A stretch of 64,000 nt of DNA from Streptomyces turgidiscabies Car8 (lineage in GTDB: Bacteria; Actinomycetota; Actinomycetes; Streptomycetales; Streptomycetaceae): contig NZ_AEJB01000208.1 of assembly GCF_000331005.1 (NCBI RefSeq), positions 62,001 through 126,000 on the forward strand, read 5' to 3'. The position numbers were made by a program, and so were the translations under genes. The notes below the pieces were generated by a model, which saw only the letters and a list, made by a program, of their open reading frames with translations, was not told the DNA's origin and made no database searches. Positions 1 to 64,000 of this stretch are shown piece by piece. The stretch's first letter is position 1, and each line of letters begins with the position of its first letter.

Positions 1-2622
1 ACTACCAGTGGCGAGAGTGCGACCATCGGGACTGAAGGCCACCGCGTTCACCGCTCCCGTGTGCTTCTTCAGAGTGGCGATGGGTTTACGGGTTTCCACG
101 TCCCACAGCAGAACGGTCTTGTCGTCACTACCAGTGGCGAGGATGCTGCCGTCGCGATTGAACGCCAGAGCGTTCACCGCCCCGTCGTGTCCGCCGAGTG
201 TGGTGCGGAACTTGAACGTCTTCGCGTCCCACAGTCGGACTGATCCGCCGGCGCCGGCGCTGGCGAGAGTGTGTCCGTCCGGGCTGAAGGCCACCGCGCG
301 TACCTCGTCGGTGTGGCCGGTGAGGCGGCGGTGCGTCGGCAGGGCCGCGGCGCTGCGGAGGCTGCCGAGGGCCTCGGACGTATGGCTGCTGTCGTATGCC
401 TTCACGGCCAGCAGCGAGGCGAGTTCGGGATTCGTGCCGATGAGTTCGTCGGACTGGGCGGCGAGTTGGCGCGACACCCCTGCCTGACGGGCCGAAGTCA
501 CCGTGCGCCACTGCCAGATGGCCCCAAGCCCGGCGAGCAGGGCGAGTACCAGCAGCCCACCGAGCACAGCGTTGAGCCTCCTGCTCCGGCGGATGCCGGC
601 CCGCTGGCGCTGTCTGCTCGCCGTCAGGAACGCCTCGATGTCCACCGGGAGCCGGCGTCGTCGCGACCACTCGACGCCCTCCGCGAGTGCCGAGCCGCCC
701 AGCAGGTCCCCCGCGTCCTTCTCCGTGGCCCACCGGTCCTGCCGTTGGCGCGTGCGGTCGAGCCACTCCTGGAACCGGTGATCCTGGTCGACCCACTCCC
801 GCAGTGCCCCCCAGTCACGGATGAGCGCCTCGTGGATCAGCTCTGCCACCGGTTCCCCGGGAGGGGCGCCGGGGCGTTGCGGGGTCTGGAGCGTCTGCGT
901 GGTGATGATGCGCCGACGGGCGAGCGCGGCGATGACCGCGTCGACGGCCGCCGGCTGACCCGTCGCCGTGTCGGTCGGGTCGGCGGCCAGGTCGCGCAGT
1001 TCGTGGAGCGGGACCTGTGTCCGTACGGCCGTCACGTTGTGGCTCGGGTCGGCGGGGTGCACCAGCGAGGTCAACGCCCGCCGGGCGATGAGCCGTTGCT
1101 CGGCGGACAACTCGTCGAGGGCGCTCTCGCACCACGTGGTCACGCTCCCGCTGACCCCTCCGATACGCCGGTACGCCTCGTGGATGAGGTACCCGTCCTG
1201 CCGTCGGTCCCACAGTTGGGCCAGCGTCATCTCCAGCAGGGGCAGTACGGTGACCGGTGCCTCGCGGGTGATGGCCGCCTTCGGGGTGATGTCCAGGACG
1301 TCGCCGATGATCCGCTCGGGCAGTCCGGGCTGGAAGTGGAGGCCCACGTCCAGAGCCGGCAGGACGATGATGTCGTGCAGGTCCTGCTGGCTCAGTGTGC
1401 CGGGCACGTTGAGGAGTCCCGGCATCGCGGCTTCCAGCAACTTGGGCGCGAGCGAGGCCAGTTGAGGGTAGAAGTCGTCCCGCATGATCAGGATCACGGT
1501 GACCTTGGTGTAGGCGTCGGCCACCGTCGTGACCTCGTCCAGCACCGCCAGGATGTCCCGCAGCCGTCCGTTGGTGGACTGCACCAGGAGCTCCTCGAAC
1601 TGGTCGATGACCAGCAGGACGCGCTGATGACTGGGATCGGCCGCGAGCCGCTGGTTGACGGCCGCGACGATCCCTTCGCTGCTCGCCCCCGGCAGTCCCG
1701 CCCGTTCGATCTCGGCGAGCATGTTCTGCCCCGGCCGGGTGAGGACGGGCAACCACCGGTCGCTGCGGGCCAGTTCGCCCGCGGCCAGTGCCCGCAGCAC
1801 CCCCGCCTGGATCAGCGACGACTTGCCGGACCCCGACGGCCCGAGCAGCAGGGTCAGCCGTCGCTGCTGCGCAAGGTTCGCCAGGACCTGTCGTACCGCC
1901 TCCTGGCGGCCTTCGAACCACCGGGCGTGCTCGGCGGTGAACGGCTCCAGCCCCCGGTAGGGGCACAGCTCCCGTTCGGCGAGTTCCGGCAGGATCTCCC
2001 GCAGCACCTGGGTCGGGGTGACGTACGCGATGCCCTGGCCCCTCTCGTAGGCGTCGGGCGCGGCGATCTCGGTGAGCATGCCGACGACAAGACCGGTGTC
2101 GTCGTCGAGGACCGGTCCGCCGCTGAAGCCGGTGGTGAGGTCGTTGGCGTCGGTGAGTTGCAGATGCGCGCTCCTGTCGTCGGAGCCCGGCAGCAGATCT
2201 CCGGATTTCCCGTAGCCGAAGTGGCCCTCCGGCGGAGCCTGGGTGGGGAATCCGAACGAGCGCACGTCGTGTCCCCTGCAGTCCCCCGCGGATCCCAGGG
2301 GAAGTGTCCGGGTTCCTGCCGGTGTCCTGCTCAGCCGGATGAACGCCACGTCCTCGTTCTCGACGGCGCGCCACAGCTCTCCGGCGACCTGTCCCTCCAC
2401 CTTGTCCGCGCTTTTCACGTGCGGGAAGGAGAGTTGGATGCTCTCTCCGGGGGCGCCCCCGGCCGCTGCGACGACGTGTGCGCAGGTGACCACGAGATCC
2501 TCGGCGACCAGGAATCCCACCCCGGCGACCGCTTCGTCCGGTCCGAGGATCCGGGCCACCGCGGCGAGCAGATCCGACGCGACACCATCGGCCGGTTTCC
2601 GGTCCGCGTCCGCGCTGGTCAT
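1..2622 (-). CDS. Trypsin-like protease / STAND NTPase / WD40-repeat protein (3' end outside window)
   Basis: A large multidomain sensor-type protein of which 874 codons are visible; it runs off base 1 in frame. Residues 1-200 form a trypsin-like protease with His49 (TCAHVV), Asp91 (NEDVAF) and Ser167 (GFSGGP). Residues about 220-560 form a STAND-type P-loop NTPase: Walker A GPSGSGKSS near 261-269 and Walker B LLVIDQFEEL near 335. One membrane segment (LNAVLGGLLVLALLAGLGA, near 682) is followed from about 767 by WD40 repeats (HTDEVRAVAFSPDG, HDGAVNALAFNRDG, HTGAVNAVAFSPDG). The ATG overlaps the stop of the upstream small gene (ATGA), so translation is probably coupled. Known: trypsin-STAND-WD40 fusions are described as actinobacterial conflict or signalling proteins. 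Inferred: the WD40 part senses a ligand and the NTPase gates the protease. Confidence 0.85.
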   Translation of the reverse strand, partial: MTSADADRKPADGVASDLLAAVARILGPDEAVAGVGFLVAEDLVVTCAHVVAAAGGAPGESIQLSFPHVKSADKVEGQVAGELWRAVENEDVAFIRLSRTPAGTRTLPLGSAGDCRGHDVRSFGFPTQAPPEGHFGYGKSGDLLPGSDDRSAHLQLTDANDLTTGFSGGPVLDDDTGLVVGMLTEIAAPDAYERGQGIAYVTPTQVLREILPELAERELCPYRGLEPFTAEHARWFEGRQEAVRQVLANLAQQRRLTLLLGPSGSGKSSLIQAGVLRALAAGELARSDRWLPVLTRPGQNMLAEIERAGLPGASSEGIVAAVNQRLAADPSHQRVLLVIDQFEELLVQSTNGRLRDILAVLDEVTTVADAYTKVTVILIMRDDFYPQLASLAPKLLEAAMPGLLNVPGTLSQQDLHDIIVLPALDVGLHFQPGLPERIIGDVLDITPKAAITREAPVTVLPLLEMTLAQLWDRRQDGYLIHEAYRRIGGVSGSVTTWCESALDELSAEQRLIARRALTSLVHPADPSHNVTAVRTQVPLHELRDLAADPTDTATGQPAAVDAVIAALARRRIITTQTLQTPQRPGAPPGEPVAELIHEALIRDWGALREWVDQDHRFQEWLDRTRQRQDRWATEKDAGDLLGGSALAEGVEWSRRRRLPVDIEAFLTASRQRQRAGIRRSRRLNAVLGGLLVLALLAGLGAIWQWRTVTSARQAGVSRQLAAQSDELIGTNPELASLLAVKAYDSSHTSEALGSLRSAAALPTHRRLTGHTDEVRAVAFSPDGHTLASAGAGGSVRLWDAKTFKFRTTLGGHDGAVNALAFNRDGSILATGSDDKTVLLWDVETRKPIATLKKHTGAVNAVAFSPDGRTLATGS

Positions 2623-2978
2623 CGGGATCGGCCCGCGCTCTCGTCCCCGTACGGACGAACGGAGTTGTCGTTCGTCCACGACACCGTCACCTTCAGATGG
2701 CAACCGGCCTGACTCTTGGTGATCACGGCTCCGGCCTCGACCGCGAGATCCACCCCGAACTCGATCGCGATCTCGTCCGGGCGCGCCTTGCGCAGTTGGT
2801 CGAGCGCCGCCCGCGCCACCTCCGTGACCGGTTCCAGCGCCCCTTGCAGGGTCACCGGCAGCTCCTGGACCGCGTCACCGATGCGGCCGGCCTTCACCGG
2901 GCCGTCCGACGCGGCGGCCGTCCGCTCGACCAGGACGCAGCCTCCGCCCTCCAGCTGAATCCGCGTCAGGGCTGTCAC
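2619..2978 (-). CDS. Trypsin-co-occurring domain protein (trypco1, CU044_2847 family)
   Basis: A 119-residue protein with the pattern of the trypsin-co-occurring domain 1: beta-rich N-terminus, central helix (EVARAALDQLRKA) and the characteristic C-terminal stretch RPDEIAIEFGVDLAVEAGAV followed by a final beta strand. It starts at GTG 2978 behind GAGGAGG. Its stop overlaps the start of the trypsin/STAND/WD40 gene, so the two are one translationally coupled unit. The domain was named for this genomic association; its biochemical role is not known. No signal peptide or membrane segment is visible. Confidence 0.75.
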   Translation of the reverse strand: MTALTRIQLEGGGCVLVERTAAASDGPVKAGRIGDAVQELPVTLQGALEPVTEVARAALDQLRKARPDEIAIEFGVDLAVEAGAVITKSQAGCHLKVTVSWTNDNSVRPYGDESAGRSR

Positions 2979-2995
2979 GACGCCTCCTCGTCCCC

Positions 2996-3014
2996 GGTAC
3001 TTGTCATCAGTACC
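2996..3014. promoter_or_regulatory. Inverted repeat upstream of the trypco/STAND operon
   Basis: GGTACT-N7-AGTACC, a perfect 6-bp inverted repeat 18-36 bases upstream of the GTG start at 2978. The position suits an operator or 5' hairpin. No regulator for it can be named. Confidence 0.3.
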
Positions 3015-3563
3015 TGACCGACGCGTTCCCGAGCCTCACGTGGAGTACGTCCGGCGACGTTCTTGGATCCTGGAGAGGCGCTGGAGGAACGCGGGACGAA
3101 ATTGATTGACCGTTGAAGGGCCATTCCTGATCCGGCGTGTACTTCCGGAACGTTCGACGAGTGACCGAGCCGGTGGGCGAGTCCGGTCGAAACGATTCCT
3201 CTGCATCCCATGCTGCTCCCTCTTCGCCCTTGCTGCATCCCGGGGGACGCGCGTGTGCAGCGGCAGTTCCAGGCACGGCTCGCCGTCGATGAACTCGCCC
3301 GCGCGTGCGCCCCGTCGACCCTGCCGAGGAGCTGCGGCTCCGGGTGCGGCTTGCGGTGCCCGCGTCCCAGGTTCGTCCCAACAGCGGTCCGTCCCCGCAG
3401 GTCACAGGTGTGCGAATGTCCCGGCGTCCCGATCCGGAGCAGAAGGATCCGCTGCGGGACGGCCGCTGCCAGCATGGCCGCCGACCGGGGACAACCGGCC
3501 ACTCGCACGTCATTCACAAGCCATACGCAAGACGAACAGCAAGACAGGTAGGGGGAAATCCTG
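3015..3563. other. Intergenic region, no gene seen
   Basis: About 550 bases between divergent units. Open frames here lack a convincing ribosome binding site and recognisable protein sequence. It presumably holds the two divergent promoters; I could not place a confident -35/-10 pair. A purine-rich stretch just before 3564 serves the muramidase gene. Confidence 0.4.
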
Positions 3564-4922
3564 ATGGGACCAAGAACGCTTCTGCGCGGTCTGACCCTCG
3601 CCGTGGCAGCGGTCCTGCCCCTGTACGGGCCCACGGCGGTACAGATGGCGCAGGCGGCGCAGGCCGGGGCGGCGACCGCGGTCGCGGTCTGCGGGCATAC
3701 GAGCGCGCAGCCGACCCTGGAACGGGGAGCGACGGGCGACTCGGCGGTCGAGGCGCAGTGCGAGCTGAGTCTGGCGACGAAGCCGAGCCGGTACACGCCG
3801 ATCGCGGCGGACGGCTCTTTCGGGCCGGCGACGGAGACACGGGTCAAGGAATTCCAGCGGTGTGCCGGGCTGGGCGTGGACGGGGTGCTGGGCCCCCAGA
3901 CCTGGGCGGCGCTGAACACCTGGGCCACCCAGCCGCACACCTGTGCGACCCAGGGCACGTCCGGCACGGCGCAGGCCACCGTGTGCGGCCACACCGACAC
4001 CCGGCCGACGCTGAAGCGGGGTGCGAAGAGCACCGAGGTCAAGGAGGTGCAGTGCCGGCTGAACCTCGCCATGGAGGCGTTCCACTACCCGCCGCTGACG
4101 ATCGACGGCGACTTCGGGGGCGGTACGGAGTCCCGGGTCGTCGAGTTCCAGCACTGCGCCAACCTCGGCGCCGACGGCACCGTGGGCCCGAACACCTGGG
4201 CGAAGCTGGTGGACTGGTCCAGCCGTAACACGTACTGCACGCCACCGCGCCCCGCCGGGTACCCGATCGACGGCCTCGACACCGCCAAGTACCAGCACCC
4301 CGGCGGCGCGCCGATCGACTGGAAGGCCGTGCGGGCGGCGGGCGTCGAGTTCGCGACGGTCAAGGCCACCCGGGGCATGAACGTCACCGACGAGTACCTC
4401 ACCGCCGACCTCCAGGGAGCGCGGGCGGCGGGGCTGGCCGTGGCGCCGTACCACTTCTACACGGGTACGGCGGCCGGAACGGGAGGCGCCCAGGCCGACC
4501 GGTTCATCGCCGCCGTACGCGCGACCGGGTACACCGGGCAGCGGGCGGGCGACCTGCCGCCGGTCTTCGACCTGGAACGCATGGACGACGGCAGCGGACG
4601 CTGTCCCACCTACGGCACGGTGGACGACGCCAAAGCCTGGCTCGACCGGGTGGAGGCGGCCTTCGGCCGTACACCGGTCATCTACACCCAGAAGTCCGTC
4701 CTGGACGACTGCCTGAGTTCGACCACCGCCTTCGCCCGGTATCCGCTGCAACTCGCGGACTACCGCCAGTCGATCACCCAGCCGCCGCTGCCCAACGGCT
4801 CGACGACCTGGGCGATGTGGCAGTACACGGACGCCGCGCTCTTCCCCGGCATCCAGGCACCGGCGACCGCCGACGTGTTCAACGGCACCCAGGCCGACCT
4901 GGACCGGCTGGCCAACCGGTGA
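3564..4922 (+). CDS. Secreted GH25 muramidase (lysozyme) with two peptidoglycan-binding domains
   Basis: A 452-residue exported muramidase predicted to cleave the MurNAc-GlcNAc bond of peptidoglycan. A signal peptide (LLRGLTLAVAAVLPLYGP, ending near Ala-Gln-Ala 31-34) is followed by two peptidoglycan-binding (PGB_1-like) domains at about 42-128 and 140-225, each with the DG(S/D)FG...T pattern and paired cysteines. The GH25 barrel spans about 232-452. Asp239 (IDGLDTAKYQ) and Glu338 (FDLE) match the catalytic acidic residues of the family. The ATG follows GGGGGAAA. It is the first of four exported-protein genes on this strand that end at the terminator at 6645-6684; two of the four bear peptidoglycan-binding domains. 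Confidence 0.9.
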   Translation: MGPRTLLRGLTLAVAAVLPLYGPTAVQMAQAAQAGAATAVAVCGHTSAQPTLERGATGDSAVEAQCELSLATKPSRYTPIAADGSFGPATETRVKEFQRCAGLGVDGVLGPQTWAALNTWATQPHTCATQGTSGTAQATVCGHTDTRPTLKRGAKSTEVKEVQCRLNLAMEAFHYPPLTIDGDFGGGTESRVVEFQHCANLGADGTVGPNTWAKLVDWSSRNTYCTPPRPAGYPIDGLDTAKYQHPGGAPIDWKAVRAAGVEFATVKATRGMNVTDEYLTADLQGARAAGLAVAPYHFYTGTAAGTGGAQADRFIAAVRATGYTGQRAGDLPPVFDLERMDDGSGRCPTYGTVDDAKAWLDRVEAAFGRTPVIYTQKSVLDDCLSSTTAFARYPLQLADYRQSITQPPLPNGSTTWAMWQYTDAALFPGIQAPATADVFNGTQADLDRLANR

Positions 4923-4948
4923 TCCCGGCCGTACCGAGGAGGAACCCC

Positions 4949-5332
4949 ATGCTCGACCGATTCACCCGCGCGTCCCTCGTCGCCCTGCTCGTCGCCCTGG
5001 GCTTCACCGTTCCGGCGCCCGCCTCGGCCGCCACCGCCGCCACGAGCTGTTACGGCGGAGCGGTCACGGTGCACTACGGGGAGGTGCGCGACTTCGGCCC
5101 GTACGTGACCACGAGCCGCTGCACGGACATCAACATGCGCATGACCGGCGGCGACGCCGACTTCGGCTGGGCCTGCGTGCAGTTCGCGAAGGTCGGCGCC
5201 TGCAACTACTGGACCAAGATCGGCCGGAGCTGGACGACCATCGCCACCGACGTCCTGAACGGAACGAAGTTCACCGTGCCCAACGGCGTCGATCTGGAAG
5301 GCAGTTCCGCCACCTTCCAGATCGCCTTCTGA
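4949..5332 (+). CDS. Small secreted protein, paralogue of the next gene
   Basis: A 127-residue exported protein of unknown function. The start at 4949 is set by GAGGAGGA 6-13 bases upstream; longer readings would overlap the muramidase. The signal peptide (LVALLVALGFTVPAPASA) is followed by a roughly 100-residue domain with four cysteines and the signature CYGGA-(x)n-PYVTTSRCTDINMRM-(x)n-WTTIATDV-NGTKF. The same signature recurs in the next gene, so the two are a tandem duplication. The four cysteines suggest two disulfides. Being between two peptidoglycan hydrolases hints at a wall-related role, which is inference only. Confidence 0.75.
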   Translation: MLDRFTRASLVALLVALGFTVPAPASAATAATSCYGGAVTVHYGEVRDFGPYVTTSRCTDINMRMTGGDADFGWACVQFAKVGACNYWTKIGRSWTTIATDVLNGTKFTVPNGVDLEGSSATFQIAF

Positions 5333-5365
5333 CCCGCTCACCCACTTCACCGAACGGAGACCACC

Positions 5366-5782
5366 ATGATCAGGACCAGGATGCTCGCCTCAGCTCTCGT
5401 CACCGTGGCCGCACTGCTGGGAGCGGGTGCCGCGCCCGCCGCCGCACAGGCCTCGGCCGCGGCGACCACCTGCTACGGCGGCGCGAAGAACCTGAACTAC
5501 CGCTACAAGGGGGACGGGCCCAGGGAGTACGGCCCCTTCACCACGTCCTCGCGGTGCGGTGACATCAACATGCGGCTCACCACGGACGACCAGAGCTTCC
5601 TGTACGCCTGCGTGGTGTTCGTCGACCACACCACCAAGTGCAACCACGACAACACGTACTCCCTCCACGGCACCCCGTGGGCGACGGTCGCCACCGACGT
5701 CAAGGACGGCACCCGCTTCGTCCTGCGCGTCGGCCCCTATGACACCGGCGCGCAGGACGTGGACTTCCAGCTCGCCTACTGA
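5366..5782 (+). CDS. Small secreted protein, paralogue of the preceding gene
   Basis: A 138-residue exported protein. Signal peptide MLASALVTVAALLGAGAAPA with an alanine-rich cleavage region, then the same domain as the preceding gene: CYGGAKN, PFTTSSRCGDINMRL, a central ACVVF, WATVATDVKDGTRF and a C-terminal DFQLAY. Cysteines are conserved in place between the two copies; this copy carries an extra His/Asn/Lys-rich insertion (KCNHDNTYS). It starts 33 bases after its paralogue ends. Function unknown; no enzyme motif is visible. Confidence 0.75.
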   Translation: MIRTRMLASALVTVAALLGAGAAPAAAQASAAATTCYGGAKNLNYRYKGDGPREYGPFTTSSRCGDINMRLTTDDQSFLYACVVFVDHTTKCNHDNTYSLHGTPWATVATDVKDGTRFVLRVGPYDTGAQDVDFQLAY

Positions 5783-5827
5783 CCTCTTTTCCGCTCCTTC
5801 TCGCACCACCGTTCCGAAAGGACGACG

Positions 5828-6607
5828 ATGACCTTCCTCTTCCGTTCCGCCGACGGCCGCTCCGTCGGCAGCCGCTCGCTCGACCGCCGCACCATGCTGC
5901 GCGGCACGCTGGCCGCCGGCGCCGCCGCCACGTTCGGTCAGCTGCTGTTCTCGGGCGTCGCCCAGGCCTACTCGTGGTCGCGCACCATGAACCAGGGCGA
6001 CAACGGCGCCGACGTGACCGAGCTGCAGATCAGGATCGCGGGCTGGGCGTCGGACAGTGCCGCCCACAACCGGGTCGGCATCGACGGGGACTTCGGCCCC
6101 GGTACGGAGGCCGCCGTCAAGCGGTTCCAGGCGGCGTACGGTCTCACCGCCGACGGCAGCGCCGGTCCCAACACCCAGGCGAAGCTCAACGCGCTGGAGC
6201 AGTCGGACGGCTCCACGCTCCACTTCAACTGGAGCGAGTTCTACGACCAGGCGAGCGGCAACTTCAACGGCGGCAAGGTGAGCGCGGCGCAGGTGAAGGA
6301 GAACGCCCGCCGCTGCATGTACAAGCTGGAGGCGCTGCGCAAGAAGCTGGGCGACAAGCCGATCACTGTCAACTCCGGCTTCCGGAGCATCGCCCACAAC
6401 GCCGACATCGGCGGGGCGAGCGACAGCATGCACCTGTACGGCACCGCGGCCGACCTCGACGTGCCCGGCGTGGCCACCAAGACCGTCTACCAGAAGGCGG
6501 AGACCTGCGGGTTCTCCGGGCTGGAGAGGTACACCGTCGACCACCAGCACGTCGACAGCAGGGCCGACCTCGGCCGTGACTGGTGGTGGGAGAGCGGCAC
6601 GATCTGA
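5828..6607 (+). CDS. Twin-arginine-exported M15 peptidase with peptidoglycan-binding domain
   Basis: A 259-residue protein. The N-terminus has a twin-arginine pattern (LDRRTMLRGTLAAGA) and hydrophobic stretch to about residue 47, so export in folded form is likely. A PGB_1-like domain spans about 52-125 (DGDFGPGTEAAVKRFQ). The C-terminal half (about 140-259) is an M15A-type metallopeptidase (D-Ala-D-Ala carboxypeptidase/VanY-like): SGFRS, the zinc-site segment MHLYGTAADLD (His202, Asp209) and DHQHVD (His239/His241). It probably trims peptide stems of peptidoglycan, complementing the muramidase upstream. It is the last gene before a strong terminator. Confidence 0.85.
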   Translation: MTFLFRSADGRSVGSRSLDRRTMLRGTLAAGAAATFGQLLFSGVAQAYSWSRTMNQGDNGADVTELQIRIAGWASDSAAHNRVGIDGDFGPGTEAAVKRFQAAYGLTADGSAGPNTQAKLNALEQSDGSTLHFNWSEFYDQASGNFNGGKVSAAQVKENARRCMYKLEALRKKLGDKPITVNSGFRSIAHNADIGGASDSMHLYGTAADLDVPGVATKTVYQKAETCGFSGLERYTVDHQHVDSRADLGRDWWWESGTI

Positions 6608-6644
6608 CACCGCCGCCCCGGACGATCGACCATCCGGAGCCGTG

Positions 6645-6684
6645 GTCAGCCCCGGGTACCGCCGCGACGGTACCCGGGGCTGAC
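6645..6684. terminator. Perfect bidirectional terminator hairpin
   Basis: A 16-bp perfect stem (GTCAGCCCCGGGTACC at 6645-6660 pairing with 6669-6684) around an 8-base loop. It lies between the convergent M15 peptidase and efeB genes, so it can stop transcription from both sides. Confidence 0.85.
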
Positions 6685-6813
6685 GCGGTGTCGGCACGTC
6701 CTGCTCGAAAGGGTGCCAGGCCTGGAGCAGGTCGACGAGACCCCGGCCGCCGTCGGTCCGCAGGGCACCCGGCAACTCCCGTTGACCGGCGGCAGCCAGG
6801 GGATTCGGGGCTC

Positions 6814-8094
6814 TCAGGTCGCGAGGAGGCCGCGGCCCAGCCAGTCGGTGGAGTCGTGGACACCGGGCAGGGCGAAGAAGTAGCCGCCGCCGGTCGGGGA
6901 GATGTAGTCGACGAGGGGTTCGTCGATCAGGCGGGTCTGCGTCGCCTCGAACTGGCGCCTGACGTCCTGCTGGTAGCAGCAGAAGACCAGGCCCATGTCG
7001 AGGTTGCCGACGGCGTCGACGCCCCGGTCGTAGTTGTAGCCGCGCCGCAGGACGCGGGAGGCGTCGGTGGCGGAGGTGCGCGGGTTGGCCAGGCGGATGT
7101 GGGCGTCGAGCGGGATCGCCGCGCCCTGGGGGTCCTTGGCGTAGTCGGGGGTGTCGGTCTCCTGGGCGCCGTCCAGCGGGGCGCCGGTGTCCTTGCGGCG
7201 GCCGAACATCTTCTCCTGCTCGGTGAGCGAGACCCGGTCCCAGAACTCGACGAGCGTGCGGATGATCCGGATGACCTGGTAGCTGCCGCCGCTCGCCCAG
7301 GCCGGTTCGCCCAGTCCGTCGCCGACCCAGACCAGACGCTTGGTCTCCCGGGCCGAGGTGACGTCGGGGTTGGCGATGCCGTCCTTGAAACCGAGGAGGT
7401 TGCGCTGGGCGCCGGTGGGGCGCGGGGCGTTCTGGAAACCGTCGATACGCCACTCGATCTGCATGGCACCACGGGTGTGCCGGGCGATGTCGCGCAGGGC
7501 GTGCAGGACGACGTCCTGGCGGGCCGCGCAGATCTGCAGCGAGAGGTCACCGTGGCACTCGGCCGCGTTCAGGTTGTCGTTGGGGAACGTGCGCATGGGG
7601 GTGAGGTGCCGGGGTCTGGCCCTGGCGAGGCCGTAGCGGTCGTCGAAGAGGGAGGCGCCCACGCCGACGGTGACGGTGAGCGCGTCGGCGGGGACCTCGG
7701 GGCCGAGGATGCCGCTGTCGGAGGGCGGTGCGCCGACGCCCAGGTCGGCGGGGGTACCGCCGGTGGTGAGGAACCGGGCCCGGGCGGTGATGGTCCGCAG
7801 CAGGTCGGCGAGTTCGGCGCGGTCGTCGGCGACGACCCTGAAGGAGACGAAGGTGGCGGCGGCGGGCGCCGGGGTGACGATGCCCGCCTGGTACGTGCCG
7901 TGGAACGGCACCGGTCCCGCGCTGCTCGTCTCCGCCGCCTGAGCCTCGGTCGTACCGCTCTGGCTCAGCGCGAACCCGCCGCCGGCCAGCGCGGCGCCCG
8001 CGGCCCCGGCTCCCAGGGCCCGCTTCACGAAGGAGCGACGGCCCGCACCGGCGGGGCAACCGCCCTGCGGACGGGGCGTTTCGGCGGACGGCAT
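6814..8094 (-). CDS. efeB: EfeB: Dyp-type haem peroxidase / deferrochelatase of iron uptake
   Basis: A 426-residue Dyp-type peroxidase. The leader carries a twin-arginine motif ([18 protein letters not shown]), so it is exported folded. The catalytic domain has the Dyp signature GFKDGIANP with its distal Asp, a haem-ligand region ([14 protein letters not shown], proximal His), and the C-terminal RRGYNYDRG and [10 protein letters not shown] stretches. Family role: oxidises ferrous iron or extracts iron from haem for the EfeUO permease. I chose the ATG at 8094 (GAGAGAGGGAA ahead); the ATG at 8133, overlapping the efeUO stop (TGATG), would add 13 residues and is a real alternative. Transcribed with efeUO. 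Confidence 0.9.
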
Positions 8095-8132
8095 GGGGCG
8101 GTTCCCTCTCTCAGGTGTGACGTCGGCGGGCA

Positions 8133-10157
8133 TCAGGCGGACTTCCGGATCTCCAGCAGGTCCGGCACCGGCGCCAGGTCCTCCAGCAGTTGCCCGGTGA
8201 CACCGTCGAGCCGGGCCCGGGTCGTCGCGTCGAGCCTGTCGACGGGCGTCCAGGCGGTGCCGTGGTGCGCCGAGTCGAGCAGTCTCTGGAGTCGCGCGAT
8301 GTCGGCGTCGACCGCGGTGAGCAGGTGCGGGGCCCTGGTGGTCAGCAACGGGCGCAGTACGGTGAGGAGTTCGCGGGTGCCGGTGAGGTTGGCCTCGGTG
8401 GTGGCGAGTTCGGTGCCGCTGCCCTGGTCGGCGTCTCCGGTCAGCTCGAACTGGAGCGTGTTCTCCAGGATCTCGTGGGTGCGCAGGGGCAGGTCGCCGG
8501 GGTCGAAGTCCTGGGTGGGGAAGGCCTTGCGCAACCCGGCGGCATCCGCGGCGAGTTGTCGCGCGGGGGCCTTCAGCTCGCTCGCGTCCTGCCCGTGCCA
8601 CAGCCCGTACTCGATGCGGTGGAAGCCGGTGAAGTCCTTGTCGCGCACCCCGCTCGGCAGGCCGTCGGGCCTGCCGTCGATCTTCTGGTCGAAGTCCTCG
8701 AAGGTGCCGTAGGCGGCGCCGAGTGAGGCGTACGTGCGGTGTGCGGTCAGCCAGTCCGTGCGGGCCCTGTCGAGGTGGCCGGCGTCGATGTCGTCGGCGA
8801 TCCGGCGGGTCCGGGCGACGAGCGCGGTCAGACCCCGGTCGACGTACGCCTTGTAGGACTTCAGGGGTCCGGCCAGGTCCTCCGCGGAGACGGGGACGAC
8901 CGCTCCGGCACTGCCGCCGCCTCCGCCGACCCTGACCGCCCGCGAGGTGACCGCCTTTCCGCTGGTGGGCACGCAGCGCCAGGCGTACGAGCCGCCGGTG
9001 ACGGTGGCGACGAGGTCGCGGGTGGTGCCGGGGGCCAGGCCCTCGATCTCGCCGTAGACCGCCTGGGTGGCCGGGTCGACGAGGTAGACCTCGGCGGTCT
9101 TCTCGCCGGTGTTGTGCATCTGGAAGGTCTGCCGGCCGGGTTTCGGCGCGGTGAAGCCGTTGCCGCACTCCGTCTCGGACACGGCCACCGTCTGGGCGCC
9201 GGCCGGCTTGGAGTCGCCGAAGGCGACCAGGAGTCCGGCGAGAACCCCGGGTACGGCGACCACGGCGACGGGCACCACCCAGACGGGGCGGCGGCGCCGG
9301 GCGGGTTCCGCCGGGCCGGGTTCCGCCGCGACCGGCCTCGCCGCCGGGGCACGTACCCCTCGGACGAAGAGGGTCATCACCACGGCGAGGTAGCCGACGT
9401 AGGCCGTCACCTGCAGCCAGGTCATCGTCGGCGTCAGGTTGAACACGCCCTGGACCAGGGTGCTGTACCAGGAGCCGGCGTCGACGCTGCCGGCGAGGTC
9501 GACGGCGTACGACGTCTTCCCGGGCAGCACCCCGCCCTCCTGCAGGTCGCGCAGGCCGTAGCCGAGGACGCCCGCCGCGATCACGATGAGGACGGCGCCG
9601 GTGGTGGTGAAGAACTTCGTCAGGTCGATTTTCAGGACCCGGCGGTAGAGGCCCCAGCACAGGCCCGTCGCGAGGAGCAGACCGATGGCCGCGCCGGTCA
9701 GCGGGCCCGTGGACTCGCCGGCTGCGCGGGCCGTGGTCCACAGGAACAGCGCGGTCTCCAGGCCCTCCCGGCCCACCGCCAGGAACGAGGTGACGATCAG
9801 CACGCCCGCGCCCGTCGTCAGCGCGTCGGTGACCTTGTCCCTGATCTCGCCGGAGAGGCCGCGTGCCGAGCGGCGCATCCAGAAGACCATCACGGAGACG
9901 AACGCGACGGCCACGACACTGAGCGCACCGCCGAACGCCTCCTGGGCGGTCGCCGACAGTGAGGCGGCGGTGAAGGTCAGGACCGCGCCGAAGCTCATCG
10001 CCAGCGCGACCGCCGCCAGGACGCCGGTCCAGACCTGCGGCAGCCGGGACTTCGCGCCGGCACGCACCAGGGTGGCGACCAGGACGGAGACGACGAGTCC
10101 GCCTTCGAGTCCCTCCCGCAGCCCGATCAGGAAACTCGGAAACGCGTCGTCCCACAT
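8133..10157 (-). CDS. efeUO: EfeU-EfeO fusion: iron permease with cupredoxin and M75 domains
   Basis: A 674-residue fusion of two normally separate subunits of the acid-induced iron transporter. The N-terminal part (about 1-280) is an FTR1/EfeU permease with seven membrane segments and two REGLE iron-site motifs (LREGLEGG at 13-20 and GREGLETA near 130). After a Pro/Arg-rich linker and another membrane segment come an EfeO-type cupredoxin-like domain (about 330-415) and an M75 imelysin-like domain with the HxxE motif (FHRIEYGLW). The ATG at 10157 follows AGGAAGGG; earlier in-frame starts lack such a site. An iron-box-like palindrome lies 46 bases upstream. Fused EfeUO is seen in other actinobacteria. 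Confidence 0.9.
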
Positions 10158-10202
10158 GTGCGGCGGCCCTTCCTGGCACGTCCCAGCCCCAAACGGCACG
10201 AC

Positions 10203-10221
10203 TTAGCCAAGGCATGCCTTA
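10203..10221. promoter_or_regulatory. Iron-box-like palindrome (DmdR/IdeR type) upstream of efeUO
   Basis: TTAGCCAAGGCATGCCTTA matches the actinobacterial iron-box consensus (TTAGGTTAGGCTAACCTAA) at 12 of 19 positions by eye, including the GGC..CCT core. It contains a 12-bp perfect palindrome AAGGCATGCCTT and sits 46 bases ahead of the efeUO start, where a repressor would block transcription. Confidence 0.45.
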
Positions 10222-10324
10222 CTTCCGCCGACCATCATGACCACATATGCGTAGTCGATCAGCCATGCGAAGGCCACGGCGGAGCAAAGAACAGCTGGCG
10301 GTACGTCAGGTCACCGAGGGGCCG

Positions 10325-10696
10325 TCAGCCGCGCGCCCCGAGTGCCCTGGGGACGCGGTCCAGCACGGGGTACGGGAGCAGGCCGTAGTGGTAGAGGTCC
10401 ACCGCGTCCGCCCGTCCGGGACCGGTGGCCGCCGCCGTCTCCACCACGGCGCGCGCGGCCGGTTCCACCTCCGCCAGGTCCACCGATTCGGCCACGGCGT
10501 GGGCGTCCGTCACCGTGCCGGGGCCCAACACCACCGACGACATCCCGGCCCGGGCCGGTTGGCCGGCGTCCGTACCGAAGGGCATGCCCTGGATGTCGCG
10601 GGGGCGGCCGTGGGCGGCGAGGGCACCGCACAGTGGGGTGACGACCGGGGTGTCCGGCGAAATGTCCAGGGCCGGGTCGACCGCCGGGTCAGACCC
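10325..10696 (-). pseudogene. 5'-truncated M20 peptidase/deacylase remnant
   Basis: The frame directly following the lacI stop encodes an M20 (ArgE/DapE-like) C-terminus: DISPDTPVV, GMPFGTDAGQ, AGMSSVVLGPG and TDAHAVAES are in family order. Only about 120 of about 400 residues remain. The metal-binding N-terminal domain is absent, and there is no start codon with a ribosome binding site at the 5' edge. It lies in the same reading frame as lacI, separated only by the lacI stop at 10697. Most likely a deletion joined the tail of an old peptidase gene to the end of lacI. Confidence 0.6.
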
Positions 10697-11725
10697 TCAA
10701 CCCCGGTTCCGCCGTGCCGGAGCCGGGCCGCTGCTCTCCCGCACGATCAGTTCCGGCTCGGCCCACAGGGGCAGGGCCGGGGCGGTGTCGGGTTCGAGGA
10801 GCCGGTGGAGCAGGCCGAAGCAGCCCCGGCCGAGGCCTTCGAAGTCGAGGCGGACGGTGGTCAGGGCGGGGTGGGCGTAGGCGGAGTGGGGGGCGTCGTC
10901 GAAGCCGACCACGCTCAGGTCGCCCGGCACGTCCCTGCCCACCTCCCTGGCCGCGCGCAGGACGCCGAGTGCCAGGTCGTCGTTGCCGCAGAGCACGGCC
11001 GTGACCGACGGGTCGACCAGCAGTGAGCGGCCGGCGAGGTAGCCGGAGCGCGGGCTCCAGCCGGCGTCGAGCGGTTCCGGGAGGGGCTTGCCGGCCGCCC
11101 TGAGGGCGTCGCGCCAGCCCGCGGTGCGCTGGCCGGTACGGGTGGTGGAGGACGGGATCGCCACGTAGTGCACGGTCTCGTGGCCGAGGCCGAGGAGATA
11201 ACGGGTGGCCTGGGCCGCGGCGGCCCGGTCGTCCAGCCAGAGCTCGGGCCGGTCCCCGGGGGCGCCGTCCTCGGGGCGTTCCACCACCGCCGCTGCAGGG
11301 AACCCGGCGGGCAGTGCCTGCCATGCCCGTACGCCCGGTGCGTCGAAGGCGATGACCAGCACCGCCTCCCCCGGCCGGCTGACCCGGGCCGCGACATCCG
11401 CGGGCTGCTGGGCCGAGCCTGCGTCGAGCACGCTGATCCCGACCGCGAAGTCGGCCGCCCGTGCCGCCACCTCGATGCCCTTCAGGGTCGCCGAGGCCCC
11501 GTACAAGGAGGTGTCGGAGGTCAGCACGGTCACCGAGCGCACCGCACCGCCGGCCAGGGCCCGGGCCATCCGGTTGGGCGTGTAGCCCAGCTCGGCGATG
11601 ACACGCAGAACGCGGGCCCGGGTCGACTCCCTGACTTTGGGGTGACCGTTGACGACCCGGGAGACGGTCTGGTGGGACACGCCCGCCTCCTTGGCGACGT
11701 CCCGGATGCTGACGGTCCTGTGCAT
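10697..11725 (-). CDS. LacI-family repressor, probable regulator of the divergent GH27 gene
   Basis: A 342-residue LacI/GalR regulator. The N-terminal helix-turn-helix is VSIRDVAKEAGVSHQTVSRVVNG with the hinge helix NRMARALAGG. The rest is a periplasmic-binding-protein-like sugar-sensing domain ending in the usual GFDDAPHSAYAHPALTTVR segment. The start at 11725 is set by GAGGAG about 12 bases ahead; an upstream in-frame ATG at 11851 would add 42 residues unlike the family. It is transcribed away from the GH27 glycosidase gene, and two near-identical 16-bp LacI-type sites lie between them, so it likely represses that gene and itself. Confidence 0.9.
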   Translation of the reverse strand: MHRTVSIRDVAKEAGVSHQTVSRVVNGHPKVRESTRARVLRVIAELGYTPNRMARALAGGAVRSVTVLTSDTSLYGASATLKGIEVAARAADFAVGISVLDAGSAQQPADVAARVSRPGEAVLVIAFDAPGVRAWQALPAGFPAAAVVERPEDGAPGDRPELWLDDRAAAAQATRYLLGLGHETVHYVAIPSSTTRTGQRTAGWRDALRAAGKPLPEPLDAGWSPRSGYLAGRSLLVDPSVTAVLCGNDDLALGVLRAAREVGRDVPGDLSVVGFDDAPHSAYAHPALTTVRLDFEGLGRGCFGLLHRLLEPDTAPALPLWAEPELIVRESSGPAPARRNRG

Positions 11726-11836
11726 GGTGGGGACGGCTCCTCGTCGGTACTGGCTCGGTACTGCGTCGGTACGGGGGACCGCCAGGGCTGACGGTACCGC
11801 CAGGAGAAAGTTCCGCACGGAGTATTGCGGGAGCCA

Positions 11837-11852
11837 AATGTTACCGTTCACA
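11837..11852 (-). promoter_or_regulatory. LacI-type operator O1
   Basis: On the minus strand this reads TGTGAACGGTAACATT, with the central CG and TGTGAA/TAACA half-sites typical of LacI-family operators. It differs at one base from the copy at 12034-12049 and lies about 112 bases ahead of the lacI start. Confidence 0.65.
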
Positions 11853-12033
11853 CTTCTCCTGCCTCAACGACGCGAGGCACGCAGAGATCCTGGTCCGCCG
11901 CAGGTCCGCCTCCCTTGGCGACTGCGCCACCGCGCGCACTCCACCCCGCACGCCTGCACTTCAACCGCCAACTGCCCCACTGGCGACCACCAACCGCCAA
12001 AAGACTGCCTGTCGCCGCCCCCGGGCGCAAAAA

Positions 12034-12049
12034 TGTGAACGTTAACATT
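12034..12049 (+). promoter_or_regulatory. LacI-type operator O2
   Basis: TGTGAACGTTAACATT, 15 of 16 bases identical to O1 in inverted orientation, about 70 bases ahead of the GH27 start. The two sites are 197 bases apart, a spacing that could allow looping. Confidence 0.7.
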
Positions 12050-12118
12050 CGTGTCCACAAGAGCGTCCCGGCCGCGCAACCACATACCGCTCATCCACAC
12101 ACAGGACGGGTTTGTTCC

Positions 12119-14215
12119 ATGCCATCAACAAGAACCACCGTGACCCGCTGGACGAGACGTGTCGCCGTCCAGGTGTCGGTCCTCGGTCTGACTGTCGCCG
12201 GGCTGTTCGCCGTGGGCGGGGGCCGCGCGCCGTCGGCGGACCTCGGTGCGGCCGAGCCGGTCGCGGTGAGCACGAACCAGGTCGCGGTTCCTTCGGCGCC
12301 GATGGGCTGGGCCTCCTGGAACAGCTTCGCCAGCAGCATCGACTACAACACCATCAAGACCCAGGCCGACGCCCTCGTCTCGTCCGGCATGGCCGCCGCC
12401 GGCTACAAGTACGTCAACATCGACGACGGCTGGTGGCAGGGCGCCCGGGACAGCAACGGGAAGATCGTCACCGACGAGAGCCTGTTCCCCGGCGGCATGA
12501 AGGCCATGGCCGACTACATCCACAGCAAGGGCCTGAAGGCGGGCATCTACACCGACGCGGGCAAGCAGGGCTGCGGCTACTACTACCCCACCACCAGGCC
12601 CGCGGCGCCCAACACGGGCAGCGAGGGCCACTACCAGCAGGACATGCAGACGTTCCAGGAGTGGGGCTACGACTTCGTCAAGGTCGACTGGTGCGGCGGC
12701 AACGCCGAGGGCCTCGACCAGGAGACGACGTACAAGGCGATGAGCGCCGCCAACGACGCCGCCGCCGCGGTCACCGGCCACAAGCTGGTCCTGTCGTTCT
12801 GCGAGTGGGGCACCGGCAACCCCTGGAACTGGGGCGCGGGCACGGCCCCGATGTGGCGTACCAGCACGGACATCCTCTTCTGGGGCAACAGTCCGTCCAC
12901 GGCCAACATGCTGACCAACTTCGACAAGACGCTGCATCCCTCGTCCCAGCACACCGGGTACTACAACGACCCGGACATGCTGATGGTCGGCATCAGCGGC
13001 TTCACCGCCGCCCAGAACCGTACGCACATGGGCCTGTGGGCGATCTCCGGCGCCCCTCTGCTGGCCGGCAACAACCTCGCGACCATGAGCTCCACGACGG
13101 CGTCGATCCTCAAGAACCCCGAGGTCATCGCCATCGACCAGGACGCCCGAGGCCTCCAGGGCGTCAAGGTCGCCGAGGACACCAAGGGCCTGCAGGTCTA
13201 CAGCAAGGTCCTGTCGGGCACCGGCAAGCGTGCGGTGCTGCTGCTCAACCGCACCTCCTCGGCCGCCTCCGTCACCGCCCGCTGGGCCGACCTTGGCCTG
13301 ACCACGGCCTCCGCCGCCGTACGTGACGTGTGGACGGCGACGAACCTGGGCAACTCCGCGACGAGCTACACGACCGCGGTCCCGGCCGGCGAGGCGGTGC
13401 TGCTCACCGTCTCCGGCACCGAGGCAGCCGGCACCACCTACGAGGCGGAGGCCTCGGCCAACTCCCTTGCCGGTACGGCCGCCACCGCCACCTGCGCCAA
13501 CTGCTCGGGCGGCTCGCTGACCGGCTCGATCGGCAACGGCTCCGCCAACACCCTGACGTTCAACAACGTCAACGCCTCGGCCTCCGGAGTGAAGCTCGCC
13601 ACCATCGCCTACGTCAACGGCGACAGCGCCGCCCGTACGGCGACGCTCCAGGTCAACGGCCAGCAGCCCACGGTGGTCTCGTTCCCGCCGACCGGCTCCT
13701 GGACCACCCCCGGCACGGTCTCCGTCCTGGTGGGCGCGGCCAAGGGCGCCAACACCCTGAAGTTCTCCAACAGCGGCGGCTGGGCGCCCGACCTCGACGC
13801 CGTCCTCGTGTCGGACATCGCGGGCACCAACGGCGCCGAGATCATCGGCACCGGTTCCGGCCGCTGCCTCGACCTCGCCAGGAACACCATCACCAACGGC
13901 ACCCAACTCGCCCTGTGGGACTGCTTCGGCGGGCACAACCAGACCTTCACGTCCACCTCGCGCGGCGAACTAGTGGTCTACGGCCACAAGTGCCTCGACG
14001 CCGACAACAACGGCACCACCAACGGCACGAAGGTCATCATCTGGGACTGCACCGGCGGCACCAACCAGAAGTGGACCGTCAACTCCAACGGCACCATCAC
14101 CAACAACCAGTCCGGCCTCTGCCTCGACGCGGTCAGCAACGGCACCGCCAACGGGACCAAGGTCGACCTGTGGACGTGCAATGGCGGAACCAACCAGAAG
14201 TGGACGCTCAACTGA
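12119..14215 (+). CDS. Secreted GH27 glycosidase (alpha-galactosidase or beta-L-arabinopyranosidase) with CBM35-like and CBM13 domains
   Basis: A 698-residue exported enzyme. Signal peptide at about 13-45. The GH27 barrel (about 58-360) shows APMGWASWNSF, VNIDDGWWQG and VKVDWCGG with the predicted nucleophile Asp190, then MWRTSTDI as the acid/base region. A beta-sandwich domain follows, then a CBM35-like module (TYEAEASANSLAG, about 440-575) and a ricin-type CBM13 trefoil (three CLD...W.C...Q.W repeats, about 580-698). Streptomyces GH27 enzymes of this architecture include beta-L-arabinopyranosidases, and the Trp after the nucleophile Asp fits them, so the substrate is open. Probably repressed by the divergent LacI protein. 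Confidence 0.88.
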   Translation: MPSTRTTVTRWTRRVAVQVSVLGLTVAGLFAVGGGRAPSADLGAAEPVAVSTNQVAVPSAPMGWASWNSFASSIDYNTIKTQADALVSSGMAAAGYKYVNIDDGWWQGARDSNGKIVTDESLFPGGMKAMADYIHSKGLKAGIYTDAGKQGCGYYYPTTRPAAPNTGSEGHYQQDMQTFQEWGYDFVKVDWCGGNAEGLDQETTYKAMSAANDAAAAVTGHKLVLSFCEWGTGNPWNWGAGTAPMWRTSTDILFWGNSPSTANMLTNFDKTLHPSSQHTGYYNDPDMLMVGISGFTAAQNRTHMGLWAISGAPLLAGNNLATMSSTTASILKNPEVIAIDQDARGLQGVKVAEDTKGLQVYSKVLSGTGKRAVLLLNRTSSAASVTARWADLGLTTASAAVRDVWTATNLGNSATSYTTAVPAGEAVLLTVSGTEAAGTTYEAEASANSLAGTAATATCANCSGGSLTGSIGNGSANTLTFNNVNASASGVKLATIAYVNGDSAARTATLQVNGQQPTVVSFPPTGSWTTPGTVSVLVGAAKGANTLKFSNSGGWAPDLDAVLVSDIAGTNGAEIIGTGSGRCLDLARNTITNGTQLALWDCFGGHNQTFTSTSRGELVVYGHKCLDADNNGTTNGTKVIIWDCTGGTNQKWTVNSNGTITNNQSGLCLDAVSNGTANGTKVDLWTCNGGTNQKWTLN

Positions 14216-14258
14216 CGGCCTGACGGCCTGACGGCCTGACGGCCTGACGGCCTGACGG
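14212..14258 (+). repeat. Octamer tandem array over the GH27 stop codon
   Basis: CTGACGGC repeated nearly six times at an exact 8-base period. The first copy contains the stop codon of the GH27 gene. Because 8 is not a multiple of 3, the array puts TGA into all three forward frames. Confidence 0.9.
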
Positions 14259-14299
14259 GTGGACGGGTGGACGGATTGACGTCGTCGTTCGCTCCCCGT

Positions 14300-14334
14300 C
14301 GGCGGGCGGGCCGGGTCCTCCGGTCCGCCCGCCG
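14300..14334. terminator. Terminator hairpin downstream of the GH27 gene
   Basis: CGGCGGGCGGGCC (14300-14312) pairs with GGTCCGCCCGCCG (14322-14334) with one G-T wobble and a 9-base loop. It is followed at 14332-14367 by three direct copies of the 12-mer CCGATCCGTCTG, overlapping the last bases of the stem. Confidence 0.7.
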
Positions 14335-14367
14335 ATCCGTCTGCCGATCCGTCTGCCGATCCGTCTG
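14332..14367 (+). repeat. Triplicated 12-mer
   Basis: CCGATCCGTCTG occurs three times head to tail, beginning inside the 3' arm of the terminator stem. No function is evident. Confidence 0.85.
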
Positions 14368-14469
14368 CGCGAGATCACGGGATCTACGCGACTGATCCCC
14401 GATCGGGCCCCGCTGCGGCGAACCTTACTTTCGCTTGGCGCCGCGCATACCTGCCCCACAAGCGCTGCC

Positions 14470-14770
14470 CGACGCGGCCGACGTCACCTGGGGCGGTCGC
14501 GTCCGCTACGGTGCGCCCGGACCGGGCGGTCGCGCCACCGGCATGGACACCACCATCGAGTACTCCGACACCCCCGTCTACCGGTCCGAGGATCCGAGCG
14601 ACGTCGTACCGCTGGGCCTCACCGTGAACGCCCGGGGGGAACAACGGCTTCGCCTTCACCCCCTACGAAGGCGGCAGCGCGACGAACTCCGTCACTGTCC
14701 CGAACGTCCCGAAACACTGGTACCGCCCCTTTTCACCAGTCACCACCCCAGTAACCGCTGCACAGGGATC
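14470..14770 (+). pseudogene. Possible frameshifted gene remnant, unidentified
   Basis: Two adjacent frames carry protein-like sequence that joins if one G is removed from the run of six G at 14634-14639: MDTTIEYSDTPVYR and VVPLGLTVNARG in the first frame, then NNGFAFTPYEGG and VTVPNVPKHWYRPF in the second. There is no clear start and I do not recognise the family; the extended, Thr/Asn/Gly-rich style suggests a secreted beta-rich protein. Nothing else gene-like lies between 14368 and 14796. Confidence 0.3.
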
Positions 14771-14796
14771 CGGCCGCCACGCACCCCCGTCCGCGT

Positions 14797-15597
14797 TCAC
14801 CGATCCGCCGGCTCGGCCTCCCGGGCGGCGGCGAGCGGCTGAGCGGCATAGGTGATGCGGACGACGCCGTCCGCGTGGCGTTCCGTCTCGCCCCGGACGC
14901 CGAAGACGTCACGGAGGATCTCCGGGGTCAGGACCTCCAGGACCGGTCCGGCCGCCACCACCTCGCCCTCGTGGAGCACGACGAGGTGGTCGCAGAGGCG
15001 GGCGGCGAGGTCGAGGTCGTGCAGGACGGCCAGGGTGGTGATTCCCGTGCTGCGAATCAGCTCCAGAAGCTCGAAACGGGCGCGGATGTCGAGGTGGTTG
15101 GTCAGCTCGTCCAGCACGAGCAGTTGCGGTCGCTGGGCCAACGCGCGTGCCAGCAGGACGCGTTGACGTTCGCCGCCCGAGAGGGTCGCGTAGTCCCGGT
15201 CCGCGAAGGGGGCGACACCGCACCGGGTCACCGCCTCGGCGACGGCCTCGCGGTCCTCGGAGCCGTCCCGGCTCATCAGGCCGTGGTGGGGGGTGCGGCC
15301 GAGGGCGACGATCTCGGTCACCGTCAGGCCGGTGGTGGTGCCGGAGTCCTGGAGGACGGCCGCCGTGCGGCGGGCGGCGGTGCGGGTGGAGAGTTCCCAT
15401 ACGTTGTCGTCGCCCACCCTGACCACTCCGGCGGCGGGGCGCAGTGAGCGGTAGACCGTGCGGAGCAGGGTGGACTTGCCGCTGCCGTTGGGGCCGACGA
15501 GCCCGACGATGTCGCCCTTGGCGGCCTCCAGGTTCACCGCGCGGAGGATCGGTCGGCGGTCCAGGGTGATGTGGAGTTGGTCCACGGTCAGTTTCAT
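14797..15597 (-). CDS. Iron-siderophore/metallophore ABC transporter, ATP-binding protein (FecE type)
   Basis: A 266-residue ABC ATPase of the siderophore/cobalamin importer class. Visible motifs are Walker A GPNGSGKSTLL, Q-loop region AAVLQDSGTTTG, signature LSGGERQR, Walker B LLVLDELTNHLD and H-loop AVLHDLD. It starts at ATG 15597, overlapping the stop of the permease gene. It is the last gene of a permease/ATPase/lipoprotein importer set read in the same direction as the isonitrile-lipopeptide cluster, so it probably energises uptake of a metallophore-metal complex made by that cluster. Confidence 0.9.
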   Translation of the reverse strand: MKLTVDQLHITLDRRPILRAVNLEAAKGDIVGLVGPNGSGKSTLLRTVYRSLRPAAGVVRVGDDNVWELSTRTAARRTAAVLQDSGTTTGLTVTEIVALGRTPHHGLMSRDGSEDREAVAEAVTRCGVAPFADRDYATLSGGERQRVLLARALAQRPQLLVLDELTNHLDIRARFELLELIRSTGITTLAVLHDLDLAARLCDHLVVLHEGEVVAAGPVLEVLTPEILRDVFGVRGETERHADGVVRITYAAQPLAAAREAEPADR

Positions 15598-16628
15598 GCG
15601 CTGTCCAGGCCCTTGTTGCGGCGCAGCAGCCACAGGAAGAAGGGGGCGCCGAGCAGGGCGGTGAGGATGCCCAGCGGGAGTTCGTTGGGGCGGGTGAGGG
15701 TGCGGGAGAGCAGGTCCACGAGGACCAGGTAGACGGCGCCCAGGAGTGCCGTCAGCGGGATGAGTCTGCGGTGGTCGGCGCCGGTGGTGAGGCGGACCAG
15801 GTGGGGGATCATCAGGCCGACGAAGCCCACTCCGCCCGCTACGGCGATGACCGTGCCGGTGAGCAGCGCGCTGATGACGAGCAGGACGGCCCGCAGCCGG
15901 TCGACGTCCACGCCGAGTGCGGTGGCGGACTCGTCCCCGGCCAGCAGGGCGTTGAGCCGCCGGCCGAACAGGGTCAGCAGGACGGTGCTCCCGAGCACGA
16001 CGACCGTGACGGTGGGCAGTTGGCTCCACTGGGCGCCGGCGACACTGCCGAGCATCCAGAACATCACCGTACGCAGCTCGGTCGGCGTCGCCAGCAGCTG
16101 GACGAAGCTGGTCATCGAGAGCAGGACGTAGCCGACGGCCACCCCTGCCAGCACGACCCTGGTGGGGGCGAGCCGGCCCTGTCGCTGCCCCAGGACGAAG
16201 ACCAGGGCCCCCGCTGCCAGAGCCCCGACGAAAGCCGCCCCCGAGACACCGAGAGCGCCCAGGCCACCCAGGGCGACACCCCCGAGGGTGATGACCAGGA
16301 CCGCGCCGAGCGAGGCGCCGTACGAGAAGCCGAGGACGACCGGGTCGGCGAGGGGGTTGGTGACCAGGGTCTGCAGCACCGCCCCGGCCACCGCCAGGCC
16401 CGCGCCGACGAGGGCCGCCAGGGCGACCCGGGGGGCCCGGAAGGTCCACACGATCTGGTCCATCGCGGGATCCTCGGTGGCGCCCCGGCCGGTGAGGTGG
16501 TGGAGGAGGATCCCCCACACGTCACCGACGGGGATGTTGACCGCGCCGATGCTCACCGCCACCACCATCACCGCGGCGAGCAGGACGAGCAGGACTCCTG
16601 CGGCCAGGGACAGCCGCAGGCCGTTCAG
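15594..16628 (-). CDS. FecCD-family metallophore ABC transporter permease
   Basis: About 340 residues with some nine or ten membrane segments and FecCD signatures (TFRAPRVALAALVGAGLAVAG, TNPLADPVVLGFSYGASLGA, GGVGFVGLMIPHLVR). Only one permease gene is present, implying a homodimer. The start is uncertain: the frame's first membrane segment begins right at the stop of the lipoprotein gene, where only a CTG (16628) is available. The first standard codons, GTG 16571 or ATG 16568, would remove half of that segment and lack a close ribosome binding site. I give the CTG-based limit; translation may be coupled by reinitiation. Confidence 0.85.
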   Translation of the reverse strand: MNGLRLSLAAGVLLVLLAAVMVVAVSIGAVNIPVGDVWGILLHHLTGRGATEDPAMDQIVWTFRAPRVALAALVGAGLAVAGAVLQTLVTNPLADPVVLGFSYGASLGAVLVITLGGVALGGLGALGVSGAAFVGALAAGALVFVLGQRQGRLAPTRVVLAGVAVGYVLLSMTSFVQLLATPTELRTVMFWMLGSVAGAQWSQLPTVTVVVLGSTVLLTLFGRRLNALLAGDESATALGVDVDRLRAVLLVISALLTGTVIAVAGGVGFVGLMIPHLVRLTTGADHRRLIPLTALLGAVYLVLVDLLSRTLTRPNELPLGILTALLGAPFFLWLLRRNKGLDSA

Positions 16629-17668
16629 ACCTTGTCGGGGTGCAGCATCGCGGCGATCTTCTCGACCGCCAGGTCGTTGCTGGGGCCGAGGTACATCGAG
16701 TCCGACAGAGCCATGTACGTGTTGTTCTTCGCGGCCGGCCACTGGGGGAACTCCTTCAGCAGTTTCCTGGCGTAGGCAGCCGGGTCGGGGTCGTTGTAGC
16801 CGATGACGACGAGCGCGTCGACGTCGGTCGCTGCCACCTTCTCCTTGCTCAGGTCGGCGAAGGAGGTCTGGGAGGCGTTCTCGAAGGCGTTGGAGCCGCC
16901 GGCCTTGGCGAGGATGTCGTTGTAGATGCCCTTGGCGACGACCGAGCTGAAGTCGTTGCCGCCCATGGCCATGTTGGAGAACAGGACCATCACCTTGGGC
17001 TGCTTCTCGCCCTTCACCTTCGCGGCGACCTCGGCGATGTGCTTCTCCGACGCGGCGACGATCTTCTCGGCCTGGTCGCTCCGGTCGAAGATCCTGCCCA
17101 TGTCGCGCAGCAGGGTGTAACTGTCGGCGATGGTCATCCTGGTGGTGTCCTGGTCGCAACCCTGGGGCGAGACATAGGTGTTGGCGCCGGCCTGCTTCAG
17201 CTGCTCGCGGGTGGCGAAGCCGTTCTTCTCGTCGAAGCCGTACGACGTCGTCGACAGCACCAGGTCAGGGCGCAGCCCGATCATCGCCTCGCGCGGGACG
17301 TCGTAGGCGTCGTTGAGTTTGACGTCGCCGTTGGGCAGCGCCTTGATGGCGGCGGCGCGGCCCGCGACCTCCGACATGCCGTAACTCTGCTGGTTGGCCA
17401 CGATTCTGTCCTGGACGCCGAGGGCTAGGAGCGTGGAGACCTCGGCGACCGAGGCACCGTTCATGACGACGACCCGGCCGGGCTCCTCGGTGATCTTCTC
17501 CGTGACTCCGCAGTTCTCCAGGGTCACCGGGTAGCCGGACTTCGCGGCGGCCGCTTCCACCTTGCCGTCGGCGGCGCTGTCCGTGGCGGTCGAGGAGCCG
17601 GCGCAGGCCGAGGTGACCAGACACAGGGCGCCGGCCAGGGCGATGGCGGCCGGCCGTTTCTTCGACAT
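16625..17668 (-). CDS. Metallophore-binding lipoprotein of an ABC importer
   Basis: A 347-residue lipoprotein: signal peptide with lipobox LVTSAC, then a FecB/TroA-like two-lobed binding fold (VVVMNGASVAEVSTLLALGV, LRPDLVLSTTSYG, a long connecting helix, and VDALVVIGYND). It should bind a metal-chelate outside the membrane and deliver it to the FecCD permease. The ATG follows AAGGAG. The ECF-type promoter at 17731-17760 lies 63 bases upstream, so this operon can be transcribed separately from the NRPS gene that ends at 17774. Confidence 0.9.
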   Translation of the reverse strand: MSKKRPAAIALAGALCLVTSACAGSSTATDSAADGKVEAAAAKSGYPVTLENCGVTEKITEEPGRVVVMNGASVAEVSTLLALGVQDRIVANQQSYGMSEVAGRAAAIKALPNGDVKLNDAYDVPREAMIGLRPDLVLSTTSYGFDEKNGFATREQLKQAGANTYVSPQGCDQDTTRMTIADSYTLLRDMGRIFDRSDQAEKIVAASEKHIAEVAAKVKGEKQPKVMVLFSNMAMGGNDFSSVVAKGIYNDILAKAGGSNAFENASQTSFADLSKEKVAATDVDALVVIGYNDPDPAAYARKLLKEFPQWPAAKNNTYMALSDSMYLGPSNDLAVEKIAAMLHPDKV

Positions 17669-17730
17669 GCGTGCTCCTTGCGGCGGGGTGTTCGTGGGGC
17701 GGGTGTTCGTGGGACGGCGGGCTCTGTCGC

Positions 17731-17760
17731 AGTAGTCGGGAGGCGGAGCCGATGAGTTCC
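17731..17760 (-). promoter_or_regulatory. ECF-type promoter, copy A (metallophore importer operon)
   Basis: On the minus strand: GGAACTC (17760-17754), a 15-base spacer, CGACTACT (17738-17731). The same two boxes with the same spacing occur at 29281-29310 and 34924-34953. GGAAC is the classic -35 core of ECF sigma factors. The -10 end lies 63 bases before the lipoprotein start. Confidence 0.75.
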
Positions 17761-17773
17761 CGGCGGGGACCGA

Positions 17774-20700
17774 CTACTTCGCGGGAGTTGCCCGTTGGCT
17801 GCCCCGGCGGGCCGGGGCGGGCAGGGCGCCGGTGGTGACGCAGTGGTCGAGGTAGCGGAAGACGAGGTCCCGGTCGACGGGCGGGCAGGTGATGCCGCTG
17901 CCGCGCAGCCCGGTCACGACGTTGTCGGCGCGCACGCGTCCCAGACGCAGGTCGGGGCCGGGGACGCCGTCGGGGTCGGGCGCCGCTTCGGGTGCCACTT
18001 CGGGTGCCGTTTCCCAGGAGTCGAAGAAGGCGAGCGTGGTCGCCGCGACGCCGGAGGAACGCGGCAGTTCGGCACGCCACCGGTCCAGGGGCAGGCGCCC
18101 CAGCCGATAGCCGTACTCCTCCAGCCAGTCGTAGACGTCGCTGAGCCGCACCGGTGGTGTGGCGGCGTGGTTGTAGACGGTCGCCACCGCGCCCGCCGGT
18201 CCGAGGCAGAGACGGACGAGGGCTTCGGCGATGTGGTCGACGGGTGTCCAGGTCTCCTCCTCGAACAGCTCGGGGACGATGCCGGCGGGTATCCCGGCGC
18301 GCAGGACGCTCCACAGGAAGTCCCGTTCGTTCACATGGCCGGTGGCGGCCGGGCCGACGATCCGGCCGAGCCGGTGCACGGTGACCGGCAGTCCCCGCGC
18401 GGCGGCCTGTTCGAGCAGTCGCTCGGCCGCCCACTTCGACTGCTGGTAGCCGTAGCGCAGTCCGGGGTGGGGCGGGAAGAACGCCTCCGGCACTTCGGGG
18501 GCGAGTGCGAGCGGCGGGGCGACGGAGAGCGTCGACACGAAGTGCAGGGGGATCGCGCGTACGGCCGCCAGGCGCAGCAGTTCCCTGGTCGACCCGGTGT
18601 TGGCGGCGCGCAGTGTGGCGTAGTCCCGCATGATGCTGACGGTCGCCGCGTTGTGGAGGATCGCCCCGCAGGTGCGGGCCAGTTCGGCGAACCGCGCCTC
18701 GTGCAGGCCCAGTCGGGGGCGGGAGAGGTCGGCGGAGATCGCCGTGACGCGTGCGTGCTGCCTGTCCGTGAGGTGGATCCGGTGGGTCTGAAGGGCCTGG
18801 CGGACACGGGCGGTGGCCTCGGCGGGGCTCGGGGCCCGTACGGTGCAGACGATCTCGGCTTCGGTGTTCGTCAGCAGCTGTGCGAGCAGGTGTACGCCGA
18901 CGAAACCGGTCGCGCCGGTCAGCAGGACCCGCTCCGGTGTTCCGCCCGGTCGGGGTCCGGCGCCGGGGCGGATGTCCGGGTCGAGGACGGTGTCCGCGAG
19001 CAGGGCGGGCGGAAGTCCGGGAGTCGCGGGGAGTGCCCGCTGCCCCAGGAAGCGTGCGAGTTCGGCGACCCTGGGGTACTGGAAGAGCCAGGCGACCTTG
19101 ACCTCGCGGCCAAGTTCGACGCCGAGCCGGTTGGCGGCCTGGATGGCCTGGAGCGACTGGGCGCCGAGGTCGAAGACGTCGTCCTGCGCGGCGACGGAGG
19201 CCACGCCGAGCAGTTGACGCCAGACGGTGGCGATGACGGATTCCAGGGTGCTGTCGGGCGCGTCGGCCTGTTCGCCGGGGCCGGGTGCCAACGCGGCGAG
19301 TGCTTTCCGGTCGGTCTTTCCCGAGCTCGTCCGGGGCAGCCGTTCCAGGAACTCGACCGCCGAGGGGATCATCGCCGGGGGCAGCGTGGTCCGGAGGTGG
19401 TCCCTGATCGCGGTCACGGCCGGGGCGGGCCCGTCCGGGACGACGTACGCGGCCAGCCGCCGCGTCCCGTCCGCCAGCACCTGTCCCACGACGGCGGCGT
19501 CACGCACTCCCACGTGGGCGAGGAGGGCGCTCTCGACCTCGGCCGGGTGCACGCGCTGCCCGCTGATCTTGAACTCGGTGTCGGACCGGCCCAGGTACCG
19601 CAGTTGGCCGTCGTCGCCGATCCGTACGAGGTCGCCGGTGCGGTAGGCGCGCGGGGCTCCGGGGAGTGCGCGGAGGGGGGCGAAGCGGTCGGCGTCCGGG
19701 GAACGGCCTCCTCGGTAGCCGAGGGCCAGGTTGTCGCCCAGGAGGTGGAGTTCGCCGCCGACCACCGCCGCCCGCGTGCCGGGGAGCGGGAGTCCGATGG
19801 GCACGTCGCCGTGGGCGAGGCCGGGGTCGTGGAGGTCGGCGACGGTGGCGACCACGGTGGCCTCGGTCGGGCCGTACGTGTTGAGCAGCCGGACCGACGT
19901 GCCGACGGCCTTGCGCCAGCGGTCGACGCGTTCGGGCAGGGCCGCCTCACCGCCGATGACGACGGTCCGCACCCCGGCGGGCAGCACGGCGGCGCCGGTC
20001 GACAGGGCGTAGGCCACCTCGTGCCAGTAGGCCGTGGGCAGGTCGAGGAAGCTGATGCGCGAGCGGCCGCACGCGTCGAGGAAGGCGGGGACCGAGTCGG
20101 TCATGTCGTCGCCGCGCACGACGAGCGTGGCGCCCGCGCACAGGGTGAGGAAGATTTCCTCGACGCTGGTGTCGAAGTGCGGAGGGGCGAACTGCAGCAC
20201 ACGGTCGGCGCGTTGGACACCGTAACGGTGCGTGGCACCAGCGACGAAGCGGGCGAGTGCCCGGTGCCCGACCTCGACACCCTTGGGACGCCCGGTGGAG
20301 CCGGAGGTGTGCAGGACGTACGCGAGACCGTCCGGCGCCGGAGCGGTCGCCGAGGCCGCCGCACCGGGTGCCGGCGGGCCATCCGCCACGACGCCCACGC
20401 AATCGGGCCCGTCCGGCACGGGCCCACCCGGCCCGACCGTGCCAGGCACCGGGGAGCCGTCCCCCATGGCGCCAGGCCCACCCGCGCCGGGCGCCGGGCC
20501 GGCATTCGCCATGACCTCGGCGTACGTGGTGGCCGTCAGGGTCAGGGTGGGTTGGGTGTCCTTCAGTAGCTCGGCTCTGCGCGCCGGAGGGGCGGTCGGG
20601 TCGAGGGGGCAGTAGGCGGCGCCGGTGAGCAGGGTGCCGAGGATGGCGGTGATCGCGTCGATGCCGCGTGGCATGGTCACGGCCACCAGGTCCCCGGGGC

Positions 20701-22207
20701 CCACCTCGCGGGCGGCGAGTCGGCGGGCGAGTTCACGCGCCGAGCCGAGGAGTTCCGCGTACGTCACGCTGCGGCCGTCGTGCTCGACGGCCACCGCCGC
20801 GCCGCGCCGGGCGGCCTGGTCGGCGATCAGCCCGAGCACCGGCAGCGCCGGGCCCGGAAGCGGCCCGCCGTCCAGGACGGGAACGGGAACGGAGACGGGG
20901 ACGGACTCACGCGCCCGCAGGCCCGAGAGCGGCCGGTCGGGGTCGGTGACCGCCTCGTCCAGCAGAGCGAGAAGCCCCTCCTGGAACGCGGTGACGTCGG
21001 CCTCGTCGTAGAGGTCGGGGTTGGCGTCCACGGCGATGCGCAGGCCGGTGCCCTCGGAGCGGTCGTAGACGTTGACGGACAGGTCGTCGACAGGCCCGGC
21101 GGAGACGTTGTGGACCGTGCTGCGGTGTCCGGCGAACCGCAGGTCGTACGCGAACGGCATGATGTTGACGCCCGGGCCCGACAACCGGCGTTGCCCTCCC
21201 ACGAGTCCGAGGTCGCGGCGCAGCTGCTCGTAACGGTACCGCTGGTGCGGGAGACCGGCGCGCAGTTCGCGGGAGACGCGGGCGGCGAGGTCGCGCGGGG
21301 TGTCCGCCGGGGTGACGGGGACGCGCAGGGGCAGGATGTTGCGGACCATGCACGGCACCCGGAGGGATACGGAGCCGAGGCGGCCCATCGTGGGGAGGCT
21401 GAGGACGATCTCCGGAGCGCCGGTCATGTGGTGCAGCCGGGCCGCCGTGACCGCCAGCAGGACTTCGGACCAGGTGACTCGCAGGTCGTGGGCGACGGCC
21501 CGCAGGCTCTCCGTCCGTGCCGCGCCGAGATCGACGACCCGTCGGCGGAAGGTGTGCGCGGGCAGGGCGGACCGGTCGGCGGGGGTGGCCACGGGCGGTC
21601 GGTCCGCGTACCGGCCCGCCCAGTGGGCGCGGTCCTTGGTGAGGTGGGGCGAGTCGCGGTAGGCGCTCTCCTCCTCCCGGACCGAGGCCAGGGTGCCGAA
21701 GCCGCTGTCCCCCACCGGCTCGCCCGCGACGAGGGCCGTGTAGACGTCGGCGACGCGGCGGGCGACCAGCGACAGGCCGAAGCCGTCGAGGGCGATGTGG
21801 TGGACGCGGTGGTACCAGAGGTACTCCTGCGGGGCGATCCGCAGCAGGGCATGGCCGAACAGCGGGCCGTGGGCCAGGTCGACGGGGCGGGCCATGTCCT
21901 CGTCCATCCAGGCCAGGGCCGCCGCGCGGGGATCGGGCTCGGCGGTGAGGTCGGCCGTGTGCAGCGTCCAGTCGCCGACGGGGGCGGCCGTCTCCCAGGG
22001 CCGGCCCTGGCCGTCGGCCACGTAGGCGACGTTCAGGGCCTCCGTCTCCGCGACCACGTGGTGCAGGGCGGTGTCGAAGACGGCCGCGTCGACCGGGCCG
22101 TGAATGTGCACGTACTCGGCCGTGTTGAACGCCGGACTGTCCGGGTCGAGCAACTGGCCGGTCCAGACGCCTTCTTGCGCGGCGAGCAGCGACTGACGCT
22201 CCGTCAC
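17774..22207 (-). CDS. Nonribosomal peptide synthetase, C-A-PCP-reductase (ScoA-like, isonitrile lipopeptide)
   Basis: A 1477-residue single-module NRPS. The condensation domain has HHIALDG at 136-142. The adenylation domain (from about 455) has TSGSTGRPKG and NTYGPTEA; its specificity residues read by eye as D-T-E-D-V-G-T-V-V-K, where the two acidic side chains (Glu, second Asp) suggest a basic amino acid such as Lys or Orn. A Gly/Pro-rich low-complexity insert precedes the TSGSTG motif. The carrier site is DLGAQSLQA. The C-terminal thioester reductase (TGATGFVG, YGYQQSK) releases product reductively. GTG 22207 overlaps the upstream ACP stop (GTGA). Domain order and neighbours match the NRPS of isonitrile lipopeptide clusters, where two isonitrile acyl groups are put on a diamino acid. 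Confidence 0.9.
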   Translation of the reverse strand: MTERQSLLAAQEGVWTGQLLDPDSPAFNTAEYVHIHGPVDAAVFDTALHHVVAETEALNVAYVADGQGRPWETAAPVGDWTLHTADLTAEPDPRAAALAWMDEDMARPVDLAHGPLFGHALLRIAPQEYLWYHRVHHIALDGFGLSLVARRVADVYTALVAGEPVGDSGFGTLASVREEESAYRDSPHLTKDRAHWAGRYADRPPVATPADRSALPAHTFRRRVVDLGAARTESLRAVAHDLRVTWSEVLLAVTAARLHHMTGAPEIVLSLPTMGRLGSVSLRVPCMVRNILPLRVPVTPADTPRDLAARVSRELRAGLPHQRYRYEQLRRDLGLVGGQRRLSGPGVNIMPFAYDLRFAGHRSTVHNVSAGPVDDLSVNVYDRSEGTGLRIAVDANPDLYDEADVTAFQEGLLALLDEAVTDPDRPLSGLRARESVPVSVPVPVLDGGPLPGPALPVLGLIADQAARRGAAVAVEHDGRSVTYAELLGSARELARRLAAREVGPGDLVAVTMPRGIDAITAILGTLLTGAAYCPLDPTAPPARRAELLKDTQPTLTLTATTYAEVMANAGPAPGAGGPGAMGDGSPVPGTVGPGGPVPDGPDCVGVVADGPPAPGAAASATAPAPDGLAYVLHTSGSTGRPKGVEVGHRALARFVAGATHRYGVQRADRVLQFAPPHFDTSVEEIFLTLCAGATLVVRGDDMTDSVPAFLDACGRSRISFLDLPTAYWHEVAYALSTGAAVLPAGVRTVVIGGEAALPERVDRWRKAVGTSVRLLNTYGPTEATVVATVADLHDPGLAHGDVPIGLPLPGTRAAVVGGELHLLGDNLALGYRGGRSPDADRFAPLRALPGAPRAYRTGDLVRIGDDGQLRYLGRSDTEFKISGQRVHPAEVESALLAHVGVRDAAVVGQVLADGTRRLAAYVVPDGPAPAVTAIRDHLRTTLPPAMIPSAVEFLERLPRTSSGKTDRKALAALAPGPGEQADAPDSTLESVIATVWRQLLGVASVAAQDDVFDLGAQSLQAIQAANRLGVELGREVKVAWLFQYPRVAELARFLGQRALPATPGLPPALLADTVLDPDIRPGAGPRPGGTPERVLLTGATGFVGVHLLAQLLTNTEAEIVCTVRAPSPAEATARVRQALQTHRIHLTDRQHARVTAISADLSRPRLGLHEARFAELARTCGAILHNAATVSIMRDYATLRAANTGSTRELLRLAAVRAIPLHFVSTLSVAPPLALAPEVPEAFFPPHPGLRYGYQQSKWAAERLLEQAAARGLPVTVHRLGRIVGPAATGHVNERDFLWSVLRAGIPAGIVPELFEEETWTPVDHIAEALVRLCLGPAGAVATVYNHAATPPVRLSDVYDWLEEYGYRLGRLPLDRWRAELPRSSGVAATTLAFFDSWETAPEVAPEAAPDPDGVPGPDLRLGRVRADNVVTGLRGSGITCPPVDRDLVFRYLDHCVTTGALPAPARRGSQRATPAK

Positions 22208-22449
22208 CTCGCTGTCTCCTGACGTGCGGAGAGCAGCTGCCACCACTGACCGAACGAGGCGCGTTCGGCGAGTTCGACGAAGGTGACCTCCACGCCCGTC
22301 GCCCGCCACCGCTCCACGAGGGTGACGATGCGCAGCGAGTCGAGTCCGGCGTGGAGGGGGTTGTCGTCGAGGTCGACCTCGTCGGGCCGCAGGTACAGGT
22401 ACTCCGCCAGGTCCGCACGGAAACCCTCCAGCGTGAGGGGAGCAGGCAT
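22204..22449 (-). CDS. Acyl carrier protein of the isonitrile pathway (ScoB-like)
   Basis: An 81-residue carrier protein with the phosphopantetheine serine in LDSLRI and the EntB/aryl-carrier look of ACPs in this pathway (EYLYLRPDEVDLDDN). Start ATG 22449; its stop overlaps the NRPS start, so the two are translationally coupled. In the described systems the AMP-ligase loads an unsaturated fatty acid here, the FcoT-family enzyme adds glycine, and the oxidase makes the isonitrile while the chain is on this carrier. Confidence 0.85.
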   Translation of the reverse strand: MPAPLTLEGFRADLAEYLYLRPDEVDLDDNPLHAGLDSLRIVTLVERWRATGVEVTFVELAERASFGQWWQLLSARQETAR

Positions 22450-22463
22450 GTCGTTCTCTCTCC

Positions 22464-22503
22464 AGGTCGCAGGTGTGAGGTCGCAGGTGTGAGGTCGCAG
22501 GTC
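22464..22503 (-). repeat. Short direct repeats ahead of the carrier-protein gene
   Basis: AGGTCGCAGGTGTG occurs twice plus a partial third copy, filling the gap between the AMP-ligase stop and the ACP ribosome binding site. Likely slippage-derived; it lengthens the spacer in the operon. Confidence 0.8.
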
Positions 22504-22522
22504 TTTGCCGAGGGAGGGCCGG

Positions 22523-24085
22523 TCAGTTGACCTTGCGGGCGGAGTCACCCCAGAAGCGGTCGCGCAGTTCGCGGCGGAGGATCTTTCCGCTGGGGTTGCG
22601 CGGGACCCTGTCGATGAACTCGTAGCGGGCGGGCAGCTTGAAGCTCGCCAGCCTCGGGACGAGAAAGGTGTGCAAGTCCCGTGCGGTGGGCGGCTGTTCG
22701 GGGTCGGGGACGACGAAGGCGTGCACGTACTCGCCCCAGCGCTCGTCGGGCGCGCCCACGACGACGGCCTCGGCCACCCCGGGATGCGCTTCCAGCACGT
22801 TCTCGATCTCGGCCGGGTAGACGTTCTCGCCGGCGACGAGGACAGCGTCCTTGATGCGGTCGCGGATGAAGACGTAGCCGTCCTCGTCGACGAACCCGGC
22901 GTCCCCGGTGTGGATCCAGCCGTTCACGAGGGTCTCGGCGGTCCGGTCGGGCAGTCCCCAGTACTCGACCATCCGGGCGGGCGTGGCCAGGCAGACCTCG
23001 CCGACCGCGCCCGGCGGTAGTTCGCGCCCCTCGCCGTCGATCACCTTGGCGCGTACGCCCGGATACGGCCGTCCGGCGGCCCGCATGAGCGGGCCGCCGG
23101 GGACGTGGGCGGCCGGGGGCAGGCAGACGGCGGTGTTGCCGGTCTCGGTGAGGCCGTAGATCTGGGCGAACTCGCAGTCGAGGACGGCGAGACTCTCCTC
23201 CAGCAGGGCCTCGGAGATCGGGGAGCCGCCGTAGACCGTCTTGCGCAGGGTGGTGAAGTCCTCGGCGCCGACGCCGGGTTCGGTCAGCATCATGCGGAGC
23301 ATGGCCGGGACGACGCAGGCGGTGGTGATGCCGAGGTCGCGGATGAGGTCGACGGCCTCGCGTGCGGCGAAGGCGCGCATCGCGACGATCGTCGTGCCCG
23401 CGTCGAGGTTCTGCGTCGCCCACCACAGGCCGCCGATGTGGAAGCCGGGGATGCCGATCAGCGCGATGTCGCCGGCGCGCCAGTCGATCCAGTCGAGGCC
23501 CTCGCTCGCCAGGGCGTCCCGGATCGCGAAGAAGCTGCGGTGGGCGAGGACGACGCCCTTGGGCAGGCCGGTGGTGCCGCTGGTGTAGAGCTGGGCGACC
23601 GGGGTGTCCGGGGTGGCGGTGTCCGGTGGTTCGGTGTCGGGGTGGGGTGCCTTCCAGGCGGTGAAGGACTCGCCGAGTGCGACGACCGTCTCAGGGGGCG
23701 CGGTCGGCATCTTCTCGACGATCGGGGCGAACTCGTCCTCCAGGAAGAGGAGTCGGGTGCCGGAGTCCTGGAGGATGTGGCTGACCTCGGGCGCGGCGAG
23801 CCGCCAGTTGACGGGGACCAGGACGGTGCCGCTCTTGGCGCAGGCGAAGAGGATCTCGTAGTAGTGCTCCGACTCCTTGCCGAGGTACGCGACCCGGTCG
23901 CCGGCCGTGAGTCCGGCGGCCAGGAGAGCGTGGGCGACGCGGTTGCTCTCGCGGTGCAGTTCCTCGTAGGTCAGGGTGCGGCCGTCGCAGAGGATCGCGG
24001 GGGTGGTCGGCCGGTGCCGGGCGTGGAAGCTCGTGGTCCGGACGAGGGTCCGGAGCTCCGGGTGGTGGAGCGTGTCCATGGTCAT
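22523..24085 (-). CDS. Fatty acyl-AMP/ACP ligase of the isonitrile pathway (ScoC/FadD10-like)
   Basis: A 520-residue ANL-superfamily enzyme: P-loop YTSGTTGLPKG, YGLTETGN, hinge-region HTGDAGF and the catalytic-lysine end NPSGKIL. It should activate a fatty acid as adenylate and pass it to the neighbouring carrier protein. Position between the FcoT-family gene and the ACP/NRPS pair matches the conserved cluster order in Streptomyces and mycobacteria (FadD10 in Rv0096-Rv0101). Start ATG 24085 (GAGAGAAAG ahead); a second ATG is 6 bases further in. Confidence 0.88.
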   Translation of the reverse strand: MTMDTLHHPELRTLVRTTSFHARHRPTTPAILCDGRTLTYEELHRESNRVAHALLAAGLTAGDRVAYLGKESEHYYEILFACAKSGTVLVPVNWRLAAPEVSHILQDSGTRLLFLEDEFAPIVEKMPTAPPETVVALGESFTAWKAPHPDTEPPDTATPDTPVAQLYTSGTTGLPKGVVLAHRSFFAIRDALASEGLDWIDWRAGDIALIGIPGFHIGGLWWATQNLDAGTTIVAMRAFAAREAVDLIRDLGITTACVVPAMLRMMLTEPGVGAEDFTTLRKTVYGGSPISEALLEESLAVLDCEFAQIYGLTETGNTAVCLPPAAHVPGGPLMRAAGRPYPGVRAKVIDGEGRELPPGAVGEVCLATPARMVEYWGLPDRTAETLVNGWIHTGDAGFVDEDGYVFIRDRIKDAVLVAGENVYPAEIENVLEAHPGVAEAVVVGAPDERWGEYVHAFVVPDPEQPPTARDLHTFLVPRLASFKLPARYEFIDRVPRNPSGKILRRELRDRFWGDSARKVN

Positions 24086-24104
24086 GGCTTTCTCTCGCCT
24101 TGGG

Positions 24105-24602
24105 TCAGGGGACGTTGACGAACGCCAGGGTCGCCTCGCCGTCGCAGCGGCCCGACTCGGCGTCCCGGTAGCGGAAGGTGGTCTCGGCGTGCAGGAACGG
24201 GCTGCCGCCGGCCGGGGTGCGCCGGGTGACGGAACGGAACTCCAGTTCCCCGGAGAATGCACGGGGATTGACCGGGCGTCTGAAGTTGGACGAGAAACGG
24301 GCTATGAGGATGTCCGGCAGCTGGCGCGCGAAGAAGTCGTCCAGCGTCCATGATGCGAATCCCGTGCCCAGCCCGTCCCGTACCGACCTGGCGACGAGGT
24401 AGTACATCATCTGGTTGTAGCAGATGTTCACCTCGACGGAATTCAGATGGCCGGTGTCGTCGATGTAGCACGACTCGGGAATCTCGAACTCGCAGTGGGC
24501 CGAGGCCCGTCCGTCGGTTTCCGTCACGACGGCCGAACGCAGGTACTTGCAGTGTTCCTTGTAGGGCGCCAGCACCCGGGCCAGCAGGGCTTCGTCAGTC
24601 AT
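24105..24602 (-). CDS. FcoT-family thioesterase/lyase of the isonitrile pathway (ScoD-like)
   Basis: A 165-residue hot-dog-fold protein matching the FcoT family (Rv0098) in size and pattern: [19 protein letters not shown] is family-like in its [10 protein letters not shown] core, followed by [14 protein letters not shown]. In the characterised pathway this enzyme does not simply hydrolyse: it places glycine on an alpha,beta-unsaturated acyl-ACP to give a beta-amino acyl intermediate. The ATG overlaps the oxidase stop (ATGA), so translation is coupled with the step that follows. Confidence 0.88.
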
Positions 24603-25489
24603 GCCACCCGGATCCCGTCGTGCAGCCCGCGTTCGTCGTGGACGGTGACGCGGTAGGAGACGGTCGGCTCGGGCGTGGTCGTGTGCCGGGCGCGGTGGAT
24701 CAGGCTGCGGTTGTCCCAGACCAGCAGGTCACCCCGCTCGAAACTCTGCAGGTGGATACCCTCGTGCTCGAACGTCTCGTCGAGCTGGCCGGTGGCGTCG
24801 AAGAGCCGCTTGAGCAGTTCCTCGTCGAGCGGGTCGCCGTCCTGGTCCTCGATGCCGACGGTGAAGCCCTCACTGATGTAAAGGACCGTCTCGCCGGTCA
24901 TGGGGTGGGTGAAGGTGGTGGGCTGGACGACGGCCGGGGTTTTCCGCTCGACCTCGTCGATGATCTCGGAGAGAGGCCGGTAGACGTCGTGCGGCCGGAT
25001 TTTGAAGTACTTGCGCACCGAGTGCCTGCACCGTGTTCCGGCGATTTCCCTCTTCAGTTCCTCGGGCAGATTCTGGTACGCCCGGCCCATGTCGATGAAA
25101 TACGTTCCGCGGTTCTTCTCCGGAATGACCTGGGGGTGGATGAGGGTGATTCCGAAGGGGTCCGGCATGAACTGGTAGTCGGCGTGCCAGAACTTGCCGG
25201 TCTTCGGTACGCCGATCTGCTTGCCGTCCTTCGGGACGTTGGAGGAGACGAACACCTCCGGGACCTCCGGGTGCTGGTACATCGGCTCGTAGTAGGTCTC
25301 GGGGCGCCCCAGCCGCCTGCCCAGGGCCAGGAACTCCTGGGGGGAGAGGTGCTGTCCCTTCAGGACGGCGATCTTCTTCGTGTAGACGGTGTTCTTGAGC
25401 GCGGCGATGTCGGCGTCCGAGGCGGTGGTGTGGTCGAAGCCCTCGACCTCGGCGCCGATCGCGCCGCCAGGCTGTTCGTTGATCTCCAT
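24599..25489 (-). CDS. TauD-like Fe(II)/2-oxoglutarate oxidase forming the isonitrile (ScoE-like)
   Basis: A 296-residue TauD-family dioxygenase. Metal ligands are predicted as His102 and Asp104 (FWHADYQF) and His265 (RSLIHRARH), with Arg280 in SYRVTVHD as the 2-oxoglutarate-binding arginine. Family members of this cluster oxidatively decarboxylate the N-carboxymethyl-beta-amino acid to the isonitrile. The YYEPMY and RKYFKIR stretches are in the region that binds the substrate carboxylates in ScoE-type enzymes. Start ATG 25489 is chosen because GGAAGGAAG precedes it; ATG 25507 has no such site. Next to FcoT, ligase, ACP and NRPS genes, so assignment rests on context as well as motifs. Confidence 0.88.
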
Positions 25490-25519
25490 ACCGGTGCTTC
25501 CTTCCATGGTCGGGCGGGG

Positions 25520-25759
25520 TCAGACGGTGGCTCGGCGGGCGTCGATGAGCCCGACGATGTCGCCGAGGGTGAGTTCGGGTTCGAGTTCGTCGTCGCCGAC
25601 GGTCACGCCGAGGTCGCGCTCGATACGGATGCTGATCTCGACTGTCGTCAGCGAGTCGACGTCGAGCTCTCCGAGGGTCGCCCCGGGTCGGATTCGGTCG
25701 GCCGGGGCATCGTGCAACTTCGTGAGAAGGCCGACGAGTTGCTCGTAGGTGGTGCTCAT
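25520..25759 (-). CDS. Second acyl carrier protein in the isonitrile cluster
   Basis: A 79-residue ACP with phosphopantetheine site DVDSLTTVEI, more like a fatty-acid/polyketide ACP than the first carrier protein. Its ATG overlaps the KAS III stop (ATGA), so the two are made together and probably work together. A second ACP is not part of the described ScoA-E core. It may carry a chain started by the KAS III enzyme and hand it on, but that is inference. Confidence 0.85.
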   Translation of the reverse strand: MSTTYEQLVGLLTKLHDAPADRIRPGATLGELDVDSLTTVEISIRIERDLGVTVGDDELEPELTLGDIVGLIDARRATV

Positions 25760-26799
25760 GACGACGTCCGTTCCGGTCGGGGAAGAGTGGGCCAGGTCAG
25801 CAGGCAGGAGCCCCAGGTGAGGCCGCCGCCGAAGGCGGTGAGCAGGAGCCGGTCGCCCGGCTGGACGGCCTGTCGTGCCGACACGTCGGCGAGGGCGAGC
25901 GGGATGGACGCGGCACCCGTGTTGCCGACGGACTCGACATGGGCCGCGCACCGCTCGCGCGGCAGCCCGAGGTCGTCGGCGACCGAGTGCAGGATCCGCA
26001 GGTTGGCCTGGTGCGGTACGAAGAGGTCGACGTCGTCGGTCTTCCGGCCGGCCCGGTCCAGGGTGGCCCGCGCCGACTGCGCCATGCGGGTCACCGCGTG
26101 CCGGTAGACCTCCTTGCCGCGCATCGCGAAGTGCCGTTCCTCGCGGCTGGGTTCACCTGGCCGCGAGCGTTGGCGGGAGCCGCCGGCCGCGACCGTGATC
26201 AGGTCCTCGTGGGCGCCGTCGCTGCCGAGGTCGAAGTGGCCGACCGCGCCGGGCTCGTCGGCATGTCCGGCGCGCAGGACGACGGCTCCGGCGCCGTCGC
26301 CGAAGACGATCGCGTTGGCCCGGTCGAGCGGGTCCACGATCGTGGAGTAGGCGTCCGCCCCGACGAGCAGGACCCGTTCGGCCACACCGGCCGCGATGAG
26401 TCCGGCGGCCGAGGCGAGTCCGTAGACGAACCCGGTGCACACCGCGCCGATGTCGAAGGCGGCCACCCCGCTCAGCCCCAGGCGTGCGGCGACCGCGGGC
26501 GCGGTGGCCGGGCAGGGGCGGTCCGGGGTCGACGTGGCCACGATGACAGCGTCGGCACGACCCGTCCCGGCGGAGGCGAGGGCCCGGCGGCCGGCCTCGA
26601 CAGCGAGGTCGGAGGTCGCCTGCCCGGGGTCGATGACGTGCCGCTGCCGGATCCCCGTACGGGTACGGATCCAGGCGTCGTCGGTGTCGAGCCGCCGCGC
26701 GAGGTGCGCGTTGGTCACCACCCGGGACGGCACCCAGCCGGCCAGCCCGCACAGAACGGCGGCGGGCGGCGCCGAGGAACCGGTGGCAGCATGGAACAT
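25756..26799 (-). CDS. 3-oxoacyl-ACP synthase III (KAS III/FabH-like)
   Basis: A 347-residue thiolase-fold enzyme with the complete KAS III triad Cys121 (GAVCTGF), His263 (VPHQANLR) and Asn293 (VGNTGAAS). It should condense an acyl-CoA starter with malonyl-ACP. Start ATG 26799 has GGAG 7 bases ahead. It precedes and is coupled to the second carrier protein. A dedicated KAS III is outside the known minimal isonitrile-lipopeptide set, so this cluster may build or extend its own acyl chain instead of relying only on free fatty acids. Confidence 0.88.
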   Translation of the reverse strand: MFHAATGSSAPPAAVLCGLAGWVPSRVVTNAHLARRLDTDDAWIRTRTGIRQRHVIDPGQATSDLAVEAGRRALASAGTGRADAVIVATSTPDRPCPATAPAVAARLGLSGVAAFDIGAVCTGFVYGLASAAGLIAAGVAERVLLVGADAYSTIVDPLDRANAIVFGDGAGAVVLRAGHADEPGAVGHFDLGSDGAHEDLITVAAGGSRQRSRPGEPSREERHFAMRGKEVYRHAVTRMAQSARATLDRAGRKTDDVDLFVPHQANLRILHSVADDLGLPRERCAAHVESVGNTGAASIPLALADVSARQAVQPGDRLLLTAFGGGLTWGSCLLTWPTLPRPERTSS

Positions 26800-26869
26800 G
26801 AAGGCACTCCAGGCACAGGAGAAGTGGCGGCACAGAAGGGGAAGAGGAAGGGGAGGCCGGGAGGGAGAC

Positions 26870-28231
26870 CTACGGACTCGGGGTCCCGCGCCGCATGAGC
26901 ATCGCGAGCGCGAGCGCCCCGCAGCCGATGCCGAGCGCGATGGCGAACGCGGCCGTACGGATGCCGTCGAGCAGCCCGGCCCCGGTGGCGCTCTGTCCCA
27001 CTCCCCCGGCGAGCGCGACCAGGACGGCGAGTCCCACCGCACCGCCCACCTGCAGGGTGGTCGACGCCAGCCCGGAGGCCACCCCCTGGTCACCGGGTGC
27101 GACCCCGGCGGACGCGGCGATCCACATCCCCGTCCATGCGGCGCCCTGACCGAGCCCCAACAGCACGATCCCCGGCAGGAGTTTCGGATACGAGCCGTCC
27201 GAAGTGAGCGCCAGGCCGAGCGCCGCCGCTCCGGCGGCACCCACCGTCATCCCGCCCACCAGCGTGCGGCGCATCCCGAAGGCGGCGACGGCCCGTTCCC
27301 CGGCCTGGGTGCCCACGGCCACCACGACGGCCGGCACGAGGAACGCGAGCCCGGTCGCGACCGAGCTGTAGCCGTGGACGGTCTGGAAGTAGAGGGTGAG
27401 GAAGTACGGCACCGAGCTGAACGTGGCGCTGAACAGCGCGGTCACTCCCATCGCCGCCGGCAGGCCCCGGTGCGCGAACATCCTTGCCGGTACGAGCGGT
27501 TCGGGCGACCGCCGTTCCACTACGGCGAACAGGGTCAGGAGCCCGGCCGAGAGCGCCGCGCTGATGAGGGCCGCGGGTGTGGTCCAGCCCTCCGCCGGGG
27601 CCTGCACCAGCAGATACACCAGGAGGGTGATCCCGCCCGTGGCGGTGAGCGCGCCCAGGACGTCGAAGCGCCGGGTACGGTCCCGCGGCCCGTCCGCCGG
27701 GAAGAGCAGCCGGCCGGCCACCGCGAGCACCACGGCGATCGGCACGTTGACGAAGAACACCGACGGCCAGCCGAAGGCCTCCACCAGCACCCCGCCCAGC
27801 AGGGACCCGAAGCAGAGCCCGCCGGCCCCCGCCGCACCCCACACCGCCAGGGCCCGGTTCCGGGCGGGTCCCTCCTCGTACAGGGTGTTGATCAGCGACA
27901 ACGTCGCCGGGAACAGCAGCGATCCGCCGATGCCCTGGACCGCCCGCACGGCGACCAGCACACCGGGCGTCTCCGACAACCCGCCCACCAGCGACGATCC
28001 CGCGTAGAGCAGTGCGGCGAGGACGAACATCCGGCGCCGGCCCAACAGGTCGGCGGCCCGGCCGCCCAGCAGCAGGAAACCTCCCGTGGACACGACGTAG
28101 GCGCTGACCACCCACTGCAGATCGTGGTCGGAGAAGCCGAGCCCGGCGCCGATGTCCGGCAGGGCGACGTACACGATGTTGTAGTCGAGCGAGATGACGA
28201 GCTGCCCCAACGCCAGAACTAAAAGAGACAC
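26870..28231 (-). CDS. MFS drug/metabolite exporter, DHA2-type, with a TTA codon
   Basis: A 453-residue transporter with about 14 predicted membrane segments and the family motifs RAADLLGRRRMF (loop 2-3) and GPLLGG-like GSLLGGVLVE (segment 5). Likely exports the cluster product. It starts at GTG 28231 behind GAGGGGG. Its fourth codon is TTA (28220-28222), the rare leucine codon read only by the bldA tRNA in Streptomyces, so production is probably tied to development. The N-terminus is short before the first membrane segment. A 235-base AT-richer gap separates it from the upstream hydroxylase gene. Confidence 0.88.
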   Translation of the reverse strand: MSLLVLALGQLVISLDYNIVYVALPDIGAGLGFSDHDLQWVVSAYVVSTGGFLLLGGRAADLLGRRRMFVLAALLYAGSSLVGGLSETPGVLVAVRAVQGIGGSLLFPATLSLINTLYEEGPARNRALAVWGAAGAGGLCFGSLLGGVLVEAFGWPSVFFVNVPIAVVLAVAGRLLFPADGPRDRTRRFDVLGALTATGGITLLVYLLVQAPAEGWTTPAALISAALSAGLLTLFAVVERRSPEPLVPARMFAHRGLPAAMGVTALFSATFSSVPYFLTLYFQTVHGYSSVATGLAFLVPAVVVAVGTQAGERAVAAFGMRRTLVGGMTVGAAGAAALGLALTSDGSYPKLLPGIVLLGLGQGAAWTGMWIAASAGVAPGDQGVASGLASTTLQVGGAVGLAVLVALAGGVGQSATGAGLLDGIRTAAFAIALGIGCGALALAMLMRRGTPSP

Positions 28232-28466
28232 GATCGGTCACCCCCTCGCAATCAGAGCCGCCGGGATTCCATGCGGAAGGAATTCCCGAAAGGCCGTTCG
28301 TTTTGCGTCACCGTAGCAGCAGGAATCCCGCTTGGGAATGCCGGACTTCCCGTCCGGAATCACTCACCGAATAACGTATCGAGGCAGCACTCAGAGCCGA
28401 CAGTCATTGATTGCCGGGACCTTTTTTCTGAATGTTTTTCTGAATTCCGTCCTCCGGATAAGCCCT
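28232..28466. other. AT-rich intergenic region, probable second promoter of the biosynthetic operon
   Basis: This gap is visibly poorer in G+C than its surroundings, with a T6 run and two copies of TTTTTCTGAAT. Both flanking genes read leftward, so it can hold a promoter for the MFS-to-NRPS genes. I cannot assign boxes with confidence. Confidence 0.35.
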
Positions 28467-29222
28467 TCAGTCCTCCCCCATGAGCCGGCGGATCTCGGTC
28501 ATGAGGGCGACCAGTGCCCGGCGCTCCGGGAGGGTCGTTTCCGGGTGCCAGAGGTCGATGAGCAGGCAGGTTCGCGGGCGCGTGCCCTCGTTACGCGCCT
28601 CGTGCTCGAAGGAGTAGTCGAAGAGCAGGCACTTGCCCTCCTCCCAGGACCGGGTCTCTCCGGCCACCGTGATACCGCATCCGTCGGGGATGTCCACGGC
28701 GAGATGGAGGTTGATGCTGAAGTTCCACAGGTCGCAGTGGGGGTCGATGGCGGCGCCGGGCAGCAGCGTGGAGAAATGACATTCCAGGAGGGGACAGATC
28801 TTCTCCGTGTCGACGGCGACTTCTTTCAGTAACCGGTAAGCGGTCGGAGCCAGAGCTGCCGACTCCGTGACAAGGCCACCGCCGCGAAAGAGATAGAGGG
28901 CCTGCCAGTTGTCCTGGCGCGTCAGATAGTGCTCGTAGTCCGAGAACGCCTCCCGGCGCCCCGCCCAGGCGACGTCCAGCTCTGTTCTGATCGACTGATG
29001 AGCGTCTTCGAGCGCCCGCACGACCGGGACGATCTCGTCGTAGGCGTAGGGGTCGTGCCAGGGAGTCGCGGACAGTCCCGGCAGGACCCACTTCGCCGCT
29101 TTCTGCGCCGGATGCCGTTCGCCGCCGCCGCCCGGCTCCAGCATCTGCTCGACCCTGGTGATCGACTCCGTACCGAACTCGGCCCTGATCGCGGCGAAGG
29201 CGTTCTCTATCTCGGGTGTCAC
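28467..29222 (-). CDS. Aspartyl/asparaginyl beta-hydroxylase-family oxygenase, with a TTA codon
   Basis: A 251-residue protein whose C-terminal half is an Asp/Asn beta-hydroxylase domain: FSTLLPGAAIDPHCDLWNFS with the first iron His, then WEEGKCLLFDYSFEHEARN with the second iron His, Arg-rich RPRTC and final LIDLWHPE. Expected chemistry is Fe/2-oxoglutarate hydroxylation of an amino acid or acyl chain. It is the first gene of the leftward cluster, 59 bases behind ECF promoter copy B. An in-frame TTA codon at 28830-28832 makes it bldA-dependent. No such enzyme belongs to the known ScoA-E set, so it may tailor the product. Confidence 0.82.
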   Translation of the reverse strand: MTPEIENAFAAIRAEFGTESITRVEQMLEPGGGGERHPAQKAAKWVLPGLSATPWHDPYAYDEIVPVVRALEDAHQSIRTELDVAWAGRREAFSDYEHYLTRQDNWQALYLFRGGGLVTESAALAPTAYRLLKEVAVDTEKICPLLECHFSTLLPGAAIDPHCDLWNFSINLHLAVDIPDGCGITVAGETRSWEEGKCLLFDYSFEHEARNEGTRPRTCLLIDLWHPETTLPERRALVALMTEIRRLMGED

Positions 29223-29280
29223 TCGGCTCTCAGCTCCGTGGGGTGGCGGTCAGGCGGGTGACGAGCCGCCCTGTCGGACC

Positions 29281-29310
29281 AGTAGTCGGCCGGGGGCGGG
29301 CCCGAGTTCC
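29281..29310 (-). promoter_or_regulatory. ECF-type promoter, copy B (isonitrile cluster)
   Basis: Minus strand: GGAACTC (29310-29304), 15-base spacer, CGACTACT (29288-29281), identical boxes and spacing to copies A and C. The -10 end is 59 bases before the hydroxylase start, the same distance as in copy C. Confidence 0.75.
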
Positions 29311-29408
29311 CGGCTTCCTCGAATTCCCTGCGGAAACCGGCCGGTTCGACAGGCGCCGGGAACCAGACGGACCCACGCCCCGACCACTCCCACATGGAGC
29401 AGAGAAGT

Positions 29409-29921
29409 GTGATCCGCGTGCCGCGCCGGACGCGCAACACCCGGTTCGCCAACGCCCTGTGGGCCGTGGTGCCACCGTTGGGCGCCGCCGCCGGTGCGCT
29501 GGTCCTGCTGGCGGGCTACACCGCGACCGGCGCGGCGGGCGAGCCACCGCCCGGGATCAGGGTCGTCGACGCGCGCGTGGTCGCGGTACCCGCGGGCTCC
29601 GGCGCCACCCGCGCGTACTTCGAGATCCGCAACACCGGCCCGTCGAAGGACAGCCTGCTGTACGCGGACTCACCGGACCTGGGCGTCAGCATCCTGCGCC
29701 GCACGGTGATCCGTGGCGGCGCCGAACGCACGTACTCCGTAAGGTCCGTCGAGGTTCCCGCGGGCGGCACGCTACGCATGGCACCCGGCGGGGTCCTGGT
29801 CGGGATCCTGGACCCGCCCGTCCTGAAACCCGGCCGGCGCGTGCCCTACGTCCTGTGGTTCGAGCGGAGCGGCAAGGTCACCGTCCGGGCGACCGTGGTC
29901 GGGGCGGCGCCCGCGAGGTGA
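29409..29921 (+). CDS. PCuAC-like copper-chaperone-fold protein, membrane-anchored, ligands degenerate
   Basis: A 170-residue protein with an N-terminal membrane segment (AGALVLLAGYTATGAAG) and a PCuAC/DUF461 beta-barrel: VVDARVVAVPAGSG, TRAYFEIRNTGP, VEVPAGGTLRMAPGG. Start at GTG 29409, set by GGAG 9 bases ahead; ATG 29394 has no such site. The usual copper motif of this family (H-x-M...H-x-M) is not complete: no histidine is seen in the ligand loops and only the Met of LRMAPGG remains. It may be a structural or differently liganded relative. The copper genes on the other strand follow. Confidence 0.75.
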   Translation: MIRVPRRTRNTRFANALWAVVPPLGAAAGALVLLAGYTATGAAGEPPPGIRVVDARVVAVPAGSGATRAYFEIRNTGPSKDSLLYADSPDLGVSILRRTVIRGGAERTYSVRSVEVPAGGTLRMAPGGVLVGILDPPVLKPGRRVPYVLWFERSGKVTVRATVVGAAPAR

Positions 29922-29964
29922 GCCACGGGGCCGGGAGCGGGGCCGGGCCAGCGCCAGGACTGGA

Positions 29965-30000
29965 GCGTCGGTGTCCCCCGGCCCCGTGGGACACCGACGC
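29965..30000. terminator. Bidirectional terminator hairpin
   Basis: A 13-bp perfect stem (GCGTCGGTGTCCC pairing with GGGACACCGACGC) and a 10-base loop between the convergent PCuAC-like and ECF sigma genes. Confidence 0.85.
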
Positions 30001-30007
30001 CCCTCCC

Positions 30008-30697
30008 TTACGCGGCGACGGCAGCCGGGACCCGGTCCGCCTCAACTGCCTCGGCCTCGTCGAGCAGTTCGATGAGGGTGGCGCGGGCGCGGGCCACCCG
30101 GGAGCGGATCGTCCCGACCGGGCAGCCCCCGGCGACGGCGGCGTCCTCGTAGGGCAGCCCCGCCAACTGGGTGAGGACGAACGCCTCGCGGCGCTCGACG
30201 GGCAGCGCGTCCAGCAGGTCGAGCAGGGCCACCCCGTCGTCGAAGCCGGGCAGGCCGATGGGCTGGGCACGCTCCGCCCAGCTCGTCCAGTCGTCCACGT
30301 CCGCCGCCCGCGGCCGGGTGGCGGCGTACCGCAGGCTGTCGATGACCGTGCGGCGCGCGATGGACAGCAGCCAGGTGCGCGCCGACGAGCGGCCCTCGAA
30401 CCGGTGCAGGCCGCCGAGCGCCCGCAGGAACGTGTCCTGGGCGAGATCGGCGGCCAGTTGGCGGTCGCCGGAGAGGTAGGTGACGTAGCGGACGACGTCC
30501 GAGTACAGGGCACGCACGAAATGGTCGACGGCGTCGGGATCGCCGGCCCGGGCGGCGAGGGCATAGGCGGTGGCCGGGTCGTCGGGCGTCGCCGTCGTGA
30601 CGGGCCGACCGGACGCCGTGCGACCCGCGTCGCGCTTCCTGGACGCCAGAGGCGAAAGGGGCGACAAGGGCGACAAGGGGAGGACAGGAGTGATCAC
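30008..30697 (-). CDS. ECF RNA polymerase sigma factor
   Basis: A 229-residue ECF sigma factor. Region 2 (VVRYVTYLSGDRQLAADLAQ then DTFLRALGGLHRFEGRSSAR) and region 4 (LPVERREAFVLTQLAGLPYE then PVGTIRSRVARAR) are complete. Start GTG 30697 (AAGGA ahead) is preferred to an upstream start. A PLSPLSPLSPL repeat lies near the N-terminus. No standard anti-sigma gene is adjacent, though the Met/His-rich membrane protein just upstream could sense metal. Three identical ECF-type promoters lie within 13 kb in front of metallophore-import, isonitrile and copper-efflux genes, and this is the only sigma gene here. I infer it reads them. No copy precedes the sigma gene itself. Confidence 0.9.
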   Translation of the reverse strand: MITPVLPLSPLSPLSPLASRKRDAGRTASGRPVTTATPDDPATAYALAARAGDPDAVDHFVRALYSDVVRYVTYLSGDRQLAADLAQDTFLRALGGLHRFEGRSSARTWLLSIARRTVIDSLRYAATRPRAADVDDWTSWAERAQPIGLPGFDDGVALLDLLDALPVERREAFVLTQLAGLPYEDAAVAGGCPVGTIRSRVARARATLIELLDEAEAVEADRVPAAVAA

Positions 30698-30927
30698 CTG
30701 ATGTCCTTCTCGGGTGGTCCGGGACCGGTCCGCGCGGCGGCACACCTACGAGCGTGCGCTGGGCACGCCGGGCGTGAGCTCAACCGCTGCGGAGGGTCCC
30801 GGGACGGAAGGGGGAAGGGGCGTACGACGTGCACACCCCGCGCCCGAAGCCGCGTGTCCGCGCATCCGCGCGTCTGCGGTGCCGACAGACGCGGCACCGG
30901 CGGGACGGCCTCGGGGAGCCTGCTGTC
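30698..30927. other. Intergenic region upstream of the sigma gene
   Basis: 230 bases without a supported gene. It holds a small hairpin GCTGTC-N6-GACAGC at its right edge, where the membrane-protein gene ends. No GGAAC-type -35 box is seen on the sigma-gene strand, so autoregulation by this promoter type is not supported. Confidence 0.4.
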
Positions 30928-31593
30928 TCAGACGACAGCGGTCCCGGCCGGAGGCCCCCGAGAGATGATCGTGTGTGTGAGCGTCAGCCGCGGGATCCGC
31001 TCGGCACGCTCACGCGTCGGCCGCAGACTGGGCCGGCGCGGTGGTACGGGCAGGGCGAGCAGGGGCAGCCGCAGCGGAGCGGCCAGCCAACCGGCGACGG
31101 CCCGCAGGAGCCTGAAGGCGGCCCGCTCGCCGTACGCCAGCCACAGACCGGTCAGCAGGGCGGCCAGTGTGTGGGCGGCGAGCATGCCCAGCGACGACGT
31201 ACCGCCGGTGCCGTGAGCCATGTGGCCCACGTGGCCCATGTGCGCGGAACCCATATGCGCGGAGCCCATGTCCATGGCGTCCATCGAGCCCATGGACATC
31301 GAGCCGTCGGACATGCCACCCGTGCCGGATCCCGACGCGGCCGACCCGCCCCATGAGAAGGCCGAGTGGAGTGCCCCCTGCACGACGACCACGACGGACA
31401 CCACCAGCGGGAGCCCCCGCTCACGGCCCGCCAGGGTCCAGCCGACGGCGCTCGTGGCGCCGAAGCCGGCGGACAGCGTCCACCACGGCACGCTGGAGCC
31501 CGACATGAGTACGTGTCCGAGGGCAGCGAGCAGCACACAGACGGCCGCGAACACCGCGGCTCGTACCGTGCGCACACCCCGCCCTGCAGTCAT
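30928..31593 (-). CDS. Membrane protein with Met/His-rich loop, DUF5134-like
   Basis: A 221-residue protein with about four to five membrane segments (AAVFAAVCVLLAALGHVLMS, LPLVVSVVVVVQGALHSAF and others). Between them lies a loop dense in Met, His, Ser and Gly (MSDGSMSMGSMDAMDMG, then HMGSAHMGHVGHMAHG), a composition typical of copper-binding regions. The size and layout resemble DUF5134 proteins. It lies between the ECF sigma gene and the second PCuAC-like gene, all read leftward. A role in copper sensing or storage is inferred from composition and neighbours only. Confidence 0.65.
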   Translation of the reverse strand: MTAGRGVRTVRAAVFAAVCVLLAALGHVLMSGSSVPWWTLSAGFGATSAVGWTLAGRERGLPLVVSVVVVVQGALHSAFSWGGSAASGSGTGGMSDGSMSMGSMDAMDMGSAHMGSAHMGHVGHMAHGTGGTSSLGMLAAHTLAALLTGLWLAYGERAAFRLLRAVAGWLAAPLRLPLLALPVPPRRPSLRPTRERAERIPRLTLTHTIISRGPPAGTAVV

Positions 31594-31765
31594 GACGGCC
31601 TCATCCTCGCATCCGGGCTCCGCTCGTCACAGGTGGGTACGCACGGGACCCGGGCCCCCAACTCACCCAGAGGGGAGTGATACAGAACACAGGGACCCGC
31701 CGGAACTCGAAGGACGGTCCGGCCGACTTCTACGGAAGAGCCGTCAGCTGGCGTCCCCAGAAACG

Positions 31766-32290
31766 TCAGATACCGCCCTCGCCCGGCCGGACCACCACCG
31801 CCAGGGTCTTCACGGCCCCGCCGTGCTCGAAGTGCAGCGTGAACGAGACGAGGTCGCCCGGCTGCCAGCCCTTCCTCACCGGCACTATCACGTCGAGGCC
31901 GTCCGGTGACATGGCGAGGCTCTCGCCCGCCGGCACGGCGACGGAGCCGACCGTCAGGTCGGAGGCGGTGTTGGAGCTGTTCATGACGTGCCGGCTCAGG
32001 ACGGCCTCGCCCGCGCCGACCTCGGTGGACGTCACTCTCAGCAGCCGGTCCGCCGCTCCCCCGCTGTTGGTGATCCGGAAGAAGGCCGCCGTGACCGGGG
32101 TGGCTCCCGAGGGCGTGAACATCCTGCCGCCGGTGACCTCGATCCGGGCCGGGCTGCCTGCGTTGCCGAAGGCGGTCCACGTACTCAGCCCGCCGAGCGC
32201 CAGCCCGCACACGGCGACCGGCGCGAGCACGGCCGACAGGGAATCGGTGAGCCGGCGGCGGGTCGGGCGCCACAGGCGCGGTTCGGTCAT
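31766..32290 (-). CDS. PCuAC-type copper-binding protein
   Basis: A 174-residue exported or membrane-anchored protein (VLAPVAVCGLALGGLSTW) with a PCuAC fold: GGRMFTPSG, TAAFFRITNSGG, SRHVMNSSN and VAVPAGESLAMSPDG. The His-x-x-Met-like SRHVM and the Met of LAMSP are candidate copper ligands, so this copy is better equipped than the one at 29409. Its ATG overlaps the CopA stop (ATGA); it is co-translated with the copper exporter and probably buffers or delivers copper outside the membrane. Confidence 0.8.
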   Translation of the reverse strand: MTEPRLWRPTRRRLTDSLSAVLAPVAVCGLALGGLSTWTAFGNAGSPARIEVTGGRMFTPSGATPVTAAFFRITNSGGAADRLLRVTSTEVGAGEAVLSRHVMNSSNTASDLTVGSVAVPAGESLAMSPDGLDVIVPVRKGWQPGDLVSFTLHFEHGGAVKTLAVVVRPGEGGI

Positions 32291-34602
32291 CGGGCACCTC
32301 TCCGGGAAGCCGGTGCGGTCGAGGTGGAGCGCGAGGGTGAGAGCGTGGGCTGCCAGCCGCGCAGGCGCAGGCTGTTGGCGACGACCAGCACCGAACTCGC
32401 CGACATGGCCGCGGCGGCCAGCATCGGGTTGAGCAGGCCGACCATGGCGAGCGGGACGGTGACGACGTTGTAGCCGAAGGCCCAGACGAGGTTCTCACGG
32501 ATCGTGCCCAGCGTGCGCCGGGCCAGCAGCACCGCGTCCGCGAGGGCCTCGATGTCACCGCGGACGAGGGTCACGTCGGCGGCGCCGATGGCCACGTCCG
32601 TGCCCGAGCCCATGGCGATCCCGAGGTCGGCACCCGCGAGCGCGGCGGCGTCGTTCACGCCGTCGCCGACGACCGCGACCCGGTAACCCTGTTCCCGCAA
32701 CTCCCGTACCAGGTCGGCCTTTCCCTCGGGTGTGCAGCGGGCGTGCACCTCCTCGATGCCGAGCGCGTCGGCGACGGCACGGGCAGGTGCCTCGCGGTCG
32801 CCGGTGGCGAGCACGGGCCGTACGCCGAGCCGCCGCAGCCGGTCCACCGCGCGATAGCTGCCGGGCCGTACTACGTCCCCGATCTCGATCAGCGCCTCGA
32901 CCGTGCCGTCCACCCGGACCGTCACAGGCGTACGGGCGGCGGACTCGGCGCCCGCCAGGGCCTGCGCGAGCGCGGCGGGCAGGTCGTCGTCGGGCGACAG
33001 GACCTCGACCAGCCGTCCCTCGACCAGCCCCCGCACACCGCGTCCCGGCAGGGCGACGAACTCGCTCACGTCCGGCAGCCGCCGCGCGCCCGACTCCCGG
33101 CGCGCGTGGGCTGAGATCGCCCGGCCGAGCGGATGCTCCGAGCCCTGTTCCACGGCCCCCGCCAAGCGCAGTGCCGCGTCGCTCCCGAGCCCGTCCGGCG
33201 GGGCGGTGACCTTGGCGACGGTCATATGGCCGGTGGTCAGGGTGCCGGTCTTGTCGAGGACGACCACGTCGAGATGCTGAAGTCCCTCCAGCGCCTGCGG
33301 CCCGGTGACGAGCACGCCGAGCTGGGCTCCCCGGCCGGTGGCGGCCAGCAGCGCGGTCGGCGTCGCGAGCCCGAGGGCGCAGGGACAGGCCACGACCAGT
33401 ACCGCCACACACGCGGTGAGCGCCGCCTGCGGATCGGCTCCGGCGCCCAGCCAGAATCCGAGCGCGGTGACGGCCAGCGCCAGCACCATCGGCACGAACA
33501 CCCCGGCGACGGAGTCGGCCAGCCGCTGCGCCCGCGCCTTTCCCGCCTGCGCCTCGGTCACCAGCCGGGCGATCCGGGCGAGCTGCGTGTCCGCACCGAC
33601 CGCTGTGGCCCGTACGAGGAGCAGCCCGCCGGCGTTGACGGCCCCGCCGACCACGGCCGAACCGGGCCCGACCTCCACGGGCTCGCTCTCACCGGTGACC
33701 AGGGAGAGGTCCACGGCCGAACTGCCCCCGGTGACCTGCCCGTCGGTGGCGACCCGTTCGCCCGGCCGCACGACGAACACCTGGCCGGCCCTCAACTCCT
33801 CGATGGGGATGAGCCGTTCGTGTCCGTCGTCCTCCCGGACGGACACCTCCTTGGCGGCGAGGCGGGCCAGTGACCGCAGCGCCTCGCCGGTCCCGTGCCG
33901 CGCCCGGGCCTCCAGGAACCGCCCGGCGAGCACGAACAGCGTCACGCCGACGGCCGCTTCGAGGTAGAGGTGCGCGACCCCGTCCGGGGCGGCGGGCACG
34001 AGCGTGAACGGCATCCGCATCCAGGGGTCGCCGGCCCCGCCGAGGAACAGCGCGTACGTCGACCACGCGAAGGAGGCCACCACGCCCAGCGACACCAGGG
34101 TGTCCATGGTGGCCGCCGAGTGCCGCAGCCCCCGTACCGCCCGTACGTGGAAGGGCCAGGCGCTCCACACGGCGACGGGCGCGGCGAGCACGAAGCACAG
34201 CCACTGCCAGTTGCGGAACTGCAGAGCGGGCGCCATGGACAGCACGAGCACGGGGACGGACAACAGGGCCGTGACGACCAGCCGGTGCCGTTCCTGCCGG
34301 GCACCCTCGGACTCGTCGCCGTCGTCGGCGCCGTCGTCGGCGGGCTCCCGTTTCCCGGGTGGCTCGGGCAGGGCGGCCGTGTATCCGGCCTTCTCGACGG
34401 TGGCGACGAGTTCGTCCGGGCCGATGTCCGCCGGGTGACTCACACGGGCCGTTCCGGTGGCGAGATTGACGGTCGCGGTGACCCCGTCCAGCTTGCCGAG
34501 CTTCTTCTCGACGCGGGTCACACACGCGCCGCAGGTCATGCCGCCGACGGTCAGATCGGTCGTCAGCAGGACGGTCCCCGCAGTCCCCGGTTCCGCGCCC
34601 AT
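32287..34602 (-). CDS. copA: Copper-exporting P1B-type ATPase
   Basis: A 771-residue P-type ATPase. An N-terminal HMA domain has the copper site GMTCGAC (Cys24, Cys27). Membrane segments start near 110. The actuator loop has VTGES, the ion-channel segment CPC (VVACPCALGLATPTAL), the phosphorylation site DKTGTLT, the nucleotide-binding SEHPLGRAI and the hinge GDGVND. Acidic residues (DDGADDGDESEG) follow the HMA domain. It pumps Cu(I) out of the cytoplasm. It overlaps its upstream neighbour (TGATG) and downstream PCuAC gene (ATGA), giving a tight three-gene unit behind ECF promoter copy C. Confidence 0.93.
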   Translation of the reverse strand: MGAEPGTAGTVLLTTDLTVGGMTCGACVTRVEKKLGKLDGVTATVNLATGTARVSHPADIGPDELVATVEKAGYTAALPEPPGKREPADDGADDGDESEGARQERHRLVVTALLSVPVLVLSMAPALQFRNWQWLCFVLAAPVAVWSAWPFHVRAVRGLRHSAATMDTLVSLGVVASFAWSTYALFLGGAGDPWMRMPFTLVPAAPDGVAHLYLEAAVGVTLFVLAGRFLEARARHGTGEALRSLARLAAKEVSVREDDGHERLIPIEELRAGQVFVVRPGERVATDGQVTGGSSAVDLSLVTGESEPVEVGPGSAVVGGAVNAGGLLLVRATAVGADTQLARIARLVTEAQAGKARAQRLADSVAGVFVPMVLALAVTALGFWLGAGADPQAALTACVAVLVVACPCALGLATPTALLAATGRGAQLGVLVTGPQALEGLQHLDVVVLDKTGTLTTGHMTVAKVTAPPDGLGSDAALRLAGAVEQGSEHPLGRAISAHARRESGARRLPDVSEFVALPGRGVRGLVEGRLVEVLSPDDDLPAALAQALAGAESAARTPVTVRVDGTVEALIEIGDVVRPGSYRAVDRLRRLGVRPVLATGDREAPARAVADALGIEEVHARCTPEGKADLVRELREQGYRVAVVGDGVNDAAALAGADLGIAMGSGTDVAIGAADVTLVRGDIEALADAVLLARRTLGTIRENLVWAFGYNVVTVPLAMVGLLNPMLAAAAMSASSVLVVANSLRLRGWQPTLSPSRSTSTAPASRRGAR

Positions 34603-34865
34603 CAGCCGTGTCCCCCCTGCATGTCGTCCATACCCCCGGTGCCTCCCGTGCCGCCCCCGCCACTGCCGTCACCGCTGCCGTCACCGCCGCTGGTGCCGTG
34701 CATGCCGGGTGCGACAGGGCCGGCGCCGACGCCGACGGCGTAGGACACCGTGAAGATCAGGGCCAGCAGCAGAAGGAAGCCGCAGAGCGCGGGCGGGGGC
34801 GCCGCCCTCCGCACCACCTCGCCCATGCCGCTCGCGCTCGATGAGGATTGCCGGGACTCGTCCAT
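34602..34865 (-). CDS. Small membrane protein with Gly/Met/His-rich tail, first gene of the copA operon
   Basis: An 87-residue protein with one membrane segment (LCGFLLLLALIFTVSYAVGV) and a flexible C-terminal tail of Gly, Met and His (GMHGTSGGDGSG, then GGMDDMQGGHG). Start ATG 34865 follows GGAG 8-9 bases ahead. Its stop overlaps the copA start (TGATG). No known family is recognised. The tail composition and the coupling to copA suggest a copper-handling accessory role. The ECF promoter copy C is 59 bases upstream. Confidence 0.7.
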   Translation of the reverse strand: MDESRQSSSSASGMGEVVRRAAPPPALCGFLLLLALIFTVSYAVGVGAGPVAPGMHGTSGGDGSGDGSGGGGTGGTGGMDDMQGGHG

Positions 34866-34923
34866 CAACCGCGTCTCCAGGTCATGTCGTACGGCGTCGT
34901 TCGGAGTCGCGCCGTACCGAACG

Positions 34924-34953
34924 AGTAGTCGGAGCGGGGCCGGACCGAGTTCC
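34924..34953 (-). promoter_or_regulatory. ECF-type promoter, copy C (copA operon)
   Basis: Minus strand: GGAACTC (34953-34947), 15-base spacer, CGACTACT (34931-34924). Identical boxes and spacing to copies A and B. The -10 end is 59 bases from the start of the small membrane-protein gene. Confidence 0.75.
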
Positions 34954-35034
34954 GGGGGTCTCGTGTGGCGCCAGTCACAGCAGAGGTCGCGGGCGTCTCG
35001 CCCCGCGAACGCGCGGGAAGTGGGCCTAGGCTGG

Positions 35035-35051
35035 TTGTCAGGACCCGACAA
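35035..35051. promoter_or_regulatory. Inverted repeat upstream of the second lacI gene
   Basis: TTGTC-N7-GACAA, perfect half-sites, 28-44 bases before the lacI start at 35079. Candidate autoregulatory operator. Confidence 0.4.
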
Positions 35052-35078
35052 ACAGGGGAACAAGGGAATCAAGGGATC

Positions 35079-36140
35079 ATGGCGATTGGGGAAAAGCCCA
35101 TGTCCGGCCGGCCCCGGCCGTCGATGGCGGACGTCGCCCGGCACGCCGGTGTCGCGCCGCAGACGGTTTCACGCGTGTCCAACGGCCACACGAACGTCGA
35201 CCCCGCGACGAGGCAGCGGGTCGTGGAGTCGATGCAGGCCCTGGGCTACCGGCCGAACGGAGCCGCACGCGCGCTCAGGAGCGGGCGGTTCAACACGATC
35301 GGTGTCATCACCTTCACGCTCAGGACGTACGGGAACACACGCACGCTCGACGCCATCACCAGCGAGGCCGCGCTCGCCAAGTACGCCGTCACCCTCATCC
35401 CCGTACCGGACCCGACCATGGGCAGGGTCTCCGGTGCCTACGACCGGCTCAGCGACGCGGCCGTCGACGGAGTGATCCTCGTCTTCGAGGCGCGTTTCCT
35501 GGACGACGCGGAGTTCAGCCTCCCCCCGGGGGTCCCGATGGTGGTCGTCGACTCCGACACCGGCCCCGGCTACACCGTGGTGGACACCGATCAGGCACAG
35601 GGCGCCCGGCAGGCGACGGAACACCTGCTGGAACTCGGCCACCGGCAGGTGTGGCACATCGCGGGCCCCCCGGCCTCGTTCTCCGCGGCCCACCGGGTCG
35701 AGTCCTGGCGGCGCACCCTGGAGGAGGCCGGGATCGTGCCGCCCCCGGTGCTGTACGGCGACTGGACCACCCGGTCCGGATACCGGCACGGGCTGGCCCT
35801 GGGGCGCAGGCCGGAGGTCACGGCGATCTTCGCCGCGAACGACCACATGGCGCTCGGTGTCATGCGTGCCCTGCACGAGCTCGGCCGCCGGATTCCCGAG
35901 GACGTCAGCGTGGTGGGGTTCGACGACATGGAGGAGGCCCATGCCTTCTGGCCACCGCTGACCACCGTCCGGCAGGACTTCGCCGCGGTCGGCCGGCTCA
36001 GCCTCCAGAAGCTGCTGGACAAGATCGGACGCACCGGGCCCGACCTGATCGACAAGACCCTGGTCCCGACCCGGCTGGTGGTCCGCGCGAGTACGGAAGC
36101 GCCGCCGGCCTCACCGGAAGGCGAAGCACGGCGGCGCTGA
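35079..36140 (+). CDS. LacI-family transcriptional regulator
   Basis: A 353-residue LacI/GalR regulator with helix-turn-helix SMADVARHAGVAPQTVSRVS, hinge YRPNGAARALRSG and a sugar-sensing domain ending GFDDMEEAHAFWPPLTTVRQ. ATG 35079 is used; ATG 35100 (GGGGA seven bases ahead) would remove seven residues and may be the real start. It converges on the GH5 hydrolase gene across a 17-bp terminator. No transport genes adjoin it. Its target may be the GH5 gene, whose upstream region has a 28-bp perfect palindrome with the central CG usual for LacI operators; this is inference. Confidence 0.88.
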   Translation: MAIGEKPMSGRPRPSMADVARHAGVAPQTVSRVSNGHTNVDPATRQRVVESMQALGYRPNGAARALRSGRFNTIGVITFTLRTYGNTRTLDAITSEAALAKYAVTLIPVPDPTMGRVSGAYDRLSDAAVDGVILVFEARFLDDAEFSLPPGVPMVVVDSDTGPGYTVVDTDQAQGARQATEHLLELGHRQVWHIAGPPASFSAAHRVESWRRTLEEAGIVPPPVLYGDWTTRSGYRHGLALGRRPEVTAIFAANDHMALGVMRALHELGRRIPEDVSVVGFDDMEEAHAFWPPLTTVRQDFAAVGRLSLQKLLDKIGRTGPDLIDKTLVPTRLVVRASTEAPPASPEGEARRR

Positions 36141-36182
36141 ACCGTACGGGCCCTGAGATGTGCTTTCAGGGCCCGTACGGTT
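36140..36182. terminator. Bidirectional terminator hairpin
   Basis: A 17-bp perfect stem (AACCGTACGGGCCCTGA pairing with 36166-36182) and 9-base loop, starting at the last base of the lacI stop codon, between convergent lacI and GH5 genes. Confidence 0.9.
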
Positions 36183-36230
36183 CGGATCAGTCAGGTTCGG
36201 ATCAGTGATCGAGGCGAACAGGTGCCGGAA

Positions 36231-37709
36231 TCAGCTTCTGGCCCACTGCTGGTTGGTGCTTCCGTTGCAGTACCAGACGTCGACCGACGTGCCGTTGCCG
36301 GTGCCCGCTCCGGCCGCGTCCAGGCAGAGCGCCGGGTTGGCGACGCTGGTCACCGAGAGGTCCGCGTTCACGTTCCACTGCTGTGCCACCGCGCCGGTGC
36401 AGTCGGTGATGACCACGGGGTCGCCCGCCGTGGTGCCGGTGCCTCCCACCGTCATGCACTTGTTGCCGTAGACCGTGAGCTGGTTGTCCGCGTTCCAGTT
36501 CCAGATCTGGTTGCCGCCGGCGTTGCAGTCCCAGAGGTCGAGCTGGGTGCCGTTGGTCGTGCTGAAGCCGGGCACGTCGACACAGCGGGTGGAGCCCACC
36601 CCGCGCAGGACCTCACCGGGAGGCGCGGGCGGCAGGTTGTTGACGGGCGGGGTCTTGCCGAAGCCGTAGCCCCAGCGCAGCAGCGCGACTCCGGTGGCGC
36701 TGTTGTCCACCAGGTTGCCCTTGGCGTCCAGCGACTCGATCGAGTAGGCGTCGCCGTTACGCAGGCCCGGCCAGTACACCAGCCCCATGCCCTTGCTGCG
36801 GGCGGTGTTGGCCACGGCCGCGAGGTACGAGGTGTAGATGTTGCCGTTCCACGCCCCGTAGTTCAGACCGATGGTCATCGGGGAGCCGGCCTCGTCGATG
36901 ATGGTCCGGTTGGTGTACTTGCCGAGACGGGCGCCCAGGTCGGCGGTCCACTCCGCCTGCGTGGTGTAGCTGGCCCAGAAGCCGTAGAAGTGCAGCGACA
37001 GCAGCGTTCCCCGCAGGGCGGGTGCCGCGCCGACACCGGTGACGTTGTCGTTGTAGCCGGTGCCGCTGATCACGACACGGCCACGCGGGACGTCCTTGTG
37101 CTGGGCCAGCCAGCCGCTGGTGACGGACACCCACTGGTCCAGGGTGTAGCCGTGCGGCTCGTTCATGGGCTCGAAGTAGACGCGCGGGTTGTGCTTGTAC
37201 TCCCGTACGACCGTGTTCCACATCTTCTTCCAGGCGGCCGTGTCGTCGACCAGCCCGTCCTTGCTGCTGTCGGCCTCCCAGTAGCTGACGATGACCTTGT
37301 CACCGTAGGCCGTGGCCGCGTCGATCGTCGCGCGGTACGACTTCCACCAGGTGGTGCCCACGCTCGCCGGGTTGATCGGCAGCCGCAGGGTGTTGGCGCC
37401 CAGGTTCTTCTTGAAGCCGCGCACCATCTTGTCCGTGGTGCGGTACACCGTGCGGTAGTTGTCGGTGACCGACAGTCCGCTGGGCACTACGGCGTCACTG
37501 GCGTAGTTGTCCCGCGGGTCCGCCCAGTTCACGCCGCGGAAGTCGCTGGTACCACCCTTGGCCGCGGGCTTCGCAGGCTTCACCGGCGCGTGCGAGGGGG
37601 CCGACTGAGCGAGGGCGGGGGCGGGAGCGGTCAGGAACATGAGGGTCGCGCCGAGGCCGGCCATGAGCACACTGGCCAGTCGTCTCGACCTCGTCGGGGT
37701 CTTGGTCAT
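36231..37709 (-). CDS. Secreted GH5 glycoside hydrolase with CBM13 (candidate endo-beta-1,6-galactanase)
   Basis: A 492-residue exported enzyme: signal peptide (LASVLMAGLGATLMFLTAPA), Pro/Lys/Ala linker, GH5 barrel (about 55-345) and ricin-type CBM13 (about 365-492, three CxD...W.C...Q.W repeats). The acid/base Glu184 is in YFEPMNEP and the nucleophile Glu273 in TIIDEAGSP. Start ATG 37709 has GGAG six bases ahead. A GH5-CBM13 enzyme from S. avermitilis is an endo-beta-1,6-galactanase acting on arabinogalactan side chains; the architecture matches, but substrate cannot be fixed by eye. A perfect 28-bp palindrome lies 105 bases upstream. Confidence 0.85.
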   Translation of the reverse strand: MTKTPTRSRRLASVLMAGLGATLMFLTAPAPALAQSAPSHAPVKPAKPAAKGGTSDFRGVNWADPRDNYASDAVVPSGLSVTDNYRTVYRTTDKMVRGFKKNLGANTLRLPINPASVGTTWWKSYRATIDAATAYGDKVIVSYWEADSSKDGLVDDTAAWKKMWNTVVREYKHNPRVYFEPMNEPHGYTLDQWVSVTSGWLAQHKDVPRGRVVISGTGYNDNVTGVGAAPALRGTLLSLHFYGFWASYTTQAEWTADLGARLGKYTNRTIIDEAGSPMTIGLNYGAWNGNIYTSYLAAVANTARSKGMGLVYWPGLRNGDAYSIESLDAKGNLVDNSATGVALLRWGYGFGKTPPVNNLPPAPPGEVLRGVGSTRCVDVPGFSTTNGTQLDLWDCNAGGNQIWNWNADNQLTVYGNKCMTVGGTGTTAGDPVVITDCTGAVAQQWNVNADLSVTSVANPALCLDAAGAGTGNGTSVDVWYCNGSTNQQWARS

Positions 37710-37813
37710 GTCGTCTCCAGTGACGGAAATCGGAGGTCGGAGTGCGGGTTCGTCACCTGAGTCGACTCGGTGATGAACCATGGTCCGGTTTCAGCTACTC
37801 GGACCCGTGTAAA

Positions 37814-37841
37814 CCGGCCATGGTTACGTAACCATGGCCGG
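37814..37841. promoter_or_regulatory. 28-bp perfect palindrome upstream of the GH5 gene
   Basis: The half CCGGCCATGGTTAC is followed directly by its exact complement in reverse (GTAACCATGGCCGG), no spacer. The core GGTTACGTAACC with central CG resembles LacI-family operators. It lies in the GH5 upstream region, beyond the end of the SARP gene at 37932. Confidence 0.7.
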
Positions 37842-37931
37842 ACAGTGACACGTCGCCCGCCCCGGTGACAAGACTCGTGACGTTTCCGAAACGCGACAGA
37901 CTCCTTCGCCGGCCCGCGCCGTTCGGGAACG

Positions 37932-40900
37932 TCAGCTGTCGGTGGCCGGAGGCAGGGGCGGGCCGGCGATTCGCCGGTGTTCCTGATCAGCCAGTTCACA
38001 CAGGGCTAGAGCCCCGCAGGTGACGGACAGGGCCTTCGCCTGTTCCACCTGGGCGACGGCTTCGGCCTGGCGACCGGAGGCAGCCAGCGCGGTCCCGGCT
38101 GCCAGCCGGGCCATGGCCTCGTTGAGAGGCATCCGGGCCGTACGGAACTCCGCGGCGGCCCGGCACGCGGTGGGCCCCGCTGCCGGGTCCTGCCGGGCGA
38201 GTTGCACCTCGGCGCGGGCCAGCAGCGCGAACCCGCGCCGCCCGGGCGGCCCGTCGGGGGTTGCGGCGGCGGCTGCGCGGTCGGCCCAGCTCTCGGCGGC
38301 GGTCACGTCACCCAGGGCCAGGTTCGCGACCGTCAGCAGCTGGAACCACGTCGGGCGGACAGGTGCTTCGAACCCGAGCAGGTGCGGGCCGCCGCCCGCT
38401 TCGAGCACCTTGCTGACGCAGCCGGCCGGATCGCCGTTGAGCAGCAGCGTATGGCCGAGCATCCCGACGATCGCCGAGCGGCGCGCGCCCGGTGCGGGGC
38501 CGACCAGGGCGAGTGACTCCTCACAGATCTTCAGTGCTCCGGCGAAGTCTCCCCGCCACATCAGGACCGCCGCGCTCACCACCTCTGCCAGCGAGCGTGG
38601 CTCGCTGCTGCCGACGAGTGATGCCGCCTCCAGGGCGTCGTCGGCGTACGTCGCCGCCTCGTCCAGACGCCCGAGCCACATGAGGGCGTAGGCGGAGGCG
38701 GCGAACAGATCGGCGAGCACGAGGCTCTGGCCGGTGCGACGGGACAGCTCCAGGCCTCGGGCGAGATGGCGCAGTGCGGTGTCGTAGCGTTCGTGGAGCA
38801 ACTCCGCCCAGCCCGTCATGACGATGATGTCCAACCGCCCGGCCAGTTGCTCGTCATCGGCGTCGTCGAACGCTTCCACCACCAGGTCCAGGTAGCCGGT
38901 CGACCGGGCGTCGCCGGCGGAGGTGAGCGCCAGAGCCAGCAGCGCGCGGACCGACGTGGTCTGCAGCGGGTCGCCGATACGCTCCGCCGAGTGCAACGCG
39001 CGTTCGCCCCAGTGGACGGCCGTGGAGAAGTCGTTCTTACGCAGCGCCACCACCGCGACGCCCAACTCCAGGTCGGCGGTCTCGGGACCGAATCGGCCGT
39101 CGTGGTCCGCCAGCTCCCGGAGCAGCAGCGCCGTGGCCTCGTCGTACCGGCCGAGCGCCCACTCCATGGTGGCGCGCAGGGCGGTCAACCGGGCCCGCTG
39201 GTCGTGTGCTCGCGCGGGCAGGAGGGAGGCGGCCGTCCGGAGGATGTCGCGGCTCTCCAGCAGTCGTCCGGCCATGCCCAGCGCATTGGCCTGCTGGAGC
39301 CACAGTTCGGGCCGCTGCCGGCTCCGCTCGCCGAGCAACCGCAGGGCTTCCCGCGTCCAGTGCGCGGCCGTGGCCGGTGCGATCGTCATCACCTGACGGG
39401 CGGCCCGTACGAGTAGGTCGACGGCGTGTTCGTCCCCCACGCGTGCCGAACGCTGGACGTGCGAGGCCTGGGCGGTCAGTGGTGCGCCGTGCAGGGCCAG
39501 GCCCTCCGCGGCCCGGGTGTGCGCCTCGATCCGCCAACCGGCGCCCGCCCCCTGGTACACCGCCGCGCGCACCAGCGGATGCCGGAACCGGAACTGGCGC
39601 GTGGAGCCGATCTGGCGGACGAGGTCCCGTTCCGCGATCTCGTCCAGGGCGGCAAGGGTCTGTGCCTCACCGGTCCGGGCCACGACCGCCAGCATGTCGG
39701 CCTCGAAGGAGTCGCCGAGCACCGCGGCCGCCTGGGTACAGACCCTCGCGGTGGCCGACAGACACCCCAACTCCTCGAGCAGTGCGGCACGCACGGACTG
39801 CGGCAGATCTCCGGTCAGGGGACCGAGGTCGGCCGCGGCCGCCGGCGAGCCTTCACCGGCGGTGCTCCGGGTCAGCGCCTCCAGGTAGAACGGGTTGCCG
39901 CCGCTGGCCTCGTAAAGTCGCTTGAAACGCCAGTGATCCGTTCTGGCCCCGCACAGTTCCGCTCCCTCGGCCGGGGACAGCGGGCCCAGCTCGACTCTCG
40001 CCAGTCGTCCCTCCGTTCCGGCCCGTGCCAGCGCCGCGGCCAGTCGCGGCGGGGCCTGCCGGGGCCGGTAGGCGAGGGCGAGCAGCAGCGGTGTCCTCGG
40101 CGGGTGCCGCACCAGGTGGTCGATCAGCTCGGCCGTACCCTCGTCCGTCCACTGCAGGTCGTCCAGGCTGACCACGAGACCGCCGTCCGCGCTCACGGCC
40201 TCGAGTAACGTCCGCACCGCCCGGTGGAACCAGTACCGTTCGACCGTCACCGGCTCCGGGCCGGCCGGGAAACGCTCACCGATCGCGGGGAAGACCGTGC
40301 CCAGCAGGGCCATCGCGCCGGCCGGTGCTCCGTCCGTCCGGAGCCGACGGAAGTCCACGTTGCCGAGGTGGTCGTCCAGGGCGTCCACGAACGCCCCGTA
40401 CGGAGCCCGGTCGAACTCCACGCAGCGTCCGGCCAGGGACACGAAACCGCGCCGCCTAGCGCGCTCGCCCAGTTCACCGAGCAGCCGGGTCTTTCCGATG
40501 CCCGGTTCCCCGACCACCTCGACCACCCCTGGCGCCCCGGCCAGGGCGTCTTCGATCGCGCTGTCGAGAAGCGCCAACTCCGTTACCCGTCCGATCAGTT
40601 GACGCCCTGTCCGGAGCCGCCGCGAAGCCGAGGGACCGGGCGGTGCGCCGCCGTCGCGCCCGGTGGACGCCGACAGGGACAGGGGCGCGGGGCGCGGCAC
40701 AAGGGCGCGTACGGATCCCGCGGCGCGTCTGGCCTCGGGGTCGGCGGCCGGGACGTTCAGTGCGGGGTCGACGGTGAGTATCTGCTGGTGCAGTCGCTGC
40801 AGCGGGAGGCTGGGATCACAGCCGAGTTCGTCGGCCAGCAGGAGCCGGGTGCGCTCGTAGTGGCCGAGGGCGTCGGCCGGGCGCCCGCCGCGGTACAGGG

Positions 40901-41504
40901 CGAGAATGAACTGGCCGGCCAGTCGTTCGTCCAGTGGGTGTGCCCTCACCCGGGCGGACAACTCGGCAGGCAGTCCGGTGTGGTGACCGCAGCGGAGCCG
41001 GACGTCGGTGTGGTCCCGTTCGGCCGCCGTCCGTTCCTTGTCCAGGTGGTCGCGCAGGACGTTGAACCACGGGGTGTCCAGACCCGCGAAGGCGTCTCCC
41101 CGCCACAGGCCGAGTGCCTGCCCGAACAGGGCCGCGGCCTGCTCGTCCTCCTCGTTCCGGACGGCCACGCGGGCGCGTCCGGCGAGGTCGTGCAACCGGT
41201 GCAGATCCACCGAGGTCGCCTCGACGTCGAGGACGTAGCCACCTGACCGTCGGACGATCTCCGCCCCCTCGGCGACGGCGAGAGCCTGCCGCAGACGGGA
41301 GACGTAACCGTAGAGCGTGTTCCGGGCCCGCTGTGGAGGACGGTCGGCCCAGACACGCTCGAGAAGCTGGTCCACCGAGACCACCCGGTTGGCTTCGACG
41401 AGCAGCACCGCGAGCACGCATCGCTGCCGGGCGTGACCGAGGTCGACGATCCGGCCGTCCACCCGCGCCTCGACGCTGCCGAGCACATCGAACTCAACCG
41501 TCAC
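37932..41504 (-). CDS. SARP-type regulator with ATPase and TPR-like C-terminus (AfsR-like)
   Basis: A 1190-residue regulator. An OmpR-type winged helix (about 1-95, LGSVEARVDGRIVDLG... VWADRPPQRARNTLYGYVSR in part) and a BTAD domain (about 100-250) make the SARP part. An AAA/NB-ARC-like ATPase follows, with Walker A GEPGIGKTRLL and the Walker-B-like SLDDLQW, and then a long helical repeat region of TPR character. SARPs activate secondary-metabolite genes. GTG 41504 is used (AGGGGG ahead); GTG 41522 is possible. It is 8.7 kb from the isonitrile cluster with unrelated genes between, so it need not regulate it. Confidence 0.85.
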   Translation of the reverse strand: MTVEFDVLGSVEARVDGRIVDLGHARQRCVLAVLLVEANRVVSVDQLLERVWADRPPQRARNTLYGYVSRLRQALAVAEGAEIVRRSGGYVLDVEATSVDLHRLHDLAGRARVAVRNEEDEQAAALFGQALGLWRGDAFAGLDTPWFNVLRDHLDKERTAAERDHTDVRLRCGHHTGLPAELSARVRAHPLDERLAGQFILALYRGGRPADALGHYERTRLLLADELGCDPSLPLQRLHQQILTVDPALNVPAADPEARRAAGSVRALVPRPAPLSLSASTGRDGGAPPGPSASRRLRTGRQLIGRVTELALLDSAIEDALAGAPGVVEVVGEPGIGKTRLLGELGERARRRGFVSLAGRCVEFDRAPYGAFVDALDDHLGNVDFRRLRTDGAPAGAMALLGTVFPAIGERFPAGPEPVTVERYWFHRAVRTLLEAVSADGGLVVSLDDLQWTDEGTAELIDHLVRHPPRTPLLLALAYRPRQAPPRLAAALARAGTEGRLARVELGPLSPAEGAELCGARTDHWRFKRLYEASGGNPFYLEALTRSTAGEGSPAAAADLGPLTGDLPQSVRAALLEELGCLSATARVCTQAAAVLGDSFEADMLAVVARTGEAQTLAALDEIAERDLVRQIGSTRQFRFRHPLVRAAVYQGAGAGWRIEAHTRAAEGLALHGAPLTAQASHVQRSARVGDEHAVDLLVRAARQVMTIAPATAAHWTREALRLLGERSRQRPELWLQQANALGMAGRLLESRDILRTAASLLPARAHDQRARLTALRATMEWALGRYDEATALLLRELADHDGRFGPETADLELGVAVVALRKNDFSTAVHWGERALHSAERIGDPLQTTSVRALLALALTSAGDARSTGYLDLVVEAFDDADDEQLAGRLDIIVMTGWAELLHERYDTALRHLARGLELSRRTGQSLVLADLFAASAYALMWLGRLDEAATYADDALEAASLVGSSEPRSLAEVVSAAVLMWRGDFAGALKICEESLALVGPAPGARRSAIVGMLGHTLLLNGDPAGCVSKVLEAGGGPHLLGFEAPVRPTWFQLLTVANLALGDVTAAESWADRAAAAATPDGPPGRRGFALLARAEVQLARQDPAAGPTACRAAAEFRTARMPLNEAMARLAAGTALAASGRQAEAVAQVEQAKALSVTCGALALCELADQEHRRIAGPPLPPATDS

Positions 41505-41666
41505 GGCGCCCCCTTGAGTCACAGGTGCTCACCTTGGCACGGCGCCTTCGACCAGCCAATTCAACGTTCGTACAAGGTTCCCCGACGGTCGGCCGAGCAC
41601 CGTGGTCCAGGACAGGAACAGCACGACGAAGACCCCGCTCACCCATCGACATCCAGGAGGACAGCC

Positions 41667-42107
41667 GTGGTCAACGGCATCACGTTCAGAGGCGTCAAGA
41701 AGAAGATCGCGATCGCTGCCGCCGCCGCAGGCCTGGTCATGGCCTTCTCCGGCCAGGCTCAGGCGGCGAACTACTGGAAGAGCACGTGGGACGGGTGCGC
41801 CTCCGTCGACGGCTCCTACAACTACTGGCAGGTCGGATCAGCCGGCGGCTACGGGCTCTACGACACCAACTGGAACTTCAGCGTCTCGGACAACTGCGCC
41901 GACGGCAAGGGCGCGGGGCTCTACACCACCTACCAGAAGTGGGAGAACGGAGGCTGGAACTACCACGGTTACACCAAGCTCGGCTCGGACAGCGACGGCG
42001 CCAACGGCAATTCGGCCTCCGTCAGCGGCAACGGGCACAACGTCCGCGACGTGAAGCTGTACGTCTGCTTCGTCGGTGACGGCAACTCCTGCGTGTCGCT
42101 GTTCTAG
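41667..42107 (+). CDS. Small secreted protein, unidentified
   Basis: A 146-residue exported protein. Start GTG 41667 behind AGGAGG. The signal peptide has a Lys-rich N-terminus and the core KKIAIAAAAAGLVMAFS ending Ala-Gln-Ala. The mature part is rich in Tyr, Trp, Asn, Ser and Gly (SYNYWQVGSAGGYGLYDTN, SVSDNCADGKGAGLYTTY) with four cysteines; no family is recognised. The style is that of a small beta-sheet domain. It diverges from the SARP gene and is followed by a hairpin terminator at 42222-42251. Confidence 0.7.
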   Translation: MVNGITFRGVKKKIAIAAAAAGLVMAFSGQAQAANYWKSTWDGCASVDGSYNYWQVGSAGGYGLYDTNWNFSVSDNCADGKGAGLYTTYQKWENGGWNYHGYTKLGSDSDGANGNSASVSGNGHNVRDVKLYVCFVGDGNSCVSLF

Positions 42108-42221
42108 CGACCCCGCCCGAGGAACCGGCCCCGGCGGCGACATCCCGTAGCGCACAGTGACGGCGGGGACCACGGCACCCGGAGGAGGGGCCGGTGCGGT
42201 GGGGGCAGCAGGGGCCCAGGT

Positions 42222-42251
42222 GTGCCCGTTCTCCGCGTGGAGGACGGGCAC
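42222..42251. terminator. Terminator hairpin
   Basis: GTGCCCGTTCTCC pairs with GGAGGACGGGCAC (one wobble) around a 4-base loop, 114 bases after the small secreted-protein gene. The remaining sequence to 42442 holds only the marR promoter region. Confidence 0.7.
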
Positions 42252-42413
42252 ACCGGCATGGAGATCAGGCCCGCACGTCTCGCCGCAGATGTGGAACACC
42301 CCAGCAGCAACGTGCTGTTCCCACGGCCGCAGGGCGCGTGACCGACATCGGCCGTCTCCCGAAATCCACCATGTATGCGTCTGAAGTGCATCACCAACGC
42401 CTACGATTAACCA

Positions 42414-42422
42414 TCCATGGAA
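42414..42422. promoter_or_regulatory. MarR-type operator, copy 1 (marR promoter)
   Basis: TCCATGGAA in an AT-richer context, 20-28 bases before the marR start. It is one of four copies of the (T)TCCATGGA(A) palindrome, all in intergenic DNA of this locus; autoregulation is expected. Confidence 0.55.
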
Positions 42423-42442
42423 GATGATTCGCCGGAAGACGA

Positions 42443-42940
42443 GTGATGGCTGACGCTGACCTGAAGCTGCTGTACCGCGAACTGGTCTCGCTGGAGATCG
42501 AGCTGTGGGACGGCATCGAGGGGCGGTTGAAGGTTGAGTACGACCTGCCGCTGACCTCGTTCGAGGTGCTGCACCTGCTGCTGCGGCAGCCCGGTCGCCG
42601 TATCCAGGACATCGCGGAGAAGTTCTCGATCACGGTGGGCGGCACGAGCAAGGTGGTCGACCGTCTGGAGACGGCCGGCCTGTGCGAGCGGCGGGCCAAT
42701 CCGGACGACCGCCGTTCCTCGATCGTCGAGCTGACGCCCGCGGGCCGGAAGCTGGTGGACGGGGCGTTGAAGGTCTTCGAGGAGGAGCTGGAACTGCGTA
42801 TCGGGTCGGTGATTCCCGAGCGGTCCGTACGCGAGGTGACCGCCGTCCTCAGCACGCTGCGGGCAGCCGGCCGCACCCTGGACGCGGAACGGAAGGCCGC
42901 CGCGCGGACACCGAAGCAGCCCGGCCGACCCGCATCGTGA
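42443..42940 (+). CDS. MarR-family transcriptional regulator
   Basis: A 165-residue winged-helix regulator: DLPLTSFEVLHLLLRQPG, recognition region IQDIAEKFSITVGGTSKVVD, wing RRANPDDRRSSIVELTPAG. GTG 42443 and ATG 42446 are adjacent start choices behind GGAAGACGA. It converges on the PPOX/VOC pair. The palindrome TTCCATGGAA appears before marR itself, before the VOC gene (twice) and before the UvrA-like gene, so it probably represses a small stress or drug-response regulon. Ligand unknown. Confidence 0.9.
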   Translation: MMADADLKLLYRELVSLEIELWDGIEGRLKVEYDLPLTSFEVLHLLLRQPGRRIQDIAEKFSITVGGTSKVVDRLETAGLCERRANPDDRRSSIVELTPAGRKLVDGALKVFEEELELRIGSVIPERSVREVTAVLSTLRAAGRTLDAERKAAARTPKQPGRPAS

Positions 42941-42976
42941 GCCGCGGCGGGCCGGCGGTGCCGGTGAGCCCCCGAT

Positions 42977-43402
42977 TCAGTCGGAGATACCGGCGAAGGC
43001 GATGACTTTGTCGACTCGGCCTCGGACGAGAAGATTTCCGGGGCCGCCGTTGCGTACGGCGTACTCCTCGGCGCGGCCGTCACCCATGTAGCGGGCGCCG
43101 AGGAGTCCGCCCCAGCGCAGCATGTCGTCGGGGTCCTCGGAGATCTCCGCCCGTCCTTGGAGCAGGACGAAAGCGTACGGTGGCCGGTCCTCGTCGACAC
43201 AGAGGGCGAACCGTCCGTCGCGGGTGAGGTTGCGGCCCTTGACGCCGTCCTTCTCGGTGGTGAGCACGATGTCGTCGCCGTCGAGGAGGAACCAGACCGG
43301 TGTCACATGGGGGTTCCCGTCGGCGCGGACGGTGGACAGCTTGCCGGTGCGAGTGCCGTGCGTGACGAACGCCCGCCACTGCTGCTCGGTCATCTTCCGC
43401 AT
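42977..43402 (-). CDS. PPOX-class (pyridoxamine 5'-phosphate oxidase fold) F420- or flavin-dependent oxidoreductase
   Basis: A 141-residue split-barrel protein of the PPOX class: GKLSTVRADGNPHVTPVWF, DDIVLTTEKDGVKGRNL, RFALCVDEDRPPYAFV and the LLGARYMG segment are family-like. Actinobacterial members commonly use F420 or flavin to reduce small molecules. ATG 43402 follows AAAGG. It lies 104 bases downstream of the VOC gene on the same strand, and both would be controlled by the MarR-type sites at 43942-43980. Confidence 0.82.
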   Translation of the reverse strand: MRKMTEQQWRAFVTHGTRTGKLSTVRADGNPHVTPVWFLLDGDDIVLTTEKDGVKGRNLTRDGRFALCVDEDRPPYAFVLLQGRAEISEDPDDMLRWGGLLGARYMGDGRAEEYAVRNGGPGNLLVRGRVDKVIAFAGISD

Positions 43403-43506
43403 GGGGGTTGCCTTTCGCGTGCGTACGACTTGACTCGTGGGCCGTCTTCGGCGGCCGCCGTCGGCCACGAGCGTGAAGCGGGGAGGGCGCGGTCCCCAGG
43501 GGCCGC

Positions 43507-43887
43507 TCAGGGGGCGGGCGCGGAGAAGACGCCGAAGTGGTTGCCGGCGGTGTCCCGCAGCCGGGCGAAGGTGAAGCCGGCAGAGTCGGAAACCGGCTCC
43601 ATGAGGACCTCGGCGCCGAGGTCCTTGCCGCGCTTGACGGTCGCGGCGACATCCTGGACCAGGACGTAGAAGATCGCGTAGTTGGGGAAGCCGCCCTGCG
43701 AGTCCCACACACCGCCCGACACCTGCGGGGCACCCGGCGCCATCACCGAGTGATAGGTGACCCCCGGGGTGTTGGTGTTGAGGACGTACTTCCAGTCGAA
43801 GAGCTCGCCGTAGAACTCCTGGACCTTCTCCGGCTGGTCGGTGCCGAACTCGAACCAGGCGACCGAGTTGAAGGTGGGGGCGGTCAT
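43507..43887 (-). CDS. VOC-family (glyoxalase/bleomycin-resistance fold) protein
   Basis: A 126-residue vicinal-oxygen-chelate protein with two beta-alpha-beta-beta-beta units: FNSVAWFEFGTDQPEKVQEF and FYVLVQDVAATVKRGKDLGA, ending FARLRDTAGNHFGVFSAP. Start ATG 43887 behind AAGGAG; the longer frame reads into the operator region. Such proteins bind or modify toxic small molecules. Two MarR-type palindromes lie 55-93 bases upstream. Confidence 0.82.
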   Translation of the reverse strand: MTAPTFNSVAWFEFGTDQPEKVQEFYGELFDWKYVLNTNTPGVTYHSVMAPGAPQVSGGVWDSQGGFPNYAIFYVLVQDVAATVKRGKDLGAEVLMEPVSDSAGFTFARLRDTAGNHFGVFSAPAP

Positions 43888-43941
43888 GACACTCACTCCT
43901 TGGGGCTGCGGGTCGACTCGGCGTCCAGCAAACCATTTACA

Positions 43942-43951
43942 TTCCATGGAA
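43942..43951. promoter_or_regulatory. MarR-type operator, copy 2 (VOC/PPOX promoter)
   Basis: TTCCATGGAA, a perfect 10-bp palindrome in AT-richer DNA 55 bases before the VOC start. Confidence 0.6.
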
Positions 43952-43971
43952 GCAACTTCCTTCAATTATTC

Positions 43972-43980
43972 TTCCATGGA
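43972..43980. promoter_or_regulatory. MarR-type operator, copy 3 (VOC/PPOX promoter)
   Basis: TTCCATGGA, 30 bases from copy 2 (about three helical turns), so two dimers could sit on the same face of the DNA. Confidence 0.55.
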
Positions 43981-44188
43981 CAGGAAACGGACCGGCTGGG
44001 CCGACAGGAGGAAGCGGTCGTGGAGCGGGCCGAGATCGAGGCGAAGCCCCGCTCACCGGACCGGACCTGGCCGAGGGCCGGACAGTGGCCGGCCGAGACC
44101 GGTCTCCGACCGTGACCACTGAAGCGACGCGGCCTGCGACGGACACGGCCTGGGCCGACCCGGCTGGCAGGGCTCGGCCCCGCTCGGT

Positions 44189-46771
44189 CTAGCTCTCTGC
44201 CGGGTGCAGATGGCGGTTGAGATAGCGGGCGGTGACGCTGTGCGGATCGGATGAGAGGTCGTCGGGTGTTCCGGTGGCGACGACGGTCCCGCCGGCACTG
44301 CCGCCTCCGGGGCCCATGTCGATGACGTGGTCGGCGTTGGCGATCATGTCCAGGTCGTGTTCGATGACGATGACCGTGGCGCCGTTGTCGCTCAGTCTCT
44401 GGAGGACGTTCAGTAGCGTGCGGATGTCGAGGGGGTGGAGCCCGACGCTTGGTTCGTCCAGGACGAAGAGGGTGTCGGACTGGTTCCGGGTCAGCTCGGT
44501 GGCGAGCTTCAGCCGCTGTGCCTCACCGCCGGAGAGAGCCGGCGTGTCCTCACCGAGGGTGAGATACCCGAGTCCGAGGTCGATGAGGGCCTGGAGCCGG
44601 GTTCTCACGCGGCGGATGTCTCCGACCAGCTCGATCGCCTGCCTGACGGTGAGGGCGAGCAGTTCGGGCAAGGAGACTCCGTCTTCCGGGTTCCCGGCGG
44701 TCGGACGGCGGATGTCAACGGCTGCGGGGGCGTACCGGGTGCCGTCGCATACGGGGCAGGCGATGTCGACATCCGGCAGGAACTGGACGTCGAGGGAGAC
44801 CTGGCCGGTGCCCTCGCACCGGGGGCAGCGCAGGGAGCCGGTGTTGTAGGAGAAGTCCGCGGCGGTGAGCCCCCGCTGCCTGGCTGCGTCGATGGCGGCG
44901 TAGGCGCGGCGCAGGTCGTCGAGGATGCCGCTGTAGGTGGCGACGGTGGAGCGGACGTTGACGCCGATGGGGGTGGCGTCGACCGTGTTCACCCGGGTGA
45001 TCGACTGCGCGTCCACCGCGGCCACATGGTCGGGCAGCGCTCTGCCGGCGGCTTTCGCCTGGAGCGCGGGAACCAGGCTTTCGAGGATCAGCGTGGTCTT
45101 GCCGGAGCCGGACACTCCGGTCACCGCGGTCAGGCGGCCCTGGGGGATGTCGACGTCCAGGGCGTGCACGGTGTGCAGGGGCCGGGTGGAGAGGTGGATG
45201 CGGCCTTGGTCGAACAGCTCGTCGCGGCCGGCCCGTCGGCGGACGAGGACGGGTTCGCGGCCGGTGAGGAATCCACCGATCAGGGAGTCGGGGTCCTTAC
45301 CGAGAGCGGCGACGTCACCGGTGGCCAGGACGGTCCCGCCTTCGGTGCCTGAGCCGGGGCCGATCTCGATGAGCCAGTCGGCTTCGCGCAGGACCTGGAC
45401 ATCGTGGTCGACGAGGACCACGGAGTTGCCGTCGCGGAGCAGGTCGCGCATGACACCGAGCAGGCCGTCCACGTTCGAGGGGTGCAGTCCGATGGAGGGT
45501 TCGTCGAGGACGTAGAGCACGCCGGTGGTCTGGTTGCGTACGGCGCGAGCCAGTTGGACGCGTTGCCGTTCGCCGGTCGACAGGGTGGAGCTCGCACGGT
45601 CCAGGGCGAGATAGCCGAGGCCGAGTTCGACCAGGCGGCGGGCGGTCTCCAGCAGGGTGGCGACGATGTTCCGTGCCATCTGGCGCATCTCGGGCGGCAG
45701 GGTATCCGCGAGGCCGGGGGCCCAGTCGACGAGTTCGTCGAGCGTCTTCGCGGTGGCTTCGGCGAGGTCGACGCCGTCGACGAGGGTGGCACGGGCCTGC
45801 TCGCTGAGCCGGGTGCCGTGGCAGTCCGGACACACCTGGGCGCTGATGAACCTGTTCACACGGTTCAGCCCGCGTTCGGTGGTGGCGTTGTTCAGCGCCT
45901 CCTCGACGGCCCGGCGGGCGTTGCGGTAGGTGAAGTCCAGCTCGAAGAACTTGCCGTTCTTGGACCGGACACTGATGTGCCGCTGCTCCGCGGGGCCGTG
46001 CATGACGGTGTCGCGCTCGCGTGCGGTCAGTTCTGTGTACGGCACGTCGGTGCGCACCCCGAACTCGGCGACGACCTGAGGCATCACCGTCAACCCGAAC
46101 ATCGACCACGGAGCCACCGCCCCCTCGGCGATGGTGCGTTGCGGATCGGGGACGAGAGCCGCTTCGTCGACCTCCCGGACCGTGCCGGTACCGGTGCACC
46201 GCGGACATGCGCCGTCCGAGTTGAAGGCCAGCGACTCCGCGCCCGGCGGGTAGAACGTCACCTCGCACACAGGGCAGGTCAGGTCCAGCCCCGCGGCCAC
46301 GTCGATCGTCGGGTCCTGCCGGTGGCCGTTGGGGCACAGGTGTGATCCCAGCCGGGAGAACAGCAGGCGCAGCACGTTGAGCAGTTCGGTCGACGTGCCG
46401 AAGGTGCTGCGCACCCCGGGCACCGAGGGCCGCTGCCGCAGGGCGAGGGCCGCGGGCACGTGCTCGACGCTGTCCACCGACGCACGCGGCGCCTGCGACA
46501 TACGTCGGCGGGTGTACGTGGACAGCGCCTCGATGTAGCGCCGTGAGCCCTCCGCGTACAGCACCCCCATCGCCAGCGACGACTTCCCGGAGCCGGACAC
46601 CCCTGCCACCGCGACGAGCCGGCGCAGCGGCACCGTCACGTCGACGTTCTTCAGGTTGTGGACCTTCGCCCCGTGCACCTGGATGAACAGTGGCGGATCC
46701 GCCGCGCCCGCCCCTTGTGCACCCGAGGCTCCGGGTCGTCCGTCGCCGCCTGCTACCTCGTCGTGCGCCAT
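44189..46771 (-). CDS. UvrA-like ABC protein (UvrA2/DrrC class, drug-resistance type)
   Basis: An 860-residue tandem ABC ATPase related to excinuclease UvrA: two Walker A motifs ([13 protein letters not shown] near residue 55 and [14 protein letters not shown]), two signature regions ([18 protein letters not shown]), Walker B segments ([22 protein letters not shown]) and two zinc-type cysteine clusters ([11 protein letters not shown]...[16 protein letters not shown]...CPVCDGTRY). It is about 100 residues shorter than housekeeping UvrA, as UvrA2/DrrC proteins are; these protect producers from DNA-binding drugs. A MarR-type palindrome lies 111 bases upstream, linking it to the MarR regulon. Confidence 0.88.
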
Positions 46772-46881
46772 CGCTTCTCCTCCTGAGCGTGTCGTCCGGT
46801 GGTCTTCGGCCTCCGGGACGGACGAGTGCTCACAGCATCCGGCGAATCAGCATAACCGGAACATGATTCCTAAGATATTAC

Positions 46882-46891
46882 TTCCATGGAA
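46882..46891. promoter_or_regulatory. MarR-type operator, copy 4 (UvrA-like gene promoter)
   Basis: TTCCATGGAA within ATTACTTCCATGGAATC, 111 bases before the UvrA-like start and between it and the end of the aldo/keto reductase gene. Confidence 0.55.
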
Positions 46892-46913
46892 TCAAACAAC
46901 GGGCGCTGGCACC

Positions 46914-47948
46914 TCAGCCGTGTTCGGCCCCATGGCCGGCTTCCTCGACCGGTGGGGTGGCGGGGACGGGGACGTGCGGGGGCAGCAGCCCCTCGGCGCG
47001 CAGGCCGTCCCAGACCGCGGCCGGTACCGTTCGCCGCAGCTGGTCCACCGTGTCGCGGACCTCCTCGGCGCAGCGCGCGCCGGACAGCACGCTCGCGACC
47101 GCCGGGTGGCCCGACGGGAAGCGCAGAGCGGCTGCGCGCAGCGGTACGCCGTGGCGTTCGGTGACCGTCTTCATACGCAGGGCCCGGTCCAGTACGTGCG
47201 GCGGGGCGGGCGCGTAGTCGTACGTCGCCCCGGGCTCGGGGTCGGTGAGCAGACCCGAGTTGAACACCCCGCCGACGATGACGCTCCTGCCACGGTCGGC
47301 GGCTTCCGGCAGTACCTCAGCGAGCCCCTCCTGCTCCAGCAGGGTGTAGCGGCCGGCGAGCAGCACCACGTCGATGTCGGTCTCGCGCAGAAAGCGGACG
47401 GGGAGCGCGCACTGGTTCACTCCGAGGCCGATCGCCTTGACGACACCTTCGGCGCGCAGCCGTTCCAGCGCCGGGTAGGCCTCGGTGAGAGCCTGCTCCG
47501 CGTGGTGGTCCGGGTCGTGCAGCAGGGCGGTGTCCACCCGGTCCAGGCCGAGGCGGTCGAGGCTGGCTTCGAGGGAGCGCAGGACTCCGTCGGAGCTGAA
47601 GTCCCAGACTCGGCGGTGTGCGGCGGGCACCGCGAAGCCGTGGGCGAGATCGTCGTCGCGACTGCCTTCGGGGTTGGGTTCGAGCAGCCGCCCGACCTTG
47701 GTGGAGACGGTGTACGTGTCGCGGTCGCGGTCGCGCAGCGCGGTGCCCAGACGTCGCTCGGACAGCCCGAGTCCGTAGTGCGGGGCGGTGTCGAAGGTGC
47801 GTACGCCCGCGTCCCAGGCCGCTTCCACCGTGGCGTGGGCGGCCTCGTCGGTGACCGGGCGGAAGAGGTTGCCGATGCCGGCGGCTCCGAACGACAGCTC
47901 GGTGACCCTGACACCGGTGGCGCCCAACGTGGTCACTCTCATGCTCAT
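46914..47948 (-). CDS. Aldo/keto reductase, probable L-fucose (D-threo-aldose) 1-dehydrogenase
   Basis: A 344-residue AKR with the family tetrad in context: [13 protein letters not shown] (Asp, Tyr), STKVGR (Lys) and LLHDPDH (His). Proteins of this type in sugar operons oxidise L-fucose or related D-threo-aldoses to the lactone. It is the last gene of a seven-gene leftward operon with a sugar-acid dehydratase, ABC importer and mutarotase, and its ATG overlaps the SDR stop (ATGA). The substrate is inferred from this context and from nearby fucosidase genes. Confidence 0.85.
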
Positions 47949-48586
47949 GCGCCGACCGCCGGGCGCGGCCGCAGCCCCCGCATGGCACCGTCGACGGCGA
48001 GGGCGATGCCGGTGACGGAGGCCGCGGCGGGGCTCGCCAGGTGGACGACGGCCGCCGCCACTTCGTCCGCGGTGTCCAGGAGCCAGGTCCCCCAGGGTGT
48101 GTCGGCGGTGCCGGGGTTGACGCAGTCGACGCGGATGCCCTCACGAACACGGTCCGCGGCCGTCGCCAGGGTCAGCGACAGCACTGCCCCCTTGCCGACG
48201 GGGTACAGGGCGCGCCGGGGAAGGCCCGCGGCGGACGCGATGGAGCAGGTGTTGACGATCGCCGCGTGCGACGAGCGCCGCAGATACGGCAGGGCGGCCC
48301 GGGTGGTGCGCACCGTCCCGAGGACGTTGACGTCGAGAACGCGGTGCCACTCCGCGTCCGGATTGTCCTCGACGGTACCGCCGGCGCCGATGCCCGCGTT
48401 GTTGACCGGGATGTCCAGGCCGCCGAGCTGCCCGGCCGTGGCGTCCACGGCGGTACGTACCGATGTGTCGTCAGTGAGGTCGGCCCTGATGGCGATCAAC
48501 GGCTCGGGGGCGCCAGGGGGGTCGAGGTCGATGACGGCCTTGAGCCCCGACAGGCCGCTCGTACTGCTCAAAGGGGTGCCTTTCAC
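47945..48586 (-). CDS. SDR-family oxidoreductase lacking the glycine-rich cofactor motif (probably decayed)
   Basis: Only 213 residues, against 250-260 usual for the family. Catalytic-site parts are present ([29 protein letters not shown]). But the N-terminus passes from GLSGLKAV straight to [12 protein letters not shown], so the TGxxxGxG NAD(P) loop is missing. A second gap removes the substrate-loop region between TPWGTWLLD and [10 protein letters not shown]. In fucose-type pathways the intact enzyme would be the 2-keto-3-deoxy-sugar-acid dehydrogenase. GTG 48586 is the likely start; TTG 48571 is possible. Activity is doubtful. Confidence 0.7.
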
Positions 48587-48645
48587 TCTTGCGAGGGTCT
48601 GGCGCCGGCTGCCCAGGCCGTCGACGGAGCCGACCTCGTCGGCGG

Positions 48646-49008
48646 TCACGAGCCGGGGCCCGAGCGGGTTGGAGGTCTCGCGGGACTGGGCAGATGCCAG
48701 ATCTCGGTCAGGTCGGACCAGTTGCCCCCGGTGCCGGTGTCGGTCCAGGGCTCCTGGCAGGGGCCGGTGAGCTTCCACCAGGTCTGGGTGGCCGTGTCGG
48801 CGGCGATCGCCGCCATGTCGGCCTCGAAGTCGTCGCCGTGGTACTCGAAGTAGCCGAACAGCGTGTTCTCGCGCAGAAAGATGCTGTAGTTGCGGATGTT
48901 CGCTGCCCTGAGCGCGGTCTCGACGTCCGGCCAGACCGCGGAGTGCAGGCGCAGATACAGCTCACGGTGCTCCGGCCGCAGGCGGATCGTCTGGGCGACG
49001 CGTTTCAT
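48646..49008 (-). CDS. L-rhamnose/L-fucose mutarotase family protein (DUF718, RhaM type)
   Basis: A 120-residue protein with the mutarotase pattern [30 protein letters not shown] and [11 protein letters not shown]; His22 in LHSAVWP and the Tyr of NYSIF match catalytic positions. It interconverts sugar anomers before oxidation. The family normally ends at the HLP motif; here some 13 further residues ([10 protein letters not shown]) follow, consistent with a rearranged 3' end. ATG 49008 follows GGAAGGA. It sits between the importer genes and the SDR gene of the operon. Confidence 0.85.
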
Positions 49009-49075
49009 CGGGTCCTTCCGGTGGGTGTGGGCCTCGTTGCCGGACAGCCCGGATCGACGAGGGGCGGCCGCCGCC

Positions 49076-50041
49076 TCACTCCTTCGTCGCGCCGGCGAGC
49101 ATGCCGGACACCAGGGCCCGTTGGGAGAAGAGGAAGACGATCAGCACGGGGACGATGGTCACCAGGGTGGCCAGGGCCAGTTCGGGCCGCATGATCTGGT
49201 TTCCCGTGCCGCTGGAGGTGTTGAACAGCGGTGAGGCGGCGAGCAGGTTGTTCAGCCCCACCTGCGCCGGGTACTGGGAGCTGTCGGGCAGCATCACGAA
49301 CGGCAGGAAGAAGTTGTTCCAGTTGCCGACGAAGTTGAAGAAGCCGACCAGGGCGATCACGGGCTTGGCCAGCGGCATCGCGACGAGCCGGAAGACCTGC
49401 CATTCCGAGCAGCCGTCGATCCGTGCTGCGGACAGCAGGTCGGACGGGACGTTGGCGGAGAAGTAGATGTAGGTGAGGTAGACCCCGAACGGGAAGAAGG
49501 AGAAGGGCAGGATCACCGACCAGATCGTGCCGTCCAGGTGCACGGCGTTCATCCCCAGGTACAGGGGCAGCACCATCGCGGCCGTCGGCATGAGCATCAC
49601 GAGCATGGTGATGGTCAGCAGCATCCGGCGCCCGATGAACCGGGTGAGAGCCAGCGCGTACCCGGCGGGGATCGATGTCACGAGGGTGATGACCAGTGCG
49701 CCGAACGTGTAGAGCGCCGAGTTCAGCAGCCAGGTGAGGATCGCGCCGTCCTGGAACGCGTAGAGATGGTGCCAGGCGTCGGCGACCGCGCCTGGAGAGC
49801 CGAAGGAGAACGGGTTGTCCCGCACGATCTGGCCGTCGGACTTGGTCGGGGCCAGCAGGAGCCACACCACCGGCACACAGAAGAACAGCACGGACAGGCC
49901 CATGACGACGAACCAGGCCAGCCGGGCGGCCAGTGGGCGTGGGCGGCGCGTCCGGCGCATTGGCTTCCTCGGGCTGGTGCGGTCGCCGGCGGTGTGACGC
50001 GGCTGGGTTCGGCGGGCCGCGGCCGCGGGAGGCGTGGTCAT
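49076..50041 (-). CDS. Carbohydrate ABC transporter permease (MalG type)
   Basis: A 321-residue permease with six membrane segments after a basic N-terminus and the EAA-type loop SAARIDGCSEWQVFRLVAMP. MalG-class features include NSALYTFGALV and the C-terminal FSQRALVSGMLAGATKE. Its ATG overlaps the stop of the partner permease (ATGA). Together with the binding lipoprotein it imports an oligo- or monosaccharide, probably fucose-related. No ATPase gene is in the operon; Streptomyces importers of this class often share the MsiK ATPase. Confidence 0.88.
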   Translation of the reverse strand: MTTPPAAAARRTQPRHTAGDRTSPRKPMRRTRRPRPLAARLAWFVVMGLSVLFFCVPVVWLLLAPTKSDGQIVRDNPFSFGSPGAVADAWHHLYAFQDGAILTWLLNSALYTFGALVITLVTSIPAGYALALTRFIGRRMLLTITMLVMLMPTAAMVLPLYLGMNAVHLDGTIWSVILPFSFFPFGVYLTYIYFSANVPSDLLSAARIDGCSEWQVFRLVAMPLAKPVIALVGFFNFVGNWNNFFLPFVMLPDSSQYPAQVGLNNLLAASPLFNTSSGTGNQIMRPELALATLVTIVPVLIVFLFSQRALVSGMLAGATKE

Positions 50042-50958
50042 CCTTCGTCCTTGGAGAACAGGCCGGTACGGAAGACGACGAGCGCCGCGCAGGCGAGGCC
50101 CAGGACGAGGAGGTCGACGGAGAGCGCCGCCGCGCCGTTGAAGTCGCCTGCCTGGAAGGCGTACTGGTAGGAGAGCTGGTTCGGTGACCAGCTGTCGGGG
50201 ATCATGCCCCAGCTGGCGAGAGAGACCAGTTGTGGCTCGACGAAGAGCTGGGTGCCGGCCGCGAAGGCGAGGATCAGCATGTACGCGATCCACTTGGTGA
50301 TCATGGGGATCTGGATGCGCAGGGCGATCTGGAGCGTGCCGGCGCCGTCGATGCGGGCGGCCTCCAGGATCTCGTCCGGGATGCTGTTGAGCGCGCCGTA
50401 CATGACCACGATCCAGCCGCCGGCCCCGGTCCAGAAGGCGATGACGGTGAAGAGCACGGGCAGGTGGCCGGGGGCGTTGACCTGGGCGAGGGTGTTCCAG
50501 CCGAAGCTCTTCAGCAGCCAGCCGACGGGGCTGGCAGCCGGGTCGAGAAGGATCAGGAAGAGCAGGACACTCGCCACCCCGGCGAGGGCGCCCGGCAGGT
50601 AGAACAGGAACCGCAGACCGGTGGAGGCCCTGCGCATGCGGCCGTGCAGCATCAGGGAGAGCAGCACCACCAGGATCATCAGGCTGGCCAGCCACACCAC
50701 GAGGTACAGGCCGATGTGGAGGAAGGCCGGACCGAAGCGGTAGTCGGTGAACGTGCGGGTGAAGTTGCCGATCCCGACGAGCTGGTTGCGGGAGTTGGAC
50801 AGCGCCAGCCACACGGCGTAACAGGTGGGCAGGACGCCGAAGGCGAGCAGGAGGAGGACGTAGCCGGAGACGAAGACGTAACCGGCGCGTCCGACCGGGT
50901 TGCGGGCCGAGCGGCCGCGTCGGCGGCCGCTCCGCTCCGTTGCGGGGTGGGTGGTCAT
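50038..50958 (-). CDS. Carbohydrate ABC transporter permease (MalF/UgpA type)
   Basis: A 306-residue permease with six membrane segments (YVFVSGYVLLLLAFGVLP first) and the EAA loop EAARIDGAGTLQIALRIQIP. It pairs with the MalG-type permease. It starts 13 bases after the lipoprotein gene ends. Confidence 0.88.
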   Translation of the reverse strand: MTTHPATERSGRRRGRSARNPVGRAGYVFVSGYVLLLLAFGVLPTCYAVWLALSNSRNQLVGIGNFTRTFTDYRFGPAFLHIGLYLVVWLASLMILVVLLSLMLHGRMRRASTGLRFLFYLPGALAGVASVLLFLILLDPAASPVGWLLKSFGWNTLAQVNAPGHLPVLFTVIAFWTGAGGWIVVMYGALNSIPDEILEAARIDGAGTLQIALRIQIPMITKWIAYMLILAFAAGTQLFVEPQLVSLASWGMIPDSWSPNQLSYQYAFQAGDFNGAAALSVDLLVLGLACAALVVFRTGLFSKDEG

Positions 50959-50970
50959 TGGTCCGCTTCG

Positions 50971-52335
50971 CTAGTTGACGGTGTAGCCGAGGGACTTGGC
51001 CTTGTCGGTGATGGCCGTCTGCCAGGTGCCGAGGGTGTCGGTGAGGGTCTTGCCCGAGTTCAGGGCAGGGATCACGGTGGAGGAGTAGATCGCCTCCTGG
51101 CTGTACTGGGTGGCGGACCAGCCGGGCCAGACGAGTTCGGCCGCCTCCTGGAAGACCGGGCCGACGTCCTCGGCGAAGTAACCGGTCTCCTTCTGGCCGG
51201 CGAGCCAGGCGACGGCCGCCTTCTTGTACGCGGGATACGTGCCCGCGGTGGCCTGGTAGTCGTCGGAGGTCGCCATCCAGGTCACCAGGTCGGAAGCCGC
51301 CTTGAGGTTCTTGCTGTGGGAGGAGACGAACCACAGACCACCGCCGACGTTGCCGGTGTAGTTCTTGGCGTCGCTCTCGAACTTCAGCGGTGAGGCGGCG
51401 GCAATCTGCCCCTTGGGGATCTTGAAGGTGGAGTTGAAGAGCACCTGGCCGAACCAGGAGGGGCCGGGGAGCATGAGGACCTTGTTCGCCTTGTCCTTGA
51501 TGAAGCCGGCGCTGAAGACGGTGTCCTTGGAGACCGAGCCCTTGGCGATCAGGTTGTCGAGCAGTTCGGCCATCCTGGTGCACTGGGAAGCCCGCAGATC
51601 GACCTTGACCTGCTTGGCGCCGGTCGCCGTGCTGGCAGGGCACTGGCTCGCCCAGAAGTACACCTCGGGACTCCAGGCGTCCCCGGCGGTTCCGACCAGG
51701 TAGCCGGGGTGCTCCTCGGCGACCTTCTTGCCGAGTGCCTCGTACTCCTCCCAGGTGGCCGGGACGGAGTACCCGAACTTGTCCAGAAGCTTCTTGTTGT
51801 ACCAGAGCACGTTCTGCGCCAGGTCGTTGCGCAGGCAGTAGGTGTCGCCGTTGAAGGTGCACGGGTTGAGCGCGCCGTCGGCGAAGCCGTCGAGGGTGGT
51901 CTTCCGGATGATGTCCCGGTTGACGGGGGCGGCGTAGGGCGTCTTGCCCTGCGAGGCCCAGCTGCCGTCGTTGACGTTCGCGCTGAAGGCCACGTCGGGC
52001 CAGCCGCTGCCGGTCCGGTCGAACAGCTGCACCTTGGTCTGCAGGTCGTTGGCCCCGTTCGCGTCGCCGCTGTACGTGACGATCTTCATCTTCACGTCCG
52101 GGTGCGCCTTCTGGTACGCCTGCACGCCGGGTACACGGCCGGCGTCCGCCCAGACCGTGATCTCACTGCCTGCCTGCTGCTCCACGGGCTTGAATGCCGC
52201 GGGGGAGGAAGTCGCCGCGGGTGTGGGGTCCGCGCTGCCGCAGGCAGCGAGCGCGAGCAGGGAGACGGCGCCCAGGACGGCGACGGCCGTGTGTCTGAGC
52301 TGGCGGCGGGAGGAAACCGGAACGTCGTCGTTCAT
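50971..52335 (-). CDS. Extracellular solute-binding lipoprotein, sugar ABC importer
   Basis: A 454-residue lipoprotein: lipobox LLALAAC (Cys32), then a family-1 solute-binding fold (ITVWADAGRVPGVQAYQKAH, CLRNDLAQNVLWYNKKLLDK, VPATWEEYEALGKKVAEEHP). ATG 52335 has GAGG six bases ahead. It captures the sugar for the two permeases that follow. It is second in the operon, 104 bases behind the dehydratase gene. Confidence 0.9.
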   Translation of the reverse strand: MNDDVPVSSRRQLRHTAVAVLGAVSLLALAACGSADPTPAATSSPAAFKPVEQQAGSEITVWADAGRVPGVQAYQKAHPDVKMKIVTYSGDANGANDLQTKVQLFDRTGSGWPDVAFSANVNDGSWASQGKTPYAAPVNRDIIRKTTLDGFADGALNPCTFNGDTYCLRNDLAQNVLWYNKKLLDKFGYSVPATWEEYEALGKKVAEEHPGYLVGTAGDAWSPEVYFWASQCPASTATGAKQVKVDLRASQCTRMAELLDNLIAKGSVSKDTVFSAGFIKDKANKVLMLPGPSWFGQVLFNSTFKIPKGQIAAASPLKFESDAKNYTGNVGGGLWFVSSHSKNLKAASDLVTWMATSDDYQATAGTYPAYKKAAVAWLAGQKETGYFAEDVGPVFQEAAELVWPGWSATQYSQEAIYSSTVIPALNSGKTLTDTLGTWQTAITDKAKSLGYTVN

Positions 52336-52439
52336 GACTGACCTCAGATCTTGGGAAACGGCGCACAGCGGTTGGAAGGCACCGCGTTCGGGGTGTTCGG
52401 GGTGTTCTGGACGGGCGGTCGGGCCTGGGGCTCCGGACA

Positions 52440-53555
52440 TCAGGCCCGGGGTGGGGTGACGGTCTCCTTGTCGACGAATTCCTGCAGGACGGCGGGGTAG
52501 TCCAGGCCCGCCGGAAGGGCGACGCCTGGACCGGTGGGGGCATGGACGAGCCCCTGGGCGTCGATGCCACTTTCGCGGCTGATGGGGTTGCCCATGACCA
52601 GCGACTCGTAGTACGTGGTGTTCGAAATGGCCATGCACAGGTGCCGGTTGGGGATCTCCGGTCCGTGCACCTCGGCGCGCAGCCGGTAGGCGTCGGCGAG
52701 GTGGGCGGTGCGCATCGCGCCGGTGAAGCCGCCGCGCAGTTGCGTGGAGGCGCGGACTCCGAAGGTGGCGGCGCCGGCCTGGATGAAGTCGGCGGAGTTC
52801 ATGTGCGCCCCGTCGGAGGTCTCGGCCACGAGGAGGGGAACGGCCACCGCGTCGGCGAGACGCTTGTACGCGGTGACACTGAACTCCCTCATCGGCTCCT
52901 CGTACCAGAGGTAGCCGGCGTCCGAGAGGGCGTGCCCGAGACGGACCGCGTCGGGGAGGTCGAAGCCCGCCGACCCGTCGAACATCAGCGGGATGTCGTC
53001 TCCTACGTGTTCCCGCAGAGCCACCGACAGGCGGGCGTCGCGGCGGGCGTCGCCCCAGGCGTGCAGCTTGATGGCGGGGTAGCCGAGCTCCAGGGCCTGG
53101 TCCGCGATGTCCAGGTACTCCTCGACCGACGAGTAGGTGACAGTGGAGGCGTAGGCGGGTATCGAGGTGCGGTAACCGCCGAGCATCTGCCAGGTGGGCC
53201 GGTCGGCGAGTCGTCCGGCCAGGTCCCACAGCGCGGTGTCGACCAGACCCAGCAGATAGAGCGGTACCTCCTCCGTCCGGTCCAGCTCCCACATCCGGTG
53301 CCAGAGCCATTCCCGCTGCAGGGGATCCTGCCCCGCCAACTCCTTGCGCAGCACGCGGTCGAGCAGGTCGGTCAGGATGACCCCGCTGCCCCGTCGGGGG
53401 GACATCGCCACTCCCTCGACCCCTTCGTCCGTGCAGATGCGCAGCACCGCGGCCTCGCCCTCGGCCGGGCTGCCCAGGAGTCCGTCCCGCCAGACGAAGG
53501 GTGGACTGGCTCCCGGCACCCGGACCGGATGGCACTCGACTTCGGTAATGCGCAC
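52440..53555 (-). CDS. Enolase-superfamily sugar-acid dehydratase (mandelate racemase group)
   Basis: A 371-residue enolase-superfamily protein. The capping domain starts MRITEVECHPVRVPG. The barrel has a Lys/His pair in AIKLHAWGD, metal ligands Asp in MFDGS, Glu in WYEEPM and Glu in VAETSDG, and His in EVHGPE. Such enzymes dehydrate L-fuconate, L-rhamnonate or similar acids to 2-keto-3-deoxy acids. GTG 53555 is chosen (AAGGGG about 8 bases ahead); GTG 53564 has its purines too close. It is first in the leftward operon and diverges from the GntR regulator. The exact sugar acid is inferred from the fucosidases nearby. Confidence 0.85.
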   Translation of the reverse strand: MRITEVECHPVRVPGASPPFVWRDGLLGSPAEGEAAVLRICTDEGVEGVAMSPRRGSGVILTDLLDRVLRKELAGQDPLQREWLWHRMWELDRTEEVPLYLLGLVDTALWDLAGRLADRPTWQMLGGYRTSIPAYASTVTYSSVEEYLDIADQALELGYPAIKLHAWGDARRDARLSVALREHVGDDIPLMFDGSAGFDLPDAVRLGHALSDAGYLWYEEPMREFSVTAYKRLADAVAVPLLVAETSDGAHMNSADFIQAGAATFGVRASTQLRGGFTGAMRTAHLADAYRLRAEVHGPEIPNRHLCMAISNTTYYESLVMGNPISRESGIDAQGLVHAPTGPGVALPAGLDYPAVLQEFVDKETVTPPRA

Positions 53556-53597
53556 GGCTTGCACCCCTTGGAGCGGGAAGTACTACTGCGAAATTTG

Positions 53598-53623
53598 CGT
53601 GTAACGTAAGTCGTCATACGAAT
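53598..53623 (-). promoter_or_regulatory. GntR-type operator, copy 1 (sugar operon/gntR)
   Basis: Minus strand begins ATTCGTATGACGACTTACG and continues TTACACG. By eye 21 of 26 bases match the copy at 54607-54632. It lies 43 bases ahead of the dehydratase start and 61 ahead of gntR, and contains CGTA/TACG half-sites. Confidence 0.65.
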
Positions 53624-53683
53624 GCTGTCAAGAAGCCCTGACCAGTAGACTCGCCGTCATCCGCATCAGTTAGGGGGCCACGC

Positions 53684-54451
53684 ATGGCCAAGGAGATCGC
53701 CGACAGAGCCGGAGAGGCGCCCGTTCTCAAGCCCTGGCCCAAGCGTCCGGCCCGGCTGGCGCAGGCGGTCATGGAGAGTCTGACCGACACGATCGTGTCG
53801 GGTGTCATTCCTCCGGGATCGACCCTGCCGGTGGAACCCGAGCTCTGCGAGACGTTCGGCGTCAGCCGGATCACCATCCGCGAGGCGGTCAAGTCCCTGG
53901 AGGCCAAGGGGCTGGTCCTCGCCCGGCAGGGCTACGGCACCACCGTCACCCCGCCCGAGGAGTGGAACCTCCTCGATCCGGTCGTCCTCGCCGCCACCGT
54001 CCAGCACGACGACCAGCTCGTCGTGCTGGACCAACTGGTCGGCATCCGGTCGACGCTGGAGGCCCAGATGACGGCCCAGGCCGCGGAGCTGGCCACCGAC
54101 GACGACCTGCGAGCCATCGAGCGGCTGCTCGCCCAGCTCGACGAGGAGACCGCCGTCCCGGCACGCTTCATCGAGACCGACGTGGCCTTCCACGACCGGA
54201 TCCTGCAGGCGTCCCACAACAGGCTCGGGCGTTCCATCATCCGGATCCTTCATGCCCAGGCGCGCACGACGTTCCTGTACAACGGCACTCCGGACGCGAC
54301 CGCGTGCGAGCGGGCCAACGCGGAGCATCGCGAAGTCGCCGAGCGACTGCTGGCCCGGGACGCCGACGGGGCCGCGCGGGCCATGGCGGCACACATCGAC
54401 ACCGCGTGGAGTCGCCGCCGTCTGCCGAACGTGAGCTCGCCCGCCTCCTGA
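53684..54451 (+). CDS. GntR-family regulator, FadR subfamily (FCD domain)
   Basis: A 255-residue regulator. N-terminal winged helix: ESLTDTIVSGVIPPGSTLPV and ELCETFGVSRITIREAVKSL. C-terminal all-helical FCD domain with its metal/ligand residues in the ETDVAFHDRILQASHN and NAEHREVAERLLARD helices. Divergent from the sugar-acid dehydratase gene, it is the natural regulator of that operon. The same 26-bp motif in front of the operon and of the GH141-like gene suggests one regulon. The inducer is probably a sugar acid or keto-deoxy acid. A terminator follows at 54515-54542. Confidence 0.9.
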   Translation: MAKEIADRAGEAPVLKPWPKRPARLAQAVMESLTDTIVSGVIPPGSTLPVEPELCETFGVSRITIREAVKSLEAKGLVLARQGYGTTVTPPEEWNLLDPVVLAATVQHDDQLVVLDQLVGIRSTLEAQMTAQAAELATDDDLRAIERLLAQLDEETAVPARFIETDVAFHDRILQASHNRLGRSIIRILHAQARTTFLYNGTPDATACERANAEHREVAERLLARDADGAARAMAAHIDTAWSRRRLPNVSSPAS

Positions 54452-54514
54452 GCTCTCCGCCACCCCCTGAGCCCCCGGCACCCCCGGCCTCCTGAGAACA
54501 CCCGCAGCGACCTC

Positions 54515-54542
54515 GCCCCCGAGCCCGACAGGCCGGGGGCGT
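54515..54542. terminator. Terminator hairpin after gntR
   Basis: CGCCCCCG(A)GCC pairs with GGCCGGGGGCG, an 11-bp stem with one bulged base and a 5-base loop. Confidence 0.65.
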
Positions 54543-54606
54543 CCGCATGCCCGGGCCGACTTCGGGCCAACTCCGACCGGATCCGCGTGCGCGATCTATT
54601 GACGAA

Positions 54607-54632
54607 ATTCATATGACGTCTAATGTTACAGC
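54607..54632 (+). promoter_or_regulatory. GntR-type operator, copy 2 (GH141-like gene)
   Basis: Begins ATTCATATGACGTCTAATG and continues TTACAGC, 21 of 26 bases identical to copy 1, about 90 bases before the GTG start of the GH141-like gene. Confidence 0.65.
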
Positions 54633-54720
54633 CCTATTTCCCTTCCCCTCCTGTGCCTCTGGGCTGTCCCCTGCCCGCGACGGGCGCCGCAGGCTTCCTG
54701 AACCACCCGGAAGGTGTCAC

Positions 54721-57700
54721 GTGCGAACAACCCGCATTCGTCCCTCGGTTCCCCACCGGCTCAGATCATGGCTGGCCACAGCAGCCGTCCTCACCGCCTC
54801 GACGGCCGGGGTCCTCGTCCAGGCCGGCCCCGCCCTCGCGGCGGGCGCGACGCTCTACGCGTCGCCGAGCGGCTCCGGCACCACCTGCTCCGCGAGCCTG
54901 CCGTGCTCCGTCACCCAGGCCAAGACCAATGTGCGGGCGATCAACAGCTCCATGACGGCCGACATCACCGTCCAGCTCGCCGACGGCACCTACCGGCTCT
55001 CGGCGCCGCTCGCCTTCACCTCGGCGGACTCCGGCACAGGCGGCCACACGGTGAACTGGAAGGCCGCGCCGGGCGCCCGTCCCGTGATCACCGGCGCACA
55101 GAAGGCCACCGGCTGGACCGTGCAGGACTCGGCCAGGAACATCTGGAAGAGCAACGTCGGCACCGGCTTCGACACGCGCCATCTGACCGTCGACGGCGTC
55201 CTGGCCACCAGGGCCCGCTCCTCGATCAACCGCTCCGACCTGACCGCTACCACCAGCGGCTACACCTTCACGAACAGTTCGCTGAGCTACCTCAACAGCC
55301 TCGCGCAGCCCAGCCGGACCGAGATCCACGGCATCGGCTCCTTCACCGACCGCTACGCCCCGGTGACCGGCATCAGCGGCGGCACCATCACCATGGCCCA
55401 GCCCTCGTGGAACAACAACACGTTCGGCTACGACACCCTGACGAGCCCCTTCCGGGCCGGCCCCCTCTACATCGAGAACGCCTACGAACTGCTCGACACC
55501 GCAGGCGAGTGGTACCTCGCGACCACTACCGGCACCCTTTACTACAAGCCGCTCTCCGGGCAGGACATGAGCACGGCCGACGTCGAGGTGCCGAAGCTGG
55601 AGTCCCTCATCGACGTCGGAGGGACGTACTCCTCCCCCGCCACCCACATCGCCTTCTCGGGGCTGCAGTTCTCGGGCACCAGCTGGCTGGACCCCACCGC
55701 CCACGGCTACGCCAGCCAGCAGACCGGCGCGTACATCTCCGGCGCGTGGGGCCGCCCGTCGGACGCGCTGACCTCGTGCCAGAGCGGCTGCCCCCTCTTC
55801 GAGGCGACACGCCCCCACTGGGACCAGATGCCCTCCGCCGTACAGGTCTCGGCCGCCGACCACATCACGTTCACCGGCAACCGCTTCACGCAGCTCGGAC
55901 AGAGCGGACTCGGCATCGGGAACGACGCCAACGCCCACACCACCGGCGTGGGGCTCGGCGCCGACACCGTCACCGCGACCGGCAACGTCTTCACCCAGGA
56001 CGCGGGCGGCGGCATCGTCGTCGGCGGTCTTCAGGCGAACGCACACCACCCCAGTGACAGCCGGATGACCAACCGGAACATCACACTGAGCAACAACCTC
56101 ATCCACGACGTGGCGTTGGAGTACCGCGACATGTCGGCCATCCTCGTCACCTACGTCAACGGCGCGACCGTCTCGCACAACGAGGTGTACAACCTGCCCT
56201 ACTCCGGCATCACCATCGGCTACGGCTGGGGCGCCAACGACATCGGTGGCAGCCAGGACTACGTCAACCGGGGCCTGTACAGCTACCAGCCCACCTACAC
56301 GACCGCGACCACCGCCGCGAACAACCACGTCACCGACAACTACATCCACGACCTCATGCAGCAGATGACCGACGGCGGCTGCATGTACACCCTGTCGGCG
56401 TCACCCGGCAGCACCTTCGAACGCAACTACTGCCACAGCAACGGCGGTTGGTTCGGCTTCTACCACGACGAGGGCTCCCGGAACTTCACGGACACCAACA
56501 ACGTCTTCCGCAACACCGGCGAATGGGGCCATGAGAACAGCAGCGCGACCAACAACACCGGCGCCCTGACCCTGACCGACAACTGGACGAACAACAGCTC
56601 CGCGAACATCACCAACACCAACGGCCGCGGTGACGTGGTCAGCGGCACCGTCGTCGTCAGCGACGGCAACTGGCCGTCAGCCGCCAAGACGGTCATGAAC
56701 AACGCCGGTATCCAGCCCCTCTACCGTCCGCTGACCACCGACCCCGTCAACTCGCCCTACAGCGCCTACTCCTCCACCCCCGCCGGCACCGGCCAGAGCG
56801 GCGGCCACTTCACCGTCACCGACGCGGGGGCGGACATCTGGGGTGCCGGCGGACAGCACGACGACGCCTACGGCACCGTCTACCAGGCCGATGCGGCTGT
56901 CAACGGCACCTCGGTGACAGCCCGGGTCGACAGTCTGGACAACACCAGCAGCTGGGCCAAGGCCGGCGTCGTCCTGCGCAACGACCTCACCGGCAACGGC
57001 TCCTCCGCCGGATACGCGGCGGTGGTGGTGACCCCGGGCAACGGCGTCAGCTTCCAGCGGGACTCCAACGCCGACGGTTACCTCGACCAGCTCACGTCCA
57101 CCACTGCCACCGTCAAGGCACCGGTCTGGCTGCGACTCACCCGCACGGCCGCCCAGGTGTCCGCCTACTACTCCACCGACGGATCCACCTTCACCCAGGT
57201 CGGCTCCACGGTGACCCTGCCGTCCATGGCGGCCACCCAGGACGCCGGCGTCATCCACACCGCCCACAGCACCACCGCCGGCAGCGCGACATTCAGCAAC
57301 CTGCGAATCGTCACCTCTCCCTACAAAGCATCCAGTTCGATCCCGGCCGCCGTCACCCAGAGCGGCGGAGCGACCTCCCTGACCAGCGCGGGCATCGACG
57401 TATGGCGCTCCGGCACGGCGTACGACGACGAGTACTCCGCGGCCTACCGGACGGGGGCCGCTGGAACGTCCTCCACCGTCACCGTCCGCGTCACCGGTCA
57501 GGACAGGACCAACAGCTGGGCCAAAGCCGGCCTGATGCTGCGAAACGACATCGCCTCCGCCGGCTCGTCCACCGGGTACCTCGTCCTCGCCACCACCCCC
57601 GGCAGCGGAATCGCCCTGTCGTCGGACTCCAACGGTGACGGCTACCTCGACGCCAACGCCGTCAAGACCGGAAGTGGCACCGTCGCCCCGGTCTGGCTCC

Positions 57701-57879
57701 GCCTGGTCAGGAGCGGTACGTCGGTCACCGGCTCCTACTCCGCCGACGGCACCACCTGGACCACGGTCGGCACCGCGACCCTGACCGGGGCGAACAGCAC
57801 CCTGGACGCGGGCATGTTCTCCACGGCCCACGCCGGAAGCATCGGCACCGCGACCTTCAGCCAGTTCTCCGTCAGCTGA
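54721..57879 (+). CDS. Secreted parallel beta-helix glycosidase, GH141-like (alpha-L-fucosidase/xylanase family), with two C-terminal sandwich domains
   Basis: A 1052-residue exported protein. GTG 54721 (GGAAGG ahead), signal peptide about 14-40. Residues about 42-690 show a right-handed beta-helix of GH141 style (TLYASPSGSG, ITVQLADGTYRLSAPL, HITFTGNRFTQLGQSGLGIG, NITLSNNLIHDV, HNEVYNLPYSGITIGYGWG). Two homologous beta-sandwich domains follow (about 695-870 and 880-1052), each with SWAKAG(V/L)(V/M)LRND and DSN(A/G)DGYLD, like concanavalin-type modules. GH141 includes an alpha-L-fucosidase, which fits the fucose genes around it and the shared GntR-type site. Confidence 0.8.
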   Translation: MRTTRIRPSVPHRLRSWLATAAVLTASTAGVLVQAGPALAAGATLYASPSGSGTTCSASLPCSVTQAKTNVRAINSSMTADITVQLADGTYRLSAPLAFTSADSGTGGHTVNWKAAPGARPVITGAQKATGWTVQDSARNIWKSNVGTGFDTRHLTVDGVLATRARSSINRSDLTATTSGYTFTNSSLSYLNSLAQPSRTEIHGIGSFTDRYAPVTGISGGTITMAQPSWNNNTFGYDTLTSPFRAGPLYIENAYELLDTAGEWYLATTTGTLYYKPLSGQDMSTADVEVPKLESLIDVGGTYSSPATHIAFSGLQFSGTSWLDPTAHGYASQQTGAYISGAWGRPSDALTSCQSGCPLFEATRPHWDQMPSAVQVSAADHITFTGNRFTQLGQSGLGIGNDANAHTTGVGLGADTVTATGNVFTQDAGGGIVVGGLQANAHHPSDSRMTNRNITLSNNLIHDVALEYRDMSAILVTYVNGATVSHNEVYNLPYSGITIGYGWGANDIGGSQDYVNRGLYSYQPTYTTATTAANNHVTDNYIHDLMQQMTDGGCMYTLSASPGSTFERNYCHSNGGWFGFYHDEGSRNFTDTNNVFRNTGEWGHENSSATNNTGALTLTDNWTNNSSANITNTNGRGDVVSGTVVVSDGNWPSAAKTVMNNAGIQPLYRPLTTDPVNSPYSAYSSTPAGTGQSGGHFTVTDAGADIWGAGGQHDDAYGTVYQADAAVNGTSVTARVDSLDNTSSWAKAGVVLRNDLTGNGSSAGYAAVVVTPGNGVSFQRDSNADGYLDQLTSTTATVKAPVWLRLTRTAAQVSAYYSTDGSTFTQVGSTVTLPSMAATQDAGVIHTAHSTTAGSATFSNLRIVTSPYKASSSIPAAVTQSGGATSLTSAGIDVWRSGTAYDDEYSAAYRTGAAGTSSTVTVRVTGQDRTNSWAKAGLMLRNDIASAGSSTGYLVLATTPGSGIALSSDSNGDGYLDANAVKTGSGTVAPVWLRLVRSGTSVTGSYSADGTTWTTVGTATLTGANSTLDAGMFSTAHAGSIGTATFSQFSVS

Positions 57880-57918
57880 CGAAGCGGTTCGGGCCACGAT
57901 CTCCGAAACGAGCTCCGC

Positions 57919-57945
57919 GTGCCGGTGCGACCTTCGCACCGGCAC
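57919..57945. terminator. Terminator hairpin after the GH141-like gene
   Basis: A 12-bp perfect stem (GTGCCGGTGCGA pairing with TCGCACCGGCAC) with a 3-base loop. Confidence 0.85.
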
Positions 57946-58052
57946 ACGGAGCACCAGGCTGGCGCAAGGCGGAGTTCTCGGTAAATATGTCACCTGCCCC
58001 GCTCTGCACTTACCGCCAGTAACAGCCGACTCGACGCAACCGATGAGGGCCT

Positions 58053-58427
58053 GTGACGCCTCCGCAATTTCCGGCCTTCGACGTCATGACGGCGACCTGC
58101 CCGTCCCGCACCTCGCTCGCCCGCATCGCCAACAAGTGGACGGCCATGGTGGTCATCGCGCTCAGCACGGGCCCCATGCGCTTCCGCGACCTGCGCACCA
58201 GCGTCGACGGCATCAGCGGCAAGGTCCTCACCGAGACACTCCGGGATCTGGAGCGCGACGGCATCGTCACCCGCCAGGTGTACGGCGAGGTCCCGCCCCG
58301 GGTCGAGTACGAGCTGACCGCGCTGGGGCGCACTCTGTACGCCCCGCTCCAGGCACTGGGCCTCTGGGCCGAGGAACACTTCACGGAGGTACTCGCGGCA
58401 CGCGAGCGCTACGACGCCCGCCAGTGA
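58053..58427 (+). CDS. HxlR-family transcriptional regulator
   Basis: A 124-residue winged-helix protein: CPSRTSLARIANKWTAMVVI, MRFRDLRTSVDGISGKVLTE, TLRDLERDGIVTRQVYGEVP, RVEYELTALGRTL. The N-terminal Cys (CPS) is the position many HxlR proteins use for redox or aldehyde sensing. GTG 58053 follows GAGGG. It converges on a SnoaL-like gene; HxlR regulators often control such a partner, but no shared operator is certain. Confidence 0.88.
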   Translation: MTPPQFPAFDVMTATCPSRTSLARIANKWTAMVVIALSTGPMRFRDLRTSVDGISGKVLTETLRDLERDGIVTRQVYGEVPPRVEYELTALGRTLYAPLQALGLWAEEHFTEVLAARERYDARQ

Positions 58428-58447
58428 CCGTGACCGGTCACTGGCGG
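58418..58447. terminator. Terminator hairpin overlapping the hxlR stop
   Basis: A 12-bp perfect stem (CCGCCAGTGACC pairing with GGTCACTGGCGG) and 6-base loop; the stop codon TGA lies inside the first arm. Confidence 0.85.
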
Positions 58448-58519
58448 TAGACATTCGGCGCAACGGCCCGCGTGCCCGGAGTTCGACCGAAGGCTTTCCC
58501 TGGGGCAAATACGGGCGGC

Positions 58520-58915
58520 CTACTTCCCCCAGAAGGCGTCCTCGGCCACCTGGTCCTCGGAGAACAGCCACATCTCGACGATCCTGCCGTCCTCGAGGCG
58601 CAGGACATCCACGCCGTCCATGCTCATGGACGCGCCCTCGCGCCGTCCGGCGAAGTGGATCGAGGCGGCCACGGTGTCGCCGTTGCCCATGAGAGCGTGG
58701 ACCGTTTCGATGGCGAAGGAGCCCTGGCTGGCCTCTATCATCCCGCCGAGCATCGCGAAGACGGCGTCGCGCCCCTCGCGCTCACCGGAGAACCGGTTGG
58801 CGCCCGGCTGATGCCAGACGATCCCCTCGTCCAGAAGCTCGCCCACCTTGGCCAGGTCGCCCTTCTGGATCGCCTGGAAGTACTCACGTGCAATGTCGAC
58901 GTTCTTGCTGGTCAT
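58520..58915 (-). CDS. SnoaL-like (NTF2-fold) polyketide-cyclase/dehydratase family protein
   Basis: A 131-residue NTF2-fold protein: NVDIAREYFQAIQKGDLAKV, DEGIVWHQPGANRFSG, RDAVFAMLGGMI, VDVLRLEDGRIVEMWLFSED. ATG 58915 follows GAGGAG. These small cup-shaped proteins bind or transform hydrophobic ligands; no substrate can be assigned. Upstream DNA has two GTAACCA copies 18 bases apart. Confidence 0.85.
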   Translation of the reverse strand: MTSKNVDIAREYFQAIQKGDLAKVGELLDEGIVWHQPGANRFSGEREGRDAVFAMLGGMIEASQGSFAIETVHALMGNGDTVAASIHFAGRREGASMSMDGVDVLRLEDGRIVEMWLFSEDQVAEDAFWGK

Positions 58916-59645
58916 GGCAACACTCCTCAAGCCTCGGACATGAAGGCGGTAGGGCTTCTCACCCACATGCTCACCATCAGTAACCAGTCACCTCAACGTA
59001 ACCAATGGAATTTCGTGACGCACGTCACATGCAGCCGGAGGTACTGCGAGGGGGTTACCCGCGAAAGCCACTGAGCCGCCACCGCCAGGCGAGGGCATCG
59101 ACCATCCGATTCACCCGATCTTTTTCCCCTCTCAGGCCAGTGGGTCATTGCGGCTCCTCCCGAGAATTCGCTCAATCCCGCAGCTCTGAGAAGGAGTTTC
59201 TGTCGATCCTCTAGACAGGCTCCGCACTGAAGCTCCTTAATAGGTCCGATGTTGCTCCCGGCGAACCACACACCGTGGGTTGGCTGCCCGGCATGTGGCC
59301 CGGAAGAGTTTGGAGAGCCCGTTGTCAGAGCCGATCAACCGCAGTAGGGCCACTCGCCGACTGGGCGGTCCGCCGAGGGCGAGCTCCCCCCTTCGTCCGT
59401 GCCGGCCGCCTCTCTGAACACGGTCCCCCTGCTCGTCGACGGACCGCATGCCCAGACCACTCCGTCACCGTGCCCGACGCACCCCGGGGTGACCGACGCA
59501 TCCCGGTTCCGCCGACCCCGCTGACGGCGACCGCACCGGCCGTGCGGCTCCCGGCCCGCCTTCGTCATACTCCGGCGCCCCAGGCCGTCGACCGCTACCT
59601 GGGCGCCGTCCCCCCAGTTGTGCCATCGATCCACAGGAGTGGGCC
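58916..59645. other. Long intergenic region, no gene supported
   Basis: 730 bases between divergent genes. Open frames here have no ribosome binding site and no protein-like sequence. It contains a direct repeat GTAACCA (58980-59005 region) likely belonging to the SnoaL-gene promoter, and the fucosidase ribosome binding site (AGGAG) at its end. Confidence 0.45.
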
Positions 59646-61598
59646 ATGTCCTCATCACGAATGACTCGCCGTATGTTTCTCGGGGCGGCCGGGGTGGCGA
59701 GCGCCGCGACCGCCCTGCCGATCGTCCCCGGCTTCGCCGGTCTTCTGTCGCAGGCGTCCGCCGCTGACACACAGACCAACCTGAGCAGGATGGTCGACAT
59801 GCGGTTCGGCATGTTCAACCACTTCAGCCTGGGCACGTTCACGAACCAGGAGTGGGCCGAGCCCAACCAGAGCCCCACCCTTTTCGCTCCTCCGAGCGTC
59901 AACTGCGCGCAGTGGGCCGACGCGGCGGTCGCCGCGAAGATGAGTTACGGCATCCTGACCACCAAGCACCATGACGGCTTCGCCCTCTGGCCCAGTGCTC
60001 ATGGCACCCAGAACGTCGCGAACAGCTCCTACAAGCACGACGTCGTACAGGCGTACTGCGACGCGTTCCGGGCGAAGGGGCTGAAGGTCGGCTTCTACTA
60101 CTCGATCTGGGACCGCACCTTCGGCGTCGAGGCGTGGGAGAGCCGGCACAAGGTGACCGGGCTCGACATCACCGACGCCATCCAGCCCGGCGACATGACG
60201 TTCATCCTCGGCCAGATCACCGAGCTGCTCACCAACTACGGCACCATCGACATGTTCATGACCGATGGTTACGCATGGCAGATGGGACAGCAGGCGGTCT
60301 CCCACCAACGGATCCGTTCCCTGGTGAAGCAGCTGCAGCCGGACTGCGTCATGATCGACATCGGCGGACTGTCGGAGCCCTTCCTCAGCGACGCGATCTT
60401 CTTCGAGGAGCCGCTCGGTGTCACGGCGCCGACGGGCAACACCTACGCCGGAATGCAGGGTCAGACCATAAGCAACGGCTGGTTCTGGCACCCCTCCACC
60501 CCGACCGAGAGCCTCATGAGCAAGGCCGCGGTCCTGTCGCACCTGGCCGACCTGGAGCCGAAGTACACCTCGTTCATCCTCAACTGCCCGCCCAACCGCA
60601 ACGGGTTGCTGGACACCAACATCGTCAACCGGCTCGCCGAGGTGGGTGCGGCGTGGAGCCCCAACGCCTCCAGGCCGCCACTGCCCACCCAGCCGCTGCG
60701 CGCCGAGTACCCGGTCACACCGGTCAACGCGTATGCGACCGCCTTCCGCACCGGCGAGGGACCACTCAACGCCATCGACGGACTGAGCGACGTGCGCTAC
60801 GAGACCTGCTGGTCGACCTGGGGGCTCTCCTCGCCCCTGCCCAACTCGCTCACGATCGACCTGGGCGGCGTGTGGAGCAACGTCTCCACCCTGGAGTACC
60901 TGCCCAAGCAGTGGAACCGCGACGACTCCACCGACGGCGACATCACCTCGTACGCCATCTCCACCAGCACCGACGGCGCGAACTTCACCCAGGTCGCCAC
61001 CGGCACCTGGGCCGGCAACAAGAAGACCAAGCTGGTCGAGTGGTCCGCCCGGAACGCGGGCTTCGTACGGATACAGGTGAACGCGGCCACCGGCGGCTAC
61101 GCCAACATCAGCGGCGTCAGGATCGGAGGCCGGACGGCCGCACCATCCCTTGTCTCGAGGGTTCTGCCGGGCGACGGCACCGTGTATCGGCTGGTCAACC
61201 GCAACAGCGGCAAGGCCGCCGACGTGAGCGGGAACGGAACGGCCAACGGCACCAACATCCTGCAGTGGCCCTGGCTGAACCGGAACAACCAGAAGTGGAC
61301 CTTCGCCTCCACCGGCGACGGTTACTACGAGATCAAGGGCGTCAGCAGTGGCAGGCTCATGGAAGTGGCCGGGCTGTCCCGCGACGACGGCGGCAACGTG
61401 GCCATCTACGCGGACTCCGATGTCCCGCAGCAGCACTGGGCCGTCACCCCCACCGGTGACGGGTACTTCGTCCTCGTCAACCGCTTCAGCGGGCTCTGCC
61501 TCGGCGTCGACGAGGGAAGCACCGCCGACGGAGCCAACATCGAGCAGCAGCCGTACGCGTCACTGACGCGACAGCAGTGGCAGATCATCACCTCCTGA
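59646..61598 (+). CDS. Secreted GH29 alpha-L-fucosidase with F5/8C-like and ricin-type binding domains
   Basis: A 650-residue protein exported by the twin-arginine route (MTRRMFLGAAGVASAATA). The GH29 barrel (about 42-345) shows RFGMFNHFSLGTF, AKMSYGILTTKHHDGFALWP, GLKVGFYYSIWD and TIDMFMTDGYAW with predicted nucleophile Asp207, ending ILNCPPNRNGLLD. A discoidin/CBM32-like domain (about 360-500) and a ricin-B-type domain (about 515-650, QW/HW repeats) follow. It should release L-fucose from plant or host glycans, feeding the sugar operon at 46914-53555. No copy of the GntR-type site was seen upstream. Confidence 0.9.
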   Translation: MSSSRMTRRMFLGAAGVASAATALPIVPGFAGLLSQASAADTQTNLSRMVDMRFGMFNHFSLGTFTNQEWAEPNQSPTLFAPPSVNCAQWADAAVAAKMSYGILTTKHHDGFALWPSAHGTQNVANSSYKHDVVQAYCDAFRAKGLKVGFYYSIWDRTFGVEAWESRHKVTGLDITDAIQPGDMTFILGQITELLTNYGTIDMFMTDGYAWQMGQQAVSHQRIRSLVKQLQPDCVMIDIGGLSEPFLSDAIFFEEPLGVTAPTGNTYAGMQGQTISNGWFWHPSTPTESLMSKAAVLSHLADLEPKYTSFILNCPPNRNGLLDTNIVNRLAEVGAAWSPNASRPPLPTQPLRAEYPVTPVNAYATAFRTGEGPLNAIDGLSDVRYETCWSTWGLSSPLPNSLTIDLGGVWSNVSTLEYLPKQWNRDDSTDGDITSYAISTSTDGANFTQVATGTWAGNKKTKLVEWSARNAGFVRIQVNAATGGYANISGVRIGGRTAAPSLVSRVLPGDGTVYRLVNRNSGKAADVSGNGTANGTNILQWPWLNRNNQKWTFASTGDGYYEIKGVSSGRLMEVAGLSRDDGGNVAIYADSDVPQQHWAVTPTGDGYFVLVNRFSGLCLGVDEGSTADGANIEQQPYASLTRQQWQIITS

Positions 61599-61661
61599 CC
61601 TGCCCTCCACTCCCTCCTCACTCCCTCCTCCACAGCGCGGAGGTGTCGAGCAGGTGTGTGA

Positions 61662-61935
61662 TCACTCGAAGGCCGTGCGCCGGGCACGCTTCTGCGCGTC
61701 GTACGCCGCCGAGGCCTGCAGCCGTTCGATCCGTGCCACGTGGCCCCGCACGGCCGCGACAGAGACGAGCGTCCCGCGAAGAGACCGGCGAGGGGTGCCA
61801 TGTCCTCGCCGGTCTCGAAGCGGTAGTCCTTGTCGATCAGAACCCGGGGCAACTCCTACCACCGGCGCGCGAGTTCGTCGCCTCGCCGCGTCAGCCCCCT
61901 CCCGGCCTCGACCGAGCAGCCGGGCCGCACCCCAT
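61662..61935 (-). pseudogene. Degraded DUF899-family remnant
   Basis: One frame reads GLTRRGDELARRW-stop-ELPRVLIDKDYRFE and LAGLFAGRS, the N-terminal pattern of DUF899 (thioredoxin-like) proteins, but with an internal TAG. The fold-specific continuation is missing, and the sequence passes into another frame (VRGHVARIERLQASAAYDAQ) that ends at 61662. DUF899 genes commonly sit beside ArsR/SRPBCC pairs, as here. So this is a decayed third member of that set. Confidence 0.5.
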
Positions 61936-61938
61936 TCC

Positions 61939-62322
61939 TCACACGGCCCGGCCCTGTGATCGGTCGCCGTCTCCCTCGTCGCGCTCCGCCTCCTCAGCGA
62001 CGCGCTTGATGTGCGCCAGCCGCCGATCCCAGTCCGCCGCGAGCGTGGCCATCCACCGCGCCGTCGTGTCCAGCGCCGCGGGCCGCACCACGTACCGCAC
62101 CTCGCGTCCGACCCGGCTGCCGGAGACCAGCCCGGCGGCGTCGAGAACGGCGAGGTGTTTGACCACCGCCTGGCGCGAGACGGGAAGCCGTTCGGCGAGT
62201 GTCGTCGCGGTGGCATCGCCCTGTGCGGCGAGCAGTTCGAGCAGCTGCCGTCGCGTCGGGTCGGCCAGGGCGCCGAGGACGCTGTCGACCGGCTCGACGG
62301 CACTGCGGTCTTCGTTCGTCAC
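61939..62322 (-). CDS. ArsR-family transcriptional regulator
   Basis: A 127-residue winged-helix regulator: LGALADPTRRQLLELLAAQG, ERLPVSRQAVVKHLAVLDAA and GREVRYVVRPAAL. No metal-binding Cys pair is visible; it is the SRPBCC-linked type of ArsR. Its ATG overlaps the SRPBCC stop (ATGA). Two 16-bp operators of form GCAACC-N4-GGTTGC lie upstream of the pair and are its likely binding sites. Confidence 0.9.
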   Translation of the reverse strand: MTNEDRSAVEPVDSVLGALADPTRRQLLELLAAQGDATATTLAERLPVSRQAVVKHLAVLDAAGLVSGSRVGREVRYVVRPAALDTTARWMATLAADWDRRLAHIKRVAEEAERDEGDGDRSQGRAV

Positions 62323-62765
62323 ACGGACGACTGTTCGGCGCGCTTCCTGAGCGCGTCAAGTTCCAGGGGCCAGCCGGCGGTGTGGTCCTTGTGGTTCTGA
62401 CCGCGCAGCTCCTCGGACCCGGCCAGCGCGGCGAACCCGCTCTCGACGACGCGCAGCCGCGTCCGGTCGCCCTCCTGGGTCAGGGTGAACTCCACGAGGG
62501 TGCTGTTGTCCTCGCGCAACTCCTGCCCGGGGAAGGCGCTGGTCCAGCGGTACGCCAGATACGTCGGCGGCTCGACCTTCTCCACCCGCACCGGGAAGTC
62601 ACCGTGCTCCGCGTTCTTCGCCACCATCGACTCGCCCTCCTTGGCCACGGTGCCGGGCAGGCTCGCCTTGTCGGCCACCCAGAACCCGGGCTGGGCCACC
62701 AGCGACCAGACCCGTTCCAGGGGTGCCTCGATCAGGGTTTCGCGTTCGATCCGGTCCTCGCTCAT
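62319..62765 (-). CDS. SRPBCC-domain (AHSA1/START-like) protein
   Basis: A 148-residue helix-grip protein: RETLIEAPLERVWSLVAQPG, KVEPPTYLAYRWTSAFPG, TLVEFTLTQEGDRTRLRVVE and the final HTAGWPLELDALRKR. These proteins bind hydrophobic ligands; in ArsR-linked pairs the function is unknown. First gene of the pair. Confidence 0.88.
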   Translation of the reverse strand: MSEDRIERETLIEAPLERVWSLVAQPGFWVADKASLPGTVAKEGESMVAKNAEHGDFPVRVEKVEPPTYLAYRWTSAFPGQELREDNSTLVEFTLTQEGDRTRLRVVESGFAALAGSEELRGQNHKDHTAGWPLELDALRKRAEQSSV

Positions 62766-62795
62766 GAGGTGACTCCTTCGCCGCCGCTATTGGAT

Positions 62796-62811
62796 GCAAC
62801 CCCAGGGTTGC
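62796..62811. promoter_or_regulatory. ArsR-type operator, copy 1
   Basis: GCAACCCCAGGGTTGC, with half-sites GCAACC/GGTTGC, 31 bases before the SRPBCC start. Confidence 0.65.
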
Positions 62812-62828
62812 ACGTCCACCATCCAAGT

Positions 62829-62844
62829 GCAACCCAACGGTTGC
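62829..62844. promoter_or_regulatory. ArsR-type operator, copy 2
   Basis: GCAACCCAACGGTTGC, same half-sites, offset 33 bases (about three helical turns) from copy 1. Confidence 0.65.
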
Positions 62845-62971
62845 GCCTGGGCTGGGCGTCGTAGCCGTCCACCCTGTGAGATCCGTCCGTCCCGGTTCAC
62901 CGACGCGGCGGTTACGGCGATCAGCAGGAGAGAATGATGTGTGAGGGGAATGTAAAGACAAGGGGGCAACT

Positions 62972-64000
62972 GTGGGCGGGGACTGGGTAGTTGGGGACGG
63001 CGAGAACGGGGTTCCGTTGCTGGGACGCTCCGTCGAGCTGGCCCGGTTCGACGCACTGCTCGACCGTGCGGCAGACGGCGCGCGCGGCACGGCACGGGGC
63101 GGGGAACTCCGTGACAGCGGCCGTTCCCGGCTCGTCGACATCACCGGCGAGGCCGGCATCGGCAAGAGCCGGCTGCTCGGCGAGGTCTGCGCGCGGGCGC
63201 GCCGACGCGGAATGACCGTACTGCGCGGCAGGGCCACGGAGTACGAACGGCAGGTGCCGTTCCAGGTGTTCACCGACGCGCTCGCCCACCTCGACCCGCA
63301 CGCCCTGGACGGCTTCCAGGAGGCCGACGCGGTGGCGCCCCTGCTCCAGCGGAGCGGAGCGGTCGACCGTTTCGGACTGCACCGGTCCACGGCCGCCCTG
63401 CTCACCCGGCTCGCCGCCCCCTCCGGACTGCTGCTGGCCCTCGACGACCTGCACTGGGCGGACCCGGCGTCACTGGAGTTGCTCGACCATCTCGTACGCC
63501 ATCCCGTGCGCGCCCCCGTCGTCCTGGCCGTGACACGCCGTGACCGGCAGAGTCCCGAGTCCCTCGCCGCCCGGCTCACCCGAGAACTCGACACCGGCAC
63601 GGTCGTCAGACTCGGGCTGAGACCGCTGAGCGCACGCGACTGCACCGAACTGGCCGGCCCCGGCCTGCCGCACGCCGAGTCCGCCGCACTGTACGCCGCG
63701 AGCGAGGGCAACCCGTTCTACTTCCTGACCCTCCTTCAGGCCCACCGCGGGGGTACGACGCCCGAGTCCTCGGCGCCTCCCGGGCTCGGCACCCTGCTGC
63801 TGGACGAACTGACCGTGCTCGCCCCCTCCCGGCGCGGCATCGTCGACGCCGTGGCGGTGCTGGGCGAGCACGCCACCCCGGCGATGGTGAGCCGGGTGAC
63901 CGGCCGCTCCGGCACCGAGTTCACCGCCGACGTGCACGCTCTCACCCGACGCGATCTGCTGCGCTCCGCCCCGCAGGGCCTGCTGACCCTGCGGCATCCG
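62972..64000 (+). CDS. Large ATPase regulator, LuxR/LAL type (3' end outside window)
   Basis: 343 codons visible, open to the window edge. GTG 62972 follows AAGGGGG. The N-terminus LLGRSVELARFDALLDRA leads into an AAA/NB-ARC-like ATPase with Walker A GEAGIGKSRLL, Walker B-type LLALDDLHWADPASLE and the sensor segment ASEGNPFYFLTLL. This is the LAL (large LuxR-type) layout, normally closed by a LuxR helix-turn-helix beyond the window. It diverges from the ArsR pair. Confidence 0.85.
   Translation, partial: MGGDWVVGDGENGVPLLGRSVELARFDALLDRAADGARGTARGGELRDSGRSRLVDITGEAGIGKSRLLGEVCARARRRGMTVLRGRATEYERQVPFQVFTDALAHLDPHALDGFQEADAVAPLLQRSGAVDRFGLHRSTAALLTRLAAPSGLLLALDDLHWADPASLELLDHLVRHPVRAPVVLAVTRRDRQSPESLAARLTRELDTGTVVRLGLRPLSARDCTELAGPGLPHAESAALYAASEGNPFYFLTLLQAHRGGTTPESSAPPGLGTLLLDELTVLAPSRRGIVDAVAVLGEHATPAMVSRVTGRSGTEFTADVHALTRRDLLRSAPQGLLTLRHP

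Follow-up and report, generated by a model that had tools for sequence, protein, structure and literature searches.

Does one sigma factor tie synthesis of a metal-binding metabolite to its uptake and to copper handling in Streptomyces turgidiscabies Car8? The question arises from a stretch of 64,000 nucleotides (hereafter, the window), in which a sequence-only reading had noted three identical ECF-type promoters. We recovered all three copies of GGAACTC-N15-CGACTACT as exact matches with a 15-base spacer on the minus strand, at 17731–17760, 29281–29310 and 34924–34953; dinucleotide shuffling of the window (100 shuffles) yielded a mean of 0.00 copies compared with 3 observed. The end of the −10 box lies 62, 58 and 58 bases from the start codons of fecB, a hydroxylase gene and a small-protein gene, respectively, in agreement with the earlier figure of 59–63 bases up to counting convention.

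The downstream units, all on the minus strand, are those that had been named. The first is an importer of the Peripla_BP_2/FecCD/ABC type, comprising a FecB-like substrate-binding protein (16625–17668; PF01497), a FecCD permease (15594–16622, start approximate; PF01032, 314.5 bits) and a FecE-like ATPase (14797–15651, start approximate; PF00005). The second is the isonitrile cluster. It begins with an Asp/Asn-hydroxylase-like enzyme (Asp_Arg_Hydrox, 28467–29222; PF05118), followed by an MFS transporter that may export the product (26870–28231; PF07690), a beta-ketoacyl-ACP synthase III (25756–26766, start approximate), an acyl/peptidyl carrier protein (25520–25951, ORF bounds uncertain; PF00550), the isonitrile-forming oxygenase/decarboxylase ScoE (24599–25507; NF049937, 531 bits, cut-off 400), a fatty-acyl adenylate-forming ligase (22523–24262) and an NRPS with condensation, adenylation, carrier and thioester reductase domains (17774–22309). 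The combination of a ScoE equivalog, an NRPS and an acyl ligase marks an isonitrile-lipopeptide cluster, and the predicted product is a candidate copper-binding isonitrile lipopeptide (chalkophore). The ScoE equivalog, the reductase-containing NRPS and the ligase are shared with the SF2768-type diisonitrile chalkophore pathway of Streptomyces, and a role in copper uptake has been reported for SF2768 (cited in PMC9600254). The third unit encodes a small membrane-type protein with a Met/His-containing C-terminus in its translation and no family hit in Pfam or NCBIfam (34602–34865), a CopA-like Cu P1B-type ATPase (32287–34602; TIGR01511, 498 bits, cut-off 397) and a PCuAC copper chaperone (31766–32290; PF04314).

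Across the 10.8-Mb genome, the motif has 4 exact copies, each 58–94 nt 5′ of an importer, isonitrile, copA or PepSY gene; the fourth, on contig C214, precedes a PepSY_TM gene. Allowing up to one mismatch gave 6 copies, compared with 1 for the reversed-pattern control. One of the one-mismatch copies lies in the window (31702–31731, plus strand) and a further one on contig C359. A degenerate SigC-like promoter, GGAACC-N16-CGACCACT (29359–29388, plus strand, 3 mismatches), ends 5 nt before the ATG of a second PCuAC gene (29394–29921, plus strand; PF04314), which is probably leaderless; this position is kept in all five loci compared. The copies at 31702–31731, at 29359–29388 and on C214 had escaped the sequence-only reading. 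Many copies at unrelated genes, which that reading considered would speak against its proposed link, did not appear: a relaxed search of the genome returned 5 hits, the sole new one being inside the coding sequence of a regulator gene, and a regulon scattered over unrelated genes was dropped on this result.

In 80 named ScoE loci, the spacing between GGAAC and CGACTACT was 17 bases in 78 instances and never any other value from 10 to 24 bases, with a reversed control of 2. On this spacing control, we dropped the idea that the motif arose by chance or from a repeat. The sites have the fixed −35/−10 spacing, the orientation and the short start-codon distance of GGAAC-type ECF promoters and, judged by sequence, constitute a real promoter class. 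The motif recurs across Streptomyces before FecB importers, isonitrile clusters, copA–PCuAC operons and PepSY genes, and a looser form occurs in Allokutzneria and Mycobacterium. Sites with at most one mismatch number 35 upstream of FecB genes in the 80 loci, and are present in 43 of the 51 loci with NRPS and FecB but in 3 of the 29 without (p = 5e-11, relatedness ignored).

A scan of 200 genomes of the family found 48 exact sites in 29 genomes. Forty-two could be placed before PepSY (15), FecB (7), FecB2 (4), hydroxylase (6), copA or PCuAC–copA (7) and ABC ATPase genes (3), with the site G086:C76:16012, which precedes an ABC ATPase gene and has a hydroxylase gene 846 nt further on, counted under the ATPase. 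The other six comprise three that diverge from MetRich (a membrane protein described below), one at a FecE fragment, one at a DJ-1 gene and one with nothing related. Genus g1 (63 genomes) accounts for 39 exact hits compared with 14 in the reversed control; the other 137 genomes gave 9, fewer than the control, so that only gene context speaks for the motif there. A SigC-like gene (E ≤ 1e-40) is present in 27 of the 29 motif genomes, compared with 90 of the 171 others (p = 2e-5).

Coverage is incomplete, and the ScoE genomes and loci without the motif count against a single regulon. The exact motif is absent from 8 of the 14 genomes with ScoE above the cut-off; three of these carry one-mismatch copies (G115, G094 and G103), two seemingly do so (G055 and G132), two show none even at two mismatches in the sequence piece read (G147 and G100), and G079 was left out of this comparison. 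Four of the 51 NRPS- and FecB-containing loci likewise have no site within two mismatches. Upstream of the hydroxylase gene, there was no match better than 4 mismatches in 21 of 45 cases; hydroxylase genes without a good site often follow sigC or sit elsewhere than in the window.

Assignment of these sites to a sigma factor is based on sequence, and some transcription-factor sites keep a fixed spacing too. The motif might on that account bind a conventional activator or repressor that responds to copper or another metal, with no alternative sigma factor involved. The site is non-palindromic, with two boxes, an ECF-type GGAAC box, a fixed orientation to genes and absolute spacing; it is associated with SigC genes, and the same layout stands 5′ of the kinds of gene for which dependence on SigC has been reported in M. 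tuberculosis. We therefore regard a conventional regulator as very improbable.

Which sigma factor, then, would read the promoters? The ECF gene that had been placed among them is indeed present at 30008–30697 on the minus strand; its product contains Sigma70_r2 and Sigma70_r4_2 and has SigC (PRK09649) as its best NCBIfam match. Its score of 165 bits (165.3) is below the 219-bit cut-off, unlike that of SigC from presumed Mycobacterium locus L231 (227.1); Allokutzneria L194 (225.2) also passes. A paralogue on contig C326, 65% identical and likewise preceded by a MetRich paralogue, reaches 174.5 bits, again below the cut-off. Against mycobacterial SigC, the C326 and window factors scored 139 and 120 bits, with the next at 69, and are thus the closest among the 10 host ECF loci compared, which were drawn from 28 matches.

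The same regulon could be read mainly by the C326 factor, or redundantly by both, the window gene being a local duplicate of other or overlapping specificity. The C326 protein is the better match for both mycobacterial and Allokutzneria SigC, and some genomes that have the PepSY site contain just one SigC-like gene at E ≤ 1e-40 (for example, G128 and G040). The window copy, by contrast, is located inside the target cluster, and in G192 the sole SigC-like gene (E ≤ 1e-40) lies within the cluster while three exact sites are present. We consider this division of labour rather unlikely; the C326 paralogue could nevertheless read the same promoters, and the window gene is the best single candidate. 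It is, in our assessment, highly probable that the three promoters belong to one regulon for copper acquisition under a SigC-like ECF sigma factor, for which the gene at 30008–30697 is the likeliest source, possibly together with the C326 paralogue. The presence of two SigC-like genes, the sub-cut-off scores of both and the closer match of the C326 copy to mycobacterial SigC count against this explanation. Of the earlier proposal that one sigma factor controls all three units, the ECF-like promoters, the single regulon and the window factor as best single candidate are supported, whereas its novelty and its efflux role are not.

The link had been called undescribed. In M. tuberculosis and BCG, SigC has been reported to act on ctpB and on nrp, the isonitrile operon, the predicted −35/−10 elements before the two being near-identical; in M. 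tuberculosis, nrp expression in copper-poor medium needs sigC, and sigC induction raises ctpB (PMC7924339). The core link between SigC, an isonitrile product and a copper ATPase is already known from that report. In copper-poor medium, ctpB showed no difference between the sigC mutant and its parent (PMC7924339), which counts against the regulon explanation. The M. tuberculosis regulon (nrp, rv0096–0101, and ctpB) has in common with ours a SigC-type sigma factor, ScoE-type biosynthesis and promoter elements shared between the isonitrile operon and the Cu P-type ATPase operon, as found in the window. In six ScoE-selected presumed Mycobacterium loci, GGAACT-N16-CGACY occurs 11 times (none in one locus), including positions before PPE/nrp, scoE-like and Cu-ATPase genes, compared with a total of 5 at 17 other spacings; GGAACT-N16-CGAC is the same layout as in Streptomyces. 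Unlike the M. tuberculosis regulon, that of Streptomyces adds the FecB/FecCD/FecE importer and PCuAC as targets, together with the pairing of the sigma factor with MetRich. The available part of the published account names no PepSY target for M. tuberculosis SigC, while two presumed Mycobacterium loci have PepSY genes close to SigC.

What is new, apparently, is that the importer, PCuAC and the PepSY protein are among the targets, and that a membrane protein is encoded before sigC. A literature search found no report of ECF sigma control of the diisonitrile chalkophore pathway in Streptomyces. These findings suggest that the SigC–copper circuit described for M. tuberculosis extends beyond the mycobacteria, and the motif offers a sequence rule by which genes for chalkophore import, PepSY proteins and copper delivery can be sought throughout Streptomyces.

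Protection against copper can come from ATPases of the CopA type and from secreted ligands of the metal, and the window CopA matches TIGR01511, so that the regulon might instead answer copper excess, with the chalkophore and CopA binding and expelling the metal. A precedent is the ECF56 pair SigG1–RsfG of S. tsukubaensis, also a Streptomyces ECF factor with an adjoining anti-sigma factor, which has been connected with copA/copZ and with tolerance of copper; SigG1 differs in its SnoaL_2 domain and its tie to copper tolerance and efflux, and the available part of the report mentions no chalkophore (PMC7730460). Here, an uptake-type system and PCuAC chaperones are co-regulated, in mycobacteria it is to a lack of copper that SigC and the nrp cluster respond (PMC7924339; PMC9600254), and the other CopA of the host, 56% identical to that of the window, lacks a site of the SigC type at up to two mismatches in the 10.4 kb read (L112). 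We judge a response to excess improbable. By regulon context, copA more likely serves copper supply than efflux, as has been argued for CtpB (PMC9147137), and since the other members of the regulon point to supply, the earlier 'copper efflux' label is probably mistaken. By identity only, the mycobacterial SigC-linked ATPase of G512 is 49% identical to the window CopA and 51% to the second CopA of the host. This lack of closer kinship counts against the regulon explanation, and CtpB orthology of CopA as a settled matter was dropped.

In a copper-acquisition regulon, copper shortage would free the SigC-like factor, and RNA polymerase would then start from GGAACTC-N15-CGACTACT at the chalkophore cluster, the importer, the small protein–copA–PCuAC operon and the PepSY_TM gene. 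The chalkophore would scavenge copper and the importer would take it back in, perhaps with release of the metal by reduction; CopA and PCuAC may hand copper to cuproenzymes outside. As long as Cu(I) is bound by the membrane His/Cys/Met residues and the outer Met/His loop of MetRich, this protein would probably keep hold of the sigma factor.

MetRich (30928–31593, minus strand) is a membrane protein with a Met/His-rich loop and an R-G/A-P-P tail, and is a candidate copper-sensing anti-sigma factor. A homologue is encoded at most 1.2 kb upstream of 55 of the 60 other SigC-like genes (59 in relatives and 1 paralogue in this genome), and alignment revealed helices with invariant Cys/His/Met residues and conservation of the tail. 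Pfam returned nothing for it at a threshold as loose as E ≤ 1, and NCBIfam gave no hit; with the zinc-finger anti-sigma domain absent, a zf-HC2 anti-sigma factor was ruled out. The structure model is modest (pLDDT 68.7), and a fold search returned a single PDB match at E 8.5, which we treat as none; identification by fold was dropped. The missing anti-sigma domain, the modest model and the lack of a PDB match count against the regulon explanation. To our knowledge, no anti-sigma factor is known for M. tuberculosis SigC. This and the absence of zf-HC2 or any other Pfam domain would suit a MetRich that acts as a copper transporter or chaperone, with the sigma factor governed by how much of it is present or by inhibiting itself. 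The frequent pairing with SigC-like genes and the conserved tail argue against that role, as do zf-HC2 membrane proteins with Met/His-containing membrane segments, which Allokutzneria encodes next to SigC and one presumed Mycobacterium locus 2.3 kb from it. Such zf-HC2 factors resemble MetRich in being membrane proteins encoded beside an ECF gene, and differ in the domain that MetRich lacks. A transporter or chaperone role is a credible prospect that we would not bet on.

We tentatively propose, at somewhat below an even chance, that MetRich represents a new type of anti-sigma factor, a membrane protein of four helices that senses Cu(I) and frees the SigC-like factor when copper runs out, complemented in part of Streptomyces by antisense feedback from a divergent promoter. 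Cu(I) would be sensed through the invariant Cys19, His27, His76, Met137 and His141 and the Met/His-rich outer loop, and the cytoplasmic R-G/A-P-P tail would release the sigma factor at copper depletion. MetRich is a candidate for the link between copper and the activity of SigC, and one that lends itself to study in harmless soil bacteria. The feedback would come from the SigC-type promoter facing away from metRich–sigC at a fixed distance and may send antisense transcription into the copA operon. In the window, this is the 31702–31731 copy, which points away from the MetRich–sigma pair and runs antisense to the PCuAC/copA operon; its far end is 138 nt from the MetRich start, here and in three other loci, and copies with at most one mismatch hold this position beside MetRich in 8 of the 80 named loci. 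Some of the divergent sites of relatives overlap the PCuAC stop codon.

The two-box pattern GGAACTC-N15-CGACTACT, a SigC-type site presumed to be read by the SigC-like ECF sigma factor encoded at 30008-30697, occurs at 17731-17760, 29281-29310 and 34924-34953. All three exact copies found by the pattern search lie on the minus strand, where the sequence-only reading had placed them; 100 shuffles yielded none. Across the genome (10.8 Mb in 690 contigs) the exact pattern occurs four times; the copy outside the window is on contig C214, 94 nt upstream of a PepSY_TM gene. Allowing one mismatch added two further copies, at 31702-31731 (plus strand) and on contig C359. In the genome-wide motif search that the reading had proposed, a looser pattern added just one match, within a coding regulator gene.

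GGAAC is an ECF -35 core. In 80 named loci picked by ScoE, the isonitrile-forming enzyme of the chalkophore cluster (1.59 Mb), GGAAC and CGACTACT were 17 bases apart in 78 cases and never at any other distance from 10 to 24, with two in total in the reversed-sequence control; these counts are not independent, because many loci come from related species. In these loci, counting sites that deviate by one base at most, the closest reference gene downstream encoded the importer binding protein FecB (35), the hydroxylase that opens the window's cluster (22), the small protein that opens its copA operon (10), CopA (7), an ABC ATPase (3), ScoE (2) or an MFS protein (1). Eight sites faced away from the gene for MetRich, a Met/His-rich-loop membrane protein, and 11 had no reference gene inside 420 nt; in five of the latter (L161-L164, L166) an MFS gene comes next by our reading. 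A best match with 0-3 mismatches was found upstream of FecB in 37 of 38 cases and before 24 of 45 hydroxylase genes, the remainder often being loci with this gene after sigC or placed differently than in the window; FAAL, NRPS or ScoE had one in 3 of 96. Judged from sequence, the orientation, spacing and start-codon distance are those of an ECF promoter. A weaker copy with three mismatches, GGAACC-N16-CGACCACT, lies at 29359-29388 (plus strand), 5 bases upstream of the ATG of the second PCuAC (copper chaperone) gene. Because this layout is kept in all five cases compared (the window and four loci with the gene there), the gene is probably transcribed from a leaderless SigC-type promoter.

Exact sites numbered 48, in 29 of 200 family genomes, and were assigned by homology of the downstream stretch: PepSY (15), FecB (7), a second FecB type (4), the hydroxylase (6), copA or PCuAC-copA (7), ABC ATPases (3), a FecE fragment (1) and a DJ-1/PfpI gene (1). 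Three faced away from MetRich and one, in G006, had nothing related downstream. The host's genus g1 (63 genomes) accounted for 39 exact sites versus 14 in the reversed control; the other 137 genomes gave nine, below their control, so that the number proves nothing there and gene context alone speaks. A SigC-like gene (E<=1e-40) accompanied the motif in 27 of 29 genomes versus 90 of the 171 others; no such match came from G006 or G022, the latter having a sigma gene interrupted by a contig end (L274). Among the 80 named loci, 43 of 51 with NRPS and FecB carried an exact or one-mismatch site versus 3 of 29 without, the exceptions including L142, whose contig stops ahead of the NRPS, and L148, which has the NRPS on a contig cut ahead of any FecB. 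Exact sites in L115 (3581-4312) and L116 (8187-8911) precede an ABC transporter ATPase that we name ZnuC-like, downstream of PCuAC genes; it may add another importer type to the regulon. Locus L119 has two exact promoters back to back (9796-9902), one serving a second FecB-type importer and the other PCuAC-copA. In L114 (7293-8113) an exact site precedes a DJ-1/PfpI family gene close to a MetRich-SigC pair; PMC10792529 places isocyanide hydratases in this superfamily. Locus L082 of genome G083 (3441-11348) combines the FecB importer, SigC, MetRich and the copA operon with SigC-type sites. A family-profile search found no ScoE above the family cut-off in G083, which is possibly a user of chalkophores from other species.

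Taking PPE as a mark of mycobacteria, we presume G338, G388, G477, G498 and G512 to be Mycobacterium, an assignment based on PPE-type proteins beside ScoE, read by eye in L231 and L233. In the six ScoE loci of these genomes, selected independently of the motif, GGAACT-N16-CGACY occurred 11 times (none in L229) versus five at 17 other spacings and one in the reversed control. Some of these copies precede PPE, scoE-like and Cu-ATPase genes; the Cu-ATPase promoter in L231 is divergent from sigC, and L230 groups ATPase, sigC, PepSY and nrp-type genes. In L270, a motif-selected locus, a site precedes a Cu-ATPase adjoining SigC, with PepSY genes nearby. The Allokutzneria loci L194 and L195 carry SigC, NRPS, FecB and CopA, and a one-mismatch site immediately upstream of ScoE. 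In L271 (G625, presumed Mycobacterium; 5502-10701), SigC-type sites precede PPE-like genes, with two SigC-like genes near.

SigC is the best profile match of the window's sigma factor, at 165 bits against a cut-off of 219; the SigC proteins of L231 (227 bits) and L194 (225 bits) exceed it. A second SigC-like copy in the host genome, on contig C326, is 65% identical and also has a MetRich paralogue in front, while the next host ECF reaches only 74 bits. With the L231 and L194 proteins as queries, these two copies rank first among ten host ECF loci, C326 ahead.

MetRich (30928-31593, minus strand) has no Pfam or NCBIfam match. With the window's gene set aside, at least 55 of the 60 top-ranking SigC matches had, among the matches listed, a MetRich match on the same strand within 1.2 kb upstream, and one of the remaining five, G086:C77, also has an upstream MetRich. 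An alignment of 29 proteins shows Cys19, His27, His76, Met137 and His141 in every member. The stretch linking helices 3 and 4 varies but abounds in Met and His, and the C-terminus bears R-G/A-P-P. The structural model (pLDDT 68.7) has helices at 5-31, 37-54, 61-88 and 130-180, with loop and tail at low confidence; the positive-inside rule would put the loop outside and the tail inside. These features suit a candidate copper-sensing anti-sigma factor. Allokutzneria has a zf-HC2 membrane protein gene divergent from and adjoining SigC, and L231 has one 2.3 kb from SigC; these proteins may be the MetRich counterpart.

The site at 31702-31731 faces away from metRich-sigC and towards the PCuAC gene, whose 3' end it points into. 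In the four loci where a script placed this site, the distance from its far end to the MetRich start is constant at 138 nt, while that to the PCuAC stop varies. Divergent sites with at most one mismatch occur in eight named loci and in G083; two of the eight, L137 (S. griseoaurantiacus) and L145 (S. olivaceus), are contigs of G086 and G180. A site close to this position precedes PepSY in G103 and the copA operon in L151 and L152. The window's divergent site may be a source of antisense RNA or a remnant of a PepSY/copA-type arrangement. Directly upstream of metRich-sigC there is no SigC-type promoter; the conserved sequence there looks by eye like a housekeeping, leaderless promoter. Part of the species also show by eye a CRP-like palindrome, TGTGA-N6-TCAC, between the divergent site and this probable promoter; the window's copy (31600-31700, minus strand) is degenerate.

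PepSY_TM proteins are known as metallophore reductases. Copper shortage is the likelier signal, because the regulon includes the chalkophore pathway, the importer, PCuAC chaperones and a PepSY_TM protein. CopA had been read as copper efflux; regulon content and reports on M. tuberculosis SigC, CtpB and diisonitriles favour delivery over removal. According to PMC7924339, an M. tuberculosis sigC mutant shows poor growth when deprived of copper and reduced nrp expression. Both nrp and ctpB go up when sigC is induced, and SigC transcribes ctpB in vitro, but mutant and parent had equal ctpB in copper-poor medium. Copper chelation raises CtpB, which is argued in PMC9147137 either to import copper or to export it with high affinity to supply cuproenzymes, and diisonitriles confer resistance to copper starvation (PMC9600254). 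On these grounds, CopA in the window's regulon more likely delivers copper, although its sequence identity to presumed mycobacterial ATPases favours neither role.

The core link, which the sequence-only reading did not know to be described, is already in print for M. tuberculosis in PMC7924339, which also cites a ChIP study locating SigC sites. No report of such a link for Streptomyces was found in the literature searched, a scope outside which most subscription papers fall; new within it are the Streptomyces promoter rule, the wider target list, the two paralogues and MetRich as a candidate sensor. Near the cluster, a single ORF at 8133-10199 (minus strand) joins FTR1-family permease and imelysin (Peptidase_M75) domains and is iron-uptake-like.
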